DNA of 54,947 bases from an uncultured Bacteroidales bacterium (GTDB lineage: Bacteria > Bacteroidota > Bacteroidia > Bacteroidales > P3), in NCBI GenBank assembly GCA_944321735.1, contig CALUMK010000016.1:1-54947 (forward strand), written 5' to 3'. A model generated the notes under the pieces. The model did not search any database, was not told where the DNA came from, and saw nothing but the letters and a program-made list of their open reading frames with translations. This document shows, piece by piece, positions 1 to 54,947 of this stretch. Made by a program: the position numbers and the translations under genes. Each line of letters opens with the position of its first letter. Within the stretch, counting starts at the first letter, position 1.

Positions 1-3
1 GGC

Positions 4-128
4 GCGGCGTGTCAGAATGGGCAAGATACGAGGCGTCGAACCGCAGCGTGGCGCAGGAGCGTACTTTGGTACGTGACTAAGCCACGTAAGGTTCGCAACG
101 AAGTAGATTGCCCATTATCACACGCCGC
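4..128 (+). repeat. Palindromic element, family A, copy 1
   Basis: Imperfect inverted repeat of about 125 bases directly downstream of the sigma-54 activator gene. Outer arms 4-12 and 120-128 pair exactly, followed by AATGGGCAA (16-24) against TTGCCCATT (108-116). GA at 25-26 faces GA at 106-107. Inner pairs are CGAACC/GGTTCG and CGTGGC/GCCACG around the centre AGCGTACTTTGGTACGTGA. The same centre and GA/GA mismatch recur near 38.1 kb and 54.6 kb. The outer arm ends at the stop codon of the neighbouring gene, so a role in transcript termination or 3' end protection is likely but inferred. Confidence 0.75.
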
Positions 129-1486
129 TATATTCCGTATTTTTTCATCTTGCGATACAAAGTCTGCCTCGACACCCCCAACTCCGCCGCCGCCAACGAC
201 AGATTCCCCTCGCAACGCGCCACCGCGTTCTGTATCACGTTTTTCTCCATTTCAACCAAATCGACCTTGACATCCTCCAAATGCGAACGGTCGGACTTCT
301 GCTCTTTCAGCTCGAAATCCTGCGCCCCGAGCGTCCGCGAATCGGTCATGATAACGGCCCGCTCCACCGCGTGTTCCAGCTCCCGGATATTGCCCGGCCA
401 AGTGTGATGCTCCAGCCTTTCCACAGCATCCGGCCCCAAGTTCAAATCCGGCTTCCCGTACATCTTCCCGTATCTATCCAAAAAGAGCGATGCCAGTTGC
501 CGGATGTCCTCGGTCCGAAGACACAATGGAGGAATCTCGATATGAATGGTGTTGATACGGTAGAACAGGTCTTCCCGGAAATGCCCGGAAGCGACCCGTT
601 CGTGCAGATTGCAATTTGTGGCGCAGACAAGACGGATATCCACCGGAATGGGATGATTGCCCCCCACCCGGGTCACCTGCTTGCGCTGCAAGACAGTCAG
701 CAGCTTGGCTTGAAGATGAGGCGGGATATTGCCGATTTCATCGAGGAAAAGCGTCCCGTGGTCGGCCAGCTCGAACTTGCCTTCATGATCCTGTTTGGCA
801 TCGGTAAAAGCCCCCTTCATATAACCGAACAACTCGCTCTCGAACAGGCTTTCGGACAAAGCCCCCACGTCCACGCTCAGCATCGGCTTGTCCCGGCGAA
901 GCGACAAACGATGTATTTCCTTGGCCATCATCTCCTTGCCAATCCCATTCGGGCCGGTTATCAAGATATTGGCATCGGTCGGCGCCACTTTTTCCACCAA
1001 GGACTTGATCCGCTGCATGGCCGGACTCGTTCCCCAGAACATCAAGGATGCAGAATCTTCGGCAGATACCGGCATCGCCATCTCCGGGCTTCCTTTGGAA
1101 CGCCGTATCCGCAAAGCGCGTTCCAGCACGCTGACCAGCTTGCCATTGTCGAAAGGCTTGACCACAAAGTCGCAGGCTCCTTGCTGCAATCCCCTTACTG
1201 CCAAATCGATATCGGCATAGGCCGTAAACAGGACCACTTCCGTTTCCGGTTCCATCGCCTTGATTTCACCCAACCAGTAAAGCCCCTCGTTGCCGTTATT
1301 GATGGCGGCTTTGAAATTCATGTCCAACAGAACCACGTCCGTTTCCTCCCGCCGAAGCACATTCCGGATCTCGTCCGGGCAGGACAAGGTCGTCACCTTG
1401 GCAAACAAGGGCTTCAACAGCATCTCTACGGCAGCCAGCACCGCCTTGTTGTCGTCCACCACCAATATATGTCCGTCTTTTTCCAT
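128..1486 (-). CDS. Sigma-54-dependent response regulator (NtrC family)
   Basis: A 452-residue cytoplasmic transcription activator. The N-terminal receiver domain (about 1-125) has the acidic pocket DD, the phospho-acceptor Asp in VVLLDMNF and the Lys of VVKPFD. An AAA+ sigma-54 interaction domain follows (about 145-370), with Walker A GPNGIGKE, Walker B TLFLDEIG and an arginine-finger region FREDLFYR. The C-terminus holds a Fis-type helix-turn-helix (LSLAAAELGVSRQTLYRKM). The loop that contacts sigma-54 reads GAFTDA instead of the canonical GAFTGA. I believe this variant occurs in Bacteroidota activators but did not check. The partner histidine kinase is not in the window; it could lie beyond position 1. 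Target genes are unknown. Confidence 0.93.
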   Translation of the reverse strand: MEKDGHILVVDDNKAVLAAVEMLLKPLFAKVTTLSCPDEIRNVLRREETDVVLLDMNFKAAINNGNEGLYWLGEIKAMEPETEVVLFTAYADIDLAVRGLQQGACDFVVKPFDNGKLVSVLERALRIRRSKGSPEMAMPVSAEDSASLMFWGTSPAMQRIKSLVEKVAPTDANILITGPNGIGKEMMAKEIHRLSLRRDKPMLSVDVGALSESLFESELFGYMKGAFTDAKQDHEGKFELADHGTLFLDEIGNIPPHLQAKLLTVLQRKQVTRVGGNHPIPVDIRLVCATNCNLHERVASGHFREDLFYRINTIHIEIPPLCLRTEDIRQLASLFLDRYGKMYGKPDLNLGPDAVERLEHHTWPGNIRELEHAVERAVIMTDSRTLGAQDFELKEQKSDRSHLEDVKVDLVEMEKNVIQNAVARCEGNLSLAAAELGVSRQTLYRKMKKYGI

Positions 1487-1600
1487 AATCTTCTTTAACT
1501 AAGGCCGAGGCCCGTATGGCGAAGCCGAATGCCCCGCAAGCCGCCACCACACCCAAACCAATTAACCCACAGTTATTTACAAACACATAGATTCAACCTG

Positions 1601-1630
1601 TAAAGGTACGCAGAATCCGTTTACAAACAA
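1601..1630 (-). promoter_or_regulatory. Possible promoter of the NtrC-family gene
   Basis: On the minus strand TTG (1630-1628), 19 bases, then TACCTTTA (1608-1601), one base off the Bacteroidota -7 box TAnnTTTG. It would give a leader of roughly 110 bases. Weak match. Confidence 0.35.
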
Positions 1631-1800
1631 GCGGCACTGCATACGTCACGGAATCTCCGCTACATCGAGGAAGATGTAGAGTTTATGGTGGTCTAAAAAC
1701 CGAAAAAACGCACGATTCCAAGAGTTGTTCTCTTTAGCAAAAATTATGCCAAAATATTTAACATGCTAAATATCAAAATTTTAACATTTCAACTCACTAC

Positions 1801-1850
1801 AAAAGTGTAACATTTTGGAACACTCAGTGTCACACAAATGTTACACTTTT
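1801..1850. promoter_or_regulatory. 15-base perfect inverted repeat, possible operator
   Basis: AAAAGTGTAACATTT (1801-1815) is exactly repeated in inverse as AAATGTTACACTTTT (1836-1850), 20 bases apart. The spacer contains a smaller dyad, ACACT-CAGTGT. There is no run of T downstream and no gene end close by, so it looks more like a protein-binding site, such as an upstream activator site, than a terminator. Which protein binds is unknown. Confidence 0.5.
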
Positions 1851-2001
1851 CCGAACGAAGCCTACCTTTCGAGCCACATTTTATCCCCCAGCACACTTCT
1901 CGGCGGCAACGTAAATTCAAGACTTCCTGCCACGTACAGCATTGCCCCCATGCGGCATCGGGAGATACGGAAACATCCTTTTTCATGATAACGAAAAAAA
2001 A

Positions 2002-2026
2002 TAGTTGCAACTACAAAAAATAGTTG
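2002..2026. promoter_or_regulatory. Putative BlaI-type operator dyads
   Basis: A perfect palindrome TAGTTGCAACTA (2002-2013) overlaps a second dyad CAACTA (2008-2013) / TAGTTG (2021-2026). Both lie between the -33 and -7 boxes of the promoter for the BlaI-type gene. BlaI/MecI proteins bind TACA/TGTA-type dyads in their own promoters, so autoregulation is the natural reading. This is inference from position and symmetry. Confidence 0.5.
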
Positions 2027-2034
2027 TATCTTTG
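2005..2034 (+). promoter_or_regulatory. Promoter of the BlaI-type repressor gene
   Basis: TTG (2005-2007), 19 bases, TATCTTTG (2027-2034): an exact match to the Bacteroidota housekeeping consensus. The leader is about 85 bases. Confidence 0.7.
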
Positions 2035-2126
2035 CAGAGAAGAAGCAACGCGCGAAGCCAAGGCCGGATTCTCATTCCGAATCGGTTTTCACTTGCTTAG
2101 GCATCGCCCATAAAAAAAACAAGACC

Positions 2127-2543
2127 ATGAAAAGCAATATGACCAAAAAGGAAGAGGAAGTGATGGAAATGCTATGGAAACACGGCCCGATGAGCGTGGC
2201 CCAGCTTCTGGAGAAATACTCGGAGCCCAAGCCGCATTTCAACACCGTTTCGACCATGGTCCGTTCCTTGGAAAAGAAAGGCTTCGTGGACCACAAGGCC
2301 GAAGGCGTTTCCTACCATTATTTTGCCAAGGTGTCGGAAGCCGAATACGGCAAAGGCTTCATCAAGAACATCATCCATCGTTATATGGACAATTCGTATA
2401 TGTCGGCCGTCTCGATGTTCGTGGAGGAAGAAAAGATTTCGGTGGAGGAACTCAAGAAGATGATTGCCGACATTGAGAAAAACGAGGGAACGCCCAAGAA
2501 CGGGAAAAGACCCGCGAAAGCCTCGAAAAAGCAAGCGCGGTGA
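2127..2543 (+). CDS. BlaI/MecI/CopY-family transcriptional repressor
   Basis: A 138-residue winged-helix repressor. The N-terminal 75 residues carry the family pattern: MTKKEEEVMEMLWKHGPMSV, then the recognition region PHFNTVSTMVRSLEKKGF and the wing with VSYHYFAKV. The C-terminal half (YMDNSYMSAVSMFVEEEKIS) is the dimerisation helix where BlaI proteins are normally cleaved or disengaged. The last 20 residues are Lys-rich and probably disordered. It is followed after 136 bases by an M56 membrane protease, the usual two-gene sensor-repressor arrangement. In Bacteroidota such pairs are not necessarily linked to beta-lactam resistance, and no beta-lactamase gene lies beside this one. Dyads in its promoter suggest self-repression. 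Confidence 0.9.
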   Translation: MKSNMTKKEEEVMEMLWKHGPMSVAQLLEKYSEPKPHFNTVSTMVRSLEKKGFVDHKAEGVSYHYFAKVSEAEYGKGFIKNIIHRYMDNSYMSAVSMFVEEEKISVEELKKMIADIEKNEGTPKNGKRPAKASKKQAR

Positions 2544-2679
2544 TTTGCCCGCAGGCTGAACAGACACTGCCATAACGCAATCCTCAAAGAGGGGACCCTG
2601 TCCGCGTGGAAAAGACAACTGCTCGCAGAACCCAGGCCGGCATCCCGGAACCTGATTCGAACACTAAAAAACAGAAACC

Positions 2680-4047
2680 ATGGAAGCTTTTCTTGCTTAT
2701 CTCGGATACTCAGCTATCGGAATCGCCATTTTCTACCTCTTTTTCAAGCTATTGCTTAGCAAGGAAAAGAGTTTCCGCTTAAACCGGGCTTTCATCCTGG
2801 CTTCGGTCCTTCTACCCTTGGTGCTTCCTTGCATCCATCTTGAAATGAATTTCTTGACCGAAAACCCTTCCGGAATCACGACATGGGAGTTCCTGCAAGC
2901 GAACCCGTCTCCCGCACCGTCCCCTGACCTCAAAGGAAGCACTTCTTCCGAGCCAATCCTCATCCCCATCCTGTCGGCCATCTACATCATAGGAGCCGTA
3001 CTCTGCCTTTTCCATATCGGCATCCTCCCCTGCCGAGCCTTGCGCAAACTGATTTCCAAAGGGAAACTGATGGAAAAGCAAGAGGGCGTCCGGATTTTTG
3101 TTGTTCCGGAAAACATCCCGTCCATGAGCTGGTTCCATTTCGTATTGCTGCCGGAGGGGCAAGGAAAAAGCATCAACCCTCATATCCTGCAACATGAAAA
3201 GGCGCACATCCGGCTGGGACATTCCTACGACTTGCTACTAATGGATTTGGTCTGCCTGCTGCAATGGTTCAACCCTTTTGTCTGGCTGTTTCTCAAGGAG
3301 TTGAAAACCGTGCATGAATACGAAGCGGATGCAGCGGTCCTGCAATCGGGAGCCGATGCCAAAGACTACCAATACCTGCTGATTGAAGAAACAACGGGCC
3401 GGGACCGGTACCACCTGGCGCACTCATTCAATACTAACCTCAAAAAACGTTTAACTATGATCCAGAAAAAGAAATCCTCGAAATGGATCTATGCAAAGGC
3501 TTTGTATATGATCCCGCTGCTGGCGGCTTCCTTGATAGCGTTCGCCCGGCAACCTGAAGTACCTGCTTCCATGGTATCAACGACGATAAAACCGGAATCC
3601 CAAACGGCAAAGGCGATGCCCACGATGGAGGCCATGACGCATCCTGCGTCTCAGACCGAACAGGAAGCACTCTCCACCCAAGCCATGGAGGAAGAACCGG
3701 TTCGCGTCATACCGGACAAGAGGCCGCAGTACCCGAAAGGTTTCCTCGATTGGCTGAGCCAGGAAATCAAATACCCTGAATCCTTGCGCGAAGCCGGAGC
3801 GGAAGCCACGGTATATGTCGGTTTCATTGTCCGCAAGGACGGAAGTCTCGGAGACATCAAACCCATGAAACTCCAAATCACCGGCCAGAAAGCGGACGTG
3901 GATTACAGCCTTTTCGAGAAAGAAGCCGTCCGCGTCCTGTCGCAATCCCCGAAATGGATTCCCGGCGAACAGAAGGGCGAAAAGATAGACGTCCAGTATG
4001 CCTTGCCTATCAGATTTTCCATTCCCAAGGACTCGGAAAACAAATAA
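2680..4047 (+). CDS. M56-family membrane sensor protease with TonB C-terminal domain
   Basis: A 455-residue BlaR1/MecR1-like antirepressor. Hydrophobic segments lie at about 5-25, 35-50, 95-120 and 265-290, and the zinc-metalloprotease motif HEKAH is at 172-176. The partner BlaI-type gene is directly upstream, so it probably cleaves or inactivates that repressor after sensing an envelope signal. In place of the penicillin-binding sensor domain of BlaR1, the C-terminus (about 350-450) is a TonB C-terminal domain: YPKGFLDWLSQEIKYPESLR, a central VYVGFIVRKDGSL and a final QYALPIRFSIP. This architecture is common for Bacteroidota M56 proteins, and it points to sensing something other than beta-lactams. 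The signal cannot be told from sequence. Confidence 0.88.
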   Translation: MEAFLAYLGYSAIGIAIFYLFFKLLLSKEKSFRLNRAFILASVLLPLVLPCIHLEMNFLTENPSGITTWEFLQANPSPAPSPDLKGSTSSEPILIPILSAIYIIGAVLCLFHIGILPCRALRKLISKGKLMEKQEGVRIFVVPENIPSMSWFHFVLLPEGQGKSINPHILQHEKAHIRLGHSYDLLLMDLVCLLQWFNPFVWLFLKELKTVHEYEADAAVLQSGADAKDYQYLLIEETTGRDRYHLAHSFNTNLKKRLTMIQKKKSSKWIYAKALYMIPLLAASLIAFARQPEVPASMVSTTIKPESQTAKAMPTMEAMTHPASQTEQEALSTQAMEEEPVRVIPDKRPQYPKGFLDWLSQEIKYPESLREAGAEATVYVGFIVRKDGSLGDIKPMKLQITGQKADVDYSLFEKEAVRVLSQSPKWIPGEQKGEKIDVQYALPIRFSIPKDSENK

Positions 4048-4106
4048 TCCGTAATTGCCCCCACCGGTCATCGGGCTTTAGGGTGTATCCACCCTGTCTC
4101 CGCTAG

Positions 4107-4159
4107 CCTCTTGCACCCTGAGGCGGCATAATCACGCTGCCGCCTCAGGGCGCAAGAGG
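4107..4159. terminator. Strong hairpin downstream of the M56 gene
   Basis: 22-base arms (4107-4128 and 4138-4159) with a single mismatch and a 9-base loop; the inner arm is CCCTGAGGCGGCA/TGCCGCCTCAGGG. There is no clear T-run after it, so it may act as an mRNA 3' stabiliser as much as a terminator. A smaller hairpin AGGGTG-tatc-CACCCT (4080-4095) precedes it. Confidence 0.65.
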
Positions 4160-4310
4160 TCAGCAACCATGTTCGTTACAGCCCCTCTTTAGCGCAACAT
4201 CCCACGCAAATCAAAACGCTGATTATTGCCAAAGAAGTGATGTAATTATCATAGCTTGCTTAATCGATAGGGTCTTATTCCAATAAATTCGTATTTTTGG
4301 CTGTCGCCGA

Positions 4311-4377
4311 AGATAGGATGCGTCTCGGCATAGTCAAAGCAAGCTTTGCCTCTGCTCTCGACTTTCACTATTTTTGC
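4311..4377 (-). repeat. Dispersed hairpin repeat, family B, copy in reverse orientation
   Basis: Read on the minus strand this is a hairpin with GTCGAGAGCAGAGGCAAAGC, then TTGCTTTGACTATGCCGAGA, ending CGCATCCTATCTT. The same order of blocks occurs at 54762-54850 and in expanded form at 18294-18460. On the plus strand the repeat edge reads CACTATTTTTGC and provides the -7 box for the following antitoxin gene. Confidence 0.6.
4345..4376 (+). promoter_or_regulatory. Promoter of the antitoxin gene, inside a family B repeat
   Basis: TTTG (4345-4348), 20 bases, TATTTTTG (4369-4376): an exact Bacteroidota promoter. The predicted start near 4383 leaves a leader of about 30 bases. Both boxes fall within the dispersed hairpin repeat. 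Confidence 0.65.
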
Positions 4378-4411
4378 GATATGCAGACAGATTCGATTAA
4401 AAGAACAGATC

Positions 4412-4669
4412 ATGAAAGCAACTATCTCATTAGAGGCAATATTGAATCTCATTAATAAATTCTCGCTCAGTGCCAACAACAAGCGATGGATTGCCGAGAA
4501 ACTGATGGAGGAAGCCCAGAAGGAGGAAGCCGAAGCTGTCCATGTATCTGCCAGCAATTTCTATGGGATATGGAAAGACGAAGATTATCCGGATTTAAGC
4601 CCGGATAAAATGGCAAAAGAGCTAAGGGCAAGTCGTAAATTCAGAAAAGAGTATGCCTGCCAACGATGA
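4412..4669 (+). CDS. VapB-like antitoxin of a broken toxin-antitoxin pair
   Basis: Predicted 85-residue soluble protein starting MKATISLEAILNLINKFSLS. Helical N-terminal half (NNKRWIAEKLMEEAQKEE) and a C-terminal ELRASRKFRKE segment, the kind of helix antitoxins use to clamp a PIN toxin. I recognise it as a Bacteroidota antitoxin type normally paired with VapC, and the following remnant supports this. The start at 4412 is preferred over the upstream in-frame codon at 4346, which lies inside the promoter. The last residues (YACQR) look out of place: they come from reading into the toxin remnant in another frame, so the native C-terminus is probably lost. Confidence 0.65.
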   Translation: MKATISLEAILNLINKFSLSANNKRWIAEKLMEEAQKEEAEAVHVSASNFYGIWKDEDYPDLSPDKMAKELRASRKFRKEYACQR

Positions 4670-4787
4670 TTTCGACCTATTGATAGGATGCACTGCCATC
4701 GTCAACAACATGGTCATGGTAACAGAAAATCTGAAACATTTCAAAAATTTCACTGGCATCCAACTTGAGAACTGGATTAAAAAATAA
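4653..4787 (+). pseudogene. VapC PIN-domain toxin remnant (C-terminal 44 residues)
   Basis: A frame of 44 codons, overlapping the antitoxin end by 17 bases, encodes NDDFDLLIGCTAIVNNMVMV, then TENLKHFKNFTGIQLENWIK. This matches the C-terminal third of VapC PIN toxins (D-LIA-TAIVNN-L-TEN-KHF--I-GL-ENW). The N-terminal two thirds, which carry the first two catalytic acidic residues, are missing, so it cannot be an active RNase. The simplest explanation is one deletion joining the antitoxin end to the toxin tail. Confidence 0.75.
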
Positions 4788-4828
4788 AGATAAATACATA
4801 TTAATCATTTAATCCCACCAAACATCCT

Positions 4829-5464
4829 CTACCCCACCGTCTTCCAATCCGAAATCGTGCCGGTCTGGGAAGAAAACGAGACACCGATTTTGAACAATCG
4901 GCGGGAATCGGCCGCGTAAGGCATCGCATATCCCTTATCCTCTATCTGCTTCAAAGCCTCGTCCGCGTTGCCGTCCAACTTGAACTCAAAGACATAGACA
5001 TATTGCGGGGTCTCCACGATGCAGTCCGCCCGGCCCTGGCTCTGCTGCTTCTCAATGTGATGAGCCTGTTCCAGCACATAGGCGAACCGGTCTCCCAAAA
5101 GCGTAGCCGTCGCGCTCTTCCCATATTCGATTTCCCATTCAGCCACATAATTTTCCAATCTCTCTTCCAAGGCACCGGGGGTCTCAAAATTCACCCCGTT
5201 GAAATCGATATGAAACACCGGATACGCAAGCCATTCTGTCTCCAATTTCTCGATGGCCAAGCCTTCAAAAAGCTCCTTCCTGCCCTCGAAATAGCTTTTA
5301 ATCGTGGACACCAGCAGACTCTTGCCGAACCGCCGAGGACGGCTAAGGGAGTAAACTTTTCCCGCTTTGACCAACTGGAATATCAAAGCGGTCTTGTCAA
5401 CATAGACGCACTCATCTTTCCTTATCTTCTCAAATGTCTGTACTCCAAGCGGGTATCGTAACAT
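4829..5464 (-). pseudogene. Internally deleted AAA-ATPase / PD-(D/E)XK nuclease-like protein
   Basis: An open frame of 211 residues. The N-terminal part (about 1-135: YPLGVQTFEKIRKDECVYVD, P-loop-like RPRRFGKSLL) matches the start of the Bacteroidota AAA-ATPase-like family (DUF1703 type). The C-terminal part (about 137-211: GRADCIVETPQYVYVFEFKL, ADSRRLFKIGV) matches the end, including the D...E-x-K nuclease motif. Full-length members are about 520 residues; here the middle, with Walker B and the sensor region, is missing at FAYVLEQAHHIEKQQ/SQGRAD. The frame stays open, so a product could be made, but ATPase function is unlikely. It is convergent with the VapC remnant 41 bases away, so the two decayed genes form one patch. 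Confidence 0.75.
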
Positions 5465-5685
5465 GACTTTCTATTCTTGCAAACCACACCACCAAGGACG
5501 GACATAGCCCGTCAGCGCGAAGTTACAAAAAATCCCTGCCTTCAGGCTGATTAGATTCCACAAAAGTGCCGCGAAATGCCGCCATCAATAAAGATGGCAC
5601 GTTCCAAAAATAAAATCAGAATCTTTTCCATGAATGCCAACACGAATCCCCTCACAGCTCACTCGAAGCCTCCTTCCCGCCCATC

Positions 5686-6420
5686 TCAAACCTGATTATC
5701 CTTCGTGAAATACACCGGCCGGAACTCCGGGATGTCCAAAGAGGCTATCATCCGCTTGTAATCGTCCAAGCGGAACTCACCGCCCTTAATCAGCATCTCG
5801 AAATCGCCCCCGAAATACGAAAGGAACTGGCCGGTAGGATGATAGCCGTTGCGAAGGTAGAAAGCCCGCCGACGAATCCGCTGCGCATTGTTCGGGCAAT
5901 TCTCATCCAGCATCTCGATATCAATCAGATGCCGATAGCCCGGATAGACCTCCGGCAAAGCCTGCAAAGCCCGGCTCCCATAACCGCGAGAACGCCAAGC
6001 CGGCTCGATCGCGAAAAACGACAGGTACGCCAAATCCTCGAACGGCACAACCACCATGAAACCGATAAATTCCATGCCCTCGGCAGCCCCCGTCCCCTGT
6101 TTTCCCGCCTCGAATCCCGGTTCGCCAATACCTTTAAATCCGGAATCGAAAGCAGAATCTTCCTTTGAATTGATTCCCTTCCCTTTCCCGCAGCCAGCAT
6201 CCTTCCCCCTCTCGTCGCAAGCCCTTGCAAAAACATCCCCATCCGCCTCCAAAACGCCGCTTTCCACATACAAAGCCCAGAAATCGAAATACCCCCGGCC
6301 AGCCTTCTCCACCAATTCCCCGGCATCCACATATTCCCCCGGAGGAAAAGCCAAGCGGTTGAGCCGGTCGATCCGAGCCATATCCGCAAAATCCGTGTTC
6401 TCTACCTTTTTGAATACCAT
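5686..6420 (-). CDS. GNAT-family N-acetyltransferase
   Basis: A 244-residue protein. The acetyl-CoA-binding motif A is visible as IEPAWRSRGYGSRAL (about 137-151), preceded by the beta-strand region FIGFMVVVPFEDLAYLSFFA and followed by RRRAFYLRNGYHPTG, the usual C-terminal GNAT pattern. Residues about 65-115 form a Gly/Lys/Asp-rich stretch that interrupts the fold between strands and looks disordered; ordinary GNAT proteins lack it. The substrate is unknown. A dispersed CCCGAATCGG motif sits just upstream of its start. Confidence 0.8.
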   Translation of the reverse strand: MVFKKVENTDFADMARIDRLNRLAFPPGEYVDAGELVEKAGRGYFDFWALYVESGVLEADGDVFARACDERGKDAGCGKGKGINSKEDSAFDSGFKGIGEPGFEAGKQGTGAAEGMEFIGFMVVVPFEDLAYLSFFAIEPAWRSRGYGSRALQALPEVYPGYRHLIDIEMLDENCPNNAQRIRRRAFYLRNGYHPTGQFLSYFGGDFEMLIKGGEFRLDDYKRMIASLDIPEFRPVYFTKDNQV

Positions 6421-6436
6421 AAAATTTCCACTTCAA

Positions 6437-6455
6437 ACCCGAATCGGTCCTTAGA
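6437..6455 (-). repeat. Short dispersed motif (TCTAAGGACCGATTCGGGT)
   Basis: On the plus strand ACCCGAATCGGTCCTTAGA, close to the copies at 9372-9391 and at both ends of the 16184-16377 palindrome. It lies 17 bases upstream of the GNAT gene start. Function unknown. Confidence 0.45.
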
Positions 6456-6546
6456 GGCCAAAAGACACCATCTGGTCGGCTGCATTGCATCGACAGCGCA
6501 ACAGGCCGCAAAAACTAACCACTACTTTTCTACAATGCGATGAGTC

Positions 6547-7104
6547 TCACCTCTTGTCGGAAGAATACCCCTCATAATAATAGGATTGCTCAATGCCTTT
6601 GAATACAACTTCACGGTCATTTACTCTATCAGTCAAAGCGGGTTGTAGCAATACTCGCAATTCCAAATCATTGATAGGGCTTCGTTCCATAGCTTGCAAG
6701 TAAAGATCTTTGTCCACCGTGCGCCAATCCACAACCTGGCCGAGACTCCTCTTCAGAATCATGTCTAACCAAATGCGGGTGGCGCGGCCATTACCTTCCA
6801 TAAACGGATGGGCGATATTCATTTCCACGTATTTGGCAATGATTTCCTCAAATGTATTTTCCGGCATCTTCTCAATGACAGGCAAGATAGCCTCCAGATA
6901 CAAGCAGTTGGCAAAACGGAATCCGCCTTTGGTTATATTCAAGTTCCGTATCTTGCCTGCAAAATCATAAAGTCCGTCGAAAAGATACCTGTGTATGTCG
7001 CATAATCCCTTTACGGTTCCGACTTCCACCTTATCAATATCTCCCGTCTCGAACAACTTTAACGCTTTCTGAAGACTCCGTTCGTCTATCTGGTATTTAT
7101 CCAT
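6547..7104 (-). CDS. Class III Fic-domain AMP-transferase with built-in inhibitory helix
   Basis: 185 residues from the ATG at 7104 (an upstream in-frame ATG at 7134 would add 10 residues with no similarity). Closely resembles the Neisseria Fic protein: N-terminal [19 protein letters not shown], the target-binding flap KGGFRFAN, and the catalytic loop [12 protein letters not shown] (His 99). The C-terminus carries SYYYEG (Ser 174, Glu 178), the class III (S/T)xxxE(G/N) inhibitory helix whose Glu blocks productive ATP binding. The enzyme should therefore self-inhibit and be relieved by autoAMPylation, needing no separate antitoxin. Targets in related proteins include DNA gyrase; the target here is inferred only. 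Confidence 0.92.
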
Positions 7105-7182
7105 GATAATAGAAAATATCACACCATAAATCATGCAGCCGATGCACTCGGCAGCGTCTCGTTTAACCTATAAGAACAAACA

Positions 7183-7241
7183 AGGCGGTGTGTCAGAGTG
7201 AACAATCCGGCTTGCATCTTACTCACTTTAACACACCGCCT
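7183..7241. terminator. Hairpin downstream of the urocanate hydratase gene
   Basis: AGGCGGTGTGT (7183-7193) pairs with ACACACCGCCT (7231-7241), and pairing continues inward (CAGAGTGA against TCACTTTA) with a few mismatches. It lies about 100 bases past the hutU stop codon and upstream of fic, so it probably closes the hutU transcript. Confidence 0.6.
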
Positions 7242-7344
7242 GAGCATGATTTCAAATCCATTTTTGATACACCTGCCTCAGACCTTTTTCCGCAGACAAT
7301 CCGGCCTATGCCAAAGGAAGCCAGACCGGATGTCCCGGCCAAGA

Positions 7345-9342
7345 TTAGAACAACGTATCCAGCACCTTGTCTTCCACCAAATTGGGCATCGTCACCTTCA
7401 GGTCCGGATTGGCATCCATCGCCCGCTTGATCGCGAACATGGCCCCCTCGTTGCGAGCCCAGGAACGACGCGAAATGCCGTTGTTCACATCCCAGAACAG
7501 CATCGAGCGCAGACGGCGGTCGGCATCGGCCGATCCATCCAGAACCATCCCGAAGCCGCCATTGATCACTTCGCCCCAGCCCACGCCGCCGCCGTTGTGC
7601 AAGCTGACCCAGGTAGCCCCGCGGAAAGAGTCCCCAATCACATTGTGAACCGCCATATCGGCGCAGAACGAAGACCCGTCGTAGATATTGGCCGTTTCAC
7701 GGTAAGGCGAGTCCGTACCCGAAACGTCATGATGGTCGCGGCCAAGCACTACCGGCGCCGACAGACGGCCGTCCTTGATAGCCTCGTTGAACGCCGCCGC
7801 GATACGGGTACGGCCTTCGGCATCGGCATACAGAATACGCGCCTGGGAACCGACCACCAACTTGTTGGCCTTGGCCCCCTTGATCCAGGTGATATTGTCG
7901 TGCATCTGCTGCTGGATTTCCTCCGGCGATTCCTTGGCCAGCTGTTCCAGCACTTCCATCGCCAGATGGTCGGTCACATCCAAGTCTTCCGGCTTGCCCG
8001 AAGTGCAGACCCAGCGGAATGGCCCGAAACCATAGTCGAAGCACATCGGCCCCATGATATCCTGCACGTAGGAAGGATATTTGAAGCTGCCGTCCGGCTT
8101 GAGGATATCCGCCCCGGCATGGCTGCTTTCGAGCAAGAACGCATTGCCGTAATCGAAGAAGTACATGCCTTTGGCCGCGCAGGCATTGATGGCAGTCACC
8201 TGACGGCGCAAGGAGGCATACACCTGTTCCTTGAACTTTTCCGGTTCCTCGCTCATCATCCGGTTGCTTTCCTCCAGGCTCAAGCCCACCGGGTAGTAAC
8301 CGCCGGCAAAAGGATTGTGCAACGAGCTTTGGTCGGAACCCAAATCCACCTGAATATCGTGCTTTACAATATATTCCCACATATCCACCGCGTTGCCGAG
8401 ATAGGCGAACGACCGGGCCACCTTATCTTGCCGAGCCTTGGCCACGCAGGCGAACAGCTCGTCCAAATCCTCATGAATCTCATCCACCCAGCCCTGCTCG
8501 TAACGCTTGCGAGCCGCCTTCGGATTGATTTCGGCCGTTACCGAAACCACCCCGGCAATGTTCCCCGCTTTGGGCTGCGCCCCGCTCATGCCACCCAAAC
8601 CGCAGGTAACGAACAAAGTGCCTGCCGCCTTCTTGCCGATACGGCGCGTAGCGTTCAAGACCGTAATCGTGGTCCCGTGCACGATGCCTTGCGGGCCGAT
8701 ATACATGTACGAACCCGCCGTCATCTGACCGTACTGCGTCACACCCAAGGCGTTGTACCTTTCCCAATCGTCCGGCTTGCTATGGTTGGGAATCATCATC
8801 CCGTTGGTCACCACCACCCTCGGCGCATCCTTGTGCGAAGGGAACAAGCCTAGCGGATGCCCTGAATACATGACCAAAGTCTGCTCGTCGGTCATTTCCG
8901 ACAGGTATTTCATCACCAAACGGTACTGCGCCCAGTTCTGGAACACCGCCCCGTTCCCGCCGTAGGTAATCAGTTCGTGCGGGTGCTGCGCCACCGCCGG
9001 GTCCAGGTTGTTCTGGATCATCAGCATGATAGCCGCCGCCTGACGGCATTTGGCCGGATACTCCTCGATCGGGCGGGCGAACATCGGATAGTCGGGACGG
9101 AAACGGTACATATAGATACGCCCGTAGGTTTCCAGTTCCTTGGCAAATTCCGGAGCCAGCACCGCATGATGCTTGGCCGGGAAATAACGCAGCGCGTTGC
9201 GCACCGCCAGTTTCTTCTCCTCCGCGCTCAGAATGTCCTTGCGCTTGGGCGCATGGTTCACATTCGGGTCATACGCCTTAGGTTCAGGCAACACATCGGG
9301 AATCCCTTCCCGGATGGATTTTTGAAATTCTTCAGTGGTCAT
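7345..9342 (-). CDS. hutU: Urocanate hydratase
   Basis: A 665-residue cytoplasmic enzyme of histidine breakdown that adds water to urocanate to give imidazolone propionate, using tightly bound NAD+ as an electrophile. Family signatures include YGGNGAVFQNWAQYRL, the sugar-acid-like MYSGHPLGLFPS, the Rossmann loop FVTCGLGGMSGAQ, and the conserved Cys in FRWVCTSGKPEDL. The length fits the long form found in Bacteroidota and eukaryotes (about 660-680). Start ATG at 9342. No hutH, hutI or folate-dependent partner lies beside it, so the pathway genes must be elsewhere if present. Gene neighbours are Fic downstream and an MCE-domain gene upstream, neither related in function. Confidence 0.97.
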   Translation of the reverse strand: MTTEEFQKSIREGIPDVLPEPKAYDPNVNHAPKRKDILSAEEKKLAVRNALRYFPAKHHAVLAPEFAKELETYGRIYMYRFRPDYPMFARPIEEYPAKCRQAAAIMLMIQNNLDPAVAQHPHELITYGGNGAVFQNWAQYRLVMKYLSEMTDEQTLVMYSGHPLGLFPSHKDAPRVVVTNGMMIPNHSKPDDWERYNALGVTQYGQMTAGSYMYIGPQGIVHGTTITVLNATRRIGKKAAGTLFVTCGLGGMSGAQPKAGNIAGVVSVTAEINPKAARKRYEQGWVDEIHEDLDELFACVAKARQDKVARSFAYLGNAVDMWEYIVKHDIQVDLGSDQSSLHNPFAGGYYPVGLSLEESNRMMSEEPEKFKEQVYASLRRQVTAINACAAKGMYFFDYGNAFLLESSHAGADILKPDGSFKYPSYVQDIMGPMCFDYGFGPFRWVCTSGKPEDLDVTDHLAMEVLEQLAKESPEEIQQQMHDNITWIKGAKANKLVVGSQARILYADAEGRTRIAAAFNEAIKDGRLSAPVVLGRDHHDVSGTDSPYRETANIYDGSSFCADMAVHNVIGDSFRGATWVSLHNGGGVGWGEVINGGFGMVLDGSADADRRLRSMLFWDVNNGISRRSWARNEGAMFAIKRAMDANPDLKVTMPNLVEDKVLDTLF

Positions 9343-9371
9343 ATCGTTACTTTTTCAAATCTTATCTTTTA

Positions 9372-9391
9372 ACCCCAATCGGTCTTCAGAC
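9372..9391 (-). repeat. Short dispersed motif upstream of hutU
   Basis: Plus strand ACCCCAATCGGTCTTCAGAC; one of at least four related copies (see 6437-6455 and 16184-16377). Together with GGAATGGGG (9409-9417) it can form an imperfect hairpin in the mlaD-hutU spacer. Confidence 0.45.
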
Positions 9392-9580
9392 GCACGAGGT
9401 CGTTTCCGGAATGGGGTTTGGGTTTATTTTTGGAGGAACCTATCGCCACATATCGCCATACGCCCCGATCCGCAACCGTCCATATCACCCGCCTCTCTAC
9501 GCGCCCTCAAACATCCAATCGACACTCAAACCGGACAACGAAGCAGCACCCGCCGGCAGAACAGCAAGCTCCTCCCACAA

Positions 9581-10516
9581 TCATTCCCCGCCGGCCTTCT
9601 TCCGGCCAAACACCGAAATATGCACATACCTCCCCGGATTCAGCCGCAAGTCCTCCAACAGCAGGTTCAGCTGGCGGGCCGATTCTTCCAGGTTCCAATA
9701 CAGGGAATCTTCCACCAACAACTTGCCCGCGCTGCCTTCCCCGGCATTCAATCCGGCCAGCAAAGCCTGGGTCTGCCCCAAGGTCTCCGACAGGGAACGG
9801 ACCATGTTCCCGATGCCAGCCTGGGCAATCGTGTCGCTGATGGCCGAAAAATTCCCTATCATCGCGGAAATCTCGTCCTCGCTTTCATGCAAGGTCCGGC
9901 TCAGGCTCTCCACATGGGTCATCGTGGCATTTATCCTCGGCCCGTTATCGGCCAGAATCCTGTCCACACGACCGGTCACGCTTTCCAGATTGTTCACCGA
10001 AGCCGAAAGCGCCGCCGGATCGATGCCCGACAGAATGGAATCCACCGAACGCAATATGCTCGAAAGCTTCTGCTCCAAAGGCGCCAGCTGCGCCATCAAA
10101 TCCGGCACCGACTGCCCTTGCATGTAATCGCCCGACTTCATCATCTCCGGGCTGTTTCCCAAATGCAGTACCACGCCCGAACCGCTCATCAGCCCCAAGG
10201 ATTCAATCGAAGCCACCGTACCTTTATTAATAGGATACTTCTTCAAGACCCCAATGCCGACTTTGATCCTATGGTCGGTATCCGAAACGAATTCGATTTC
10301 GCTCACCCGTCCCACCTTCTTCCCATTGACCACTACCGGCCCGGAAATATTGATACCGCCCGCCGTCTCGAAAACCGCATAGAAAGTGTTCTCCTTGGTC
10401 AGGATATTGCGCCCTGCCAGAAAGAAGCCCACCCAGACGAACAAGGCGATGATGATAATCGACACCAAGCCAATCTTCCACTCCTTGGTCATATAAACCT
10501 TGTTTCCCGAACTCAT
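9581..10516 (-). CDS. MCE-domain (MlaD-like) lipid transport protein
   Basis: 311 residues. A single N-terminal membrane anchor (IGLVSIIIIALFVWVGFFLA, about 15-34) is followed by an MCE/MlaD domain (about 40-125: FYAVFETAGGINISGPVVVN, then GKKVGRVSEIEF). The long helical C-terminus (about 145-290) is typical of MlaD-type substrate-binding subunits that form a hexameric ring or tube in the periplasm. It should be the periplasmic part of an ABC system moving phospholipids between the membranes. The permease and ATPase (MlaE/MlaF) are not adjacent. It probably shares a transcript with the upstream amidase gene (88 bases apart). The start could also be the Met 8 codons later, just before the anchor. 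Confidence 0.88.
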   Translation of the reverse strand: MSSGNKVYMTKEWKIGLVSIIIIALFVWVGFFLAGRNILTKENTFYAVFETAGGINISGPVVVNGKKVGRVSEIEFVSDTDHRIKVGIGVLKKYPINKGTVASIESLGLMSGSGVVLHLGNSPEMMKSGDYMQGQSVPDLMAQLAPLEQKLSSILRSVDSILSGIDPAALSASVNNLESVTGRVDRILADNGPRINATMTHVESLSRTLHESEDEISAMIGNFSAISDTIAQAGIGNMVRSLSETLGQTQALLAGLNAGEGSAGKLLVEDSLYWNLEESARQLNLLLEDLRLNPGRYVHISVFGRKKAGGE

Positions 10517-10604
10517 CCGTTCAAAATTTTAAATAAAACAAACTCCACTTCTACAATACGCCGCAAATACACACCCATTCACCTATCGGACAGGCAAATC
10601 CATA

Positions 10605-11786
10605 CTACCGTCCCGCTTTCTCCCGCGCCTTATCCACCGCAATGCTTCTCCCATCCTCGAACGCCACGATGAAAGCCGAACCGTAACCAGCCTTCTTGGC
10701 CTTCTGCAAAGCCTTTTCAATCTGCGAATAGGAAGCTGCGGACGAATAATAGTACTTGTACAGCTTGCGCGATGCATCATAAGAGCGGCTCACATCCGAC
10801 AATCCATTGAAATTGTAAGGCTTCAGCTCCAATTGGCGGCTCGAAGCCGCAATCTGCACCTTGAACACGATCTTGGACGAAGAAGCCGCATCCGGAGCCG
10901 CGCTTTCGGAACGGAACTCCGAATCCCCGGCCTCGACAGACGAAGAACCGGATTCCTTGCCCGAAACCGAAGCCTCAGCCGAAGCGTCCTCGCTGGCCAA
11001 GGATGCCGACGATGCCGCCACCCTGCTGTCAATCCGTTCCTTATACTTTGAAAACGCATCCAAAAGGCATTGTGCCACCTTGTTCTGCCCGGCTTCCGAT
11101 GCCAAAAACTTCTCCTCGACCGGATTGCTCAAAAAGCCCAATTCCGTCAAGACCGATGGGCGAGCCGACTTCCACAGCACGTAAAACGGTCCTTGCTTGA
11201 TGCCTCGGTTCGGGGAAGAAGGTATCCGGCTCTTGTACAAGCTTTGCAGCTCATCCGCAAAATAAATGCTGTTCTCGAAACCGGCATCTTGGTGCACGGT
11301 AGCCGTCACCACATCCAACCACGACTGGCTATAATTGGCTTCATGGTTCTCTTCCTGATAGATAACCGCGTTTTCTTTCTGCACCTCGGCCAAGTTGGCC
11401 GCATTCTTCTGCGAACCCCTGAGCCAGGTTTCCGTCCCCTTGGCCGAAGGATTGTCCACTGCATTGCAATGAATCGACACAAACAAATCCGCATGGTTAT
11501 CGTTGGCAATCTGCCCTCGTTTCCACAACTCGACAAAACGGTCGTCGCTCCGGGTATAGACCACTTTCACGTCCGGATACTTCTCCTGCACTAATTTCCC
11601 GAACTTCTTGGCCACCGACAATACGACATTCTTCTCCAGCGCCGTCTTGCCATGGCAACCGGGATCCTTGCCCCCATGCCCGGGGTCGATGACCAGGACA
11701 TCCACCTTGTCAGGAGTGACCTGAGCCCGTACCGGCATCGCAAGCACCCAGAAAAAGACAGACAGTATAGCTATCCAATATCTCAT
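10605..11786 (-). CDS. Secreted N-acetylmuramoyl-L-alanine amidase with SPOR domain
   Basis: 393 residues from the ATG at 11786, chosen because it opens a signal peptide (MRYWIAILSVFFWVLAMPVRA) cut before QVTPD; an upstream start at 11840 would bury it. The amidase_3 domain (about 28-255) shows zinc ligands in DPGHGGKDPG, the Glu of ALEKNVVL and the His of SIHCNA, plus the catalytic Glu in LTELGFLSN. A Ser/Ala/Glu-rich linker (about 265-310) leads to a C-terminal SPOR-like domain (FKVQIAASSRQLEL ... YYYSSAASYSQIEKAL), which in this family binds septal peptidoglycan. It therefore probably cuts peptide stems from glycan during daughter-cell separation. Divergent from lptD and followed by the MCE gene. 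Confidence 0.93.
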   Translation of the reverse strand: MRYWIAILSVFFWVLAMPVRAQVTPDKVDVLVIDPGHGGKDPGCHGKTALEKNVVLSVAKKFGKLVQEKYPDVKVVYTRSDDRFVELWKRGQIANDNHADLFVSIHCNAVDNPSAKGTETWLRGSQKNAANLAEVQKENAVIYQEENHEANYSQSWLDVVTATVHQDAGFENSIYFADELQSLYKSRIPSSPNRGIKQGPFYVLWKSARPSVLTELGFLSNPVEEKFLASEAGQNKVAQCLLDAFSKYKERIDSRVAASSASLASEDASAEASVSGKESGSSSVEAGDSEFRSESAAPDAASSSKIVFKVQIAASSRQLELKPYNFNGLSDVSRSYDASRKLYKYYYSSAASYSQIEKALQKAKKAGYGSAFIVAFEDGRSIAVDKAREKAGR

Positions 11787-11844
11787 AGTAAACAGTTCTT
11801 TAGCACTTTCCCTACGCAGAACCCACCCTGAAACGCGCACAAGA

Positions 11845-11875
11845 TTGAGTATGTTGAGGGATTTACGTACTTTTG
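11845..11875 (+). promoter_or_regulatory. Promoter at the lptD start (possibly leaderless)
   Basis: TTG (11845-11847), 20 bases, TACTTTTG (11868-11875). The predicted start point is within a few bases of the lptD ATG at 11882, giving almost no 5' leader. Confidence 0.5.
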
Positions 11876-11881
11876 CCGCTT

Positions 11882-14644
11882 ATGCACAATTGGCAAAAAT
11901 ACGTAAAATTTCGGGCATACGGCATATGGATTACCGGGATATTCTGTATCCTGCTCCATGCATGCAGCTCGTCCCGCCATACGGGAACGAGCAATGCCGC
12001 ATTCCAGAATGGCATTGCCGCCCCTGTGCAACTGATCCAGGCCGACAGCAACGACATCGCGCCTTCCATGGCGGGCAACGCGGCCGACACCCTCCTCAAC
12101 GACAGCATAGCCTATGCGGGAATAGAGGACGGGGACGCTCTCTCCGATACCCTCCCTTCGGATTCGACTTACCAAATTCCGCCCGAAAGCATGGACGATG
12201 GTACCTGGATCAAGCAAAGTTCCACCATCGAAGGCATTTTGGACTACACCGCTGTCGATTCGGTCTATGTCAATATGAAAACGCGGATCGCGCATTTGTA
12301 TTCCGAAGCAAAAGTCAATTATACCGGCTTCAACTTGGAAGCCAATTACATGGAAATCAATCTTCCAAAATCCGAAGTCCTGGCGCAGCCCACCAAGGAC
12401 AGCACCGGAATGGAGATGGGCATCCCTCACTTTGAAGATGGTAGCAATGCCTTCGATGCCAAAGAGATACTATACAATTTCAAGACCGAAAAGGGCATCA
12501 TCAAAGACGTGATGACCAAACAGGAAGAAGTCTATGTGCATGGAAACGTGGTCAAGAAATACGAAAACGACGTGACTTTCATCAAAAACGCCCGTTTCAC
12601 TTCCTGCGACCTTGAAGTTCCCCATTTCGACCTCCGGGCATTCAAAGCCAAAATCATCCCCGACAAAAGCATCGTCCTGGGCTCGGCCATGATGTTCATC
12701 GAGAATATCCCGACCCCGATCGTCTTGCCCTTCGCCGTATTGCCCAATCAGAAGAAACGGAGATCCGGCCTCATCATCCCTAGTTTCGGCCAGACCCGCC
12801 GCGCCGGCTTTTTCTTTGAAGGATTAGGCTTTTACTTGAATATCAACGATTATTTTGACTGGAAAATCGAAAGCGATGTCTATACCAGCGGGAACTGGGA
12901 ACTCCGGTCCGAATTCCGCTACGCGCTACGATACAAATTCAGCGGGAACTTCAATTTCGGGTATTCCTGGATTTACCAAGGAGAACGGGGGATGCCGGAT
13001 CGCCCCCACCAGAACGGTCTCAAAATCCAATGGTCGCATTCCCAAGACTCCAAAGCCCGCCCCAACAGCCGGTTTTCAGCTAATGTAAACTACACCAACA
13101 GCACCTACAGCAGCTATTCGAACTCGCTCAACGACTATTTGACCAACACCACTTCGTCCAACATCTCCTATTCGCTTGATTTTGCCCAAAAACTCCACCT
13201 TTCGCTCAATGCCGGAGCCGATTACAACACCAACACCCAGGCATTCAACATCACCTTGCCTACCGTCAGCCTGACCGTGGATCAGCTCTACCCGTTCCGC
13301 CGCAAGAAATCGGCAGGAAAACGGAAATGGTACGAAACCATCAGCTTCAATTACAGCATTCTGGCACAAAACCGAATCAATGCCACCGATACCAGCCTGT
13401 TCACTCGCGAGACCCTGAAAAACATGAACAACGGGATCCAGCAGACAGCAAAATTGGCCAGCACGATCAAGATCCTCAAATACATCAGCTGGAACAACAC
13501 CCTGAATTACAACGAATATTGGTACCTGAAAAATACCGAGCAATACTACGATTTCGAGAACAACGAATTGGTCTATGAAGACCACCACGGCTTCAAGACC
13601 ACCCGGCAGTTCAGCTACAACACCAGCTTCTACTTCAATCTTTACGGAATGTTCAATTTCCGCAAAGGCCCTGTCAAAGCGCTCCGCCATGTCATCACCC
13701 CGACCGTCGGCTTCACCTACCACCCTGATTTCAGTACGCCTTTCTGGGGCGCCTACTCCACTTATACAGACCCTAACGGTGTTGTCCACTTGTACTCCAA
13801 ATACGCCAACAACATCTATGGGGGGCCTCCGTCCGGCGTTGTCGGAAGCCTCAACTTCTCGATCAAGAACACTTTCGAAATGAAGGTGCTCAGCAAGAAA
13901 GATACCGTGAACCCTGAAAAGAAAGTGAAGCTGATCGACAACTTGACTATCAGCAGTTCATATAACCTGGCTGCCGACTCCTTGCGCTGGGCGCCGCTGA
14001 CCATCAATGCCCGTACCGTCCTGTTCCAAAGGCTCAATATCAATGTAGGCGCATCGTTCGACTTCTATAAAGTGGATCAGAACGGGAACCGCTACAACGA
14101 ATTCTTCTGGGTCAACAACAAGCAGAAAGGCCTGCGTTTTACCCGGACCGACTTTTCCGCCTCTTTGAGCTGGAACCTCAACCCCAAAGCCCGTCCCAAA
14201 GAAAATCCCGAGACCCAGGAAATTCCGGACAATCCGTTCTACGCTTCGGATTTGTACGACCCTACCGACCTTTTCCTGCAACCCATCGATTTCAAAGCGC
14301 CCTGGAACCTGAACATCGGATACAACCTGAACTATATCATCACGCCCAACACCTTGACAGGCAAGCTGGAACACGATCTGGTCCAGACCATTACCCTGTC
14401 CGGGAATGTAAAAATCACAGACAAGTTTTCCGTCAACTTCGGAACAGGCTTCGATGTACAAGCCAAAAAGTTCACTATCACAACTTTGTCATTCAGCCGA
14501 GACCTCCACTGCTGGGAAATGGGTTTCTACTGGGTCCCGTTCGGCTACCGCACGCAGTGGAACTTCCATATCCGTGTCAAGAGCAGCATCTTCCAAAGCA
14601 TGAAGGTGGAGAAGAGCAAATCGTACATGGATAACTACTATTGA
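11882..14644 (+). CDS. lptD: LPS-assembly outer-membrane protein LptD (Bacteroidota form)
   Basis: 920 residues. A signal peptide with core AYGIWITGIFCILLHAC is followed by a Ser/Asp-rich segment, then the OstA-like periplasmic jellyroll (about 120-260: IAHLYSEAKVNYTGFNLEAN, YNFKTEKGIIKDVMTKQEEV) and a long beta-barrel with alternating aromatic strands to the C-terminus. LptD inserts lipopolysaccharide into the outer leaflet with LptE. The family markers PTPIVLPFAVLPN and RRSGLIIPSFGQT are clear. Start is the ATG at 11882; an in-frame TTG at 11873 lies in the -7 box. It is divergent from the amidase gene and convergent with a beta-barrel gene, with a hairpin in between. The residue after the signal (LHAC) could be read as a lipobox, but LptD is not usually a lipoprotein. 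Confidence 0.92.
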   Translation: MHNWQKYVKFRAYGIWITGIFCILLHACSSSRHTGTSNAAFQNGIAAPVQLIQADSNDIAPSMAGNAADTLLNDSIAYAGIEDGDALSDTLPSDSTYQIPPESMDDGTWIKQSSTIEGILDYTAVDSVYVNMKTRIAHLYSEAKVNYTGFNLEANYMEINLPKSEVLAQPTKDSTGMEMGIPHFEDGSNAFDAKEILYNFKTEKGIIKDVMTKQEEVYVHGNVVKKYENDVTFIKNARFTSCDLEVPHFDLRAFKAKIIPDKSIVLGSAMMFIENIPTPIVLPFAVLPNQKKRRSGLIIPSFGQTRRAGFFFEGLGFYLNINDYFDWKIESDVYTSGNWELRSEFRYALRYKFSGNFNFGYSWIYQGERGMPDRPHQNGLKIQWSHSQDSKARPNSRFSANVNYTNSTYSSYSNSLNDYLTNTTSSNISYSLDFAQKLHLSLNAGADYNTNTQAFNITLPTVSLTVDQLYPFRRKKSAGKRKWYETISFNYSILAQNRINATDTSLFTRETLKNMNNGIQQTAKLASTIKILKYISWNNTLNYNEYWYLKNTEQYYDFENNELVYEDHHGFKTTRQFSYNTSFYFNLYGMFNFRKGPVKALRHVITPTVGFTYHPDFSTPFWGAYSTYTDPNGVVHLYSKYANNIYGGPPSGVVGSLNFSIKNTFEMKVLSKKDTVNPEKKVKLIDNLTISSSYNLAADSLRWAPLTINARTVLFQRLNINVGASFDFYKVDQNGNRYNEFFWVNNKQKGLRFTRTDFSASLSWNLNPKARPKENPETQEIPDNPFYASDLYDPTDLFLQPIDFKAPWNLNIGYNLNYIITPNTLTGKLEHDLVQTITLSGNVKITDKFSVNFGTGFDVQAKKFTITTLSFSRDLHCWEMGFYWVPFGYRTQWNFHIRVKSSIFQSMKVEKSKSYMDNYY

Positions 14645-14670
14645 TAGAAAGAGAAACACAATCGAAAAAA

Positions 14671-14705
14671 GAATGCCGCGCTGCGCTTTACGCAGCGCAG
14701 CATTC
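14671..14705. terminator. Bidirectional terminator between convergent genes
   Basis: 15-base arms GAATGCCGCGCTGCG (14671-14685) and CGCAGCGCAGCATTC (14691-14705), one mismatch, 5-base loop. An A-run (14665-14670) before it gives a T-run for the minus-strand transcript. Downstream, TTAGCGGCT-nn-GCCTAAA is repeated twice (about 14730-14766). Confidence 0.8.
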
Positions 14706-14760
14706 TTCCAAACCGATTTTCATCAGGCTTAGCGGCTCCGCCTAAAGTTAGCGGCTTTGC

Positions 14761-15462
14761 CTAAAAATAATACTTGAATCCAATCTTAGCGCCCAGATTC
14801 AAGCCGAAATCCACGTTGTTGACCGTAACATGAGAAGAAGCCTTGCTATCATACAACTCACTTTCTTCTACTTCTTTAGCATGAACCAATGCATAGGTGA
14901 AATCGCCCGCGCTAAGCGAAATGGCGAAATGTTCGGTCGGCTTGATTTCGAACGACAGGAGAGCTAATCCGAAACCGAACGAAGTAAAGCCCTCTTTCGC
15001 CACTTCGATTCCATTCCGTCCAGCCGACTGGCTATTCACCGAACCGAAACCCACGCTCAGGTAAAAAGCCGGAGCATAGTAAAATTTCTCACAGATAGGC
15101 AAATGGTAACTGATGCCCGGATTAATCGTAAACAAATGCGTGAAATCATAGCAATTCTTCCCTTGCCACTGATCCACGGCATCCGATCGCTCCAAATCAT
15201 ACCCCAAAGCCAGACTCACTTCCAACCTGTCCAGCACATAATACCCGAATTCCGGCATAATGGAAAAACGGAATGTCCCAGGGACAATTTCCTTGTCCTT
15301 GATTGTTTCATCAGGCGATACGAACTTTGTACGATAATGCGTTGAGTTACCGCCCATTCCAAGGCTTCCGGTAATCACCATGTCGCCCTGTTGCTGGGCT
15401 TTTAACGGATTGACCATCCCTAAAGCGGCCAAAAGAACAAAACCAAAAACGCTCTTTTTCAT
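14761..15462 (-). CDS. Outer-membrane beta-barrel protein
   Basis: 233 residues from the ATG at 15462, which opens a signal peptide MKKSVFGFVLLAALGMVNPL ending KAQ. The rest is a small barrel of about eight strands of the OMP_b-brl type: MVITGSLGMGG, FRFSIMPEFGYYVLDRLEVS, FTINPGISYHLP, YYAPAFYLSVGFG, and a terminal VDFGLNLGAKIGFKYYF ending in the Phe expected for barrel assembly. Function is unknown; related small barrels are structural or adhesion-type proteins. No clear promoter consensus upstream. Confidence 0.85.
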   Translation of the reverse strand: MKKSVFGFVLLAALGMVNPLKAQQQGDMVITGSLGMGGNSTHYRTKFVSPDETIKDKEIVPGTFRFSIMPEFGYYVLDRLEVSLALGYDLERSDAVDQWQGKNCYDFTHLFTINPGISYHLPICEKFYYAPAFYLSVGFGSVNSQSAGRNGIEVAKEGFTSFGFGLALLSFEIKPTEHFAISLSAGDFTYALVHAKEVEESELYDSKASSHVTVNNVDFGLNLGAKIGFKYYF

Positions 15463-15680
15463 GACTGTAAATTTTAGTTTAACATGCAATTACAATATTT
15501 TATTTCCAATAAAAATCCTCTCTTTTCTTTAATTTCGCCTATAACTTTCCCCAAAACATGTATCCGGAAACATGTATCCGGTGTAAAAATAAATAAAAAT
15601 CCGGAAAAAGGACACGCATTCCCGCACACGAAAGCTGCCCGAAACCGCATTCCTTGTTGAAAAAAAGGTGGAAATCCCGA

Positions 15681-15712
15681 TTTGGGGAAAAGGAAGGCTT
15701 TGCGTACTTTTG
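15681..15712 (+). promoter_or_regulatory. Promoter of ridA
   Basis: TTTG (15681-15684), 20 bases, TACTTTTG (15705-15712): full match to the Bacteroidota consensus. Leader of about 88 bases. Confidence 0.75.
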
Positions 15713-15805
15713 TTTTTTACTATACCCATAATGCCGTATTAGCATCTGCCTGCTTTGCAAGGCAAGCAGAACGTAAAGCAGGCTCAAACCATTAAACAAA
15801 TAAAA

Positions 15806-16183
15806 ATGAAAAAAGTCATTGCCACAGCCAATGCGCCCAAAGCGATTGGTCCTTACAGCCAGGCTATCGAAGCCGGCAACATGTTGTTCATCTCCGGCCA
15901 GATTCCCGTTGATCCTGCTACAGGCAAAGTAGTGGAAGGCGGCATCAGCGCCCAGACCGAACAATCGCTCAAAAATATCAAAGGCATCCTGGAAGAAGCC
16001 GGATACACCTTCGACAACATTGTAAAATGCACCTGTTTCCTGAGCACGATGGACGACTTTGCTGCCATGAACGAGGTTTATGCCAAATATTTCACGGCCA
16101 ATCCTCCTGCCCGTGCTGCTTTCGCCGTGCAGAAACTGCCTATGGGCGTATTGGTCGAAATCGAAGCCATCGCTGTAAAATAA
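15806..16183 (+). CDS. ridA: RidA-family 2-iminobutanoate/2-iminopropanoate deaminase
   Basis: 125 residues starting [20 protein letters not shown] at 15806. The upstream in-frame ATG at 15755 would add 17 residues absent from the family. RidA trimers hydrolyse reactive enamine/imine products of PLP enzymes and so protect branched-chain amino-acid and other metabolism. Signatures present: [20 protein letters not shown] and the substrate-binding Arg in [20 protein letters not shown], plus the conserved Cys in IVKCTCFL. Single-gene transcript with its own promoter; a large palindrome starts at its stop codon. Confidence 0.95.
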
Positions 16184-16377
16184 ACCCGAATCGGTTATTA
16201 GACTTTGGGCAGATTGCTCGCTTATGTCATGCAGAATGCTCCTCGCATAGCTGAAGGCGTAGCGGGCTACGTTGAAGCGTAGCGAGGAGCAAGATGCGGA
16301 CAGAAGCGAGCAAGATGCCCGAAAGCATCATCCTCGAAATCGGAAACGGACTCATCGAGTCTAATGACCGATTCGGG
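16184..16377. repeat. 194-base composite palindrome after ridA (family A-related)
   Basis: Outer arms 16184-16205 and 16357-16377 match at about 19 of 21 positions and consist of the dispersed ACCCGAATCGGT motif and its inverse. Inside, 16204-16246 pairs with 16281-16322 over some 40 bases, with GGGCA-GA-TTGC facing GCAA-GA-TGCCC, the same GA/GA mismatch as in family A. The centre differs: CGTAGC-ggg-CTACG in place of GCGTACTTTTGTACG. It most likely ends the ridA transcript. Confidence 0.7.
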
Positions 16378-16499
16378 ATAAAGGCCGGTTTCGCGAAATA
16401 TCAGGCTGCAAGGCTAATCGGACCGGAACGATTTTCCCGCCCGGAACATCCATACAAGGCTTGCTTACCGTGCCTGACAGCTTATCCGACCTATCGCAT

Positions 16500-16541
16500 G
16501 CGGTGCGCTGAAAGCTCCCATCGACAGCCAAGGCGCACCGC
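16500..16541. repeat. Hairpin upstream of the MeaB-RNase H gene
   Basis: GCGGTGCGC (16500-16508) pairs perfectly with GCGCACCGC (16533-16541) across 24 bases, 57 bases before the gene start. Possible leader structure; no other recognisable signal in the 220 bases before the gene. Confidence 0.4.
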
Positions 16542-16597
16542 TAATCCAGTTCCTAGCAAAAGCAAAGAACCGCTTCCCTTTTCCAACCCGCCAATCC

Positions 16598-18292
16598 ATG
16601 ATGGAACACCAGAAACTCATGCAAGGGGATTCCGCTCTCAGCCAGCAGCAAGGCGTGGAACAGCCCAGCCAAGTCAATCCTAATATCGTCCCACGAAGAC
16701 GGATAGGGCAAACCAAGCCCGTGAAAAGCCCCGAAGAATACCTTCAAGGCATACGCCAAGGGGATCGGAGCCTGTTGAGCCAAGCCATCACCCTGATTGA
16801 AAGCACCTTGCCCGAACATCAGGAAACAGCCCAGAAAATCATCGAAGCCTGCCTTCCCTACGCCGGGAACTCCCTGCGCGTAGGCATCACCGGCGTTCCC
16901 GGTGCCGGCAAAAGCACCTTTATCGAAACCTTGGGGACGCATCTGGCTCGTAGCGGCAAAAAACTGGCCGTTCTGGCCATCGACCCCAGCAGCGAGCGAT
17001 CCAAAGGCAGCATCCTCGGCGACAAGACCCGGATGGAAGAACTTTCCCGGATGGAAAACGCCTTTATCCGCCCTTCCCCTTCGGCAGGTTCATTGGGCGG
17101 AGTGGCTCGTAAGACAAGGGAAACCATCATCCTCTGCGAAGCAGCCGGATTCGACCATATCATCGTGGAAACCGTAGGCGTAGGGCAATCCGAAACCGAG
17201 GCCTACAACATGGTGGACTATTTCCTTTTGGTCCAGCTGGCCAACTTAGGAGACGAGCTGCAAGGCATCAAACGAGGCATCATGGAAATGGCCGACGGCA
17301 TCGCCATCAACAAAGCCGACGGGGACTTCAAACAAAAGGCGGAGCTGGCCAAACGGCAGCTCTGCAATGCCATCCAGCTATTCCCTCCGGCGCCTTCCGG
17401 ATGGAAAACAACCGTGGAAACCTGCTCGGCCCGCCAAGACGAAGGCATCGACACGATATGGAACCATATCCTGGAGTTCGAGCAGCATTGCAAGAAAAAC
17501 GGAAGTTTCGAAAAAAGGCGGAAGGAGCAACTGGCCAGAGTGGTCAGCAACAGCATCGAAGAGCAACTCCTCCAGCACTTCTACCTGCATCCCGGCATGG
17601 AAAAAGCCTTGATGGAAGCCAAGGAAAGAGTGCTCCAGCAGACCCAAAGCCCTTACACAGCCGCCCAAAACCTGATAGACCAATATTTCCAGAACCTCTC
17701 CTTAAGCAAGGGGACTGAAACCGCAACCACGGAATCCGAGCGTTCCGCTGCCCAGAAAAAGACAGACAGGACGCATGGCAAGAAGACATCCGCTCCGGCG
17801 CCAACAGCTGCGCCCGCAGCCAGCGCAAGCCCGGTCAGCGTCAAAATATCCCCCGCCCTGCTCAAGAAAGCTTCCCAAATCCCGCATTTCGAGAGCGCGC
17901 TGGCAGTGGATGCCGCCTGTTCGGGCAATCCCGGCAAGATGGAATACCAAGGTGTCCAGGTCCGCAACGGGAAACGCATTTTCCACCAAGGGCCGTTTCC
18001 GGACGCCACCAACAACATAGGCGAATTCCTAGCCATTGTCCATGCGCTCAGTTTCCTGAACGCCCATGGATTCCCGGATACGCCGATTTATTCCGACTCG
18101 GTGACCGGCCTGGCTTGGGTCCGCAACAAGAAAGCCAATACCAAAATAGCGCCTACGGCCAAGAACCAGAAGCTGCGGGAACTGATAGCCCGGGCCGAGA
18201 ACTGGCTCCGGACGCATACCTACCGGAATCCGGTGCTTAAATGGGATACGGACCGGTGGGGGGAGATTCCGGCTGATTTTGGCCGAAAATAA
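16598..18292 (+). CDS. MeaB/ArgK-type GTPase fused to an RNase H domain
   Basis: A single 564-residue frame with two unrelated domains. Residues about 20-375 are a MeaB-type G3E GTPase, the chaperone that loads and protects adenosylcobalamin-dependent methylmalonyl-CoA mutase: GVEQPSQVNP, P-loop GVPGAGKST (Lys 105), AIDPSSERSKGSILGDKTRM, GGVARKTRETI, VETVGVGQSE, and the base-specificity motif NKADGD. Residues about 375-425 are a Ser/Thr/Ala/Lys linker. Residues about 430-564 are a Bacteroidota-type RNase HI catalytic domain: VDAACSGNPG (Asp 438), NNIGEF (Glu 476), YSDS (Asp 500) and the closing KWDTDRWGEIPADFGRK with the fourth Asp. In relatives I know these are separate genes, and RNase H usually also has a viroplasmin-like N-domain, absent here. 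No mutase gene is nearby. Several starts (16598, 16601, 16619) are possible. Confidence 0.9.
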   Translation: MMEHQKLMQGDSALSQQQGVEQPSQVNPNIVPRRRIGQTKPVKSPEEYLQGIRQGDRSLLSQAITLIESTLPEHQETAQKIIEACLPYAGNSLRVGITGVPGAGKSTFIETLGTHLARSGKKLAVLAIDPSSERSKGSILGDKTRMEELSRMENAFIRPSPSAGSLGGVARKTRETIILCEAAGFDHIIVETVGVGQSETEAYNMVDYFLLVQLANLGDELQGIKRGIMEMADGIAINKADGDFKQKAELAKRQLCNAIQLFPPAPSGWKTTVETCSARQDEGIDTIWNHILEFEQHCKKNGSFEKRRKEQLARVVSNSIEEQLLQHFYLHPGMEKALMEAKERVLQQTQSPYTAAQNLIDQYFQNLSLSKGTETATTESERSAAQKKTDRTHGKKTSAPAPTAAPAASASPVSVKISPALLKKASQIPHFESALAVDAACSGNPGKMEYQGVQVRNGKRIFHQGPFPDATNNIGEFLAIVHALSFLNAHGFPDTPIYSDSVTGLAWVRNKKANTKIAPTAKNQKLRELIARAENWLRTHTYRNPVLKWDTDRWGEIPADFGRK

Positions 18293-18293
18293 A

Positions 18294-18484
18294 GTGCAAG
18301 CCGAGAGCAAAGCCCCCAAGCCTCGGCAAAGCAGAAGCCTCTTTGAGGAGAAAAGCCGAGCTCGCTCGAGCTTTTCAACGAAAAGAGGCTTCTGTAAAGC
18401 CAAACGAAGTTTGGGCTTTGCCGAGGCGCGGCCTTTATTCGCTGCGCAGCAGCAAATAAGTGGCGTGTGATAACGGGCACGCCA
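18294..18484 (+). repeat. Dispersed hairpin repeat, family B, expanded copy
   Basis: Starts right after the MeaB-RNase H stop with GTGCAAGCCGAGAGCAAAGC. It holds a long stem: CCTCGGCAAAGC (18321-18332) with GCTTTGCCGAGG (18415-18426), AGAAGCCTCTTT (18333-18344) with AAAGAGGCTTCT (18382-18393), then AAAAGC/GCTTTT at the tip. It ends with GAGGCGCGGCCT and TCGCTGCGCAGCAGCAA. The beginning and end blocks match the copy at 54762-54850, while the long stem is extra. A further hairpin TGGCGTG/CACGCCA sits at 18461-18484. Confidence 0.65.
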
Positions 18485-18583
18485 CGCCAAAGCAAAGACA
18501 CAATACCGTTTGGGCTTTGCCAAAGCAAAGCAATAGCCAAGCCGAACACCTGAACAAACACCATAGCAAACAAAAACGAAACC

Positions 18584-21500
18584 ATGAACATAAATCGACA
18601 AAGCGACTACCTTTTCGAAGTAAGCTGGGAAGTCTGCAACAAAGTAGGAGGCATTTATACCGTGGTAAGCACCAAGGTTCCCTCCATGCAGAAACGATTC
18701 GGCGACCACTATTTCGCCTTAGGACCCGATGTCTGGAAAGACAAGGGCAACCGGGACTTCGTGGAAGACACGAACCTATATGCCAAATGGCGCAAATACG
18801 CCGAAAGCAAAGGGGTATTCTTCCGTATCGGACGCTGGAACCTGCCCGGCCAGCCCATCGCCATCATGGTGGACTACCGCAGCCTGATCCAGCGCAAGGA
18901 CGATATCCTGGCCGCAGGCTGGCGCGACTACCGTTTGGACTCCATTTCCGGGCAATGGGATTATATCGAGCCCTTGCTGTTCGGATACGCCGCCGCCCGC
19001 ATCATCCAAAGTTTCTACGAATACATGGTCTTCCCACAGGAAAAAGTCTATGCCCATTTCCATGAATGGATGACCGGTTCGGGCTTGCTATACCTGAAAA
19101 AATACCAGCCCCAGATTGCCACCCTGTTCACCACTCATGCCACCGTATTAGGCCGCAGCATCGCCGGCAATGGGCTTCCCCTCTACAGCGAACTCAAGAA
19201 ATACAACCCGGACGAGCTCTCCAACCGTTTCGGCATCCGCGCCAAATATTCGTTGGAAAAGCTCTCCGCCCAACATGCCGACTGCTTCACCGCCGTGAGC
19301 CAGATCACGAACGAAGAATGCGAAGCCTTCCTCAAAAAGCCGATAGACGTGCTGACCCCCAACGGCTTCGATGAACACTTCGTGCCGGAAGAAAACGATT
19401 TCGAAACCAAACGGAAAGCCGCCCGCGCCAAACTCCGCGAAGTAGCCTCGCAGATTACCGGGCAAACCATAGAAGACGACACCGTCTTTTTGATCAACAG
19501 CGGCCGTTACGAATTCAAGAACAAAGGCATCGACCTCTTTATCGACAGCCTTTCCCTGCTCAACAACAGGGATGAGCTTCAGCAGAATGTAGTAGCCTTC
19601 CTGACCGTTCCCGCCGGGCACGAACAAGCTCGAAGCCGTCTGGACCAGAAAGACAGCGGACGGGAATTCGAACAGACCTACTGCACCCACCATCTGAGCG
19701 ACCCGGCCAACGACCCGATTCTGAACCGGCTCAGGCTCAGCGGGCTGCAAAACCGTCCTGAAGACAAGGTGAAAGTCATCTTCGTACCCTGCTACTTGGA
19801 CGGCGAAGACGGTATCTTCAACCTCAGCTATTACGACTTGCTGATAGGCTTCGACGCTTCGGTATTCCCCTCCTATTACGAACCTTGGGGATACACGCCC
19901 CTGGAAAGCATCGCCTTCCGGATTCCGACCCTGACCACATCCCTCTCCGGCTTCGGACGATGGATCCTGGATATGCCTGAAGCCCCCCAAGGGGTCGCGG
20001 TAGTGGAAAGGGACGACCTGAATGCGCCCGAAGTGGTAGAAAACATCGCAGGCCACCTGTTGCATTTCTGCCAATCGGATGCCCAAAGCCGCTGCCAGCT
20101 CCGGGACGAAGCCGGCAAGCTATCCAAGGAATTCCTGTGGGAAAGCCTTGCCTCGCATTACGACAAGGCCTTCGCGAAAGCCGCCTCCAAATGGGAAGCA
20201 ATCCCGTCCCTGCTGAGCAAGAAACAGCCGGTCAGCCAAAGCCAGCTATCCCAAACAGCCATCCAGGAACCGGAATGGAGGAAAATACTCATCATCTACC
20301 AATTGCCGGAGAAGTTGCAACGGCTTAAAGAGCTGAGCAACAACCTATGGTGGTGCTGGCATACCGAAGCGCAGGAATTGTGGAATGAAATCGACCCGCA
20401 AACCTGGGATGCCTGCGGCCATAACCCGGTAGCCCTGTTAGGGAACCTCAGCACCTTGCGGCTCCAACAGTTGCAGGACGACGAAGTCTTTTTGGCCAAG
20501 TTGGACAAGGTATATCAGGATTTCCAGTCCTATATGAAACAGTCCGAACAGAAAACCGGCCCGAAAGTAGCCTATTTCTGCATGGAATACGGCCTGCACG
20601 AAAGCCTCAAGATCTATTCGGGCGGTTTGGGCATCCTGGCCGGGGACTACCTCAAGGAAGCCAGCGACAAGAATGTGGACATGGTGGGCGTAGGCCTGCT
20701 GTACCGCTACGGCTATTTTGAACAGCAATTGGACGGAAACGGCAAGCAGAAAGCCGTTTACGCGCCTCAAAGCTTCTCCAAGCTGCCGCTCCTGCCGGTC
20801 AGGGACGAAAACGGGCAATGGCGGACGCTCAAGATTTCCTTGCCGGGCCGGACCCTGAACGCCAAGATATGGAGGGTGCAGGTAGGCCGGGTACCTCTTT
20901 TCCTGTTGGATACCGATATCGAAAACAACTCGGAAGCCGACCGCAGCATCACGCATCAGCTCTACGGCGGAGACTGGGAAAACCGCTTCAAACAGGAGAT
21001 CCTCTTAGGCATAGGCGGTATCCGGGCCCTGCGTCAGATAGGCATCGAACCCGATGTGTACCATTGCAACGAAGGGCATGGCGCTTTCACCTCCCTGGAA
21101 AGACTTCGCGCCTATATCGAAGAACAAGGCCTCGGCTTCTGGAAAGCCAAGGAATTAGTGCGCGAATCCTCCCTTTTCACGACCCATACGCCGGTGCCGG
21201 CCGGGCACGATGCCTTCCAGGAAGACATGGTGAGGACCTATTTCGGCGCCTGGGCCGAACGCCTCAAGATTTCATGGCAGGAATTCATGGGCTTAGGACG
21301 CATTTCGCCCGAACACAGCTGGGACAAGTTCTCGATGAGCCATTTGGCGGTCAACCTCTCGTCCGGCGTGAACGGGGTAAGCCGCATCCACGGGCAGGTT
21401 TCCCAGGAAATGTTCGCGCCGCTCTATCCCGGCTACTATCCCAAGGAAGTGCCGGTGGGCTACGTGACGAACGGGGTGCATTTGGCCACCTGGGCGCATC

Positions 21501-22804
21501 CTGAATGGAAAAACCTCTTCTGCAAATATTTCGGTCCCTCTTTCCAGGAAAATGTTTCCGACCCGGCACAGTGGCAGAAGATACAGGATGTACCCGAAGA
21601 AGAAATCGCAGGCATCCGTACCCGCCGCCGCCACGAACTAATCGATTTCGTGAAGGAACGCCTGCAACAGGAATGGCCGGTACGGGGCGAAAACCCGCAG
21701 AATTTAGTCAAGGCGCTCAACCGCCTCAACCCGGACGTGCTCACCATCGGCTTCGCCCGCCGCTTTGCCACCTACAAACGGGCGCATCTCCTGTTCAAGA
21801 ACATAGAACGCCTCAGCCGAATCGTCAACGACCCGGATCGTCCGGTGCAGTTCATCTTTGCCGGAAAAGCCCACCCGGCCGATGAAGCCGGCCAAGCCTT
21901 GATCGCCCAGATCATGGAGGTGTCCCGCCGGGAAGAATTCCTTGGCAAGGTGGTCTTCATCGAGAACTACAATATCGATGTGGCCAAGCACCTGATCCAA
22001 GGCGTGGATGTCTGGATGAACACGCCCACCCGGAAGATGGAAGCCTCCGGAACCAGCGGGGAAAAAGCCTTGATGAACGGCGTATTGAATTTCAGCGTAC
22101 TGGATGGCTGGTGGGCCGAAGGTTACCGGGAAGGCGCCGGTTGGGCCTTGAGCGAGGAACAGACCTACGAGAACACCGCCTACCAAGACGAGCTGGATGC
22201 CGAAACCATCTATACCATGCTCGAAACCGAGGTATGCCCGGACTTCTACGAAGGGCATAAACCGGGCAACAACCCTGTCTGGATCGGACATATCCGCAAC
22301 AGCTTCGCCCTGATTGCGCCGCATTACACCATGCGCCGCCAGCTGGACGACTATTACCGCCAGTATTACTACGACTTGAGCGAACGCTATCACCACCTGA
22401 CCGAGAACGGCGGTGCCGGATTGGAAAAACTCGGCCAATGGGTGCAGCGCGTAGCCTCCTCCTGGCCGGATATCCGCGCGGTATCCTTCCGTTGCCAGGA
22501 TTCCACCAACGCGCCTTTGCAGATGGGGCAGGAATGCGTCTTTGAAGTGGATGTCTTCATGGCCGGCCTCCAAGCGGAAGAAATCGGCGTGGAAGTGGTT
22601 TTCGGGCACAAGGTCAATGACAAAGTACAGGAACTGAGTTCCGTGAAAGCCATGGAACCGACCGCCTTCAAAGACGGAGTGGCCACTTATTCCGCCCGTC
22701 TGGTACTGGAAGGCTCCGGCGTTTACGACTACGCGTTCCGGGCGTTCCCGAAGAATGCCGGGAAGGAACGGGGCAAGGGCTCGCGTTTGCTCAAATGGCT
22801 ATAA
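18584..22804 (+). CDS. Glycogen synthase (GT3) fused to alpha-glucan phosphorylase (GT35)
   Basis: A 1406-residue bifunctional protein. Residues about 1-550 are a GT3-type glycogen synthase that extends alpha-1,4-glucan from a nucleotide-glucose: FEVSWEVCNKVGGIYTVVST, HFHEWMTG, TTHATVLGRSIA, and the donor-binding PSYYEPWGYTPLES. Residues about 560-1395 are an alpha-glucan (glycogen) phosphorylase of the long-branch type, releasing glucose-1-phosphate: NNLWWCWH, FCMEYGLHESLKIYSGGLG, CNEGHGAF, and the PLP site EASGTSGEKALMNG with Lys 1161. The fusion couples synthesis and breakdown of storage glucan in one chain. The other glycogen genes lie at 48.3-53.8 kb. The frame is continuous across the junction. 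I believe related fused proteins exist in other Bacteroidales; start ATG at 18584 follows an AT-rich leader. Confidence 0.93.
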   Translation: MNINRQSDYLFEVSWEVCNKVGGIYTVVSTKVPSMQKRFGDHYFALGPDVWKDKGNRDFVEDTNLYAKWRKYAESKGVFFRIGRWNLPGQPIAIMVDYRSLIQRKDDILAAGWRDYRLDSISGQWDYIEPLLFGYAAARIIQSFYEYMVFPQEKVYAHFHEWMTGSGLLYLKKYQPQIATLFTTHATVLGRSIAGNGLPLYSELKKYNPDELSNRFGIRAKYSLEKLSAQHADCFTAVSQITNEECEAFLKKPIDVLTPNGFDEHFVPEENDFETKRKAARAKLREVASQITGQTIEDDTVFLINSGRYEFKNKGIDLFIDSLSLLNNRDELQQNVVAFLTVPAGHEQARSRLDQKDSGREFEQTYCTHHLSDPANDPILNRLRLSGLQNRPEDKVKVIFVPCYLDGEDGIFNLSYYDLLIGFDASVFPSYYEPWGYTPLESIAFRIPTLTTSLSGFGRWILDMPEAPQGVAVVERDDLNAPEVVENIAGHLLHFCQSDAQSRCQLRDEAGKLSKEFLWESLASHYDKAFAKAASKWEAIPSLLSKKQPVSQSQLSQTAIQEPEWRKILIIYQLPEKLQRLKELSNNLWWCWHTEAQELWNEIDPQTWDACGHNPVALLGNLSTLRLQQLQDDEVFLAKLDKVYQDFQSYMKQSEQKTGPKVAYFCMEYGLHESLKIYSGGLGILAGDYLKEASDKNVDMVGVGLLYRYGYFEQQLDGNGKQKAVYAPQSFSKLPLLPVRDENGQWRTLKISLPGRTLNAKIWRVQVGRVPLFLLDTDIENNSEADRSITHQLYGGDWENRFKQEILLGIGGIRALRQIGIEPDVYHCNEGHGAFTSLERLRAYIEEQGLGFWKAKELVRESSLFTTHTPVPAGHDAFQEDMVRTYFGAWAERLKISWQEFMGLGRISPEHSWDKFSMSHLAVNLSSGVNGVSRIHGQVSQEMFAPLYPGYYPKEVPVGYVTNGVHLATWAHPEWKNLFCKYFGPSFQENVSDPAQWQKIQDVPEEEIAGIRTRRRHELIDFVKERLQQEWPVRGENPQNLVKALNRLNPDVLTIGFARRFATYKRAHLLFKNIERLSRIVNDPDRPVQFIFAGKAHPADEAGQALIAQIMEVSRREEFLGKVVFIENYNIDVAKHLIQGVDVWMNTPTRKMEASGTSGEKALMNGVLNFSVLDGWWAEGYREGAGWALSEEQTYENTAYQDELDAETIYTMLETEVCPDFYEGHKPGNNPVWIGHIRNSFALIAPHYTMRRQLDDYYRQYYYDLSERYHHLTENGGAGLEKLGQWVQRVASSWPDIRAVSFRCQDSTNAPLQMGQECVFEVDVFMAGLQAEEIGVEVVFGHKVNDKVQELSSVKAMEPTAFKDGVATYSARLVLEGSGVYDYAFRAFPKNAGKERGKGSRLLKWL

Positions 22805-22854
22805 TTGCGCAATTTTAACACATCCAACATTATACGATTTTAGACAGGCCGCTG

Positions 22855-22886
22855 TTGGCGTAACTCGTCTAAATTGTTTAAATTTG
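22855..22886 (+). promoter_or_regulatory. Promoter of the PUR-alpha-like gene
   Basis: TTG (22855-22857), 21 bases, TAAATTTG (22879-22886). Leader of about 125 bases, so the gene is transcribed independently of the glycogen gene before it. Confidence 0.6.
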
Positions 22887-23017
22887 CCCGCCGGTTCGGG
22901 AAAGGGGTACTTTCCCAAAACATTCCCGGACAGGCGGACACGCTTCGACGGCGTCGGAAAAGACGTCTTGAGAGACGGAAAGAAGAGTAGAAGAAAAACA
23001 AAAAATCAAATTTCACT

Positions 23018-23362
23018 ATGGAAGATTACAGGGGCAAGGACCGTGAAAAGGAAGAAGTGTACTCCAAGGCTGTAAAGGCAGGGAAGCGTACCTATTTCAT
23101 GGATGTCAAAGAAACGAAGGCCGGGGATTTGTACCTCACCATCACCGAGAGCAAGAGGATTTTCGATGAAAATCTGAACAAATTCATATACGACAAGCAC
23201 AAGATTTTCCTTTACAAAGAAGATTTTGAAAATTTTGTGACCGGTTTGCAACAGACCATCCGTTTCATCGAGACCGGCGAAGTTCCGCCTGAAGAACCGG
23301 AACAGCCGCGCGAAAGCGGCATGTCGCAGGATGACATGGATTTCGAAAACCTCGGCAATTAG
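23018..23362 (+). CDS. PUR-alpha-like nucleic-acid-binding protein (DUF3276)
   Basis: 114 residues. The core (about 10-85) has the PUR-repeat pattern: VYSKAVKAGKRTYFMDVKET, GDLYLTITESKRI, HKIFLYKEDFENFVTGLQQT. The C-terminal 25 residues are acidic and Pro-rich (PPEEPEQP) and probably disordered. PUR-alpha proteins bind single-stranded DNA/RNA as dimers; the bacterial family is highly conserved in Bacteroidota but its physiological role is unknown. Monocistronic: own promoter and a terminator after it. Confidence 0.88.
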   Translation: MEDYRGKDREKEEVYSKAVKAGKRTYFMDVKETKAGDLYLTITESKRIFDENLNKFIYDKHKIFLYKEDFENFVTGLQQTIRFIETGEVPPEEPEQPRESGMSQDDMDFENLGN

Positions 23363-23484
23363 AATCTCCCCACATCAGAAGGTTCTGACAAGGGACCTTT
23401 CCGAGACGGACAAGGGTTGGAACGGACTGAATCCAGAGGGCTGTGCCATAGCTCGGATTCCTGTTCCGGCTTGCAAAGACTTTG

Positions 23485-23528
23485 CCTAAAGGGAAAGCCG
23501 TTCGGGCATGGACGGCTTTTTCTTTAGG
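23485..23528 (+). terminator. Rho-independent-type terminator before parA
   Basis: 17-base arms CCTAAAGGGAAAGCCGT (23485-23501) and ACGGCTTTTTCTTTAGG (23512-23528): 15 pairs with a GG/TT bulge and a 10-base loop. T-rich right arm. Ends the DUF3276 transcript. Confidence 0.75.
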
Positions 23529-23554
23529 AAGCCATCAACCGCAAACAAACCATA

Positions 23555-24397
23555 ATGAGCAACGTAATTTCCATCGCCAACCAGAAGGGAGGTGTCGGCA
23601 AGACCACCTCGGCGGTCAACTTAGCCGCCGCCTTGGCCGCCTTGGACCAGAAAGTCCTTTTGATTGATGCCGATCCCCAGGCCAACGCCACTTCCGGGGT
23701 AGGCGTGAACCCCGACCATGTGAACGGCAGCCTCTACGAGTGCATGCTGGGCGACATGGCACCGGAAGACGTGGTCCAAAGCACCCGGATCAAAAACCTG
23801 GATCTGATTCCCTCCCATGTGGACCTGGTCGGCGCCGAAGTGGAAATGGTCAATCTGCCTAACCGCAACCTGGTGCTGCGAGGCAAACTGAACGAGATCC
23901 GCAAGAAATACGACTACATCATTATCGATTGCGCTCCTTCCTTGGGCATCATCACGATGAACGCCCTGTCGGCCTCCGACTCGGCCATCATTCCCGTGCA
24001 ATGCCAGTACTACGCCTTGGAAGGACTCACCAAGCTGCTCAATACGATACGCATCGTGCAGAGCCGCTTTAATCCGGACTTGGATCTGGAAGGCATCCTG
24101 CTCACGATGTACGACGCCCGCACCCGGTTGTCGAAGCAAGTGGTGGAAGAAGTCAGGACGCACTTCATGAATCTTGCCTTCAACACACTAATTCACAGCA
24201 ACATAAAATTAGCCGAAGCTCCCAGTTACGGAATTTCCATCCTGGAACACGACATCAACAGCATCGGATCCATCAATTACCTGAACCTTGCCAAGGAAGT
24301 CTTGCAAAGGGATGCCCAGAAAGCCGCTGCAGCCGCAGCCAGGAACAATAACGAGCCAGAAAACGGAAGCCCGGTTCCAGCCGGAACCAATCAATAA
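23555..24397 (+). CDS. parA: Chromosome-partitioning ATPase ParA (Soj)
   Basis: 280 residues. Deviant Walker A KGGVGKTT (residues 11-18, with the signature Lys 11), Walker A' LLIDADPQANATSG, Walker B-type IIIDCAPSLG, and the QCQYYALEGLTKLL region typical of chromosomal ParA. It binds the nucleoid with ATP and forms gradients that move ParB-parS complexes. It lacks the N-terminal helix-turn-helix of plasmid type I ParA, so autoregulation by that route is not expected. parB follows after 12 bases. No clear promoter consensus in the short space after the terminator at 23485-23528. Confidence 0.97.
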   Translation: MSNVISIANQKGGVGKTTSAVNLAAALAALDQKVLLIDADPQANATSGVGVNPDHVNGSLYECMLGDMAPEDVVQSTRIKNLDLIPSHVDLVGAEVEMVNLPNRNLVLRGKLNEIRKKYDYIIIDCAPSLGIITMNALSASDSAIIPVQCQYYALEGLTKLLNTIRIVQSRFNPDLDLEGILLTMYDARTRLSKQVVEEVRTHFMNLAFNTLIHSNIKLAEAPSYGISILEHDINSIGSINYLNLAKEVLQRDAQKAAAAAARNNNEPENGSPVPAGTNQ

Positions 24398-24409
24398 AAA
24401 CGATTTGCC

Positions 24410-25315
24410 ATGACAGCCAAGAGACCTGCATTAGGAAGAGGATTGGATGCCTTGCTGGGCGACAGCAGGACAGGCAACGCTGCCACCAAAACAGAAACTG
24501 TGCCACTTTCGCCCGATTCGGAAGAAGGAGTCATCGGCGCCATTGCCGCCATTCCTATCGACCAAATCGATGCCAACCCGTTCCAGCCCCGTACCCAGTT
24601 CAACGATGAAAGCTTGGAAGAACTCTGCCAGTCGATTCGCATCAACGGGGTCATCACGCCGATTACGGTCCGCAAGGCAGGGCATCGTTACCAGCTCATC
24701 TCCGGTGAACGCCGTCTAAGGGCCTCCAAACTGGCCGGCCTGACCGAGATTCCAGCCTTTATCCGCATGGCCAACGACAACCAGTCGCTCGAAATGGCCT
24801 TGATCGAGAACATCCAACGCGAAGACCTCAATGCCATCGACGTGGCCTTGTCGTTCCAAGCCTTGATGGATGCCTACAAGTACAATCAGGACGAACTCAG
24901 CAAACGGGTGGGCAAAGGCCGCAGCACCGTGGCCAACTTCCTTCGCCTGCTCAACCTCCCGGCTGTCATCCAGCTCTACCTCAAAGACAACAAGATCAGC
25001 ATGGGACACGCCCGCTGCCTGGTCGGCATCGAAAGCGAGGAAAAACAGCTGGAACTGGCCCAGCAGGTCATCAGCCAGGACTTGTCGGTTCGTCAATTGG
25101 AAGAACTGATCCGCAAAAAGGACAATACAGGAGCCAAAGCGCCGAAAGAAAAAACGGTCGTACCGGAATGGTGCAAGGAAGCCAAACAGAAGCTGGCCGA
25201 CAAGGTTTCGGCCAAAGTAAGCCTCAAGCCTGGCAGGAAAGGCAAAGGCAGCCTGGTCATCGATTATGGCTCGGAAGAAGAATTACAACGGATTTTCAAT
25301 CTTTTAAATGAGTAA
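24410..25315 (+). CDS. parB: Chromosome-partitioning protein ParB (Spo0J)
   Basis: 301 residues. N-terminal ParA-stimulating start (MTAKRPALGRGLDALLGD), then the CTP-binding domain with IDANPFQPR, GERRLRASKLAG and ENIQREDLNAID. A helix-turn-helix follows (YNQDELSKRVGKGRSTVANF, about 160-180), which recognises parS, and the C-terminal dimerisation part ends SLVIDYGSEEELQRIFNLLN. It loads as a CTP-gated clamp at parS and spreads. No convincing parS site (GTTNCACGTGNAAC type) was found in the window. It overlaps the next gene by 8 bases. Confidence 0.97.
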   Translation: MTAKRPALGRGLDALLGDSRTGNAATKTETVPLSPDSEEGVIGAIAAIPIDQIDANPFQPRTQFNDESLEELCQSIRINGVITPITVRKAGHRYQLISGERRLRASKLAGLTEIPAFIRMANDNQSLEMALIENIQREDLNAIDVALSFQALMDAYKYNQDELSKRVGKGRSTVANFLRLLNLPAVIQLYLKDNKISMGHARCLVGIESEEKQLELAQQVISQDLSVRQLEELIRKKDNTGAKAPKEKTVVPEWCKEAKQKLADKVSAKVSLKPGRKGKGSLVIDYGSEEELQRIFNLLNE

Positions 25316-26219
25316 GCATTTCCGTTCTTGGACTGTACGGATGCTGTGTTGCCTGAGCTGCATCCTGCTCCTTGCTCTCCAAGGACGGGCTCAATATACG
25401 CCCAGGCCGGAAGCATCCCCATCGGGTTTCTTGGCATCCAACCATCCTTTGCCCGGAATTACAAGCGGTGGAACCGGCTATGGCGATTTCAGCCGGGGAG
25501 GATATTCCGGATTCTCCACGGAATCCTTTGGCATAATGGATTTTTCGAATCCCGGAGGCTTCCGTTTCTCCAACGAGTTCTATTCGGCCTCCGATTTATT
25601 CTCTTCCGAGAAGCTGTTTTCTGCCGATGCGCTCGCTTTCTTCAAGAAACCCAAGCAAGACACGCTGTTCGAAGCCTCTCCCGGTGTGGACCCCAAGCTC
25701 CTCACTTTCAAGCAACGGAATTCGGGCGCTTTCAAGCGAAAGAAAAAAGGAGGCTTGAAGTCTCCCGGAATGGCGGCACTCTGCTCGGCCGTCGTGCCAG
25801 GCTTAGGGCAAATCTACAACGGACAATGGTATAAAACGCCTGTCGTTTACGCCGGTGCGGCGGTCTTGGTCTATTTTACCGACGACATGCTGAAAAACCG
25901 GAACCTCTACCAGGACGAAATCAAAGTCAGGACCGACTCCACCTCCACCAATTCCAATCCCGACCTGGTCGATTACTCGCTCAGCGAACTGCTGGAACTG
26001 CGGAACTATTACGAACATAATTTCGAACTGTGCATCATCATCGCCGGAGCGGTCTATCTGCTCAATATCGTCGATGCGATTGTCTATGCGCACCTCTCCT
26101 CTTTCAATGTGAGTCCGAACCTGTCCATGTCGATAAAACCCTATGCGCGAACCAATTTCCATATCCGCAATGGTTTTCCCTTGGACGCAGGCATCAAGGT
26201 CTGCCTCACCTTGAAATGA
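25308..26219 (+). CDS. DUF5683 membrane protein, co-transcribed with parAB
   Basis: 303 residues starting inside the parB stop region. Signal peptide-like N-terminus (MLCCLSCILLLALQGRAQYT), a low-complexity Gly/Ser/Phe-rich segment (about 35-120), and then the DUF5683 core: SPGMAALCSAVVPGLGQIYN, with hydrophobic helices VVYAGAAVLVYFTDDML and LCIIIAGAVYLLNIVDAIVY. The core pattern GLGQIYNGQWYK resembles TM2-type small membrane motifs. The ParA-ParB-DUF5683-DapB order is, as I recall, conserved in Bacteroidota, suggesting a link to envelope or division, but no function is established. Confidence 0.85.
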   Translation: MSKHFRSWTVRMLCCLSCILLLALQGRAQYTPRPEASPSGFLASNHPLPGITSGGTGYGDFSRGGYSGFSTESFGIMDFSNPGGFRFSNEFYSASDLFSSEKLFSADALAFFKKPKQDTLFEASPGVDPKLLTFKQRNSGAFKRKKKGGLKSPGMAALCSAVVPGLGQIYNGQWYKTPVVYAGAAVLVYFTDDMLKNRNLYQDEIKVRTDSTSTNSNPDLVDYSLSELLELRNYYEHNFELCIIIAGAVYLLNIVDAIVYAHLSSFNVSPNLSMSIKPYARTNFHIRNGFPLDAGIKVCLTLK

Positions 26220-26372
26220 GGGCGGCACACCGCCGGGCTCCCAGCAATACAAAAACGACATAAAAACGACTAACACGTAACCCAGACTCACAATGCTCCC
26301 ATAAGGGCCTGCGGCGAACGGCAGCCCCAAACGGAACACGGCAAAGATTGGCATTCAATTGGCATTCAAAAA

Positions 26373-27170
26373 ATGAAACAACTCAAAATAGCCCTGCTCG
26401 GCTACGGGAAAATGGGCAAAGAGATAGAAAAGACAGCCTTGGGACGGAAGCATTCCATCATCGCTGTCATCGACAATGAACAAGACTGGCAGGAAAAGGC
26501 TTCGCTGCTGGCGCAGGCCGATGTGGCGATTGATTTCAGCACGCCCTCCGCAGCACCGGGCAATATCGAACGCTGTTTCCAGCACCACCTGCCCATCGTG
26601 GTCGGCACTACCGGCTGGGACAAGGCGATGCCGGAAATCCGAGAACGCTGCCTGGCCGAGAATCAAAGCCTGTTCACGGCCTCCAACTTCAGCATCGGGG
26701 TCTATATCTTCATGGCGACGGCCCGTTTCCTGAGCTCCAAAATGGAACAGCAAAACGCATACCACGCAAGCATCGAGGAAATTCACCATATCCATAAGTT
26801 AGACAAGCCCAGCGGCACGGCTATCACCTTGGCAAAGAACGTCATGGACTGCCATTCCCGATACAAGGACTGGCAATTGGCAGAATCGCCGGTTCCAGCG
26901 ACCCAAGGCGGACAAGAGGCCGGACCTTGCCTCGGAAACGCCCCAATCCCATGCCCGGCGGTTCCCGATGGCAGCCTCCCGATTGTCAGCCTGCGCGAAG
27001 GAGAGACCGTAGGCACGCACCGGCTTTTCTTCGATTCGGCCATCGACACCATCGAATTGAGCCACACGGCCAAATCCCGCCAAGGCTTCGCCTTAGGGGC
27101 GGTCATGGCGGCCGAATGGCTTCCGGGCAAAACCGGATGCTTCGGGATGCAGAATCTGTTAGGTTTCTAA
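26373..27170 (+). CDS. dapB: 4-hydroxy-tetrahydrodipicolinate reductase
   Basis: 265 residues, in the lysine/meso-diaminopimelate pathway that supplies the peptidoglycan cross-link. N-terminal NAD(P)H-binding loop GYGKMGKEIEK (short form), DFSTPSA and VGTTGW; the catalytic and substrate site EEIHHIHKLDKPSGTAITLA with the His-His and Lys; and the closing GCFGMQNLLGF. Start at 26373 follows the direct repeat ATTGGCATTCAATTGGCATTC. The 153-base gap from DUF5683 holds no clear promoter. Confidence 0.95.
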   Translation: MKQLKIALLGYGKMGKEIEKTALGRKHSIIAVIDNEQDWQEKASLLAQADVAIDFSTPSAAPGNIERCFQHHLPIVVGTTGWDKAMPEIRERCLAENQSLFTASNFSIGVYIFMATARFLSSKMEQQNAYHASIEEIHHIHKLDKPSGTAITLAKNVMDCHSRYKDWQLAESPVPATQGGQEAGPCLGNAPIPCPAVPDGSLPIVSLREGETVGTHRLFFDSAIDTIELSHTAKSRQGFALGAVMAAEWLPGKTGCFGMQNLLGF

Positions 27171-27291
27171 AGGTTTCCGACAAGCCCGCCGCCTCCCATC
27201 CCTCCTCGGGCCGTACTCCCCAACCGCAATGGTTTGTACGATATACGGCTCGTCTTTTTTCCATAGTTACCCTTATATTTCAGAACCCACC

Positions 27292-30200
27292 ATGACACTT
27301 TCCTTCATTCGCTATAACTTGAAACAGTCCTTGTCAGGGAAAAGGATCCTTGCTTCGCTTTCTTGCCTGCTCGCGCTAGGCCTGATGCCCTCTGCGGCAC
27401 AAAACGCGATGGAAGAGAATGCCAACACCCTGCTGCCGGACTCGACAACATCATCCCCGTCAAGCCCCGCCGCGCGGCAAACGGCATCGATCCTGCCCGG
27501 ATGCGCTGAAAAAGGATTCCCCGCCATCCCCTACCCGAGCAAGAAAGACCTCCACAGCCCGGAAATCAACCGGATCATCCATAAGATGTCCATCGAAGAC
27601 ATGGCGGCGCAGACCATGGTACTCCGTTCCAAAGCCAAGCCCGAGGCCAAATACGTCAAACAGATGCAGGATCTGCTGTCCAAGCATCCTTTCGGCGGCA
27701 TCTGCTTCTTTGCCGGAAAAACCGGGGACATGCTCCAGCTGCAACAAGCCTACCGCCAAGCCTCCGAGCTTCCGCTCTGGATGAGCATCGACGGGGAAAC
27801 CGGGCCGGGAATGCGGCTCACCGACATAACGCGCTTCCCGCTCCAGCAAGCCTTGGGCGCCATCTCGGACGAAGAGCTTGTCTATGCGATGGGGCGGCAA
27901 GTAGGCCGCCAATGCCGTCTGCTGGGGATTCAATGGAACTTCCTGCCAGATGCCGACGTGAACAACAACCCGGACAACCCGGTCATCAACACCCGTTCCT
28001 TTGGCGAGGAACCCGAACGGGTAGCCCGGCTTGCCGGACTCTATCTCAGCGGATTGCAAGCCGAGGGCGTAATGGGTTCGGCCAAGCATTTTCCCGGCCA
28101 CGGGGATACCGAGACCGACTCCCACCATGCGCTGCCGCTGATTGCCCATAGCCGGCAACAGATGGACAGCATCCACCTATGGCCGTTCAAGGAACTGATA
28201 AAGCAAGGCGTGGAAAGCGTCATGGTGGCGCATTTGAACCTGCCCGCCTACGACAGCAACGGATTGCCCTCCTCGCTCAGCCCGGCGATAGTGAACGGCC
28301 TGCTGCGCGAAGAACTCGGCTATCGAGGCTTAGTCGTGACCGACGGCTTGGAAATGGCCGGGGTCCGCTCCGCCTTGGATGGGATACCGGGAATGCCGGA
28401 CTTGGAGGAAGGCTCGGTGGAAGTCCTGGCACTGGTAGCCGGTTGCGACGTGCTGCTGCTGCCGGTAGATCCGGAAGCCGCCATCCGTGCCATCGCCAAG
28501 GCCGTCAAGAAAGGCATACTGCCCAAGGAACGTTTGGAAGATGCCTGCCGCCGTATCCTGTATTACAAACTGGCCCAGCAGCAACGAATGGATTTCGACA
28601 GCTGCCCCTCGGATTTCTCCCGGCAAGAGACGGAACGGTTCCTGAACGACTCCATCAACACGGCGGATGCCGCGGCCTTAAGGCAAGCCATCTATGACCG
28701 CAGCGCGACCTTGGTAGAAAATTTCGGCCGTCTGCTGCCGTTGCCGGCCTACAGCTATCCCGACAAGCTTTGCATCAATATCGGCTACGGGAGCGGTTCC
28801 CGCTTTGGGATGCGGCTTCTGGGCTACGAGCCGGAACTCCGGCAAATCAACCTGCACCGGGATTTCGATTTTGAAAAGACTTTCAACAAGGATTTCCGGA
28901 AGAAAGCGGAACAGAGCGACCTCCTGATTGTCTGCATCACCAATACCAATTACAGCCCGGCCAAGAGTTACGGCATCACGCCCCAGACTGTCCGCTTGGT
29001 GGACAGCCTGCAGAATTTCGGCAAACCGGTCGTCCTTGTGGTGTTCGCGCCGCCTTACGCCTTGAAGCCTTTTTACGAGATGCCCAAGATCCAGGCCATC
29101 CTCTGCGGATACCAGGAAGTGGCAGAAAGCCAGATTGCCTGCGCCGACATCCTTACCGGGAGATTAGGTGCCAGCGGCCGCCTTCCGGTCAGCATTGCCA
29201 AATACTGGCCCGCCGGGCATGGCATCCAGACCCAAGCCACCCGTTTCGGCACCCGCCCAGCCTGGGAAACAGGCTTGGACCCGGCGGTCTTCCCCCGTAT
29301 CGACTCCCTGATTGAATCGGCCATCGGCCAAGGTGCCATGCCCGGCTGCCAGGTCTTCGTAGCCAAGGACGGCATGGTGGTTTATGACCGCAGTTTCGGG
29401 CATCCCACCTACGACAGTTCAGCGCCTGTAGTAGAAACCAACGACCTCTACGACATAGCTTCCCTGACCAAAATCATGGCAACCACGCTGGCTTACATGC
29501 GGCTGTACGAAGACGGCGTTTACGATTTGGACGAACCGGTCTCGGACTTCCTGCCCCGTTTAAGGCGGACCGACAAACGGAACATCACTTTCCGGGAACT
29601 GCTTTCGCACCAATCGGGACTCAAATCCTATATCCCTTACGTGGATCTGGCCGAGCCGGTCTGGAACGGGATGCCTGTCTTCGATTCCCTGCCCTCGGCG
29701 CAGTACCCGTTGCAAATCGCCGACAGCCTCTACTTGCAAGCCGGTTACACCGCCCATATCCGGGAACTGATTGACGAAAGCCCGGTAAACCGCCGCAAGC
29801 CCTACGTCTATAGCGACTTGGGATTCTACTACCTGAACGAAGCCTTGCAAGTGCTCGCCGATACCTCGCTCGATGCCTACGTGGAGGAAAACTTTTACCG
29901 CTTCCTCGGATTGGAGAACATCGGCTTCCATCCTTTGGAACGTTTCGAACCGGCAAGAATCATGCCCACCGAAAACGACACGGTGCTTCGTCACCGCCAA
30001 ATCCGGGGATTCGTCCATGATCCGCTGATTGCGCTGACGGGAGGGGCGGGCGGTTCGGCCGGACTGTTCTCCAACGCCCATGATGTCGGGGTCATTGCCC
30101 AGATGCTGCTGCAAGGCGGGGAATACGGCGGCATACAGTATTTCAATCCCGGGACGGTGGACCTTTTCACCTCCAACGAATTCAGCCCCGAAGACAACCG

Positions 30201-30474
30201 CCGGGGCGGAGGATTCGACAAGCCGCCCGCCGATACTTCCCTGCCCTCGCCTACCGCGCCTTCGGCATCGATTTCCAGCTTCGGGCATAGCGGCTTCACC
30301 GGCACGTATTTCTGGGTGGATCCCGCCGACGGCCTGGTCTATGTGTTCCTATCCAACCGGGTCTATCCTTCGGCCGGAAACAACCTGCTGACCACGCTGA
30401 GCATCCGGACCACGATTCAGGAGTACCTGCACCAGGCCTGCACGAATCGTCAAAAACGGAACATCCGAAACTGA
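27292..30474 (+). CDS. Secreted GH3 beta-N-acetylglucosaminidase fused to a serine beta-lactamase-like domain
   Basis: 1060 residues from the ATG at 27292, which opens a signal peptide (ILASLSCLLALGLMPSAA). Residues about 75-420 are a NagZ-type GH3 domain: the catalytic His/Asp loop AKHFPGHGDTETDSHH and nucleophile Asp in VVTDGLEMAGV. The GH3 C-terminal domain follows (about 480-660). Residues about 680-1050 are a class C beta-lactamase/DD-peptidase-like domain with SLTK (SxxK), YSDLGFYY (YxN-like) and HSGFTGTYFW (the KTG-equivalent HxG). Together the two halves would cut muropeptides from both the sugar and the peptide side in the periplasm, feeding recycling; anmK at 35 kb acts later in that route. 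The two-domain form is known in Bacteroidota. Terminator follows at once. Confidence 0.92.
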   Translation: MTLSFIRYNLKQSLSGKRILASLSCLLALGLMPSAAQNAMEENANTLLPDSTTSSPSSPAARQTASILPGCAEKGFPAIPYPSKKDLHSPEINRIIHKMSIEDMAAQTMVLRSKAKPEAKYVKQMQDLLSKHPFGGICFFAGKTGDMLQLQQAYRQASELPLWMSIDGETGPGMRLTDITRFPLQQALGAISDEELVYAMGRQVGRQCRLLGIQWNFLPDADVNNNPDNPVINTRSFGEEPERVARLAGLYLSGLQAEGVMGSAKHFPGHGDTETDSHHALPLIAHSRQQMDSIHLWPFKELIKQGVESVMVAHLNLPAYDSNGLPSSLSPAIVNGLLREELGYRGLVVTDGLEMAGVRSALDGIPGMPDLEEGSVEVLALVAGCDVLLLPVDPEAAIRAIAKAVKKGILPKERLEDACRRILYYKLAQQQRMDFDSCPSDFSRQETERFLNDSINTADAAALRQAIYDRSATLVENFGRLLPLPAYSYPDKLCINIGYGSGSRFGMRLLGYEPELRQINLHRDFDFEKTFNKDFRKKAEQSDLLIVCITNTNYSPAKSYGITPQTVRLVDSLQNFGKPVVLVVFAPPYALKPFYEMPKIQAILCGYQEVAESQIACADILTGRLGASGRLPVSIAKYWPAGHGIQTQATRFGTRPAWETGLDPAVFPRIDSLIESAIGQGAMPGCQVFVAKDGMVVYDRSFGHPTYDSSAPVVETNDLYDIASLTKIMATTLAYMRLYEDGVYDLDEPVSDFLPRLRRTDKRNITFRELLSHQSGLKSYIPYVDLAEPVWNGMPVFDSLPSAQYPLQIADSLYLQAGYTAHIRELIDESPVNRRKPYVYSDLGFYYLNEALQVLADTSLDAYVEENFYRFLGLENIGFHPLERFEPARIMPTENDTVLRHRQIRGFVHDPLIALTGGAGGSAGLFSNAHDVGVIAQMLLQGGEYGGIQYFNPGTVDLFTSNEFSPEDNRRGGGFDKPPADTSLPSPTAPSASISSFGHSGFTGTYFWVDPADGLVYVFLSNRVYPSAGNNLLTTLSIRTTIQEYLHQACTNRQKRNIRN

Positions 30475-30480
30475 CTATGC

Positions 30481-30506
30481 CGGATTTCCCCAAAATCCGT
30501 TTTTTT
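30481..30506 (+). terminator. Rho-independent terminator of the GH3 gene
   Basis: CGGATTT (30481-30487), loop CCCCA, AAATCCG (30493-30499), followed by seven T (30500-30506). Six bases after the stop codon. Confidence 0.85.
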
Positions 30507-30537
30507 CTGCGCCATATCGAAAATTTGAATACCTTTG
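30506..30537 (+). promoter_or_regulatory. Promoter of pdxS
   Basis: TCTG (30506-30509, one off TTTG), 20 bases, TACCTTTG (30530-30537). Gives a 5' leader of about 220 bases before pdxS that can form several GC-rich helices (30580-30715); I recognise no known riboswitch in it. Confidence 0.5.
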
Positions 30538-30761
30538 CATAAGAGTCGCAAGGAGGAACGGCCTTTAAATACCTCTCAAGCCCGAATCAGCCGGGAAAGG
30601 TATTCGGCTCGCCCTCCCTGTGAATCAAAAAACAGAAAGAGGGTTTCACCGGGCATTTCCAAAGACTCGACCCGGATATTTCAAAAAGAAAATAATAGTT
30701 AACGTTCACCGGGGCAGGATGTCGTAAGGCTTCTTGCCTCCTATAAATTTGTGTTTTCCCA

Positions 30762-31658
30762 ATGAAAGCAACAACAAAACAAGCTCCAGACTGGAAAGTC
30801 AAGGTGGGCTTAGCAGAAATGCTGAAGAACGGGGTCATCATGGATGTGACCAATGTGGAACAGGCCAAGATTGCCGAAGATGCCGGAGCCATCGCAGTAA
30901 TGGCGTTGGAAAGAGTTCCTTCGGACATCCGCGCCCAAGGCGGCGTAGCCCGTATGAGCGACCCCAAGATGATCATGGAAATCAAGAAAGCGGTCAGCAT
31001 CCCGGTCATGGCCAAATGCCGTATCGGGCATATCGCCGAAGCCCAGATCCTGCAAGCCCTGGATATCGACTTCATCGATGAAAGCGAAGTGCTGACGCCG
31101 GCCGATGAAGAATTCCACATCAACAAGCACGATTTCAAGATCCCGTTTGTCTGCGGATGCCGCAATCTGGGCGAAGCCTTGCGCCGTATCGGGGAAGGTG
31201 CCGCGATGATCCGCACCAAGGGCGAAGCCGGAACGGGCAATATCGTGGAAGCCGTGCGCCACATGCGGGCCGTGATGGGCGGCATCCACCGCTTGCAGGC
31301 TTGCAGCAAGGAGGAATTGATGACCGAAGCCAAGAACCTGGGAGCTCCTTACGACTTGGTTTGCTATGTGGCCGAACACGGCAAGCTGCCAGTGCCCAAT
31401 TTCTCGGCAGGGGGCGTGGCCACGCCGGCCGATGCGGCTTTGATGCGTCTGTTAGGAGCCGAATCGGTATTCGTAGGCTCGGGCATCTTCAAGTCCTCCA
31501 ATCCCAAGAAGGTGGCTAAAGCCATTGTAGAAGCCACCACCAACTACATGGATGCCAAGAAGCTGGCCAAGCTGTCCGAAAACCTGGGCGAAGCCATGCA
31601 CGGCATTGATGTACGGCAGTTGGATGATAAGCAGCTTTTCGCGAACCGCGGCTGGTAA
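30762..31658 (+). CDS. pdxS: Pyridoxal 5'-phosphate synthase, synthase subunit PdxS
   Basis: 298 residues, a (beta/alpha)8 barrel that builds PLP from ribose 5-phosphate, glyceraldehyde 3-phosphate and ammonia delivered by PdxT (24-mer of 12+12). Signatures: [30 protein letters not shown], the first catalytic Lys in MAKCRIGH, the second in [10 protein letters not shown], and the phosphate-binding [12 protein letters not shown]. Length is normal. This is the DXP-independent route, which many relatives replace by PdxA/PdxJ. pdxT follows after 164 bases containing a hairpin. Confidence 0.97.
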
Positions 31659-31730
31659 TGTACGGTGCATCTTACCCATTCTGACAAAAAGTATCCAGCA
31701 TTTATTATTGACACAACTAGAATCTTGGCT

Positions 31731-31787
31731 GCGCCCGGTATATGGAGAAGACCGACACGAAAAAGTCCGTTCCATATATCGGGTGCG
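31731..31787. repeat. Hairpin in the pdxS-pdxT spacer
   Basis: GCGCCCGGTATATGGA (31731-31746) pairs with TCCATATATCGGGTGCG (31771-31787) with one mismatch and one bulge, and a 24-base loop. It lies 36 bases before the pdxT start. There is no T-run, so attenuation or mRNA processing is more likely than full termination. Confidence 0.55.
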
Positions 31788-31822
31788 ACTTTCAAACCAA
31801 ATTCTTCCCACAATAACTTTTC

Positions 31823-32398
31823 ATGAAAACGATTGGAATCCTAGGAATACAAGGTGCCATTGAAGAGCACGAAGCCATGTTGCAGTCGATAGGATGCAAC
31901 ACGCGCTGGGTCAAGGAAGCCAAAGACCTGCGCAGCATCGACGGAATCATCCTGCCCGGCGGGGAAAGCACCTCGATGGGCAAGCAATTGGAATGGTCGG
32001 GCCTGATGGAACCCCTGCGCAAGGCCATCGCCAAAGGGATGCCCGCCTTCGGCACCTGCGCCGGCATGATCCTTCTGGCCAAGGAACTGGAAGGAAACAA
32101 CCTACAAAGCCGCCTCGGCCTGATGAACATCGTGGTAAAAAGGAACGCTTACGGCTCCCAGCTCGACAGTTTCGTCACCGACTTGAAAGTGAAAGGCTTT
32201 GCCCAACCGCTCCCGGCGGTATTCATCCGGGCACCCCGCATCGAAGCCTGCGGCGAAGGGGTCGAAACCCTGGCTTCCTACAAGGAGCATCCCGTCCTGG
32301 TACGCCAAGGGAACATGATGGCCGCCAGTTTCCATCCCGAACTGACCGACTGCACGGAGCTGCACCGGTATTTTGCCGAGCAGATGGTCTCTGAATAA
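31823..32398 (+). CDS. pdxT: Pyridoxal 5'-phosphate synthase, glutaminase subunit PdxT
   Basis: 191 residues, a class I glutamine amidotransferase that passes ammonia to PdxS. N-terminal IGILGIQGAIEEHEAML, the oxyanion strand LPGGESTSMGKQL, the nucleophile Cys in FGTCAGMILLA, and the His-Glu pair in SFHPELTDC. Length is normal. Directly paired with pdxS upstream. Confidence 0.97.
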   Translation: MKTIGILGIQGAIEEHEAMLQSIGCNTRWVKEAKDLRSIDGIILPGGESTSMGKQLEWSGLMEPLRKAIAKGMPAFGTCAGMILLAKELEGNNLQSRLGLMNIVVKRNAYGSQLDSFVTDLKVKGFAQPLPAVFIRAPRIEACGEGVETLASYKEHPVLVRQGNMMAASFHPELTDCTELHRYFAEQMVSE

Positions 32399-32550
32399 GG
32401 CATTCCCTAACCCGAATCGCTCAAAAAATCCGTCGCTTCCGAACCCAAAAAATCCGTCATAAATTTTTTTTCCGTAATTTTGCCCGTTTTTCCGCTTGGA
32501 AAGACCAATCCGCCATAGGGATTGTTGGTTCATACAAGCACATTTAGAGA

Positions 32551-33540
32551 ATGTTCAACAGACGCTACATCCGAGAAAAAGCCGTTCAGGCCTATTATGG
32601 TTTTGTTCAAGGGGGAGCCGAATCGGCATTGTCTTGCCAGAAGAATCTGCTGGCAGGGCTGGATCAGACGGCTTCGCTCTACTATTTGCATATTTCCTTC
32701 CTGGTCTCCTTATCCGAATACGCGCAGGAAAGATACGAAAGCATGGCCGAACGCAAACGCTTCTCGGAAGCGCAGCTGGAAGGCTTGCGCATGATGGCGC
32801 AGAACTTGGCGGTGGAGCATCTCAAAAAGGATCCCAACTACCTGCTCAATATAGAGAATTACAAGTTCAACTGGAAAGACCGGCAGACGGACTTGATTTC
32901 GGCTGTGTTCAACGACCTTTTCAACTTGCAGGAAGGGCCGTCGATAGCCGACAAGGTGCTGGAAAACCTGAAAGCGGACTGGGAACAGAAGCCGGAATCG
33001 GAAAAAAGCGATTTCGAATTCCACCGGATGTTCCTGCGCAAGATGTACCGGCGGAAAATCGGCCCGAACCCGATCCTGCGTTCCTACTGCGAGGAACGTT
33101 CGTTATACTGGGAATCGGATTACGAGTCGGTAACGGTCTGGGTATCCACCCTGATTGCGCAAATGAGCCCGGAACGGCTCGACAATGTGGATCCGGGCTG
33201 GTCGGCGGAAGACGAAGCGGTGGTCTTTGGCAAAACCTTGCTCGAAAAGACATTGCTGCACCAGGACGAATACAACGACTATGTGTTCGCCCGCTTGCAA
33301 AACTGGAAACCCGAGCGTATCGGCCTGACCGAAAAAGTCCTGCTCTGCATGGCGGTGAGCGAATTCCTCAACTTCCCGTCCATTCCGGTCAAGGTGACGC
33401 TCAACGAGTACATCGAACTGGCCAAACGTTTCTGCGTGGCCGACAGCGCGGCCTTCATCAACGGGGTCCTCAACAAGATTGCCAAGGACTTGGCCGATGA
33501 AAAGAAACTCCGCAAGAGCGGCCGGGGTCTGATCGGATAA
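32551..33540 (+). CDS. nusB: Transcription antitermination factor NusB (long Bacteroidota form)
   Basis: 329 residues, about twice the length of E. coli NusB. The N-terminal half (MFNRRYIREKAVQAYYGFVQ ...) and the C-terminal helical core (LEKTLLHQDEYNDYVFARLQ, RIGLTEKVLLCMAVSEFLNF, LNEYIELAKRFCVADSAAFI, NGVLNKIAKDL) are both helical. The last part matches the classical NusB fold that binds boxA RNA with NusE. A possible -7 box TAATTTTG is at 32476-32483 but without a matching -33. yajC and coaE follow, as in other Bacteroidota, though the ybbR gene I expected in between is absent. Confidence 0.92.
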   Translation: MFNRRYIREKAVQAYYGFVQGGAESALSCQKNLLAGLDQTASLYYLHISFLVSLSEYAQERYESMAERKRFSEAQLEGLRMMAQNLAVEHLKKDPNYLLNIENYKFNWKDRQTDLISAVFNDLFNLQEGPSIADKVLENLKADWEQKPESEKSDFEFHRMFLRKMYRRKIGPNPILRSYCEERSLYWESDYESVTVWVSTLIAQMSPERLDNVDPGWSAEDEAVVFGKTLLEKTLLHQDEYNDYVFARLQNWKPERIGLTEKVLLCMAVSEFLNFPSIPVKVTLNEYIELAKRFCVADSAAFINGVLNKIAKDLADEKKLRKSGRGLIG

Positions 33541-33741
33541 GCCGCTCCCTCGTCTTTTCCAACAGGCTACCAAGACAAGAAGCGTAACATGAACGAATCA
33601 GCCCCAAATGGATTAAGATAATTTGAGGAACACTATTCAAAACATACGTTTGCTCAAACTAACGAGAGAAAATCCGCGCAAACGAAGTAAATGCTATACA
33701 AAGCGCTTTTTTCCTAAAAATTGTTAATTCCCGAGCCAAGA

Positions 33742-33773
33742 TTTGGCAGATAGCCCGATGCGGATTATCTTTG
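33742..33773 (+). promoter_or_regulatory. Promoter of yajC
   Basis: TTTG (33742-33745), 20 bases, TATCTTTG (33766-33773): full consensus match. Leader of about 25 bases. Confidence 0.75.
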
Positions 33774-33804
33774 CGACCTCATTTTTAAAACAGTTTTTTA
33801 AGAC

Positions 33805-34137
33805 ATGAATTTTCTGAACATCCTGTTGCAAGCGTCCACTACTCCCGGACAAGGCCAGAACGCCGCCCTGCAACAAATCCTGTTGATCGTAGTCATCTTG
33901 GTCATTTTCTATTTCTTCATGATCCGCCCGCAGATGAAGCGGAGCAAGGAGCAGAAGAAGTTCCGCGACAGCCTGCAGAAAGGCCAGCGCGTTGTCACCA
34001 TCGGAGGCATCCACGGCAAAATCGTCGATATCCAGGAAACCACCGTATCGATTGAAGTGGAAGACGGCAGCCGTCTGCGCATGGAAAAGAGCGCGATTGC
34101 TTCGAGCCTTTCCGACCAGCTGCCCGACACGAAATAA
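33805..34137 (+). CDS. yajC: Preprotein translocase subunit YajC
   Basis: 110 residues. One membrane helix near the N-terminus (QQILLIVVILVIFYFFMIRP, about 25-44) followed by the family box KRSKEQKKFRDSLQKGQRVV and TIGGIHGKIVDIQETTVSIE. YajC is an accessory partner of SecDF in Sec-dependent export. A Gln/Gly-rich loop precedes the helix. It has its own strong promoter separate from nusB. Confidence 0.95.
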   Translation: MNFLNILLQASTTPGQGQNAALQQILLIVVILVIFYFFMIRPQMKRSKEQKKFRDSLQKGQRVVTIGGIHGKIVDIQETTVSIEVEDGSRLRMEKSAIASSLSDQLPDTK

Positions 34138-34181
34138 AAGGCATCTCCAGACTGACTTGAAGTAACCGGATTCCCTAATAA

Positions 34182-34253
34182 AAAGGTGTACCAGACATCC
34201 TGCACATAACTCCAGCCCAATGGGGATTATGGCAGAGGAAAGGGTACACCTTT
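34182..34253. repeat. Inverted repeat between yajC and coaE
   Basis: AAAGGTGTACC (34182-34192) and GGTACACCTTT (34243-34253) pair perfectly across 50 bases. The interior includes CCCAATGGGG and no open frame. It may end the yajC transcript or be the scar of a small element where ybbR is normally found. Confidence 0.5.
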
Positions 34254-34339
34254 ACTATTTATCGAATCGGCTGCAAATTCCCTAATCCAAGCCCGCAGCT
34301 TCGTTTGCAGCTTATCGCTTTCTCAGAATCGAACCCATC

Positions 34340-34960
34340 ATGCTCAAAACAGGTCTCACCGGCAGTATCGGCAGCGGCAAATCCACCGTGTCCCGGATTT
34401 TCTCCTCTTTAGGCATCCCGGTTTACGATGCCGACACCGAAGCCAAACGCCTCTCGGCCCAGCCGGAAGTAAGACAAAAGATAGCCGAACTGTTCGGAGA
34501 GGCCGCCGCGACAGACAAAAAAATCTTGGCCGCAATTGTTTTCAATAACCCGCAGGAACTGGCCAGACTCAACGCATTGATCCACCCCTTGGTCTTCGAA
34601 GACAGCCGTCAATGGTTCCGCCGTCTCGCTGCCCTGCCCACGCCTCCCCCCTACGCCATTGTGGAATCGGCCATCCTGTTCGATTGCGGCATGGCACCGA
34701 TGTTCGACTTCATCATCGATGTGGAAGCCCCCTTGGAAGAACAAATCCAACGAAGCCAAGCCCGCGACCACAGCAGCCGGGAATCCATCCTGGCCCGGCT
34801 CGAAAAGCAGATGCCCGCCGCTGAAAGAATGAATCAGTCCGATTTCATAGTCCATAACGGATCCGAAGACCGCCTTTTACCCCAAATCCTGCAAATAGAT
34901 CACTTTTTAAGGAAGGAAAACACAGCCTCCGCAAGCATTCTTCCGGGCGCCGGTCACTGA
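34340..34960 (+). CDS. coaE: Dephospho-CoA kinase
   Basis: 206 residues; last step of coenzyme A synthesis, phosphorylating the 3'-OH of dephospho-CoA. P-loop GSIGSGKST (8-16), the substrate-binding DADTEAKRL (the HDAD-like motif), VESAILFDCGM and the LID region QIQRSQARDHSSRESILARL. The last 54 bases overlap the end of anmK on the other strand, so the tail residues (ENTASASILPGAGH) are shared coding sequence and may be an extension. Confidence 0.95.
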   Translation: MLKTGLTGSIGSGKSTVSRIFSSLGIPVYDADTEAKRLSAQPEVRQKIAELFGEAAATDKKILAAIVFNNPQELARLNALIHPLVFEDSRQWFRRLAALPTPPPYAIVESAILFDCGMAPMFDFIIDVEAPLEEQIQRSQARDHSSRESILARLEKQMPAAERMNQSDFIVHNGSEDRLLPQILQIDHFLRKENTASASILPGAGH

Positions 34961-35983
34961 ACGCAGGCAATTGCGTTCGCCTCGCATCCGAAGCACGCCC
35001 ATGAATGCGAAAATCAAGGCTTCCTTATATTCGATCAACTGACGAGAAGCCGAAACCACTTCCACCCCGGCCAAAGCCGAAATCCTTTCCTTCAGATAGA
35101 GGTTCAACGCACCGCCCCCGGTCAGCAACATCGAACGTTTGCCCGGCTGCGAATGGCAGACCCGCGCAATCTGGCTTGCGATATGTTCCGTTACCGTATG
35201 CAGCAAATCCGGAACAGAACTGCCAGGACAAGACTCCACAACCGGCCAGAACTCCGAAGAAAACCATTCAAAACCCAAAGATTTAGGCGGTTCGAGCCTG
35301 TAAAAAACCAACGAATCCAAGGCTTGCAGCAGCGACAGGACCAACTTCCCTTTGCGAGCCAATGCGCCGTCTTTGTCGTAAGCCAATCCCTGCCGTGCCG
35401 CCAAACGGTTCAAGGCCAGATTGCAAGGCGAGATGTCGAAAGCCACGCGGCCTGAAGCCCCGGCATCGAACGAAATATTGGAAATCCCGCCCAGATTCAG
35501 GCAGAAATCGTATTCCGGAAACAGCAAGGCATCGCCTATCGGGACCAAAGGAGCCCCTTGCCCGCCCAAAGCCACATCCGTATTGCGGAACTTATTGATT
35601 ACCGGCAAACCGCTCTCCACCGCCATGGCCGCCCCGTCTCCGATTTGCAAGCTCAAAGCCCGTTCCGGCTGATGAAAGACCGTATGCCCGTGCACGGCGG
35701 CGAACTCCGGGTGCAACGAATACTTAGCCACGAAATCCCGTATGCAACGCCCCACAAAATGCCCGTAGTCCGCATCCAAAAAAGACAATTCCAAGCCGCC
35801 CATTCCCATGGCCGAGGCCAAAGCCGCCCTCAAGTCCGCAGGGTATGCCCGCGTTTCGGACGCGCCCATCCGGTATCGCCAACGCCCCGACGCATCCTGC
35901 CAGAATTCCGCATAAAGAATGTCCAGGCCATCGAGCGAAGTGCCTGACATCAAGCCCAAAACAGGGTAAAGCTTCGCTTCCAT
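34907..35983 (-). CDS. anmK: Anhydro-N-acetylmuramic acid kinase
   Basis: 358 residues of the ASKHA kinase fold. It phosphorylates 1,6-anhydroMurNAc from peptidoglycan turnover to MurNAc-6-phosphate. N-terminal LGLMSGTSLDGLD, VHGHTVFHQPE, the signature NTDVALGGQGAPLVPIGD, NLGGISNI and the ATP-binding LLTGGGALN. It overlaps the end of coaE by 54 bases (convergent), and its ATG shares one base with the tsaB stop, so tsaB-anmK is an operon. The C-terminal 20 residues (ending CGGCVFLP) look like a loose extension. Confidence 0.95.
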   Translation of the reverse strand: MEAKLYPVLGLMSGTSLDGLDILYAEFWQDASGRWRYRMGASETRAYPADLRAALASAMGMGGLELSFLDADYGHFVGRCIRDFVAKYSLHPEFAAVHGHTVFHQPERALSLQIGDGAAMAVESGLPVINKFRNTDVALGGQGAPLVPIGDALLFPEYDFCLNLGGISNISFDAGASGRVAFDISPCNLALNRLAARQGLAYDKDGALARKGKLVLSLLQALDSLVFYRLEPPKSLGFEWFSSEFWPVVESCPGSSVPDLLHTVTEHIASQIARVCHSQPGKRSMLLTGGGALNLYLKERISALAGVEVVSASRQLIEYKEALIFAFMGVLRMRGERNCLRSVTGARKNACGGCVFLP

Positions 35984-36690
35984 CAGTTCAGTCCTTTCAC
36001 ATGCGGCTTGCCGGCAATGAAATCCTTCAGATAGAAGGGTTCGAAATACGCCAGATCCTCAAAACGACTTTCCCGGAATGCCCTTTCCGACAGCAATGGC
36101 ATATAGCGAGCCGAAGGATGGATATCCGGATAAAAACGAATCCTGGGCGATGCCAAGACCGTCCGGCACTTGGCGCAAGCATTCCCAGCAAAGAACATAT
36201 CCGCTTTCTGCCAATATCCCGAATACGAATCCGAATCTAAAATCACCGCTTCCACCGGACGCAACTCCTTGCCTTGGGCATCGTACAATGCCGCATAGAC
36301 CTCCATCCGCCCGGCATCGGTCATCGCGCAAAAGATCGAATCGGGCTCCAGTACTCCCTCTTCCGAGGCTCTGCGAATGGACTCCATTGCCATCGCCTGC
36401 AGAGGGCTGACCGCAATCAGCGGCTTGCCCAAACCGTAGGCCAGACCTTTGGCCGTAGAAACGCCAATCCGCAAACCCGTGTACGAACCGGGGCCCTTCC
36501 CCACCGCCACAGCGTCCAATTCCTCGGCCTTTCTCCCGGCTTCGGACAATACTTCTTCCACAAAGACTGCCGTCTTGGCCGCATGGTCATTGCCCTCCTC
36601 GCTTTCGCGCCAAGCCAGTACGACCCCATTCCGGCTCAAGGCCACCGAACAGTTCTTGGTGGATGTTTCTATATTCAATATCAATGCCAT
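35983..36690 (-). CDS. tsaB: tRNA t6A biosynthesis protein TsaB
   Basis: 235 residues, actin-like fold. TsaB joins TsaD and TsaE to put the threonylcarbamoyl group on A37 of ANN-decoding tRNAs. Signatures: ILNIETSTKNCSVALSRNG, VAVGKGPGSYTGLRIGVSTA (the dimer helix KGPGSFTGLR) and AKGLAYGLGKPLIAVSPLQA. Typical length for the family. The stop codon overlaps the anmK start by one base (TGATG). Confidence 0.95.
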   Translation of the reverse strand: MALILNIETSTKNCSVALSRNGVVLAWRESEEGNDHAAKTAVFVEEVLSEAGRKAEELDAVAVGKGPGSYTGLRIGVSTAKGLAYGLGKPLIAVSPLQAMAMESIRRASEEGVLEPDSIFCAMTDAGRMEVYAALYDAQGKELRPVEAVILDSDSYSGYWQKADMFFAGNACAKCRTVLASPRIRFYPDIHPSARYMPLLSERAFRESRFEDLAYFEPFYLKDFIAGKPHVKGLN

Positions 36691-37077
36691 AATCCCAGAT
36701 TTTGGACATTCAACGCCTCTGAATCTATCGCAAGCACCGGTATCGGGTCAAAAAACACAGAACACCTGCCCCGAATGCTCAAACAAATTGTAAAAGTACA
36801 AAAGTGTTCCCAATTGCCGAATCGCTATAGCCCACAGAACAAAAGAAACCGACAACAAGTGTTCTAGAAATCCGCCCCAACAGACGTAAAGCCGGAACCG
36901 CCGAATATATCCCGGGTAGCAAGAATCCTTATCAGCATGCCAATACAAATAGCGAGGGTAATGACGGCATCGGCCTTGTTCTCGAAATGAGCATAGCCAG
37001 TACAAATATAAATAGCGAGCCTCCAGCATCTTAATCAACGCCGAAAGCCCGCTATTCCAAGCAAATCCGCCAAAGGC
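36691..37077. other. 387-base intergenic region upstream of tsaB
   Basis: No credible gene. A minus-strand frame at 36748-37038 has an unlikely Tyr/Cys/Trp-rich composition. Two short related stretches, TACAAATAGCGAG (36945-36957) and TACAAATATAAATAGCGAG (37001-37019), occur within the region. No promoter of the TTG-N20-TAnnTTTG form stands out for tsaB. Confidence 0.5.
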
Positions 37078-38013
37078 CTACTTGCTCCTCTTCACCGTAT
37101 ATAACACCTTGCCGTTCTTGTCCATCATGTGCAGGCAAAGTTCGTCCTTGTCGGCGGCAATCACCGAGAAACCCGTCTCGCTGCTGCAGAACTGCGTGCC
37201 TTCGATAGGTTCCACATCGCGAGCCAGCGAAGCCGAACTGTTGACCACATAATCGATATCGCTGCCTTTCACCCGGATATGCTGGAAATTATGGATATGG
37301 CCGCAAAGGTACATGTCCACATTATCGTGTTCGCGCAGGATCTTGTCCACCCGCTGCTGCATATCGGCACGTTCCGACTCGTTCTTGTCGGTCTGCGCAT
37401 AGATAGGATGATGGCCCACTACCAATGTCCAGTCGGCATCCACCGTATCCAAAACGGAATCAATCCAAGCCAGCTCCTTTTCCATGTCCTGCTTGCCGGC
37501 ATCGGGATAGTCTTCCGCATCGCGGCGGTACTTGTCGATAAGCGGTGCCGTATCAATCATCAGGACGCAGACCGTCACCCCGTTGTCCTCAATCATCTTC
37601 ACATAATAGCGCGAAGGCATGTTCCAGCGGGCGCTGACCTTGCTGTAGTCGATTACCGCTTGGGGATTGCTCCGGTACTCATGGTTTCCCAAAATCGCAT
37701 ACCAAGGAATCATCAGCTCCGGATGCTTGTAAATCAATTCGTAATTCGTCATCCAAAGCGGGTCGTCCACGCTGCGGACCCCTTCGAAATGATGCACGTC
37801 ACCGGCCGCCAGCACGCATTCCACGCTCAGCGTCTCGGCCATCACGCCCATCGTCTCGGCAATCGTCTTCTGGTCGTAGTACCCGTTGCGACCCAAATCG
37901 TTGGCCAAATAGAAATTCACATCCTTTTCCAAAGCTTCCCATTCTTCCGGGCTTTGGGCGAAAGCCGGCAGAGCGAAAACCGCACCAGCCAGCAACATCA
38001 ACATTTTCTTCAT
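37078..38013 (-). CDS. Secreted metallophosphoesterase (TRAP-type acid phosphatase)
   Basis: 311 residues with a signal peptide (MLMLLAGAVFALPAFAQ). Metal-binding motifs of purple acid phosphatases appear in order: NDLGRNGYYDQ, AAGDVHHFEGV, ILGNHEY, VVGHHPIYA and CGHIHNFQHI. It should hydrolyse phosphate monoesters in the periplasm or outside the cell. The first motif is less standard (NDLG where GDWG is usual) but keeps its Asp. Downstream of a TonB receptor gene on the same strand, with a family A palindrome between; the pair may act together in phosphorylated-compound scavenging, which is inference. A weak -7-like TAACCTTG lies upstream. Confidence 0.88.
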   Translation of the reverse strand: MKKMLMLLAGAVFALPAFAQSPEEWEALEKDVNFYLANDLGRNGYYDQKTIAETMGVMAETLSVECVLAAGDVHHFEGVRSVDDPLWMTNYELIYKHPELMIPWYAILGNHEYRSNPQAVIDYSKVSARWNMPSRYYVKMIEDNGVTVCVLMIDTAPLIDKYRRDAEDYPDAGKQDMEKELAWIDSVLDTVDADWTLVVGHHPIYAQTDKNESERADMQQRVDKILREHDNVDMYLCGHIHNFQHIRVKGSDIDYVVNSSASLARDVEPIEGTQFCSSETGFSVIAADKDELCLHMMDKNGKVLYTVKRSK

Positions 38014-38102
38014 TTTATATCGTATTTAATGTTTTTTTACAACCGCAAGGTTACAGTCCTATTTCAAATTCTTTTCAAAATCCCAAAATTGTCAATCCAG
38101 CG

Positions 38103-38230
38103 AAAATTTGGATTTAGAATGGGCAGATGCAAGGCACGCGCGGGTGAGAAAAGCGGAGCGTACTTTTGTACGTGAGCATTTTCGAATCCCGCGCGTAACG
38201 CCGCAGATGCCCCTCCTAAATCCAAATTTT
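38103..38230 (+). repeat. Palindromic element, family A, copy 2
   Basis: Outer arms AAAATTTGGATTTAG (38103-38117) and CTAAATCCAAATTTT (38216-38230) pair perfectly. Then GGGCA-GA-TGC (38121-38130) faces GCA-GA-TGCCC (38203-38212). The centre is GCGTACTTTTGTACGTGA (38158-38175). It sits against the stop codon of the TonB receptor gene, between that gene and the phosphatase gene. Confidence 0.8.
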
Positions 38231-41022
38231 TAGAAGTTCAGTTTGATACCAGCATTAAACCTCACCCCATAAAACTCCGCCTGCATCGTCCGTTCCTTCG
38301 TTCCCTGGTAGTAACGCAAAGGCTGGTTGAGCAGGTTATTGGCTTCGGCATAGACGGTCCATTTGAAATCCTTGCCGAAGGTATAGCTGGCGTTCAAGTC
38401 CAAATAGTTAACGGCATCGTAATAGCGGTCCAAATCGGCATGTTCGCCCATTTCATCGATGAAAGAGGAAGCGTAATTATACGAAAGCCTCAAATGGAAG
38501 CCCTTCAGCTCGAAGTAGAGAGAAGCATTGGCGGTATGCGCGGGCGAACCCGGCAGACGCAAACCTTGTTCGTTTTCACGGCCTTCGAAGTTGAAGTTCT
38601 GTACATTGGAGTAAGTGTAGGTATAGTTACCATAAACACCCAGGCATTTCAAAGCCGGCGTGATGAAACCCAAGTCACGCTGCAAGGTCACTTCCACACC
38701 CAAGAGGTCGGCATCCCCCGCGTTGACCGGCTTCACAATCTTGTCAAAATCCCCGGAAACGCCCGGCGCGTACTCGTAATCGCCGCTGATACGCTGATCC
38801 ACGATAAAGTCGTTGATCCGCTTGTAGAAAACACCGGCAGAAACCAAACCTACGCTCTCAAAGAAATAGTCGATGCTCGCATCGAAGTTGTAAGACAAGG
38901 TGGGCAACAAATCCGGATTACCCAAAGTGATTTCCATATCATACAGATTGATATGCGTGCTGGGAACCAAAGCCGAATACTTAGGACGAGCCAGCGTTTC
39001 GGTGAACGAAGCCCGGAACTGCAAACGGTCCGTGATGTCGTAACGGTACAGAACGCTCGGCAGCCAGTTGAAATAGCGGTGCTTCTGACGACCGGTAGCC
39101 ACCAAGCTTTCCTCTTCGTTCTCATCGATATTCCAGTTGAAGCCTTCGTAAGCCAGGTTCGTAGCCTCCATTCGCAAGCCCACAATCAACTGATGCTGCG
39201 AACCGAAATTCTGATCGAAGCGGACATAGGCCGAACTTACATGCTCCTCGGCATCAAAGTTTCCAGAAGATTCTTCCAAAACCTGCTCCCCTTCCAGATC
39301 CGAAAGCCGCAAGCTTCCCAGATAGCCGTTGCTGACAAAATCCGTGGAAGGATAGACCCCGTCCGGCATATACCCGTCGCGAATCTGTTCCACCAAGTTG
39401 GCCGACCAGGCCGAACCGTAAGCATCTTCATAAGCCCCGGCATAGTCATACATCACGATATCCTTATGCTTGGTCTTGCTCACATGCTTGGCACCGAACT
39501 TGAGCTTGTTGCTGAACTCCCCTTTGGCCAGATCCAGGCTGAAATCCAAATGTCCCTTGATATCGGTTTCGTAAATGTTCTGATTGGATTCAGTCAGTTC
39601 ATCCACTTCCCACTCCCCTTCATGAAGGTTGACCGGATTGCTGATATAAGGGAAACGTCCGCCAGCTCCCACGATATCGAAAGCCAAATCCTTCTGCTTC
39701 AAATTGAAATAACGCTCATGCGGACGGTCTTCGCTGGCACGGGAGTAAGAAGCCCCCCAGTCCAGGTTCAGACGCTTGGCAATCAGATGCTGTCCGTCCA
39801 AAGCGAAATCCATGGTCTGCTGCAATTCCAGACGGGCGTTCCGGTTGTCCATGTTCCCGCCCTTGGTCTCGATTTCGGCCTCCATTTCCTCCGGCTTGTC
39901 CAAATCCTTGAACGAAATGCGGTAACGGTTTTCCCAGTCATGGCGGCGATTGTAGATACCTTTGAACGTCAACTTGTTGTTGGCATTGATATCGTAATCC
40001 AACGACAAAGAATAGCTCTGACGCTGACGAGTCACATAATACTGGCGCGTCTCGGCATCGGTCATGAACACTTCGCCGGTTTCCTCGTCGCGGTCGTATT
40101 CAAATTCCACATCGTCCGAACCGATAGGCGCGTTCTGGTAAGAAGCAGCCACCATGATACCGAACTTGTCCTTGAAAAAACGGTCGCCATAGGTCAAACC
40201 CAAGTTCAGTTGCGCCTTGTCGCTGACCACATTGTAACCGCTTCCCACCGTAGCGGAAAACGTCCTGCGGTAAGGCGTGCTCTTGGTAACCAGATTGATC
40301 GAACCCCCGATGGCATCCCCGTCCATATCCGAAGTCACCACCTTGTTCACCTCGATAGTCTGGATCATGTCCGAAGGAATCAAGTCCAGCTGCACGTTAC
40401 GGATGTCCCCTTCGGCCGAAGGCAGACGGTTCCCGTTAATCGTTACCGAGCTCATATCGGCAGACGTACCCCGCACCTGGCCGAAACGGGCTTCGCCCTG
40501 GTCGTATTGCACATTGATCCCGCTAATCCGTTTCAAGGCATCCCCGATATTGGCATCCGGGAACTTGCCAATCTGGTCCGATGAAACCACATCCACGATA
40601 CCCACTTCGTTTTTCTGCGCATTCAATGCCCGCCGCTGGCCCCGGAACGCGCCCACAACAGACACTTCGTTCAACTGAATCCCTTCATGCAGCACGATAT
40701 CCAAAGAAGTGGTCGTTCCGGCCACCACCTCCACCGAGACTTCCTTGGGAGCAAAACCCACATAAGTCACTTTCAAAGTATAAGTTCCCGGATTCAGATT
40801 CGACAAGGAATAATACCCGTCCACATCGCTGACGGCACCTTCCTGCAGGCTGGCAATCCAAATGGAAGCCCCGGGCAAGGTATGCTTGGCTTCATCCACG
40901 ATACGGCCCCGGATTGCCCCCAAATTGGCCGATACATCTTCAGTCACTTCTTCTGCCTGCAAGCCGCCCGCCATCAGCAAGGAGGCGCAGAAACAAAGGA
41001 AAAATTTCAACAGTTTTGTCAT
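38230..41022 (-). CDS. TonB-dependent outer-membrane receptor
   Basis: 930 residues from the ATG at 41022, which opens a signal peptide (LLKFFLCFCASLLMAGGLQA); the upstream start at 41076 is less likely. A carboxypeptidase-like domain (about 30-115: GAIRGRIVDEAKHTLPGASI, VSDVDGYYSLSNLNPGTYTL) is followed by a plug (FPDANIGDALKRISGINVQY, VRGTSADMSSVTINGNRLPS) and a 22-strand barrel ending in AGIKLNF. The plug resembles the TonB-Xanth-Caul type receptors. No SusD-like lipoprotein gene is beside it, so it is not a standard starch-utilisation pair. The substrate is unknown; the phosphatase next door hints at phosphorylated compounds. Confidence 0.93.
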   Translation of the reverse strand: MTKLLKFFLCFCASLLMAGGLQAEEVTEDVSANLGAIRGRIVDEAKHTLPGASIWIASLQEGAVSDVDGYYSLSNLNPGTYTLKVTYVGFAPKEVSVEVVAGTTTSLDIVLHEGIQLNEVSVVGAFRGQRRALNAQKNEVGIVDVVSSDQIGKFPDANIGDALKRISGINVQYDQGEARFGQVRGTSADMSSVTINGNRLPSAEGDIRNVQLDLIPSDMIQTIEVNKVVTSDMDGDAIGGSINLVTKSTPYRRTFSATVGSGYNVVSDKAQLNLGLTYGDRFFKDKFGIMVAASYQNAPIGSDDVEFEYDRDEETGEVFMTDAETRQYYVTRQRQSYSLSLDYDINANNKLTFKGIYNRRHDWENRYRISFKDLDKPEEMEAEIETKGGNMDNRNARLELQQTMDFALDGQHLIAKRLNLDWGASYSRASEDRPHERYFNLKQKDLAFDIVGAGGRFPYISNPVNLHEGEWEVDELTESNQNIYETDIKGHLDFSLDLAKGEFSNKLKFGAKHVSKTKHKDIVMYDYAGAYEDAYGSAWSANLVEQIRDGYMPDGVYPSTDFVSNGYLGSLRLSDLEGEQVLEESSGNFDAEEHVSSAYVRFDQNFGSQHQLIVGLRMEATNLAYEGFNWNIDENEEESLVATGRQKHRYFNWLPSVLYRYDITDRLQFRASFTETLARPKYSALVPSTHINLYDMEITLGNPDLLPTLSYNFDASIDYFFESVGLVSAGVFYKRINDFIVDQRISGDYEYAPGVSGDFDKIVKPVNAGDADLLGVEVTLQRDLGFITPALKCLGVYGNYTYTYSNVQNFNFEGRENEQGLRLPGSPAHTANASLYFELKGFHLRLSYNYASSFIDEMGEHADLDRYYDAVNYLDLNASYTFGKDFKWTVYAEANNLLNQPLRYYQGTKERTMQAEFYGVRFNAGIKLNF

Positions 41023-41464
41023 TGTTTTATAAGGTTTGATTTTTTTTCTTTCCGCAAAAGGAGCAAACAGCCACAAAACGATCCTTGCCCCTTAGACAAT
41101 ATTTTAATAAACTGATTTTATTACAATTAAAATACAAAATCTTCCGATTTGACGCTGCAAAAGTCCGTTATAAAAGTTTCATGGTCTTTTCCGAATTTTT
41201 AACAAAAAATAACAGACAGGCTACGGAAATGTTAACGAAAGTTAAATCTGCGTTCTCCATGCCATCATGTTCCCATATTGACTATATTAGCTTCGATTTA
41301 GACCAATCCGATTTGCGACATATACCCTTACTTTGTGCTCTCTCAAAAAGAGAAAAACCTACAGGCTGGGAATAGGTTATTTCCTGCCAATCAAACAACT
41401 CAATAAAAAGACGAGCCATAGACACACTCTCGTCCAGACACAACAAACGACAAAAGACAATATC
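41023..41464. other. 442-base divergent intergenic region (receptor / efflux operon)
   Basis: AT-rich, no credible gene. Contains the dyad TTAAC-GAAA-GTTAA (41232-41245), a candidate regulator site for the efflux operon or the receptor. No full -33/-7 consensus pair was found on either strand, which would fit promoters that need an activator such as the AraC-type protein at the end of the operon. Confidence 0.5.
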
Positions 41465-42568
41465 ATGAGGTTAAGAAACTTAGCACCCGGACTTCTGATG
41501 GTCCTGACTGCCATCCTGAGCGGATGCCAGAACCGTCAAGGACAGATTAGCACGCCCGAGTATCCCGTCCTGAGCATTTCCACCACGGACAAAGTCCTGA
41601 ACAGCACCTACTCGGCCATCGTCCGAGGCCGGCAGGATATCAATATCTACGCCCAGGTTTCCGGAAAAATCACCGAAGTGAAAGTGACCGAAGGACAGGT
41701 TGTGAAAAAAGGCCAAGTGCTTTTCATCATCGACCAAGTCCCTTATATCGCGGCCCTGCGAGCCGCCGAAGCCAATCTGGAAGCTGCCAAAGTGGGCGTG
41801 GAATCGGCCCAATTGGATTACGACAACACCCTGGCTCTCTACGAGCATCAAGTAGTGTCCGAATACGAACTCAAATCGGCTCTCAATGCCCTGCATAGTG
41901 CCAAAGCCACCCTTGCCCAGATGGAGGCCCTCGAAATCGAGGCCAAGAACAACCTCTCCTATACCGAAGTCAGCAGTCCTTCCGACGGCGTAGTCGGCAC
42001 CCTGCCCCTGCGCGAAGGCAGCCTGGTGAGCGCCAACAGCGCCGAGCCGCTCACCACCGTTTCAGACAACGCCAGCATGTACGTCTATTTCTCTTTCAAC
42101 GAAAATAAAGTCCTGGAATTAGGACGGCAATACGGAAACCTCGGCAATGCCATCAAGAACATGCCCGATATCCAGCTCCAGCTCAGCGACGGCTCGGTTT
42201 ACAGCCATAGCGGAAGAGTGGAAAGCATCAGCGGGCTGATCAATGAGAATACCGGCACGGTCTCCGTCCGGGCGGTCTTCCCCAATCCCGACCGCTTGCT
42301 GCTAAGCGGAGCCAACGGAAGCGTCCTGATGCCCCAGACCTACCAAGATGTCATTCTGATTCCCCAGGAAGCCACCTACGAACTTCAAGACAAGATATTC
42401 GTATATAAAGTAATCGACGGGAAAACCAAGAACACCCAAATCAAAGTCTCGGAGATGAGCGACGGCAAGGAATACATCGTGACCGAAGGTTTGCAGCCCG
42501 GAGATGTCATCGTGGCTTCCGGAGCGGGATTATTGAGAGACAATATGGAAATCAAGACTGTAGAATAA
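41465..42568 (+). CDS. RND efflux periplasmic adaptor (membrane fusion) lipoprotein
   Basis: 367 residues from the ATG at 41465, which begins a lipoprotein signal (LLMVLTAILSGC, lipobox LSGC). Domains in order: barrel-sandwich lipoyl half-motif INIYAQVSGKITEVKVTEGQ, alpha-helical hairpin (about 85-150), second lipoyl half (SPSDGVVGTLPLREGSLV), beta-barrel and membrane-proximal domain. It links the inner-membrane pump to the outer-membrane channel. First gene of a four-gene operon; the pump gene begins 3 bases after its stop. Confidence 0.95.
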   Translation: MRLRNLAPGLLMVLTAILSGCQNRQGQISTPEYPVLSISTTDKVLNSTYSAIVRGRQDINIYAQVSGKITEVKVTEGQVVKKGQVLFIIDQVPYIAALRAAEANLEAAKVGVESAQLDYDNTLALYEHQVVSEYELKSALNALHSAKATLAQMEALEIEAKNNLSYTEVSSPSDGVVGTLPLREGSLVSANSAEPLTTVSDNASMYVYFSFNENKVLELGRQYGNLGNAIKNMPDIQLQLSDGSVYSHSGRVESISGLINENTGTVSVRAVFPNPDRLLLSGANGSVLMPQTYQDVILIPQEATYELQDKIFVYKVIDGKTKNTQIKVSEMSDGKEYIVTEGLQPGDVIVASGAGLLRDNMEIKTVE

Positions 42569-42570
42569 TT

Positions 42571-45500
42571 ATGAGCAAGAATATATTCATCAAACGACCT
42601 GTCCTGGCTATCTGCATCTCGGTCGCGATTGTCTTCCTCGGCATTTTGGCCTTGAAAGGTCTGGCTATCGAGAAATACCCCGACATCGCGCCGCCCACCG
42701 TGCACGTATCGGCCTCGTACATGGGAGCCAGTGCCGAAACGGTGCAGAAAGCCGTCCTGGTTCCCTTGGAAGAAGCCATCAACGGCGTGGAGAACATGAC
42801 CTATATGGAATCGACCGCTTCCTCCGGTTCGGCCAGCATCAGCATTTACTTTACCCAAGGCACCGACCCGGATCAAGCCGCCGTGAACGTCCAGAACCGG
42901 GTTTCCCGCGCCCAGAGCCAGCTGCCGAGCGAAGTGACCCAGGTGGGCATCACCGTCAATAAACGCCAGCCCAGCACTTTGGCCATCATCGGAGTCTATA
43001 GTCCGGACGATTCCTTCGACGAGACCTTCATCACCAACTACATCAATATCAACATCGCGCCCCAGATCCAACGTATTCAAGGCGTGGGAGATGTGCGCTG
43101 CATGGGTGCCACCTACGCGATGCGGATCTGGCTCGACCCGGAAAGCATGGCCCAATACGGCCTGGTACCCTCCGATATCGCCCAAATCATGGACGAACAG
43201 AACATCGAAGCCTCGATGGGTTCGTTCGGCGAAAACTCCGAAAACGTGTTCAACTACACGATAAAGTACCGAGGCCGCTACGAAACGCCCGAAGAATTCG
43301 GCAATATGGTTGTCCGCGCCAATGAAGACGGGGAAGTGCTGCGGCTCAAGGATATAGCCCGGATCGAATTGGGCAACCAGAGTTACGAATACGAAGGAGG
43401 ATTGAGCGGGCATCCCGGCGTGACGATGATGATCAACCAGACCGCCGGATCGAACGCCACCGAAATCAACAACCAAATCGAAGCCTTGCTCAAAGACCTA
43501 TCCAAAAACTTCCCGCCGGGACTGGACTACCTCTACCTGCAAAATACCAACGACTTCCTCTTCGCCTCCATCCACGAAGTCATCAAGACCTTGATCGAAG
43601 CCATCATCCTTGTCGTCTTAGTGGTATTCTTTTTCCTGCAAGACTACAAGCTGACCCTGATTCCAACCCTCTCGCTTTTGGTATCCCTGATCGGGGCTTT
43701 CGCGGCGGTCTATCTGTTCGGATTCAGCCTCAACCTATTGACCTTGTTCGCTTTGATTCTGGTCATCGGGACGGTGGTGGACGATGCCATCGTGGTGGTC
43801 GAAGCCGTCCAGGCCAAGATGGACGAGGGCGAACGGAACTCGGTCAAAGCCACCGAATCGGCCATGCACGATGTGACAGCGGCCGTGGTAACCGCCACCA
43901 TCGTGTTCATGGCGGTGTTCATCCCGGTTTCCTTCATGGGCGGCACCAGCGGCATCTTCTACCAGCAATTCGGCTTGACGATGGCCGCCGCGGTAGGTAT
44001 CTCGGCTATCAACGCCTTGACCCTCAGCCCGGCCCTGAGCGCCCTGTTGCTGCAAAAACGCCACAAACGCCAGAAGTTCACCGTCTGGGTCAGGAAGGTC
44101 TATGAAATTTCCTATTCAGCCCTGCTCAACAAATACACTTCCGGCCTCCGATTCCTGCTCAAACGCAAATGGATTGCTGCCGCCAGCTTGGTTGTGGCCA
44201 TGGCCGGACTGGTCTATCTGCTGGGCGACACCAAGAAAGGGCTTATCCCCGACGAAGACACGGGTTCTCTGTTCGTTTCCATCAATACCTCCCCGGGCAG
44301 CACGACCCAGTTCACCTCAAGCATCGTGGACAAAATTGAAGACATTGTAAAGACCTACCCGGAAATCAAAGCCTATTCCCGCGTGGTCGGCTTCAGCATG
44401 GCAGGCGGTGCCGGCGGTTCTTCGGGCATGCTTATCCTCCAGCTGAACGACTGGAGCGAACGCAAAGGCAAAGAACACAGCGCCAATGCGGTCATGGCTC
44501 GTCTCAACCGCGATGCCAAGGCCGTGACCGATGCCGAAGTCTTTGTGATGGCGCCCAGCATGATTCCCGGCTACGGGACAGGGAATGCCGTGGAATTCTA
44601 CCTGCAAGACCGCAAAGGCGGGGATATCCATGATTTCTTCAATATCTACCAGAATTTCCTGGCCGAACTGAACAAACGTCCCGAAGTGATGGCGGCTTTC
44701 AGTTCGTTCAAAGTGGATTACGTGCAATATATCGTGGATGTGGATGCCGCCAAATGCAAGCGGGCCGGGGTCTCCCCCTCGGACGTGCTGAACGTGATTT
44801 CAGGCTATTACGGCGGGATTTACGCTTCCAATATCATCCGTTTCTCCAAAGTATACCGGGTCATCATCCAGTCCGAACCCGAATACCGCCTGGATCAAAG
44901 CTCGCTCGACAACATCTACTTCCGCAACGGGGACGAGATGGCGGCCGTAAGCCAGTTTGTCACGATAAAGAAGACCTCCGGCCCGGAAAGCCTGAGCCGC
45001 TTTAATTTGTTCAACAGTATCTCCGCCCATGCCACGATTGCTTCTGGATACAGTTCCGGGGATGTCATCAACGCCATCGGGGAAGTGGCCGAACAGACCC
45101 TGCCCGAAGGCTACGGCTACGATTTCGGAGGCTCTTCCCGTGAACAAAGCCGAACCGACAACACGGCCTTCATCTTGATTGTCAGCACTATTTTGGTATA
45201 TCTGCTGCTATGCTCGCTTTACGAAAGCTTCTTTGTGCCTCTGGCCGTAATCTGCTCCATTCCTTTCGGTATCTTCGGATGCTTCTTGGCGGCCAAAATC
45301 TTCAATGTGGAAAACAACATCTACTTGCAGACCGGTATGATCATGATTATCGGGCTTTTGGCCAAGACCGCGATTCTGATTACCCAGTACGCCAGCGAAG
45401 CCCGGCGTTCGGGCATGAGCATCAAGGAAGCCGCCTTCCATGCCGCCAGGGTGCGTCTGCGGCCTATCCTGATGACGGTGCTGACCCTGATTTTCGGGAT

Positions 45501-45702
45501 GCTTCCCCTGCTTTACTCCACCGGTGCCGGGGCCAATGGAAACCGCACCTTGGGCGCCGGGGTCGTGGGCGGGATGACCATCGGGACCATCGCCCTCCTG
45601 TTCGTGGTTCCGCTGTTCTTCATGATATTCCAGAAACTGCAAGAAAAATACGGTTTGATCTTAGGCCGTGGAAAGGAGGTTGAGGATGCAGACGCGCAAT
45701 AA
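42571..45702 (+). CDS. RND multidrug efflux pump (AcrB/HAE1 family)
   Basis: 1043 residues. TM1 starts FIKRPVLAICISVAIVFLGI; the porter domains show EKYPDIAPPTVHVSASYMGA and QNRVSRAQSQLP. The proton-relay TM4 holds the two Asp in VIGTVVDDAIVVVEA, TM10-12 has the family's repeat half with GLLAKTAILI and the final GGMTIGTIALLFVVPLFF. Length is normal for HAE1 pumps. It exports hydrophobic drugs, bile salts or dyes by proton exchange. The downstream channel gene starts inside its last 17 bases. Confidence 0.96.
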   Translation: MSKNIFIKRPVLAICISVAIVFLGILALKGLAIEKYPDIAPPTVHVSASYMGASAETVQKAVLVPLEEAINGVENMTYMESTASSGSASISIYFTQGTDPDQAAVNVQNRVSRAQSQLPSEVTQVGITVNKRQPSTLAIIGVYSPDDSFDETFITNYININIAPQIQRIQGVGDVRCMGATYAMRIWLDPESMAQYGLVPSDIAQIMDEQNIEASMGSFGENSENVFNYTIKYRGRYETPEEFGNMVVRANEDGEVLRLKDIARIELGNQSYEYEGGLSGHPGVTMMINQTAGSNATEINNQIEALLKDLSKNFPPGLDYLYLQNTNDFLFASIHEVIKTLIEAIILVVLVVFFFLQDYKLTLIPTLSLLVSLIGAFAAVYLFGFSLNLLTLFALILVIGTVVDDAIVVVEAVQAKMDEGERNSVKATESAMHDVTAAVVTATIVFMAVFIPVSFMGGTSGIFYQQFGLTMAAAVGISAINALTLSPALSALLLQKRHKRQKFTVWVRKVYEISYSALLNKYTSGLRFLLKRKWIAAASLVVAMAGLVYLLGDTKKGLIPDEDTGSLFVSINTSPGSTTQFTSSIVDKIEDIVKTYPEIKAYSRVVGFSMAGGAGGSSGMLILQLNDWSERKGKEHSANAVMARLNRDAKAVTDAEVFVMAPSMIPGYGTGNAVEFYLQDRKGGDIHDFFNIYQNFLAELNKRPEVMAAFSSFKVDYVQYIVDVDAAKCKRAGVSPSDVLNVISGYYGGIYASNIIRFSKVYRVIIQSEPEYRLDQSSLDNIYFRNGDEMAAVSQFVTIKKTSGPESLSRFNLFNSISAHATIASGYSSGDVINAIGEVAEQTLPEGYGYDFGGSSREQSRTDNTAFILIVSTILVYLLLCSLYESFFVPLAVICSIPFGIFGCFLAAKIFNVENNIYLQTGMIMIIGLLAKTAILITQYASEARRSGMSIKEAAFHAARVRLRPILMTVLTLIFGMLPLLYSTGAGANGNRTLGAGVVGGMTIGTIALLFVVPLFFMIFQKLQEKYGLILGRGKEVEDADAQ

Positions 45703-47254
45703 ACCGACAGCCGGAAACACTATGCAAAACACCAAAACCATAAAAAAGACGTCAACGCCCGCTCCGGCCAAGACCGGGCGCGGCTTGGCAGCTGTCCGGA
45801 AATCCGCCGGACTGTGCCTCTGCCTGGCTACTGTCCTGAGCTTCAGCAGCTGTGGCATCTACGGCAAATTCAAAGGAGCGAGCTACCAAGGCTCGGAGCA
45901 AGTCTTCGGCCCGCTGCAAGCCGCGCCCGACTCCGTAGCCGAATGGAAAGACCGGCGCATGGGGAACCAATGGGACAGCCTTCCCGCCTATACCCGGATT
46001 TCGCAAGGAGACAGCCTCAATCTGGGACAATGCGACTGGCGGAGTTTCTTCACCGACCCCTATTTGACCGCTTTGATTGACACGTCCCTGAAAAACAATG
46101 CCGATATGCAGACCGCCCTGCTCAATGTGCAGGAAGCCCAAGCCTCGCTCAAAGCCTCCAAATTAGCTTTCCTGCCCTCGTTCAACATCTCGCCCGGCGG
46201 AGGCATCAGCGGCACGACAGACCAAGCCGGCAGCTGGAGCTACCAGCTTCCCGTCAACGCCTCCTGGGAAATAGACCTGTTCGGCAACCTGCTCAACAGC
46301 AAGCGTTCCCGCCAAGCAGCCTTGCTACAGACCCAAGCCTACGCCCAAGCCGTCCGTTCCCAGCTTATCGCCACCGTGGCCGCCACCTATTACGCCTTGC
46401 TAGCCTTGGACGAACAGTCCCGGATTTATGCCGAGACCGAAGCCAGCTGGCGGCAAAACGTAAGCGTGACAAGTCATTTGGTAGAGGGTGGCAAGGCCAA
46501 TTCGGCATCGCTCTCCCAGACCCAGGCCAATTACTACAATGTGCTGAACCAGCTCATCGACATCCGCCAGCAAGTGATGCAGACCGAGAATTCCTTATGC
46601 AGCCTTCTCGGAATCCCGCCTCAGGAAATAAGCAGAGGACGCATGGACGACTGGCAAAGCCCGACCGACATCCAAGTGGGCATTCCCCTGCTTGTCTTGC
46701 GCCAACGGCCCGATGTGAACCAAGCCGAACAAGCCCTGGCCCAAGCCTTCTACAATACCCAGCAGGCTCGTTCCGAGTTCTTCCCCTCCATCACCATTAC
46801 CGGGACATTCGACTTCGGCGAAATGCTTTACAATGCCTTGGGATCGCTCTTCCAGCCCATTTTCCAAAGCGGGGCCTTGAAGGCCAACCTGGACATTGCC
46901 AAAGCCCAAGAGAAAGAAGCTGAAATCGGTTTCCGCCAGACCCTGATCGATGCCGGCATCGAAGTGAACGATGCCATCATGGCCGTCAAGAGCGCCCAAG
47001 CCAAGACCGAGAACTACGCCCTGCAAGTCAGCCACTTGCAAGATGCCGTACAAAGCACCCAACTCCTAATGAAACATGGCTCCACCACCTATCTGGAAGT
47101 GCTGACAGCCCAGCAAAGCCTGCTTTCGGCGCAAATCAGCCAAGTAGCCAACCGCCTGACCGAGATATCCAGCTGCATTTCGCTCTACCAGGCCTTGGGC
47201 GGCGGCACATCGACCGATATGCCCCAAAACGCAGACAGCAAGAAACGGAAATGA
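45686..47254 (+). CDS. Outer-membrane efflux channel lipoprotein (OprM/TolC type)
   Basis: 522 residues from the ATG at 45686, overlapping the pump gene by 17 bases. A good Shine-Dalgarno-like GGAGG sits 9 bases before it; a GTG at 45668 and an ATG at 45722 are alternatives. Lipoprotein signal SAGLCLCLATVLSFSSC (unusually far in, after a basic Lys/Thr/Pro-rich lead). Two OEP repeats: DTSLKNNADMQTALLNVQEA ... ASWEIDLFGNLLNSKRSRQA and VLRQRPDVNQAEQALAQAFY ... IEVNDAIMAVKSAQ. It trimerises into the exit duct for the RND pump. Confidence 0.93.
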   Translation: MQTRNKPTAGNTMQNTKTIKKTSTPAPAKTGRGLAAVRKSAGLCLCLATVLSFSSCGIYGKFKGASYQGSEQVFGPLQAAPDSVAEWKDRRMGNQWDSLPAYTRISQGDSLNLGQCDWRSFFTDPYLTALIDTSLKNNADMQTALLNVQEAQASLKASKLAFLPSFNISPGGGISGTTDQAGSWSYQLPVNASWEIDLFGNLLNSKRSRQAALLQTQAYAQAVRSQLIATVAATYYALLALDEQSRIYAETEASWRQNVSVTSHLVEGGKANSASLSQTQANYYNVLNQLIDIRQQVMQTENSLCSLLGIPPQEISRGRMDDWQSPTDIQVGIPLLVLRQRPDVNQAEQALAQAFYNTQQARSEFFPSITITGTFDFGEMLYNALGSLFQPIFQSGALKANLDIAKAQEKEAEIGFRQTLIDAGIEVNDAIMAVKSAQAKTENYALQVSHLQDAVQSTQLLMKHGSTTYLEVLTAQQSLLSAQISQVANRLTEISSCISLYQALGGGTSTDMPQNADSKKRK

Positions 47255-48153
47255 GCAAATTAGAGGATTTCAGCCGCTTGTTTGCAGACAAGCATATCGA
47301 GCAAGGCACCCTTCAGGCCGAAGTCCGGTTCTCGAACTACGCTTGGAACAGCCAAGAAGCGTTCAAACCGGTCTCCGACCTGATGATCGTGTTCATCATC
47401 CTCAAAGGTTCGCTGCAAATCAATATCGACGGCCAAACCCAGACCTGCACGAACAAGACCAACAACTTAATCGACATCAAGCCCTTCAACCGCATCGAAG
47501 CACTGCAAATCGGAAAAGGGATGCATGCTTACGTAATGGCCATCAGCCGGTCTTTCATGGATGCCGCCGCCCATGGCAACCGTCCCGTGCTGCGTGCCAT
47601 GCACCAGTTCTCTTCCAATTTCTATTCCTTGAAGAGAACCGAAATCGACATTCTGCTGACCTACTTCAAACTGATTCAGCAGAACACCCGTAGCGGAGAA
47701 TCCGCCTTGGACAAAATCATCTTCCAGCACACAGTGCTGCTATTCCACGCCAAAGTCATCAAAATGACCGAAGCTTATCTGAAAACCCCCTTGAAGCCCC
47801 AGGAGATTTCGCGTTCCACCCTGCTCTGCAACCGTTTCTTCGCCCTGCTCGAAACCCAGGCGACCAAGGAACACGAAGTAAGTTTCTACGCCCGCAAACT
47901 AAGCATATCCACCCATTACCTGACGCGCATCTGCCAGCGTTACACAGGCAAAAGCGCCAACCAGACCATTGCCGACATGCTGGTCACCAAGGCTTCGGTT
48001 TTCCTGCGCAAACCCGAACTTTCCATCCAGCAGGTAGCCGACCAGCTCGGCTTCAGCGATGCCTCCACTTTCGGCAAATTCTTCCGCCGCCATACCGGCA
48101 AGACGCCTACCGAATACCGGAACGAGAACTCGATTCCCCTCATCATCGAATGA
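47251..48153 (+). CDS. AraC-family regulator at the end of the efflux operon
   Basis: 300 residues. The N-terminal half is a cupin-like sensor (IVFIILKGSLQINIDGQ); the C-terminal 95 residues hold two helix-turn-helix units, with VSFYARKLSISTHYLTRICQ and LSIQQVADQLGFSDASTFGK followed by FFRRHTGKTPTEYR. It overlaps the channel gene by 4 bases (ATGA), so it is made with the pump and probably controls the operon's own promoter. The ligand is unknown. Confidence 0.92.
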   Translation: MSKLEDFSRLFADKHIEQGTLQAEVRFSNYAWNSQEAFKPVSDLMIVFIILKGSLQINIDGQTQTCTNKTNNLIDIKPFNRIEALQIGKGMHAYVMAISRSFMDAAAHGNRPVLRAMHQFSSNFYSLKRTEIDILLTYFKLIQQNTRSGESALDKIIFQHTVLLFHAKVIKMTEAYLKTPLKPQEISRSTLLCNRFFALLETQATKEHEVSFYARKLSISTHYLTRICQRYTGKSANQTIADMLVTKASVFLRKPELSIQQVADQLGFSDASTFGKFFRRHTGKTPTEYRNENSIPLIIE

Positions 48154-48324
48154 CGGAGGACTATGCACTTTTGGAGGCATTCCAGCAAAACCCTGTCAAG
48201 GACCTCAACCGCCCACAAACAAAAAAAAACGCACCGGAACGATGGCCCGGCTCTTGTATCGATCCGCTTTTCCACCTTTCCGATGCGCCTTGATCACGCA
48301 ATCACAAATATCCGGATTCAGAAT

Positions 48325-50340
48325 CTATTCCGCTTTCTTACGGCTTCGACCCGTCTTCGACTCCGAAGCCGCCGAAGTTGTTGATGTCTTGGACACGGAT
48401 TTTTTCACTGTCTTAGCCGATGAAGCCGGTTTGGAATCCGTCTTCGCCGACTTTGGAGAAGCCGGTTTCGAAACCGCAGATATCGGCTTAGCCTCCTCGG
48501 AAGCCGCTTTTTCAGCCGCCTTGCCTCGTGCCGCCCGTTTTTTCGCGGCAGAAGCCGGTACGGAATCCTTGGCCGGATTGTCAAACTCCTGCGAAGCCGC
48601 TTTCACATCCGAGACCGCGACAGCCGCTTTCTTGCGAGTACCAGGCCGCTTGGCCGCCGTCTTCTGGCGAGGCATCTTCTCCTCCGGATCCTCCACGGCT
48701 TTCAACACCGCTTCAGCCCCCTTGCGAACGACCCTCCGCACAGCCTTTTCAGCCGAATCCATCGCATTGGCCGCTTTTTCGGCTATCTTATCCACATCCG
48801 GATCCAAGGCTTTCTGACCCAAATCCTTCACTTTGCGAACCGTTTTCTTGGCAGCCTGCCCAGCCTTTTCCGCTGTTTCCGCCACAAAATCCTTCACCGC
48901 TCCCGCTTTGTCCTGAGCCGCCCCGGCATCACTCTCTTCCACTTTGGCTTTCCGGTTCTTTTTCATCTTGGAAAACATCCCTTTGACCGCCTTGCCCACC
49001 GAATTCATCGCCCCGGCCAAAGCATCGGCCGCCGAATCCACCACGTCCGAAGCCGCATAAGCCGCCGCGTCCACCGCCTTGCGAACCGAATCCGGCACGA
49101 AATCGGACAAAATGTCCTTTTCCACCGGCTTGCCATCCTCATCCACCCAGCCGCCGGTCTTCATCCGCCCTACGAAATCGGACCATACATTCATATAATT
49201 GATATAGGCATCGTAAGGCGAATCATACGGATTCAGGTAACGGATCGAAGGCGTTTCGGTGAAGTACTTGGTTGACATGAAGCCCAGGTTTTCCACCCCA
49301 GTCAGGAAGCGGAAATCCTTCTGCAATTCCGGATCGGAGCAATGCAGCATGGCCGGGCACACCCTGCGCCAATTCTCCATTACATCCTTCTGCAAATCAT
49401 TGGCATAAAAAGCGGTCAAATCCCTTTCCTCATCCACATCCGAAATCGTGAACGGCACATGCAAGGCCGGGTTTTCGCCGGGCAACGCGCACAATTCTTC
49501 CAAATGGGCGAAGCAGAAGCCGCTCCCGTGCAACACCTTGTCCGGCAAAGCTTCGAAAAAGTCAAATATGCCGCTCTCCTTCTCCTGGAACTCGCCCATC
49601 ACCGCGTAGTTGACATACAAAGTCACATGGCTGCCCCCCTGCAAATCCGCCTTGCCGGCCTGCATCCTTTCCACGAAACTATCCGCCGTCACAGGCCATA
49701 CGCCGCTGTCCTTGCGCGAGAAACGCAGACTGATATCCTCGCTGAGCACGCCATCGCGCAGAATCAGCTTCAAGTTTTCCGTAGGATGCTTGTACACCAC
49801 ATGCGGGCTCTTCCAACCCAGAACCGGCTTGGCCCCTTCGGTCAGCATCCCCGTCATACCCATTTCCGCCGCTGCCTTGCCGATACCGTCGTCATACAGC
49901 AGCTGCGTTCCGGCCAGTACCTTTGCCTGACGGCCGAAGACTTCCTGCAATCGCCGGTTATGGCTTTCCACCTGGCGTTTCCAAACCTCCTTGTCCATCA
50001 CCGAACTGGCGCTGACACTGTAATCGGTAGCGACCAGTTCCACATTGGGACAGGCCACCACCCGCTTGAAATCCTCCAAAAGCTCCGGCATATACCACTG
50101 CATCTGGTCAATCGCGTTGCCGCTGAACACGAAAGAGACCTTGAACTTCTCCCCGTATCTTTCGAACAGACGCATCATCAAAGCATTGGCTTGGTAATAA
50201 GACCTCTCCGAAAAACGTTTCAGGATATACTTGTTCCGGTAGTCGTCGTAATAATTATGTCTCTCACCTATATCGAAAAACCGATACGTCCGCAAATAAA
50301 ACGGATGGTGAATCTTGAAAACGAGGCTTAAACTGTCCAT
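48325..50340 (-). CDS. GH57 alpha-amylase-like protein with a long Lys/Ala-rich tail
   Basis: 671 residues from the ATG at 50340. Residues about 1-400 follow the Bacteroidota GH57 family: MDSLSLVFKIHHPFYLRTYR, FDIGERHNYYDDYRNK, then GMTGMLTEGAKPVLGWKSPH. Two stretches differ from what I remember of active relatives: VELVATDYSVSAS where VEFLAEPYSHGLA is usual, and LAGTQLLYDDGIG where an RNSSLIYSDEIG-like stretch is usual. Loss of hydrolase activity is therefore possible. Residues about 402-671 are not part of GH57: they are rich in Lys, Ala, Ser and Val with amphipathic heptad-like stretches (SADALAGAMNSVGKAVKGMF, AEKAANAMDSAEKAVRRVV) and a histone-H1-like end. The start is 11 bases past the GT4 stop, third gene of the glycogen operon. 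Confidence 0.85.
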   Translation of the reverse strand: MDSLSLVFKIHHPFYLRTYRFFDIGERHNYYDDYRNKYILKRFSERSYYQANALMMRLFERYGEKFKVSFVFSGNAIDQMQWYMPELLEDFKRVVACPNVELVATDYSVSASSVMDKEVWKRQVESHNRRLQEVFGRQAKVLAGTQLLYDDGIGKAAAEMGMTGMLTEGAKPVLGWKSPHVVYKHPTENLKLILRDGVLSEDISLRFSRKDSGVWPVTADSFVERMQAGKADLQGGSHVTLYVNYAVMGEFQEKESGIFDFFEALPDKVLHGSGFCFAHLEELCALPGENPALHVPFTISDVDEERDLTAFYANDLQKDVMENWRRVCPAMLHCSDPELQKDFRFLTGVENLGFMSTKYFTETPSIRYLNPYDSPYDAYINYMNVWSDFVGRMKTGGWVDEDGKPVEKDILSDFVPDSVRKAVDAAAYAASDVVDSAADALAGAMNSVGKAVKGMFSKMKKNRKAKVEESDAGAAQDKAGAVKDFVAETAEKAGQAAKKTVRKVKDLGQKALDPDVDKIAEKAANAMDSAEKAVRRVVRKGAEAVLKAVEDPEEKMPRQKTAAKRPGTRKKAAVAVSDVKAASQEFDNPAKDSVPASAAKKRAARGKAAEKAASEEAKPISAVSKPASPKSAKTDSKPASSAKTVKKSVSKTSTTSAASESKTGRSRKKAE

Positions 50341-50351
50341 AACAATCCCTC

Positions 50352-51638
50352 CTATTTCACTACAGAAAGATATACTTGTTTTATTTTCTCCGCGGCCGAA
50401 CTCCATTTGAGCGAATTGGCATCGGCCGAACCCATCCGGGCAAAGGTTTCCGAAAGCGCCGGATAATGCAGCAGCCCGTAAATGGCATCGGCCATCGCAT
50501 CCACATCCCAGAAATCCACCTTGAGCGCATGGTTCAGAATCTCGGCCACGCCTGACTGCTTGGAAATGACCACCGGGACTCCGGACCGCATGGCCTCCAG
50601 CGGCGAAATCCCGAAAGGCTCCGAAACCGAAGGCATCACATACACATTGCTCATCGCGTACATCCGGTCCACATCCATGCCTTTGAGGAAACCAGTGAAA
50701 TGGAAACGGCTGCCCAAGCCTAAGGATGCCACCTGGCGCACAATCTTATGCAGCATATCGCCCGAGCCGGCCATCACGAACTCCACGTTCTTGTCCTTTT
50801 CCATCACTAAACGAGCCGCTTCCACAAAGTATTCCGGCCCTTTCTGGTAGGTGACACGTCCCAAGAAGGTCACAATTTTGCGTTTGGAATCCATCTTCGG
50901 CTTCTGCACCGTCTTGGCCGAAGAACCCGGTTCCACCGCATTATAGACGGTAAACACCTTGGAAGCGTCTATTCCATAACGTTTTATGACAATATCCCGC
51001 GTATAGTTGCTCACCGTGATAATCCGGTCGGCAGCCAGCATCCCTTCCCGTTCGATTCCATAGACCACTGTGTTCACATTCTCTCCCGAACGATCGAATT
51101 CCGTGGCATGGACATGAATCACCAAGGGCTTGCCGCTGGCTTTCTTGGCCGCGATGCCCGCCCGGTAGGTCAGCCAGTCATGGGCATGAATCACATCGAA
51201 CTGGTTGCGCATGGCAATTTCCACCGCCACCATCGCGTAATGCTCCACTTCCTCCATCAGATTGGCCCGGTAAGCCCCGGAGAACTCATACTTGCGCCGA
51301 CTGTATGCCGCCACATCGAACACGGTACGGGACTGCTTCAGCTTCTCTATCTCGAAATACTGCCCCAAACCCATATAGGGAATCAAGCCCGATTCCACTT
51401 GGATATAGGTCAGGTTCTTGAAAAGTTCCTTATATACCGTGTTGCGCAAATCAATCTCCACATCCGAGGCATTGACCATCGTAGCCACCGAGGCATCCTC
51501 GTCCCCATGCAGTTTCGGTGCCACGAAAATCACCTCGACCCCTTGAGCCAGCAATCCCTTGCACATCCCGTAACAGGCAGTTCCCAGACCTCCTGTGATA
51601 TGCGGAGGGAATTCCCAGCCGAACATTAATACTCGCAT
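50352..51638 (-). CDS. GT4 glycosyltransferase of the glycogen cluster (GlgA-like)
   Basis: 428 residues, GT-B fold. N-terminal VLMFGWEFPPHITGGLGTAC carries the Gly-rich acceptor/donor loop of starch/glycogen synthases, then IHAHDWLTY, IHVHATEFDR, and in the C-terminal half FLGRVTYQKGPEYFVEAARL, GFLKGMDVDRMY and the donor-binding E-x7-E in EPFGISPLEAMRSGVPVV. It should elongate alpha-1,4-glucan or make a related oligosaccharide. It lies between the debranching enzyme gene and the GH57-like gene, the conserved Bacteroidota order. The usual acceptor in vivo is unknown. Confidence 0.9.
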   Translation of the reverse strand: MRVLMFGWEFPPHITGGLGTACYGMCKGLLAQGVEVIFVAPKLHGDEDASVATMVNASDVEIDLRNTVYKELFKNLTYIQVESGLIPYMGLGQYFEIEKLKQSRTVFDVAAYSRRKYEFSGAYRANLMEEVEHYAMVAVEIAMRNQFDVIHAHDWLTYRAGIAAKKASGKPLVIHVHATEFDRSGENVNTVVYGIEREGMLAADRIITVSNYTRDIVIKRYGIDASKVFTVYNAVEPGSSAKTVQKPKMDSKRKIVTFLGRVTYQKGPEYFVEAARLVMEKDKNVEFVMAGSGDMLHKIVRQVASLGLGSRFHFTGFLKGMDVDRMYAMSNVYVMPSVSEPFGISPLEAMRSGVPVVISKQSGVAEILNHALKVDFWDVDAMADAIYGLLHYPALSETFARMGSADANSLKWSSAAEKIKQVYLSVVK

Positions 51639-51772
51639 CTGTATCTGTTTTTTCTTATTTCTTCCATCCTTCCGGCCTCTGCCCGCCGGACAACCGATTT
51701 CTTGCCGCAGCCTCGCGCAAGATTCCCCTTGCCCCGATGCGGATCGCTTCCCGGTCGCTCGGCCCGCCGCCG

Positions 51773-53761
51773 TTACCTCCTCCGTCCGCCCTCCTTGGCT
51801 TCCGCCTTGTGACCGTAACGCAGAAACGAACGAATCCGCAAGAGTTCAGCCACGCTCCACGCCTGGCTGATGGCACCTTTGGCGGAATAGGGAGGATCGC
51901 CGTCGTAAATCTCGGCAATGCTGCCGATGCAGGCTTCTTCCAATGCCGGTTCGAAGCCCCGGTACAATTTTTCCACAAAGCCTTTCATGCTGTCCCCGTA
52001 AATCTTGAAACAGGCCTGCACGAAATGTCCTAACAACCAAGTCCAGACTGTCCCTTGATGATAGGCACGATCCCTTTCCGCCTGATTTCCCTTGTACACG
52101 CCCTTGTAGCGCGGGTCGGAAGGTGCCAAGGTCCGCAAGCCCCTCGGGGTCAGCAGACAGCCTTTGACCGTTTCCAGCACCAGCTGCCCTACTTTTTCGC
52201 TGACCGGCGAATAAGGCAACGACACCGCCAGAATCTGGTTGGGCCGTATGCTCCAATCCCGTATATCATCCTTGACCGTATCGGCCAAATAGCCTTTGCC
52301 CTTATCCCAGAAACAATTCTTGAACACATCGGGGAACTTGTCCATCAAGGGTTTCCAGCGTTGGATGAAATCCTTGTCCGCCTCCTTGCCGCTCGCCTGC
52401 TCGGCTTCCAGGGCAAACATGACTGCATTATACCATAGCGCATTGATTTCCACCGGCATACCATCCCTTTGCGTAACCGGCTTCCCATCCACGACGGCAT
52501 CCATCCAAGTCAAAGCGTAACCCGGTTTTCCCGCATAAATCAAGCCCTCGGGGGTCATCCCTATACCGAAATCCCCGCCTTTGGCATATTCTTCAATCAC
52601 CTGCTTCACCGCCGAGCCGAACTCCTCCCAGATTTCCCGCGTCGAACCCTGGTGAAGGGCGTACTGCTGCACATCCCACACGAACCACAACGGGGCATCC
52701 ACCGAATTGTAGGCAGACTGCTCGCCATATCCCACATTGGGGAACATGGCTCCTATCTGATCCTTGACCATGCCGCGAAGCACCTCTACATACTCGTCTT
52801 CATGCCCGGTACACAGTGCCAGCCCCGGCAAGGAAATGAAGGTATCCCGTCCCCAAGGCCCGAACCACGGATAACCGGCCACCACTTGCAAACGCTTTTC
52901 CTGACGGACGAAGAACGTCCTCGCTGCAGCCTCCAAACAATGGTCCAAATTGTCCAATGGCTTCAATTCCTTGCAGGCATCCACGAACATGTCTTCAATC
53001 CGCTCCGGCGATTCCACCTCATGCAAGCCGACCGCCAGATATACCGGCTGGCCCACATGAAGCTCAAAGAGGAAATTCCCCGGCGTGAACAAATCCTCAT
53101 GCCCCGGGTATCCCCGATCTATCTCGCAGGCATATTCCACATTGCGATACCAATCCGGCTTGGCAATGAAACCCGGCTCGCACGAAAACTGCATATACAA
53201 ATCGGAAAAAGCCGGGTACAGACGGCTCTTGATCCCATTGGGCACGTACTGCATCTCCGTGCAGGCATCCTCGTTGCGGTAAGTCAGCGCATGGGCATCC
53301 CGAAAAGCCAAGAACGGCTTGATAGCCAAATAGGTATCCGAATGGGCATCGACCAAGGTGTACTTTAGGATAAGCCTGTTTTCGGAAGAGTGCATCAAGA
53401 GTTCTTTCCGGAACACGACCCCGCCCACATGGTAAGTCCATACAGGATGGGTAATATATTCGAAATGCTCCAGATACTTATGCCCCTTAGGCTCTATGAC
53501 ATTGCCCCCGTACTGCTTCACGCCGAGATGGAACTCGCTCTCTCTTTGGATAATGGTTTCTTCGATCGACGACAACAACACGAAATTGTCCTGCGACAGT
53601 TTCGGCTGGCGGCACACGAAAAGCCCATGGTATTTGCGGCTGTTGCACCCTACTATGGTTGACATTGCATAACTACCATTCTGAGAGACACATGCAAATT
53701 CTTTTCGAAGGGAGTCCTCCAAATTGGAGAGCTGGGTTTTGTTCAGTTCAAAATGATGCAT
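51773..53761 (-). CDS. Glycogen debranching enzyme (GH133-type amylo-alpha-1,6-glucosidase)
   Basis: 662 residues. N-terminal GDE_N domain (SYAMSTIVGCNSRKYHGLFV, then RKELLMHSSENRLILKYTL) and a C-terminal (alpha/alpha)6 barrel with AGYPWFGPWGRDTFISLPGL, SVDAPLWFVWDVQQYA, PVEINALWYNAVMFA and the end region HQGTVWTWLLGHFVQA. It removes alpha-1,6 branch glucose during glycogen breakdown, complementing the phosphorylase half of the 18.6 kb fusion. First gene of the operon with its own promoter; 134 bases separate it from the GT4 gene. Confidence 0.94.
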   Translation of the reverse strand: MHHFELNKTQLSNLEDSLRKEFACVSQNGSYAMSTIVGCNSRKYHGLFVCRQPKLSQDNFVLLSSIEETIIQRESEFHLGVKQYGGNVIEPKGHKYLEHFEYITHPVWTYHVGGVVFRKELLMHSSENRLILKYTLVDAHSDTYLAIKPFLAFRDAHALTYRNEDACTEMQYVPNGIKSRLYPAFSDLYMQFSCEPGFIAKPDWYRNVEYACEIDRGYPGHEDLFTPGNFLFELHVGQPVYLAVGLHEVESPERIEDMFVDACKELKPLDNLDHCLEAAARTFFVRQEKRLQVVAGYPWFGPWGRDTFISLPGLALCTGHEDEYVEVLRGMVKDQIGAMFPNVGYGEQSAYNSVDAPLWFVWDVQQYALHQGSTREIWEEFGSAVKQVIEEYAKGGDFGIGMTPEGLIYAGKPGYALTWMDAVVDGKPVTQRDGMPVEINALWYNAVMFALEAEQASGKEADKDFIQRWKPLMDKFPDVFKNCFWDKGKGYLADTVKDDIRDWSIRPNQILAVSLPYSPVSEKVGQLVLETVKGCLLTPRGLRTLAPSDPRYKGVYKGNQAERDRAYHQGTVWTWLLGHFVQACFKIYGDSMKGFVEKLYRGFEPALEEACIGSIAEIYDGDPPYSAKGAISQAWSVAELLRIRSFLRYGHKAEAKEGGRRR

Positions 53762-53946
53762 AAAAATGTATTTGGTCCATCAATACCGGAGCTGCCGGAA
53801 AAGAATCTCTTGCCCGAACCCTAAATAGAATCACGATTCCCGTCAGATTCGAAGCGGAGCACAAAGAAAAAAGAATACGCTTCTGCCCCTTTCCTTCCCG
53901 ACATCCCGTCCCTATCCATAGTACAAGCATTCCTCATACTACTCTG

Positions 53947-53978
53947 CAAATATACGGAATTTGAAGCGCAAAGCCAAA
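53947..53978 (-). promoter_or_regulatory. Promoter of the glycogen operon
   Basis: On the minus strand TTTG (53978-53975), 20 bases, TATATTTG (53954-53947): full consensus. It leaves a leader of about 180 bases before the debranching enzyme. Confidence 0.75.
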
Positions 53979-54118
53979 AGAATTTTTTGTTACTTAAGTC
54001 CGAAATAATCCAAAACCGCGTTCACCAGCAAGATTTTTCAAATTTCGCTGGTAACATACTCATTTCTTGCCGATACCGGCAAAATCGCGAAAGAACGTGG
54101 AACACGACCTGAACAAAC

Positions 54119-54149
54119 TTGGCACTGCATCCGGCTTGCACTATCTTTG
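54119..54149 (+). promoter_or_regulatory. Promoter of the DedA-type gene
   Basis: TTG (54119-54121), 20 bases, TATCTTTG (54142-54149). Leader about 15 bases to the ATG at 54171. Confidence 0.7.
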
Positions 54150-54170
54150 CAAACCCTGATAAAAGTGTTT

Positions 54171-54620
54171 ATGGTTGAATTCTTGCAAGGCTGGGGGTAT
54201 ATCGGTTTGTTCGTCGGGGCGTTCTTGGCCGCGACCATCATTCCTTTTTCGTCCGACATACTGCTGATAGGAATCCTCTTAGCCGGTGGCGACCCTTGGA
54301 TTTCCTTCCTCTCGGCCACGGCGGGCAACTGGCTCGGCGGCCTTACCTCCTACGGATTGGGCCGGATCGGCAAATGGGAATGGATCGAGAAATGGTTCCA
54401 TGTCTCGGAGGAGAAGCTTCTCAAGCAGAAATCGAAAATCGACAAATACGGGTCATGGATTGCCCTCATCACCTGGCTGCCTTTCGTGGGCGATGTCTTT
54501 GCCATCGGCCTGGGATTCTACAAGCTGAACTTTGCCAAATGCGCTGTTTTCATGCTGATTGGGAAGGGGGCGAGGTTTGCTATTTGGATTCTCCTCTTCT
54601 ACTTGAAAACGCAGTTATAG
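54171..54620 (+). CDS. DedA/VTT-family membrane protein (YqaA-like)
   Basis: 149 residues from the ATG at 54171; the in-frame TTG at 54147 falls in the -7 box. Membrane stretches GYIGLFVGAFLAATIIPFSS, SDILLIGILLAGG and two more near the C-terminus (LPFVGDVFAIGLGFY, MLIGKGARFAIWILLFYL). The VTT hallmark is the re-entrant pattern GNWLGGLTSYGLGRIGKWE with the GxGK-like loop after it. DedA/YqaA proteins are proposed phospholipid scramblases or transporters that influence envelope integrity. Its last codons form part of a family A palindrome arm. Confidence 0.88.
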   Translation: MVEFLQGWGYIGLFVGAFLAATIIPFSSDILLIGILLAGGDPWISFLSATAGNWLGGLTSYGLGRIGKWEWIEKWFHVSEEKLLKQKSKIDKYGSWIALITWLPFVGDVFAIGLGFYKLNFAKCAVFMLIGKGARFAIWILLFYLKTQL

Positions 54621-54729
54621 AGGGCATCTGCTTCGTTACGCTCGGTCGCCTGCGTCCTCACGTACAAAAGTACGCTCCGGCGCAGGCTCCTTCGCAAGCC
54701 TCGCATCTGCCCTCTATAGCCGCGTTTTC
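54605..54729 (-). repeat. Palindromic element, family A, copy 3 (reverse orientation)
   Basis: The outer arms run into the DedA gene: GAAAACGC (54605-54612) and TATAGAGGGCA (54616-54626) pair with TGCCCTCTATA (54708-54718) and GCGTTTTC (54722-54729). On the minus strand it reads GGGCA-GA-TGC, then GCGTACTTTTGTACGTGA, then GCA-GA-TGCCC. The centre on the plus strand is ACGTACAAAAGTACGC (54660-54675). Confidence 0.8.
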
Positions 54730-54761
54730 GCCGCCAATCCTGGCATCAGTCACGAACGGCA

Positions 54762-54850
54762 GTGCAAGCCGAATGCAGAGGCAAAGCTTGCTTGGACTCT
54801 GCTGAGGCGCAGCCTGCCATCGCTGCGGAGCAGCAACCTAAGTACGCTCC
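54762..54850 (+). repeat. Dispersed hairpin repeat, family B, short copy
   Basis: GTGCAAGCCGAATGCAGAGG, CAAAGCTTGCTTGGACTCTG, CTGAGGCGCAGCCTGCCATC, then GCTGCGGAGCAGCAACCTA. Block by block it matches the copy at 18294-18460 (without that copy's long stem) and the reverse of 4311-4377. The remaining sequence to the window end holds no recognisable gene. Confidence 0.65.
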
Positions 54851-54947
54851 TTCGCCTCGCTTCAGCTCGATGTCTTTCCCTGAAAAAAGTTGACACATTT
54901 GGGCACAAAGAGAAGTATCAATGACAAGAAGAGGGTATCGCCATGAG

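Follow-up and report, generated by a model that had tools for sequence, protein, structure and literature searches.

The window, a stretch of 54,947 nucleotides from an uncultured gut bacterium of the Bacteroidales, contains three dispersed palindromic elements that adjoin gene ends. The question raised by this locus is what kind of element they represent, and by what route they came to lie directly behind genes.

Three hairpins at gene ends

The centre GCGTACTTTTGTACGTGA is present in all three elements (Table 1), with one mismatch in copy 1, as an earlier note on this DNA had described; the window contains three matches with up to three mismatches, against 0.04 expected from shuffles. Only these copies were matched in the window, at E up to 10, by R1, a covariance model for which the copies used include all three. 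Each copy forms one long hairpin, and the arms differ. The adjacency to gene ends reported in the earlier note is equally evident: the right outer arms of copies 1 and 2 end at the stop codons of minus-strand genes (128-130, and 38230-38232 of the TonB-receptor gene, respectively), and a plus-strand gene for a VTT-domain protein has its stop codon (54618-54620) within the outer arm of copy 3. The window genes neighbouring the elements have Pfam domains. Copy 1 sits at the contig end, and the same left half is found at the end of contig C17. A remnant of a further copy has no R1 match in the search of the window; its tip is interrupted by a second repeat (family B).

Table 1. Elements and adjoining genes in the window.
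Feature	Position	Strand	Remarks
Copy 1	1..134	+	R1 match; core 59-76
Sigma-54 response-regulator gene	128..1486	-	stop codon adjoins copy 1; complete C-terminal Fis-type HTH
Calcineurin-like phosphoesterase gene	37078..38013	-	no copy behind stop codon in the window
Copy 2	38100..38234	+	R1 match; core 38158-38175
TonB-dependent receptor gene	38230..41076	-	stop codon adjoins copy 2
VTT-domain protein gene	54147..54620	+	3' end overlaps outer arm of copy 3
Copy 3	54600..54733	-	R1 match; core 54658-54675
Remnant of further copy	54741..54873	-	left half ending GGAGCGTACTT; bounds by eye

At the gathering score, Rfam 15 gave no matches in the window and two tRNAs only in 12 related loci; relaxing the limit to E=10 at copy 2 brought up nothing but a viral IRES (E=6; 16.4 bits, where the cut-off is 50). 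Skipping-rope RNA of Rfam, a look-alike of the element, was rejected in the absence of an Rfam match in the window, at copy 2 or in the related loci.

A structured family resembling ERIC

The genome (G000) contains 62 matches to the core, with none in the reversed control, and the covariance-model search for further copies suggested by the earlier note yielded 109 R1 matches, 102 of which span model positions 1-134. The elements are about 125-135 bp long. Their plus-labelled strand folds back on itself as a single long hairpin, whose tip is a 5-bp stem, most often CGTAC-nnnn-GTACG, resting on a G.U pair. Conserved, G.A-rich internal loops alternate with paired stems of largely free sequence. 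The side blocks singled out previously, GAGGC (or AAGGC) and AACG, are parts of the conserved internal-loop blocks; the GGGCA...TGCCC frame, thought to be conserved, proved to be a variable stem across the family. A covariation score of 0.538, against 0.182 for shuffled data, confirms that the arms differ among copies yet pair. Isolated G.A mismatches outnumber C.T mismatches by 77 to 11. Of the full-length copies from this genome that do not contain the exact core, 29 have a stem that can be read (nine more have none), and 28 of these 29 retain the G.U pair beneath the tip. The apical stem of such copies also varies, with changes on both sides that preserve pairing, and the seeming invariance of the core pairs is partly due to the choice of copies by their core.

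The TAnnTTTG box that the earlier note had recognized in the centre is indeed present, but only in 17 of the 62 cores as counted from their listing, because the tetraloop completing it varies. Since, in addition, paired changes alter the apical stem where the exact core is lacking, the reading of this box as a promoter (-7 box) is not supported. The wider proposal, that of a conserved, directional, structured family different in kind from ordinary terminators, does find support, because the copies are many, covariation is strong and orientation to the adjoining gene is fixed.

The core was found in 11 of 13 same-genus genomes, at 1 to 69 places each; R1 matches number 111 in G349 and 102 in G245, while seven same-family genomes chosen as expected negatives gave none. 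G263 is apparently the same genome as G349. R1-type elements are also present in Bacteroidota, the Desulfospira phylum, Firmicutes and Proteobacteria. In a wider survey, with no more than 42 candidates scored per genome, 27 genomes were positive and 52 negative.

The closest resemblance is to ERIC (enterobacterial repetitive intergenic consensus, also IRU or RU-1), a repeat of E. coli and related bacteria described in 1990-91 according to the references in PMC2229807. A covariance model of 33 ERICs, R2, ranked copy 1 (E=9.6e-6) and copy 3 (E=1.5e-4) first; at copy 2 it matched the core only (E=0.59) and the full-length match failed. Among 59 loci of this genome, R2 gave 47 matches in 45 at E<=0.01, and conversely R1 finds enterobacterial ERIC repeats, with 42 at E<0.001 on 51 loci selected by their core. 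Both kinds of element measure about 127 bp, fold as a single long imperfect hairpin and are dispersed near genes; they have in common the apical core GGAGC(n)TAC-nnnn-GTA(n)GTGA as well as AGGCG and CAACGC-type blocks. TA at the ends, in ERIC a target duplication at both, may be a further common trait. The present family differs in its outer terminal repeats, which have no fixed sequence (the outer arms differ among 54 aligned copies), in far more variable stems and in a strong one-sided placement at stop codons. Its hosts also lie outside Enterobacteriaceae and Vibrionaceae, the families to which the review PMC10969869 assigns ERIC; non-Bacteroidales carriers include Desulfospira, Listeria fleischmannii and Mesorhizobium, and one that has been cultured is Desulfospira joergensenii. 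No description of ERIC outside enterobacteria, or of this element, was found in the literature covered, most subscription journals and all preprints being outside its scope.

Other small repeats invite comparison as well. Correia/NEMIS and RUP MITEs have an IS630-type source, and their terminal repeats are fixed. Short TTGCGAGG...CGAAGCAATC palindromes, presumably CGTC REPs, would be possible kin. REPs of the RAYT-associated GTAG and CGTC families are likewise extragenic palindromes near gene ends, but are 20-40 bp long, and the Bacteroidales carriers examined here have no Y1 transposase. PMC3733652 reports that GTAG REP termini supply stop codons and that some carry unpaired GA residues; the Correia/NEMIS and RUP elements are listed in Table 1 of PMC2229807 as small repeats with TA at the ends.

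Stop-codon placement and turnover at fixed sites

The ERIC resemblance, the placement at stop codons with TA and the turnover of inner stems go beyond the earlier note. Among genes whose stop codon points toward the element, that codon falls -12..+6 nt from the match end in 58 of 84 on the element's 3' side and in 2 of 50 on the 5' side, which bears out the directionality claimed before. The open reading frames counted are gene-sized (median 442 aa, measured within a span of capped length). More than half of the genome's copies directly follow a stop codon, all in the same orientation. These copies have TA at their right end, and many have it at the left end too; with the register chosen by pairing, a TA stands opposite the stop-codon TA in only 18 of 50 cases, against 0-4 at 15 other offsets. 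The RIFOXYD12-type set shows no such stop-codon bias, and in ERIC, as in the few alpha- and gammaproteobacterial loci, the bias is weak or absent.

Comparison with G207, of the same genus, revealed opposite states at two neighbouring genes. Its TonB-receptor gene ends at the same residues (LNF-stop) with no copy found by R1, and its phosphoesterase homologue has a complete copy directly behind the stop codon (L312 313-446), so that each stop codon is occupied in one genome and empty in the other, and both proteins end alike at a natural stop. The genes are 77-86% identical, so the event itself is not bracketed by this pair. A clean empty site was not seen between close genomes, the G349 loci having been taken around its own copies.

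Between G000 and G349 (97.7% median flank identity), the inner module at 45 comparable orthologous sites is the same at 25, different at 18, intermediate at one and deleted at one; a full-size R1 match occupies the G349 interval at 15 of the 18 changed sites. Four sites (C12:63163, C3:19623, C17:15005 and C31:18635) carry a left-half remnant and, next to it at one stop codon, a different copy that is complete; their G349 counterparts have an intact other copy. Very recent paralogues are rare, a partner of at least 95% being present for 2 of 98 full-length copies. No donor of at least 95% was found for the swapped inner modules at seven sites examined, among 197 copies (109 from the genome itself and 88 of the 111 from G349).

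Possible origin of the elements

The elements are probably non-autonomous, ERIC-like mobile repeats recognized by their fold and moved by a putative mobilizer; we put the probability of this reading at about 0.58. It gains support from the patchy copy number among genomes, the reciprocal model matches with ERIC, the placement at stop codons, the turnover of inner modules, and the occupied and empty stop codons of the window and G207. Against it count the rarity of very recent paralogues, the lack of close donors, the absence or weakness of the stop-codon bias in other sets, and the limited share of sites at which TA faces TA. The putative enzyme would recognize the fold, formed by single-stranded DNA or RNA, rather than a sequence, and copies would be inserted at TA within stop codons. 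Later re-insertion, or recombination between copies, could swap inner modules at the same site. Once inserted, the hairpin would become the start of the gene's 3' region, with a possible side effect on termination or decay.

Two known types of mobilizer were looked for and not found in the Bacteroidales carriers. Y1_Tnp was found in 6 of 24 genomes searched (four carriers and two non-carriers) and had no matches in G000, G245, G263, G207, G217 or G349; its absence from Bacteroidales carriers speaks against a RAYT. DDE_3 had no matches in any of the 24 genomes, Bacteroidales carriers included, which speaks against an IS630-type enzyme there. No parent transposase of ERIC is named in the literature examined. 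More tentatively, ERIC could be one branch of a bacterial superfamily of shape-recognized mobile hairpins, served by a machine unlike RAYT or IS630 that would insert them at the TA of stop codons, always in one orientation; inner stem-loops would be exchanged wholesale at fixed sites within a genus, with fold and position persisting. With a wider family, the invariant parts of the fold could be sought, as could host genes that accompany the elements. The stop-codon placement, together with the nearly bimodal state (same or different) of inner modules between near-identical flanks, offers a testable handle on mechanism, and a covariance model of the family would label a class of intergenic structure missed by Rfam 15 in the sequences searched here.

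It is rather unlikely that the elements are instead cis-acting RNAs of the 3' region (terminators, 3'-end protectors or processing sites), selected at the RNA level and spread by gene conversion, not transposition. Their position directly behind stop codons and strong covariation would fit such a role, and ERIC in Yersinia reportedly alters mRNA stability in an orientation-dependent manner (PMC2229807 and PMC10969869). However, the strand bearing the conserved loops (G.A over C.T 77 to 11, G.U kept in 28 of 29) is antisense to the adjoining gene, and the 5'-side gene needed to transcribe it is co-directional in only 50 of 102 cases. In the gene's sense, the T tract after the hairpin is clear in 10 of 50 (at least 5 of 8 positions), with 3-4 in 17 and fewer than 3 in 23.

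Pairing could also arise without selection if one arm is rewritten from the other by template switching at the hairpin, so that covariation would be mutational. At C34:13341 the left inner arm, which has the usual sequence in G349, has been rewritten and now complements the right arm exactly; and isolated mismatches in the variable stems of the two Bacteroidales genomes include G.U and A.C at close to equal numbers (64:42, p=0.04; 41:40). As a full account this is improbable: templating alone would not explain the unpaired internal loops and G.U pair kept across copies, nor the R1 relatives in other phyla, and G.U is favoured over A.C in ERIC (63:18) and in mixed other taxa (69:33). Ordinary bidirectional intrinsic terminators sharing a motif by chance are very improbable, in spite of the terminator-like A/T-tract ends of some copies (e.g., C2:212639), given the core count of 62 against none in the reversed control, the conserved internal blocks, the fixed orientation and the lack of a terminator-like site called at copy 2 by a scan that allows short loops only.

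Repeat family and its fold

The genome of the uncultured Bacteroidales bacterium (G000; 2.71 Mb, 39 contigs), of which the window is contig C16, contains a family of palindromic repeats. All three conserved centres (cores) placed in the window by the earlier note are present, compared with 0.04 expected at up to 3 mismatches. Within 2 mismatches the core occurs at 62 places in G000 (28 forward, 34 reverse), while the control pattern, read backwards, has no match there. From the loci examined 62 copies were extracted; 55 passed a fold filter (six failed by pairing, one at a contig edge), and 54 of them, omitting L174, were aligned to build the covariance model R1. At least 109 matches to R1 were found in G000 at E ≤ 0.01 (best 150 of 802 first-look candidates scored). 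Median pairwise identity among the 98 full-length copies is 64%; a paralogue at ≥90% identity exists for six of them and at ≥95% for two. Locus L155 carries three tandem copies with a core spacing of 135 nt.

Contigs C16, C17, C37, C10, C30, and C39 start or finish in or near a copy, suggesting that the hairpins probably break the assembly. Copy 1, with which C16 begins, shares its left half with the repeat at the C17 end (L030), so these two contigs probably adjoin there.

The covariation set comprised 54 copies and 39 pairs, with the structure picked on the same alignment; 86.3% of paired cells were complementary vs 65.5% after shuffling, and double-sided changes affected 31 pairs (27.6 shuffled) and 461 cells vs 160. 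The covariation score of 0.538, vs 0.182 in shuffled and 0.11–0.17 in slid alignments, agrees with the earlier suggestion that the arms pair despite unrelated sequences. Five of the six core pairs are invariant in the 54 copies, which were core-selected, and one varies one-sidedly. By the author's stem test, a 5-bp apical stem is readable in 29 of the 38 full-length G000 copies lacking the exact core and absent from nine; these stems differ mostly by paired changes (CATAC/GTATG in 12, TGTAC/GTACA in 8), and the G·U pair beneath is kept in 28 of the 29. The conserved unpaired blocks comprise AGATGC-(A/G)AGGC and CAACG--GCAGAT, on the 5' and 3' sides respectively, together with GGAGC and GTGA, which precede and follow the core stem. 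No Rfam 15 family matched the repeats in the window or related loci at the gathering score; one chance hit fell below this cut-off.

Locations of repeat copies and associated features
Feature	Location	Strand	Basis
Copy 1	window 1–134	+	
Copy 2	window 38100–38234	+	
Copy 3	window 54600–54733	-	
Second repeat in broken further copy	window 54741–54840	-	motif match
Second repeat in tip loop	G000 L215, L210, L231, L149		motif match
Second repeat in tip loop	G349 L249, L274		motif match
Three tandem copies	G000 C1:304849–305229 (L155)		
Copy with altered left inner arm	G000 C34:13341–13476 (L238)		
Copy behind phosphoesterase gene	G207 L312 313–446		R1, 117 bits

Placement at stop codons and strand of the fold

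With ORFs called by length and uncurated, 84 of 103 copies are faced by the stop codon of the gene on their 3' side, and the 5'-side gene is split 50:52. Facing stop codons lie between -12 and +6 nt of the R1 match end in 58 of 84 cases on the 3' side vs 2 of 50 on the 5' side; for gene starts in the same interval the counts are 1 of 19 and 1 of 52. ORFs of at least 150 aa overlap 20 of the 109 elements. The 73 stops within 60 nt comprise TAA (42), TAG (18), TGA (12), and one unread; copy 3 is outside this set, the VTT gene ending within its arm. The outer helix reaches into the stop codon, its pairing fading 1–2 bases past it, and in a register test (56 copies, 50 kept) TA stands opposite the TA of the stop codon in 18 of 50.

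Facing stops at any distance were counted in loci grouped here as Bacteroidales (13/16), other Desulfo loci (8/11), Firmicutes (9/12), gamma (3/7), alpha (3/6), RIFOXYD12-type (20/44) and ERIC loci (25/51, 12 of those 25 at 35–55 nt from the core). Because these counts differ among sets, the stop-codon bias is not universal.

Isolated mismatches were read on the plus strand. The G·A:C·T ratios were 77:11 in G000, 76:5 in its relative G349, 92:14 in ERIC, 63:9 in RIFOXYD12-type loci and 85:8 in other taxa, with G·U:A·C ratios of 64:42, 41:40, 63:18, 81:63, and 69:33, respectively; p values are indicative, the copies being related. Since G·A outnumbers C·T in all five sets, it is the plus strand, antisense to the abutting gene, whose fold is conserved. 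This result leans against a role as an mRNA 3'-UTR and leaves single-stranded DNA or oppositely transcribed RNA as carriers of the fold.

Distribution and comparison with ERIC

Candidatus Pullibacteroides excrementavium (G349) has at least 111 R1 matches (best 150 of 809 candidates scored). R1 matched 18 of 25 genomes searched; the other seven, all of the same family, lack the core and were picked as negatives. The core (≤1 mismatch) occurs in 25 of 149 family genomes, including 11 of 13 of the same genus; single matches elsewhere are mostly at reversed-control level. Of 198 genomes sampled from the order, G000 alone has the exact NN core. R1 matched at least 18 of 148 Bacteroidota genomes, G000 among them (at least 5 of 83 genera; ≤22 candidates scored per genome) and at least 27 of 79 genomes of the Desulfospira phylum (≤42 candidates per genome).

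The exact core is present in at least 109 stretches of public genomes, the hosts among the matches listed being Bacteroidales, one deltaproteobacterial genome (many contigs), Desulfospira, Pantoea, Erwinia, Pseudomonas, Mesorhizobium, Bosea, Listeria fleischmannii, Alicyclobacillus, Christensenella, and more. R1 was applied to 62 loci, including an E. coli ERIC (L178) and omitting most loci of the one deltaproteobacterium; 56 matched at full length at E < 1e-3 and six around the core only, the core, by which most loci were chosen, supplying about 19 bits of the score. A core-bearing palindrome in a Rickettsiaceae MAG (L132) gave E = 1.6e-9; a Sulfurimonas MAG (L117) has a weak match (E = 7.9e-5) and a core-only match, adjoining an apparent tRNA.

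ERIC elements are known from enterobacteria and Vibrio and have TA ends, and REPs supply stop codons (PMC2229807, PMC10969869, PMC2267715, PMC3733652, PMC2759123, PMC8040213); the available passages of these papers describe no ERIC-like elements in Bacteroidota. In our searches, 5373 of the 5426 E. coli genomes carried the ERIC core used here. L178 matched R1 at E = 7.7e-6 in the search of 62 loci. Among 51 loci (L178 and 50 chosen by an ERIC-type core), 42 matched R1 at E < 0.001, seven more weakly, and two gave no match; in L328, which has none, the core seemingly lies inside a gene by chance. Reciprocally, model R2, built from 33 ERICs, ranked copies 1 (E = 9.6e-6) and 3 (E = 1.5e-4) top in the window, matched copy 2 in the core only (E = 0.59), and recovered 45 of 59 G000 loci at E ≤ 0.01. 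The mutual recognition of the models points to a common architecture and probable kinship, with convergence as the alternative. The family is not classified as ERIC because the G000 copies have neither the fixed terminal repeats nor the host range of ERIC.

Turnover between genomes and putative mobilization

Both flanks located 68 of 109 G000 copies in G349; 18 were dropped for short or diverged flanks and five as partial copies. At the remaining 45 sites (median flank identity 97.7%) the inner module, the hairpin between the outer arms, is the same in 25, different in 18, intermediate in one and deleted in one. A full-size R1 match is present in the G349 interval at 15 of the 18 differing sites, among them a tip insertion of another repeat (C14:12544) and an arm rewrite (C34:13341), neither being a swap. 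Clear swaps with kept outer arms include C9:42544, C1:47835, and C1:236914. C18:34152, also one of the 15, is truncated in G349. At four sites where G349 has a single intact copy, G000 retains the left half of a copy next to a different, complete one.

At the copy 2 site G349 has the same module, and the relative G245 shows a different module there, in both tandem and inverted copies. Comparison with a further relative, G207, supplied an occupied/empty pair. No copy is present at its copy 2 site, and the TonB-receptor gene ends at the same residues. Its neighboring phosphoesterase gene has a complete copy behind the stop codon, absent from the window gene; the proteins end in HTVEREK-stop and YTVKRSK-stop.

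The data establish the family, its fold and placement, the TA signal, the inner-module differences, and one occupied/empty pair. The copies are inferred to be mobile, and a putative enzyme would recognize their fold. Profile searches found neither Y1_Tnp nor DDE_3 in G000, G245, G263, G207, G217, and G349; Y1_Tnp was found in four carriers of the repeat (G344, G345, G350, and G358) and two non-carriers (G199 and G201).

In L238 the left inner arm is the exact complement of the right arm, and the usual sequence is present in G349 (L247); a hairpin-templated rewrite is possible. Several copies contain a second repeat, starting with GTTGCTGCTCCGCAGCG (≤3 mismatches), in their tip loop; in the window it lies within a broken further copy.
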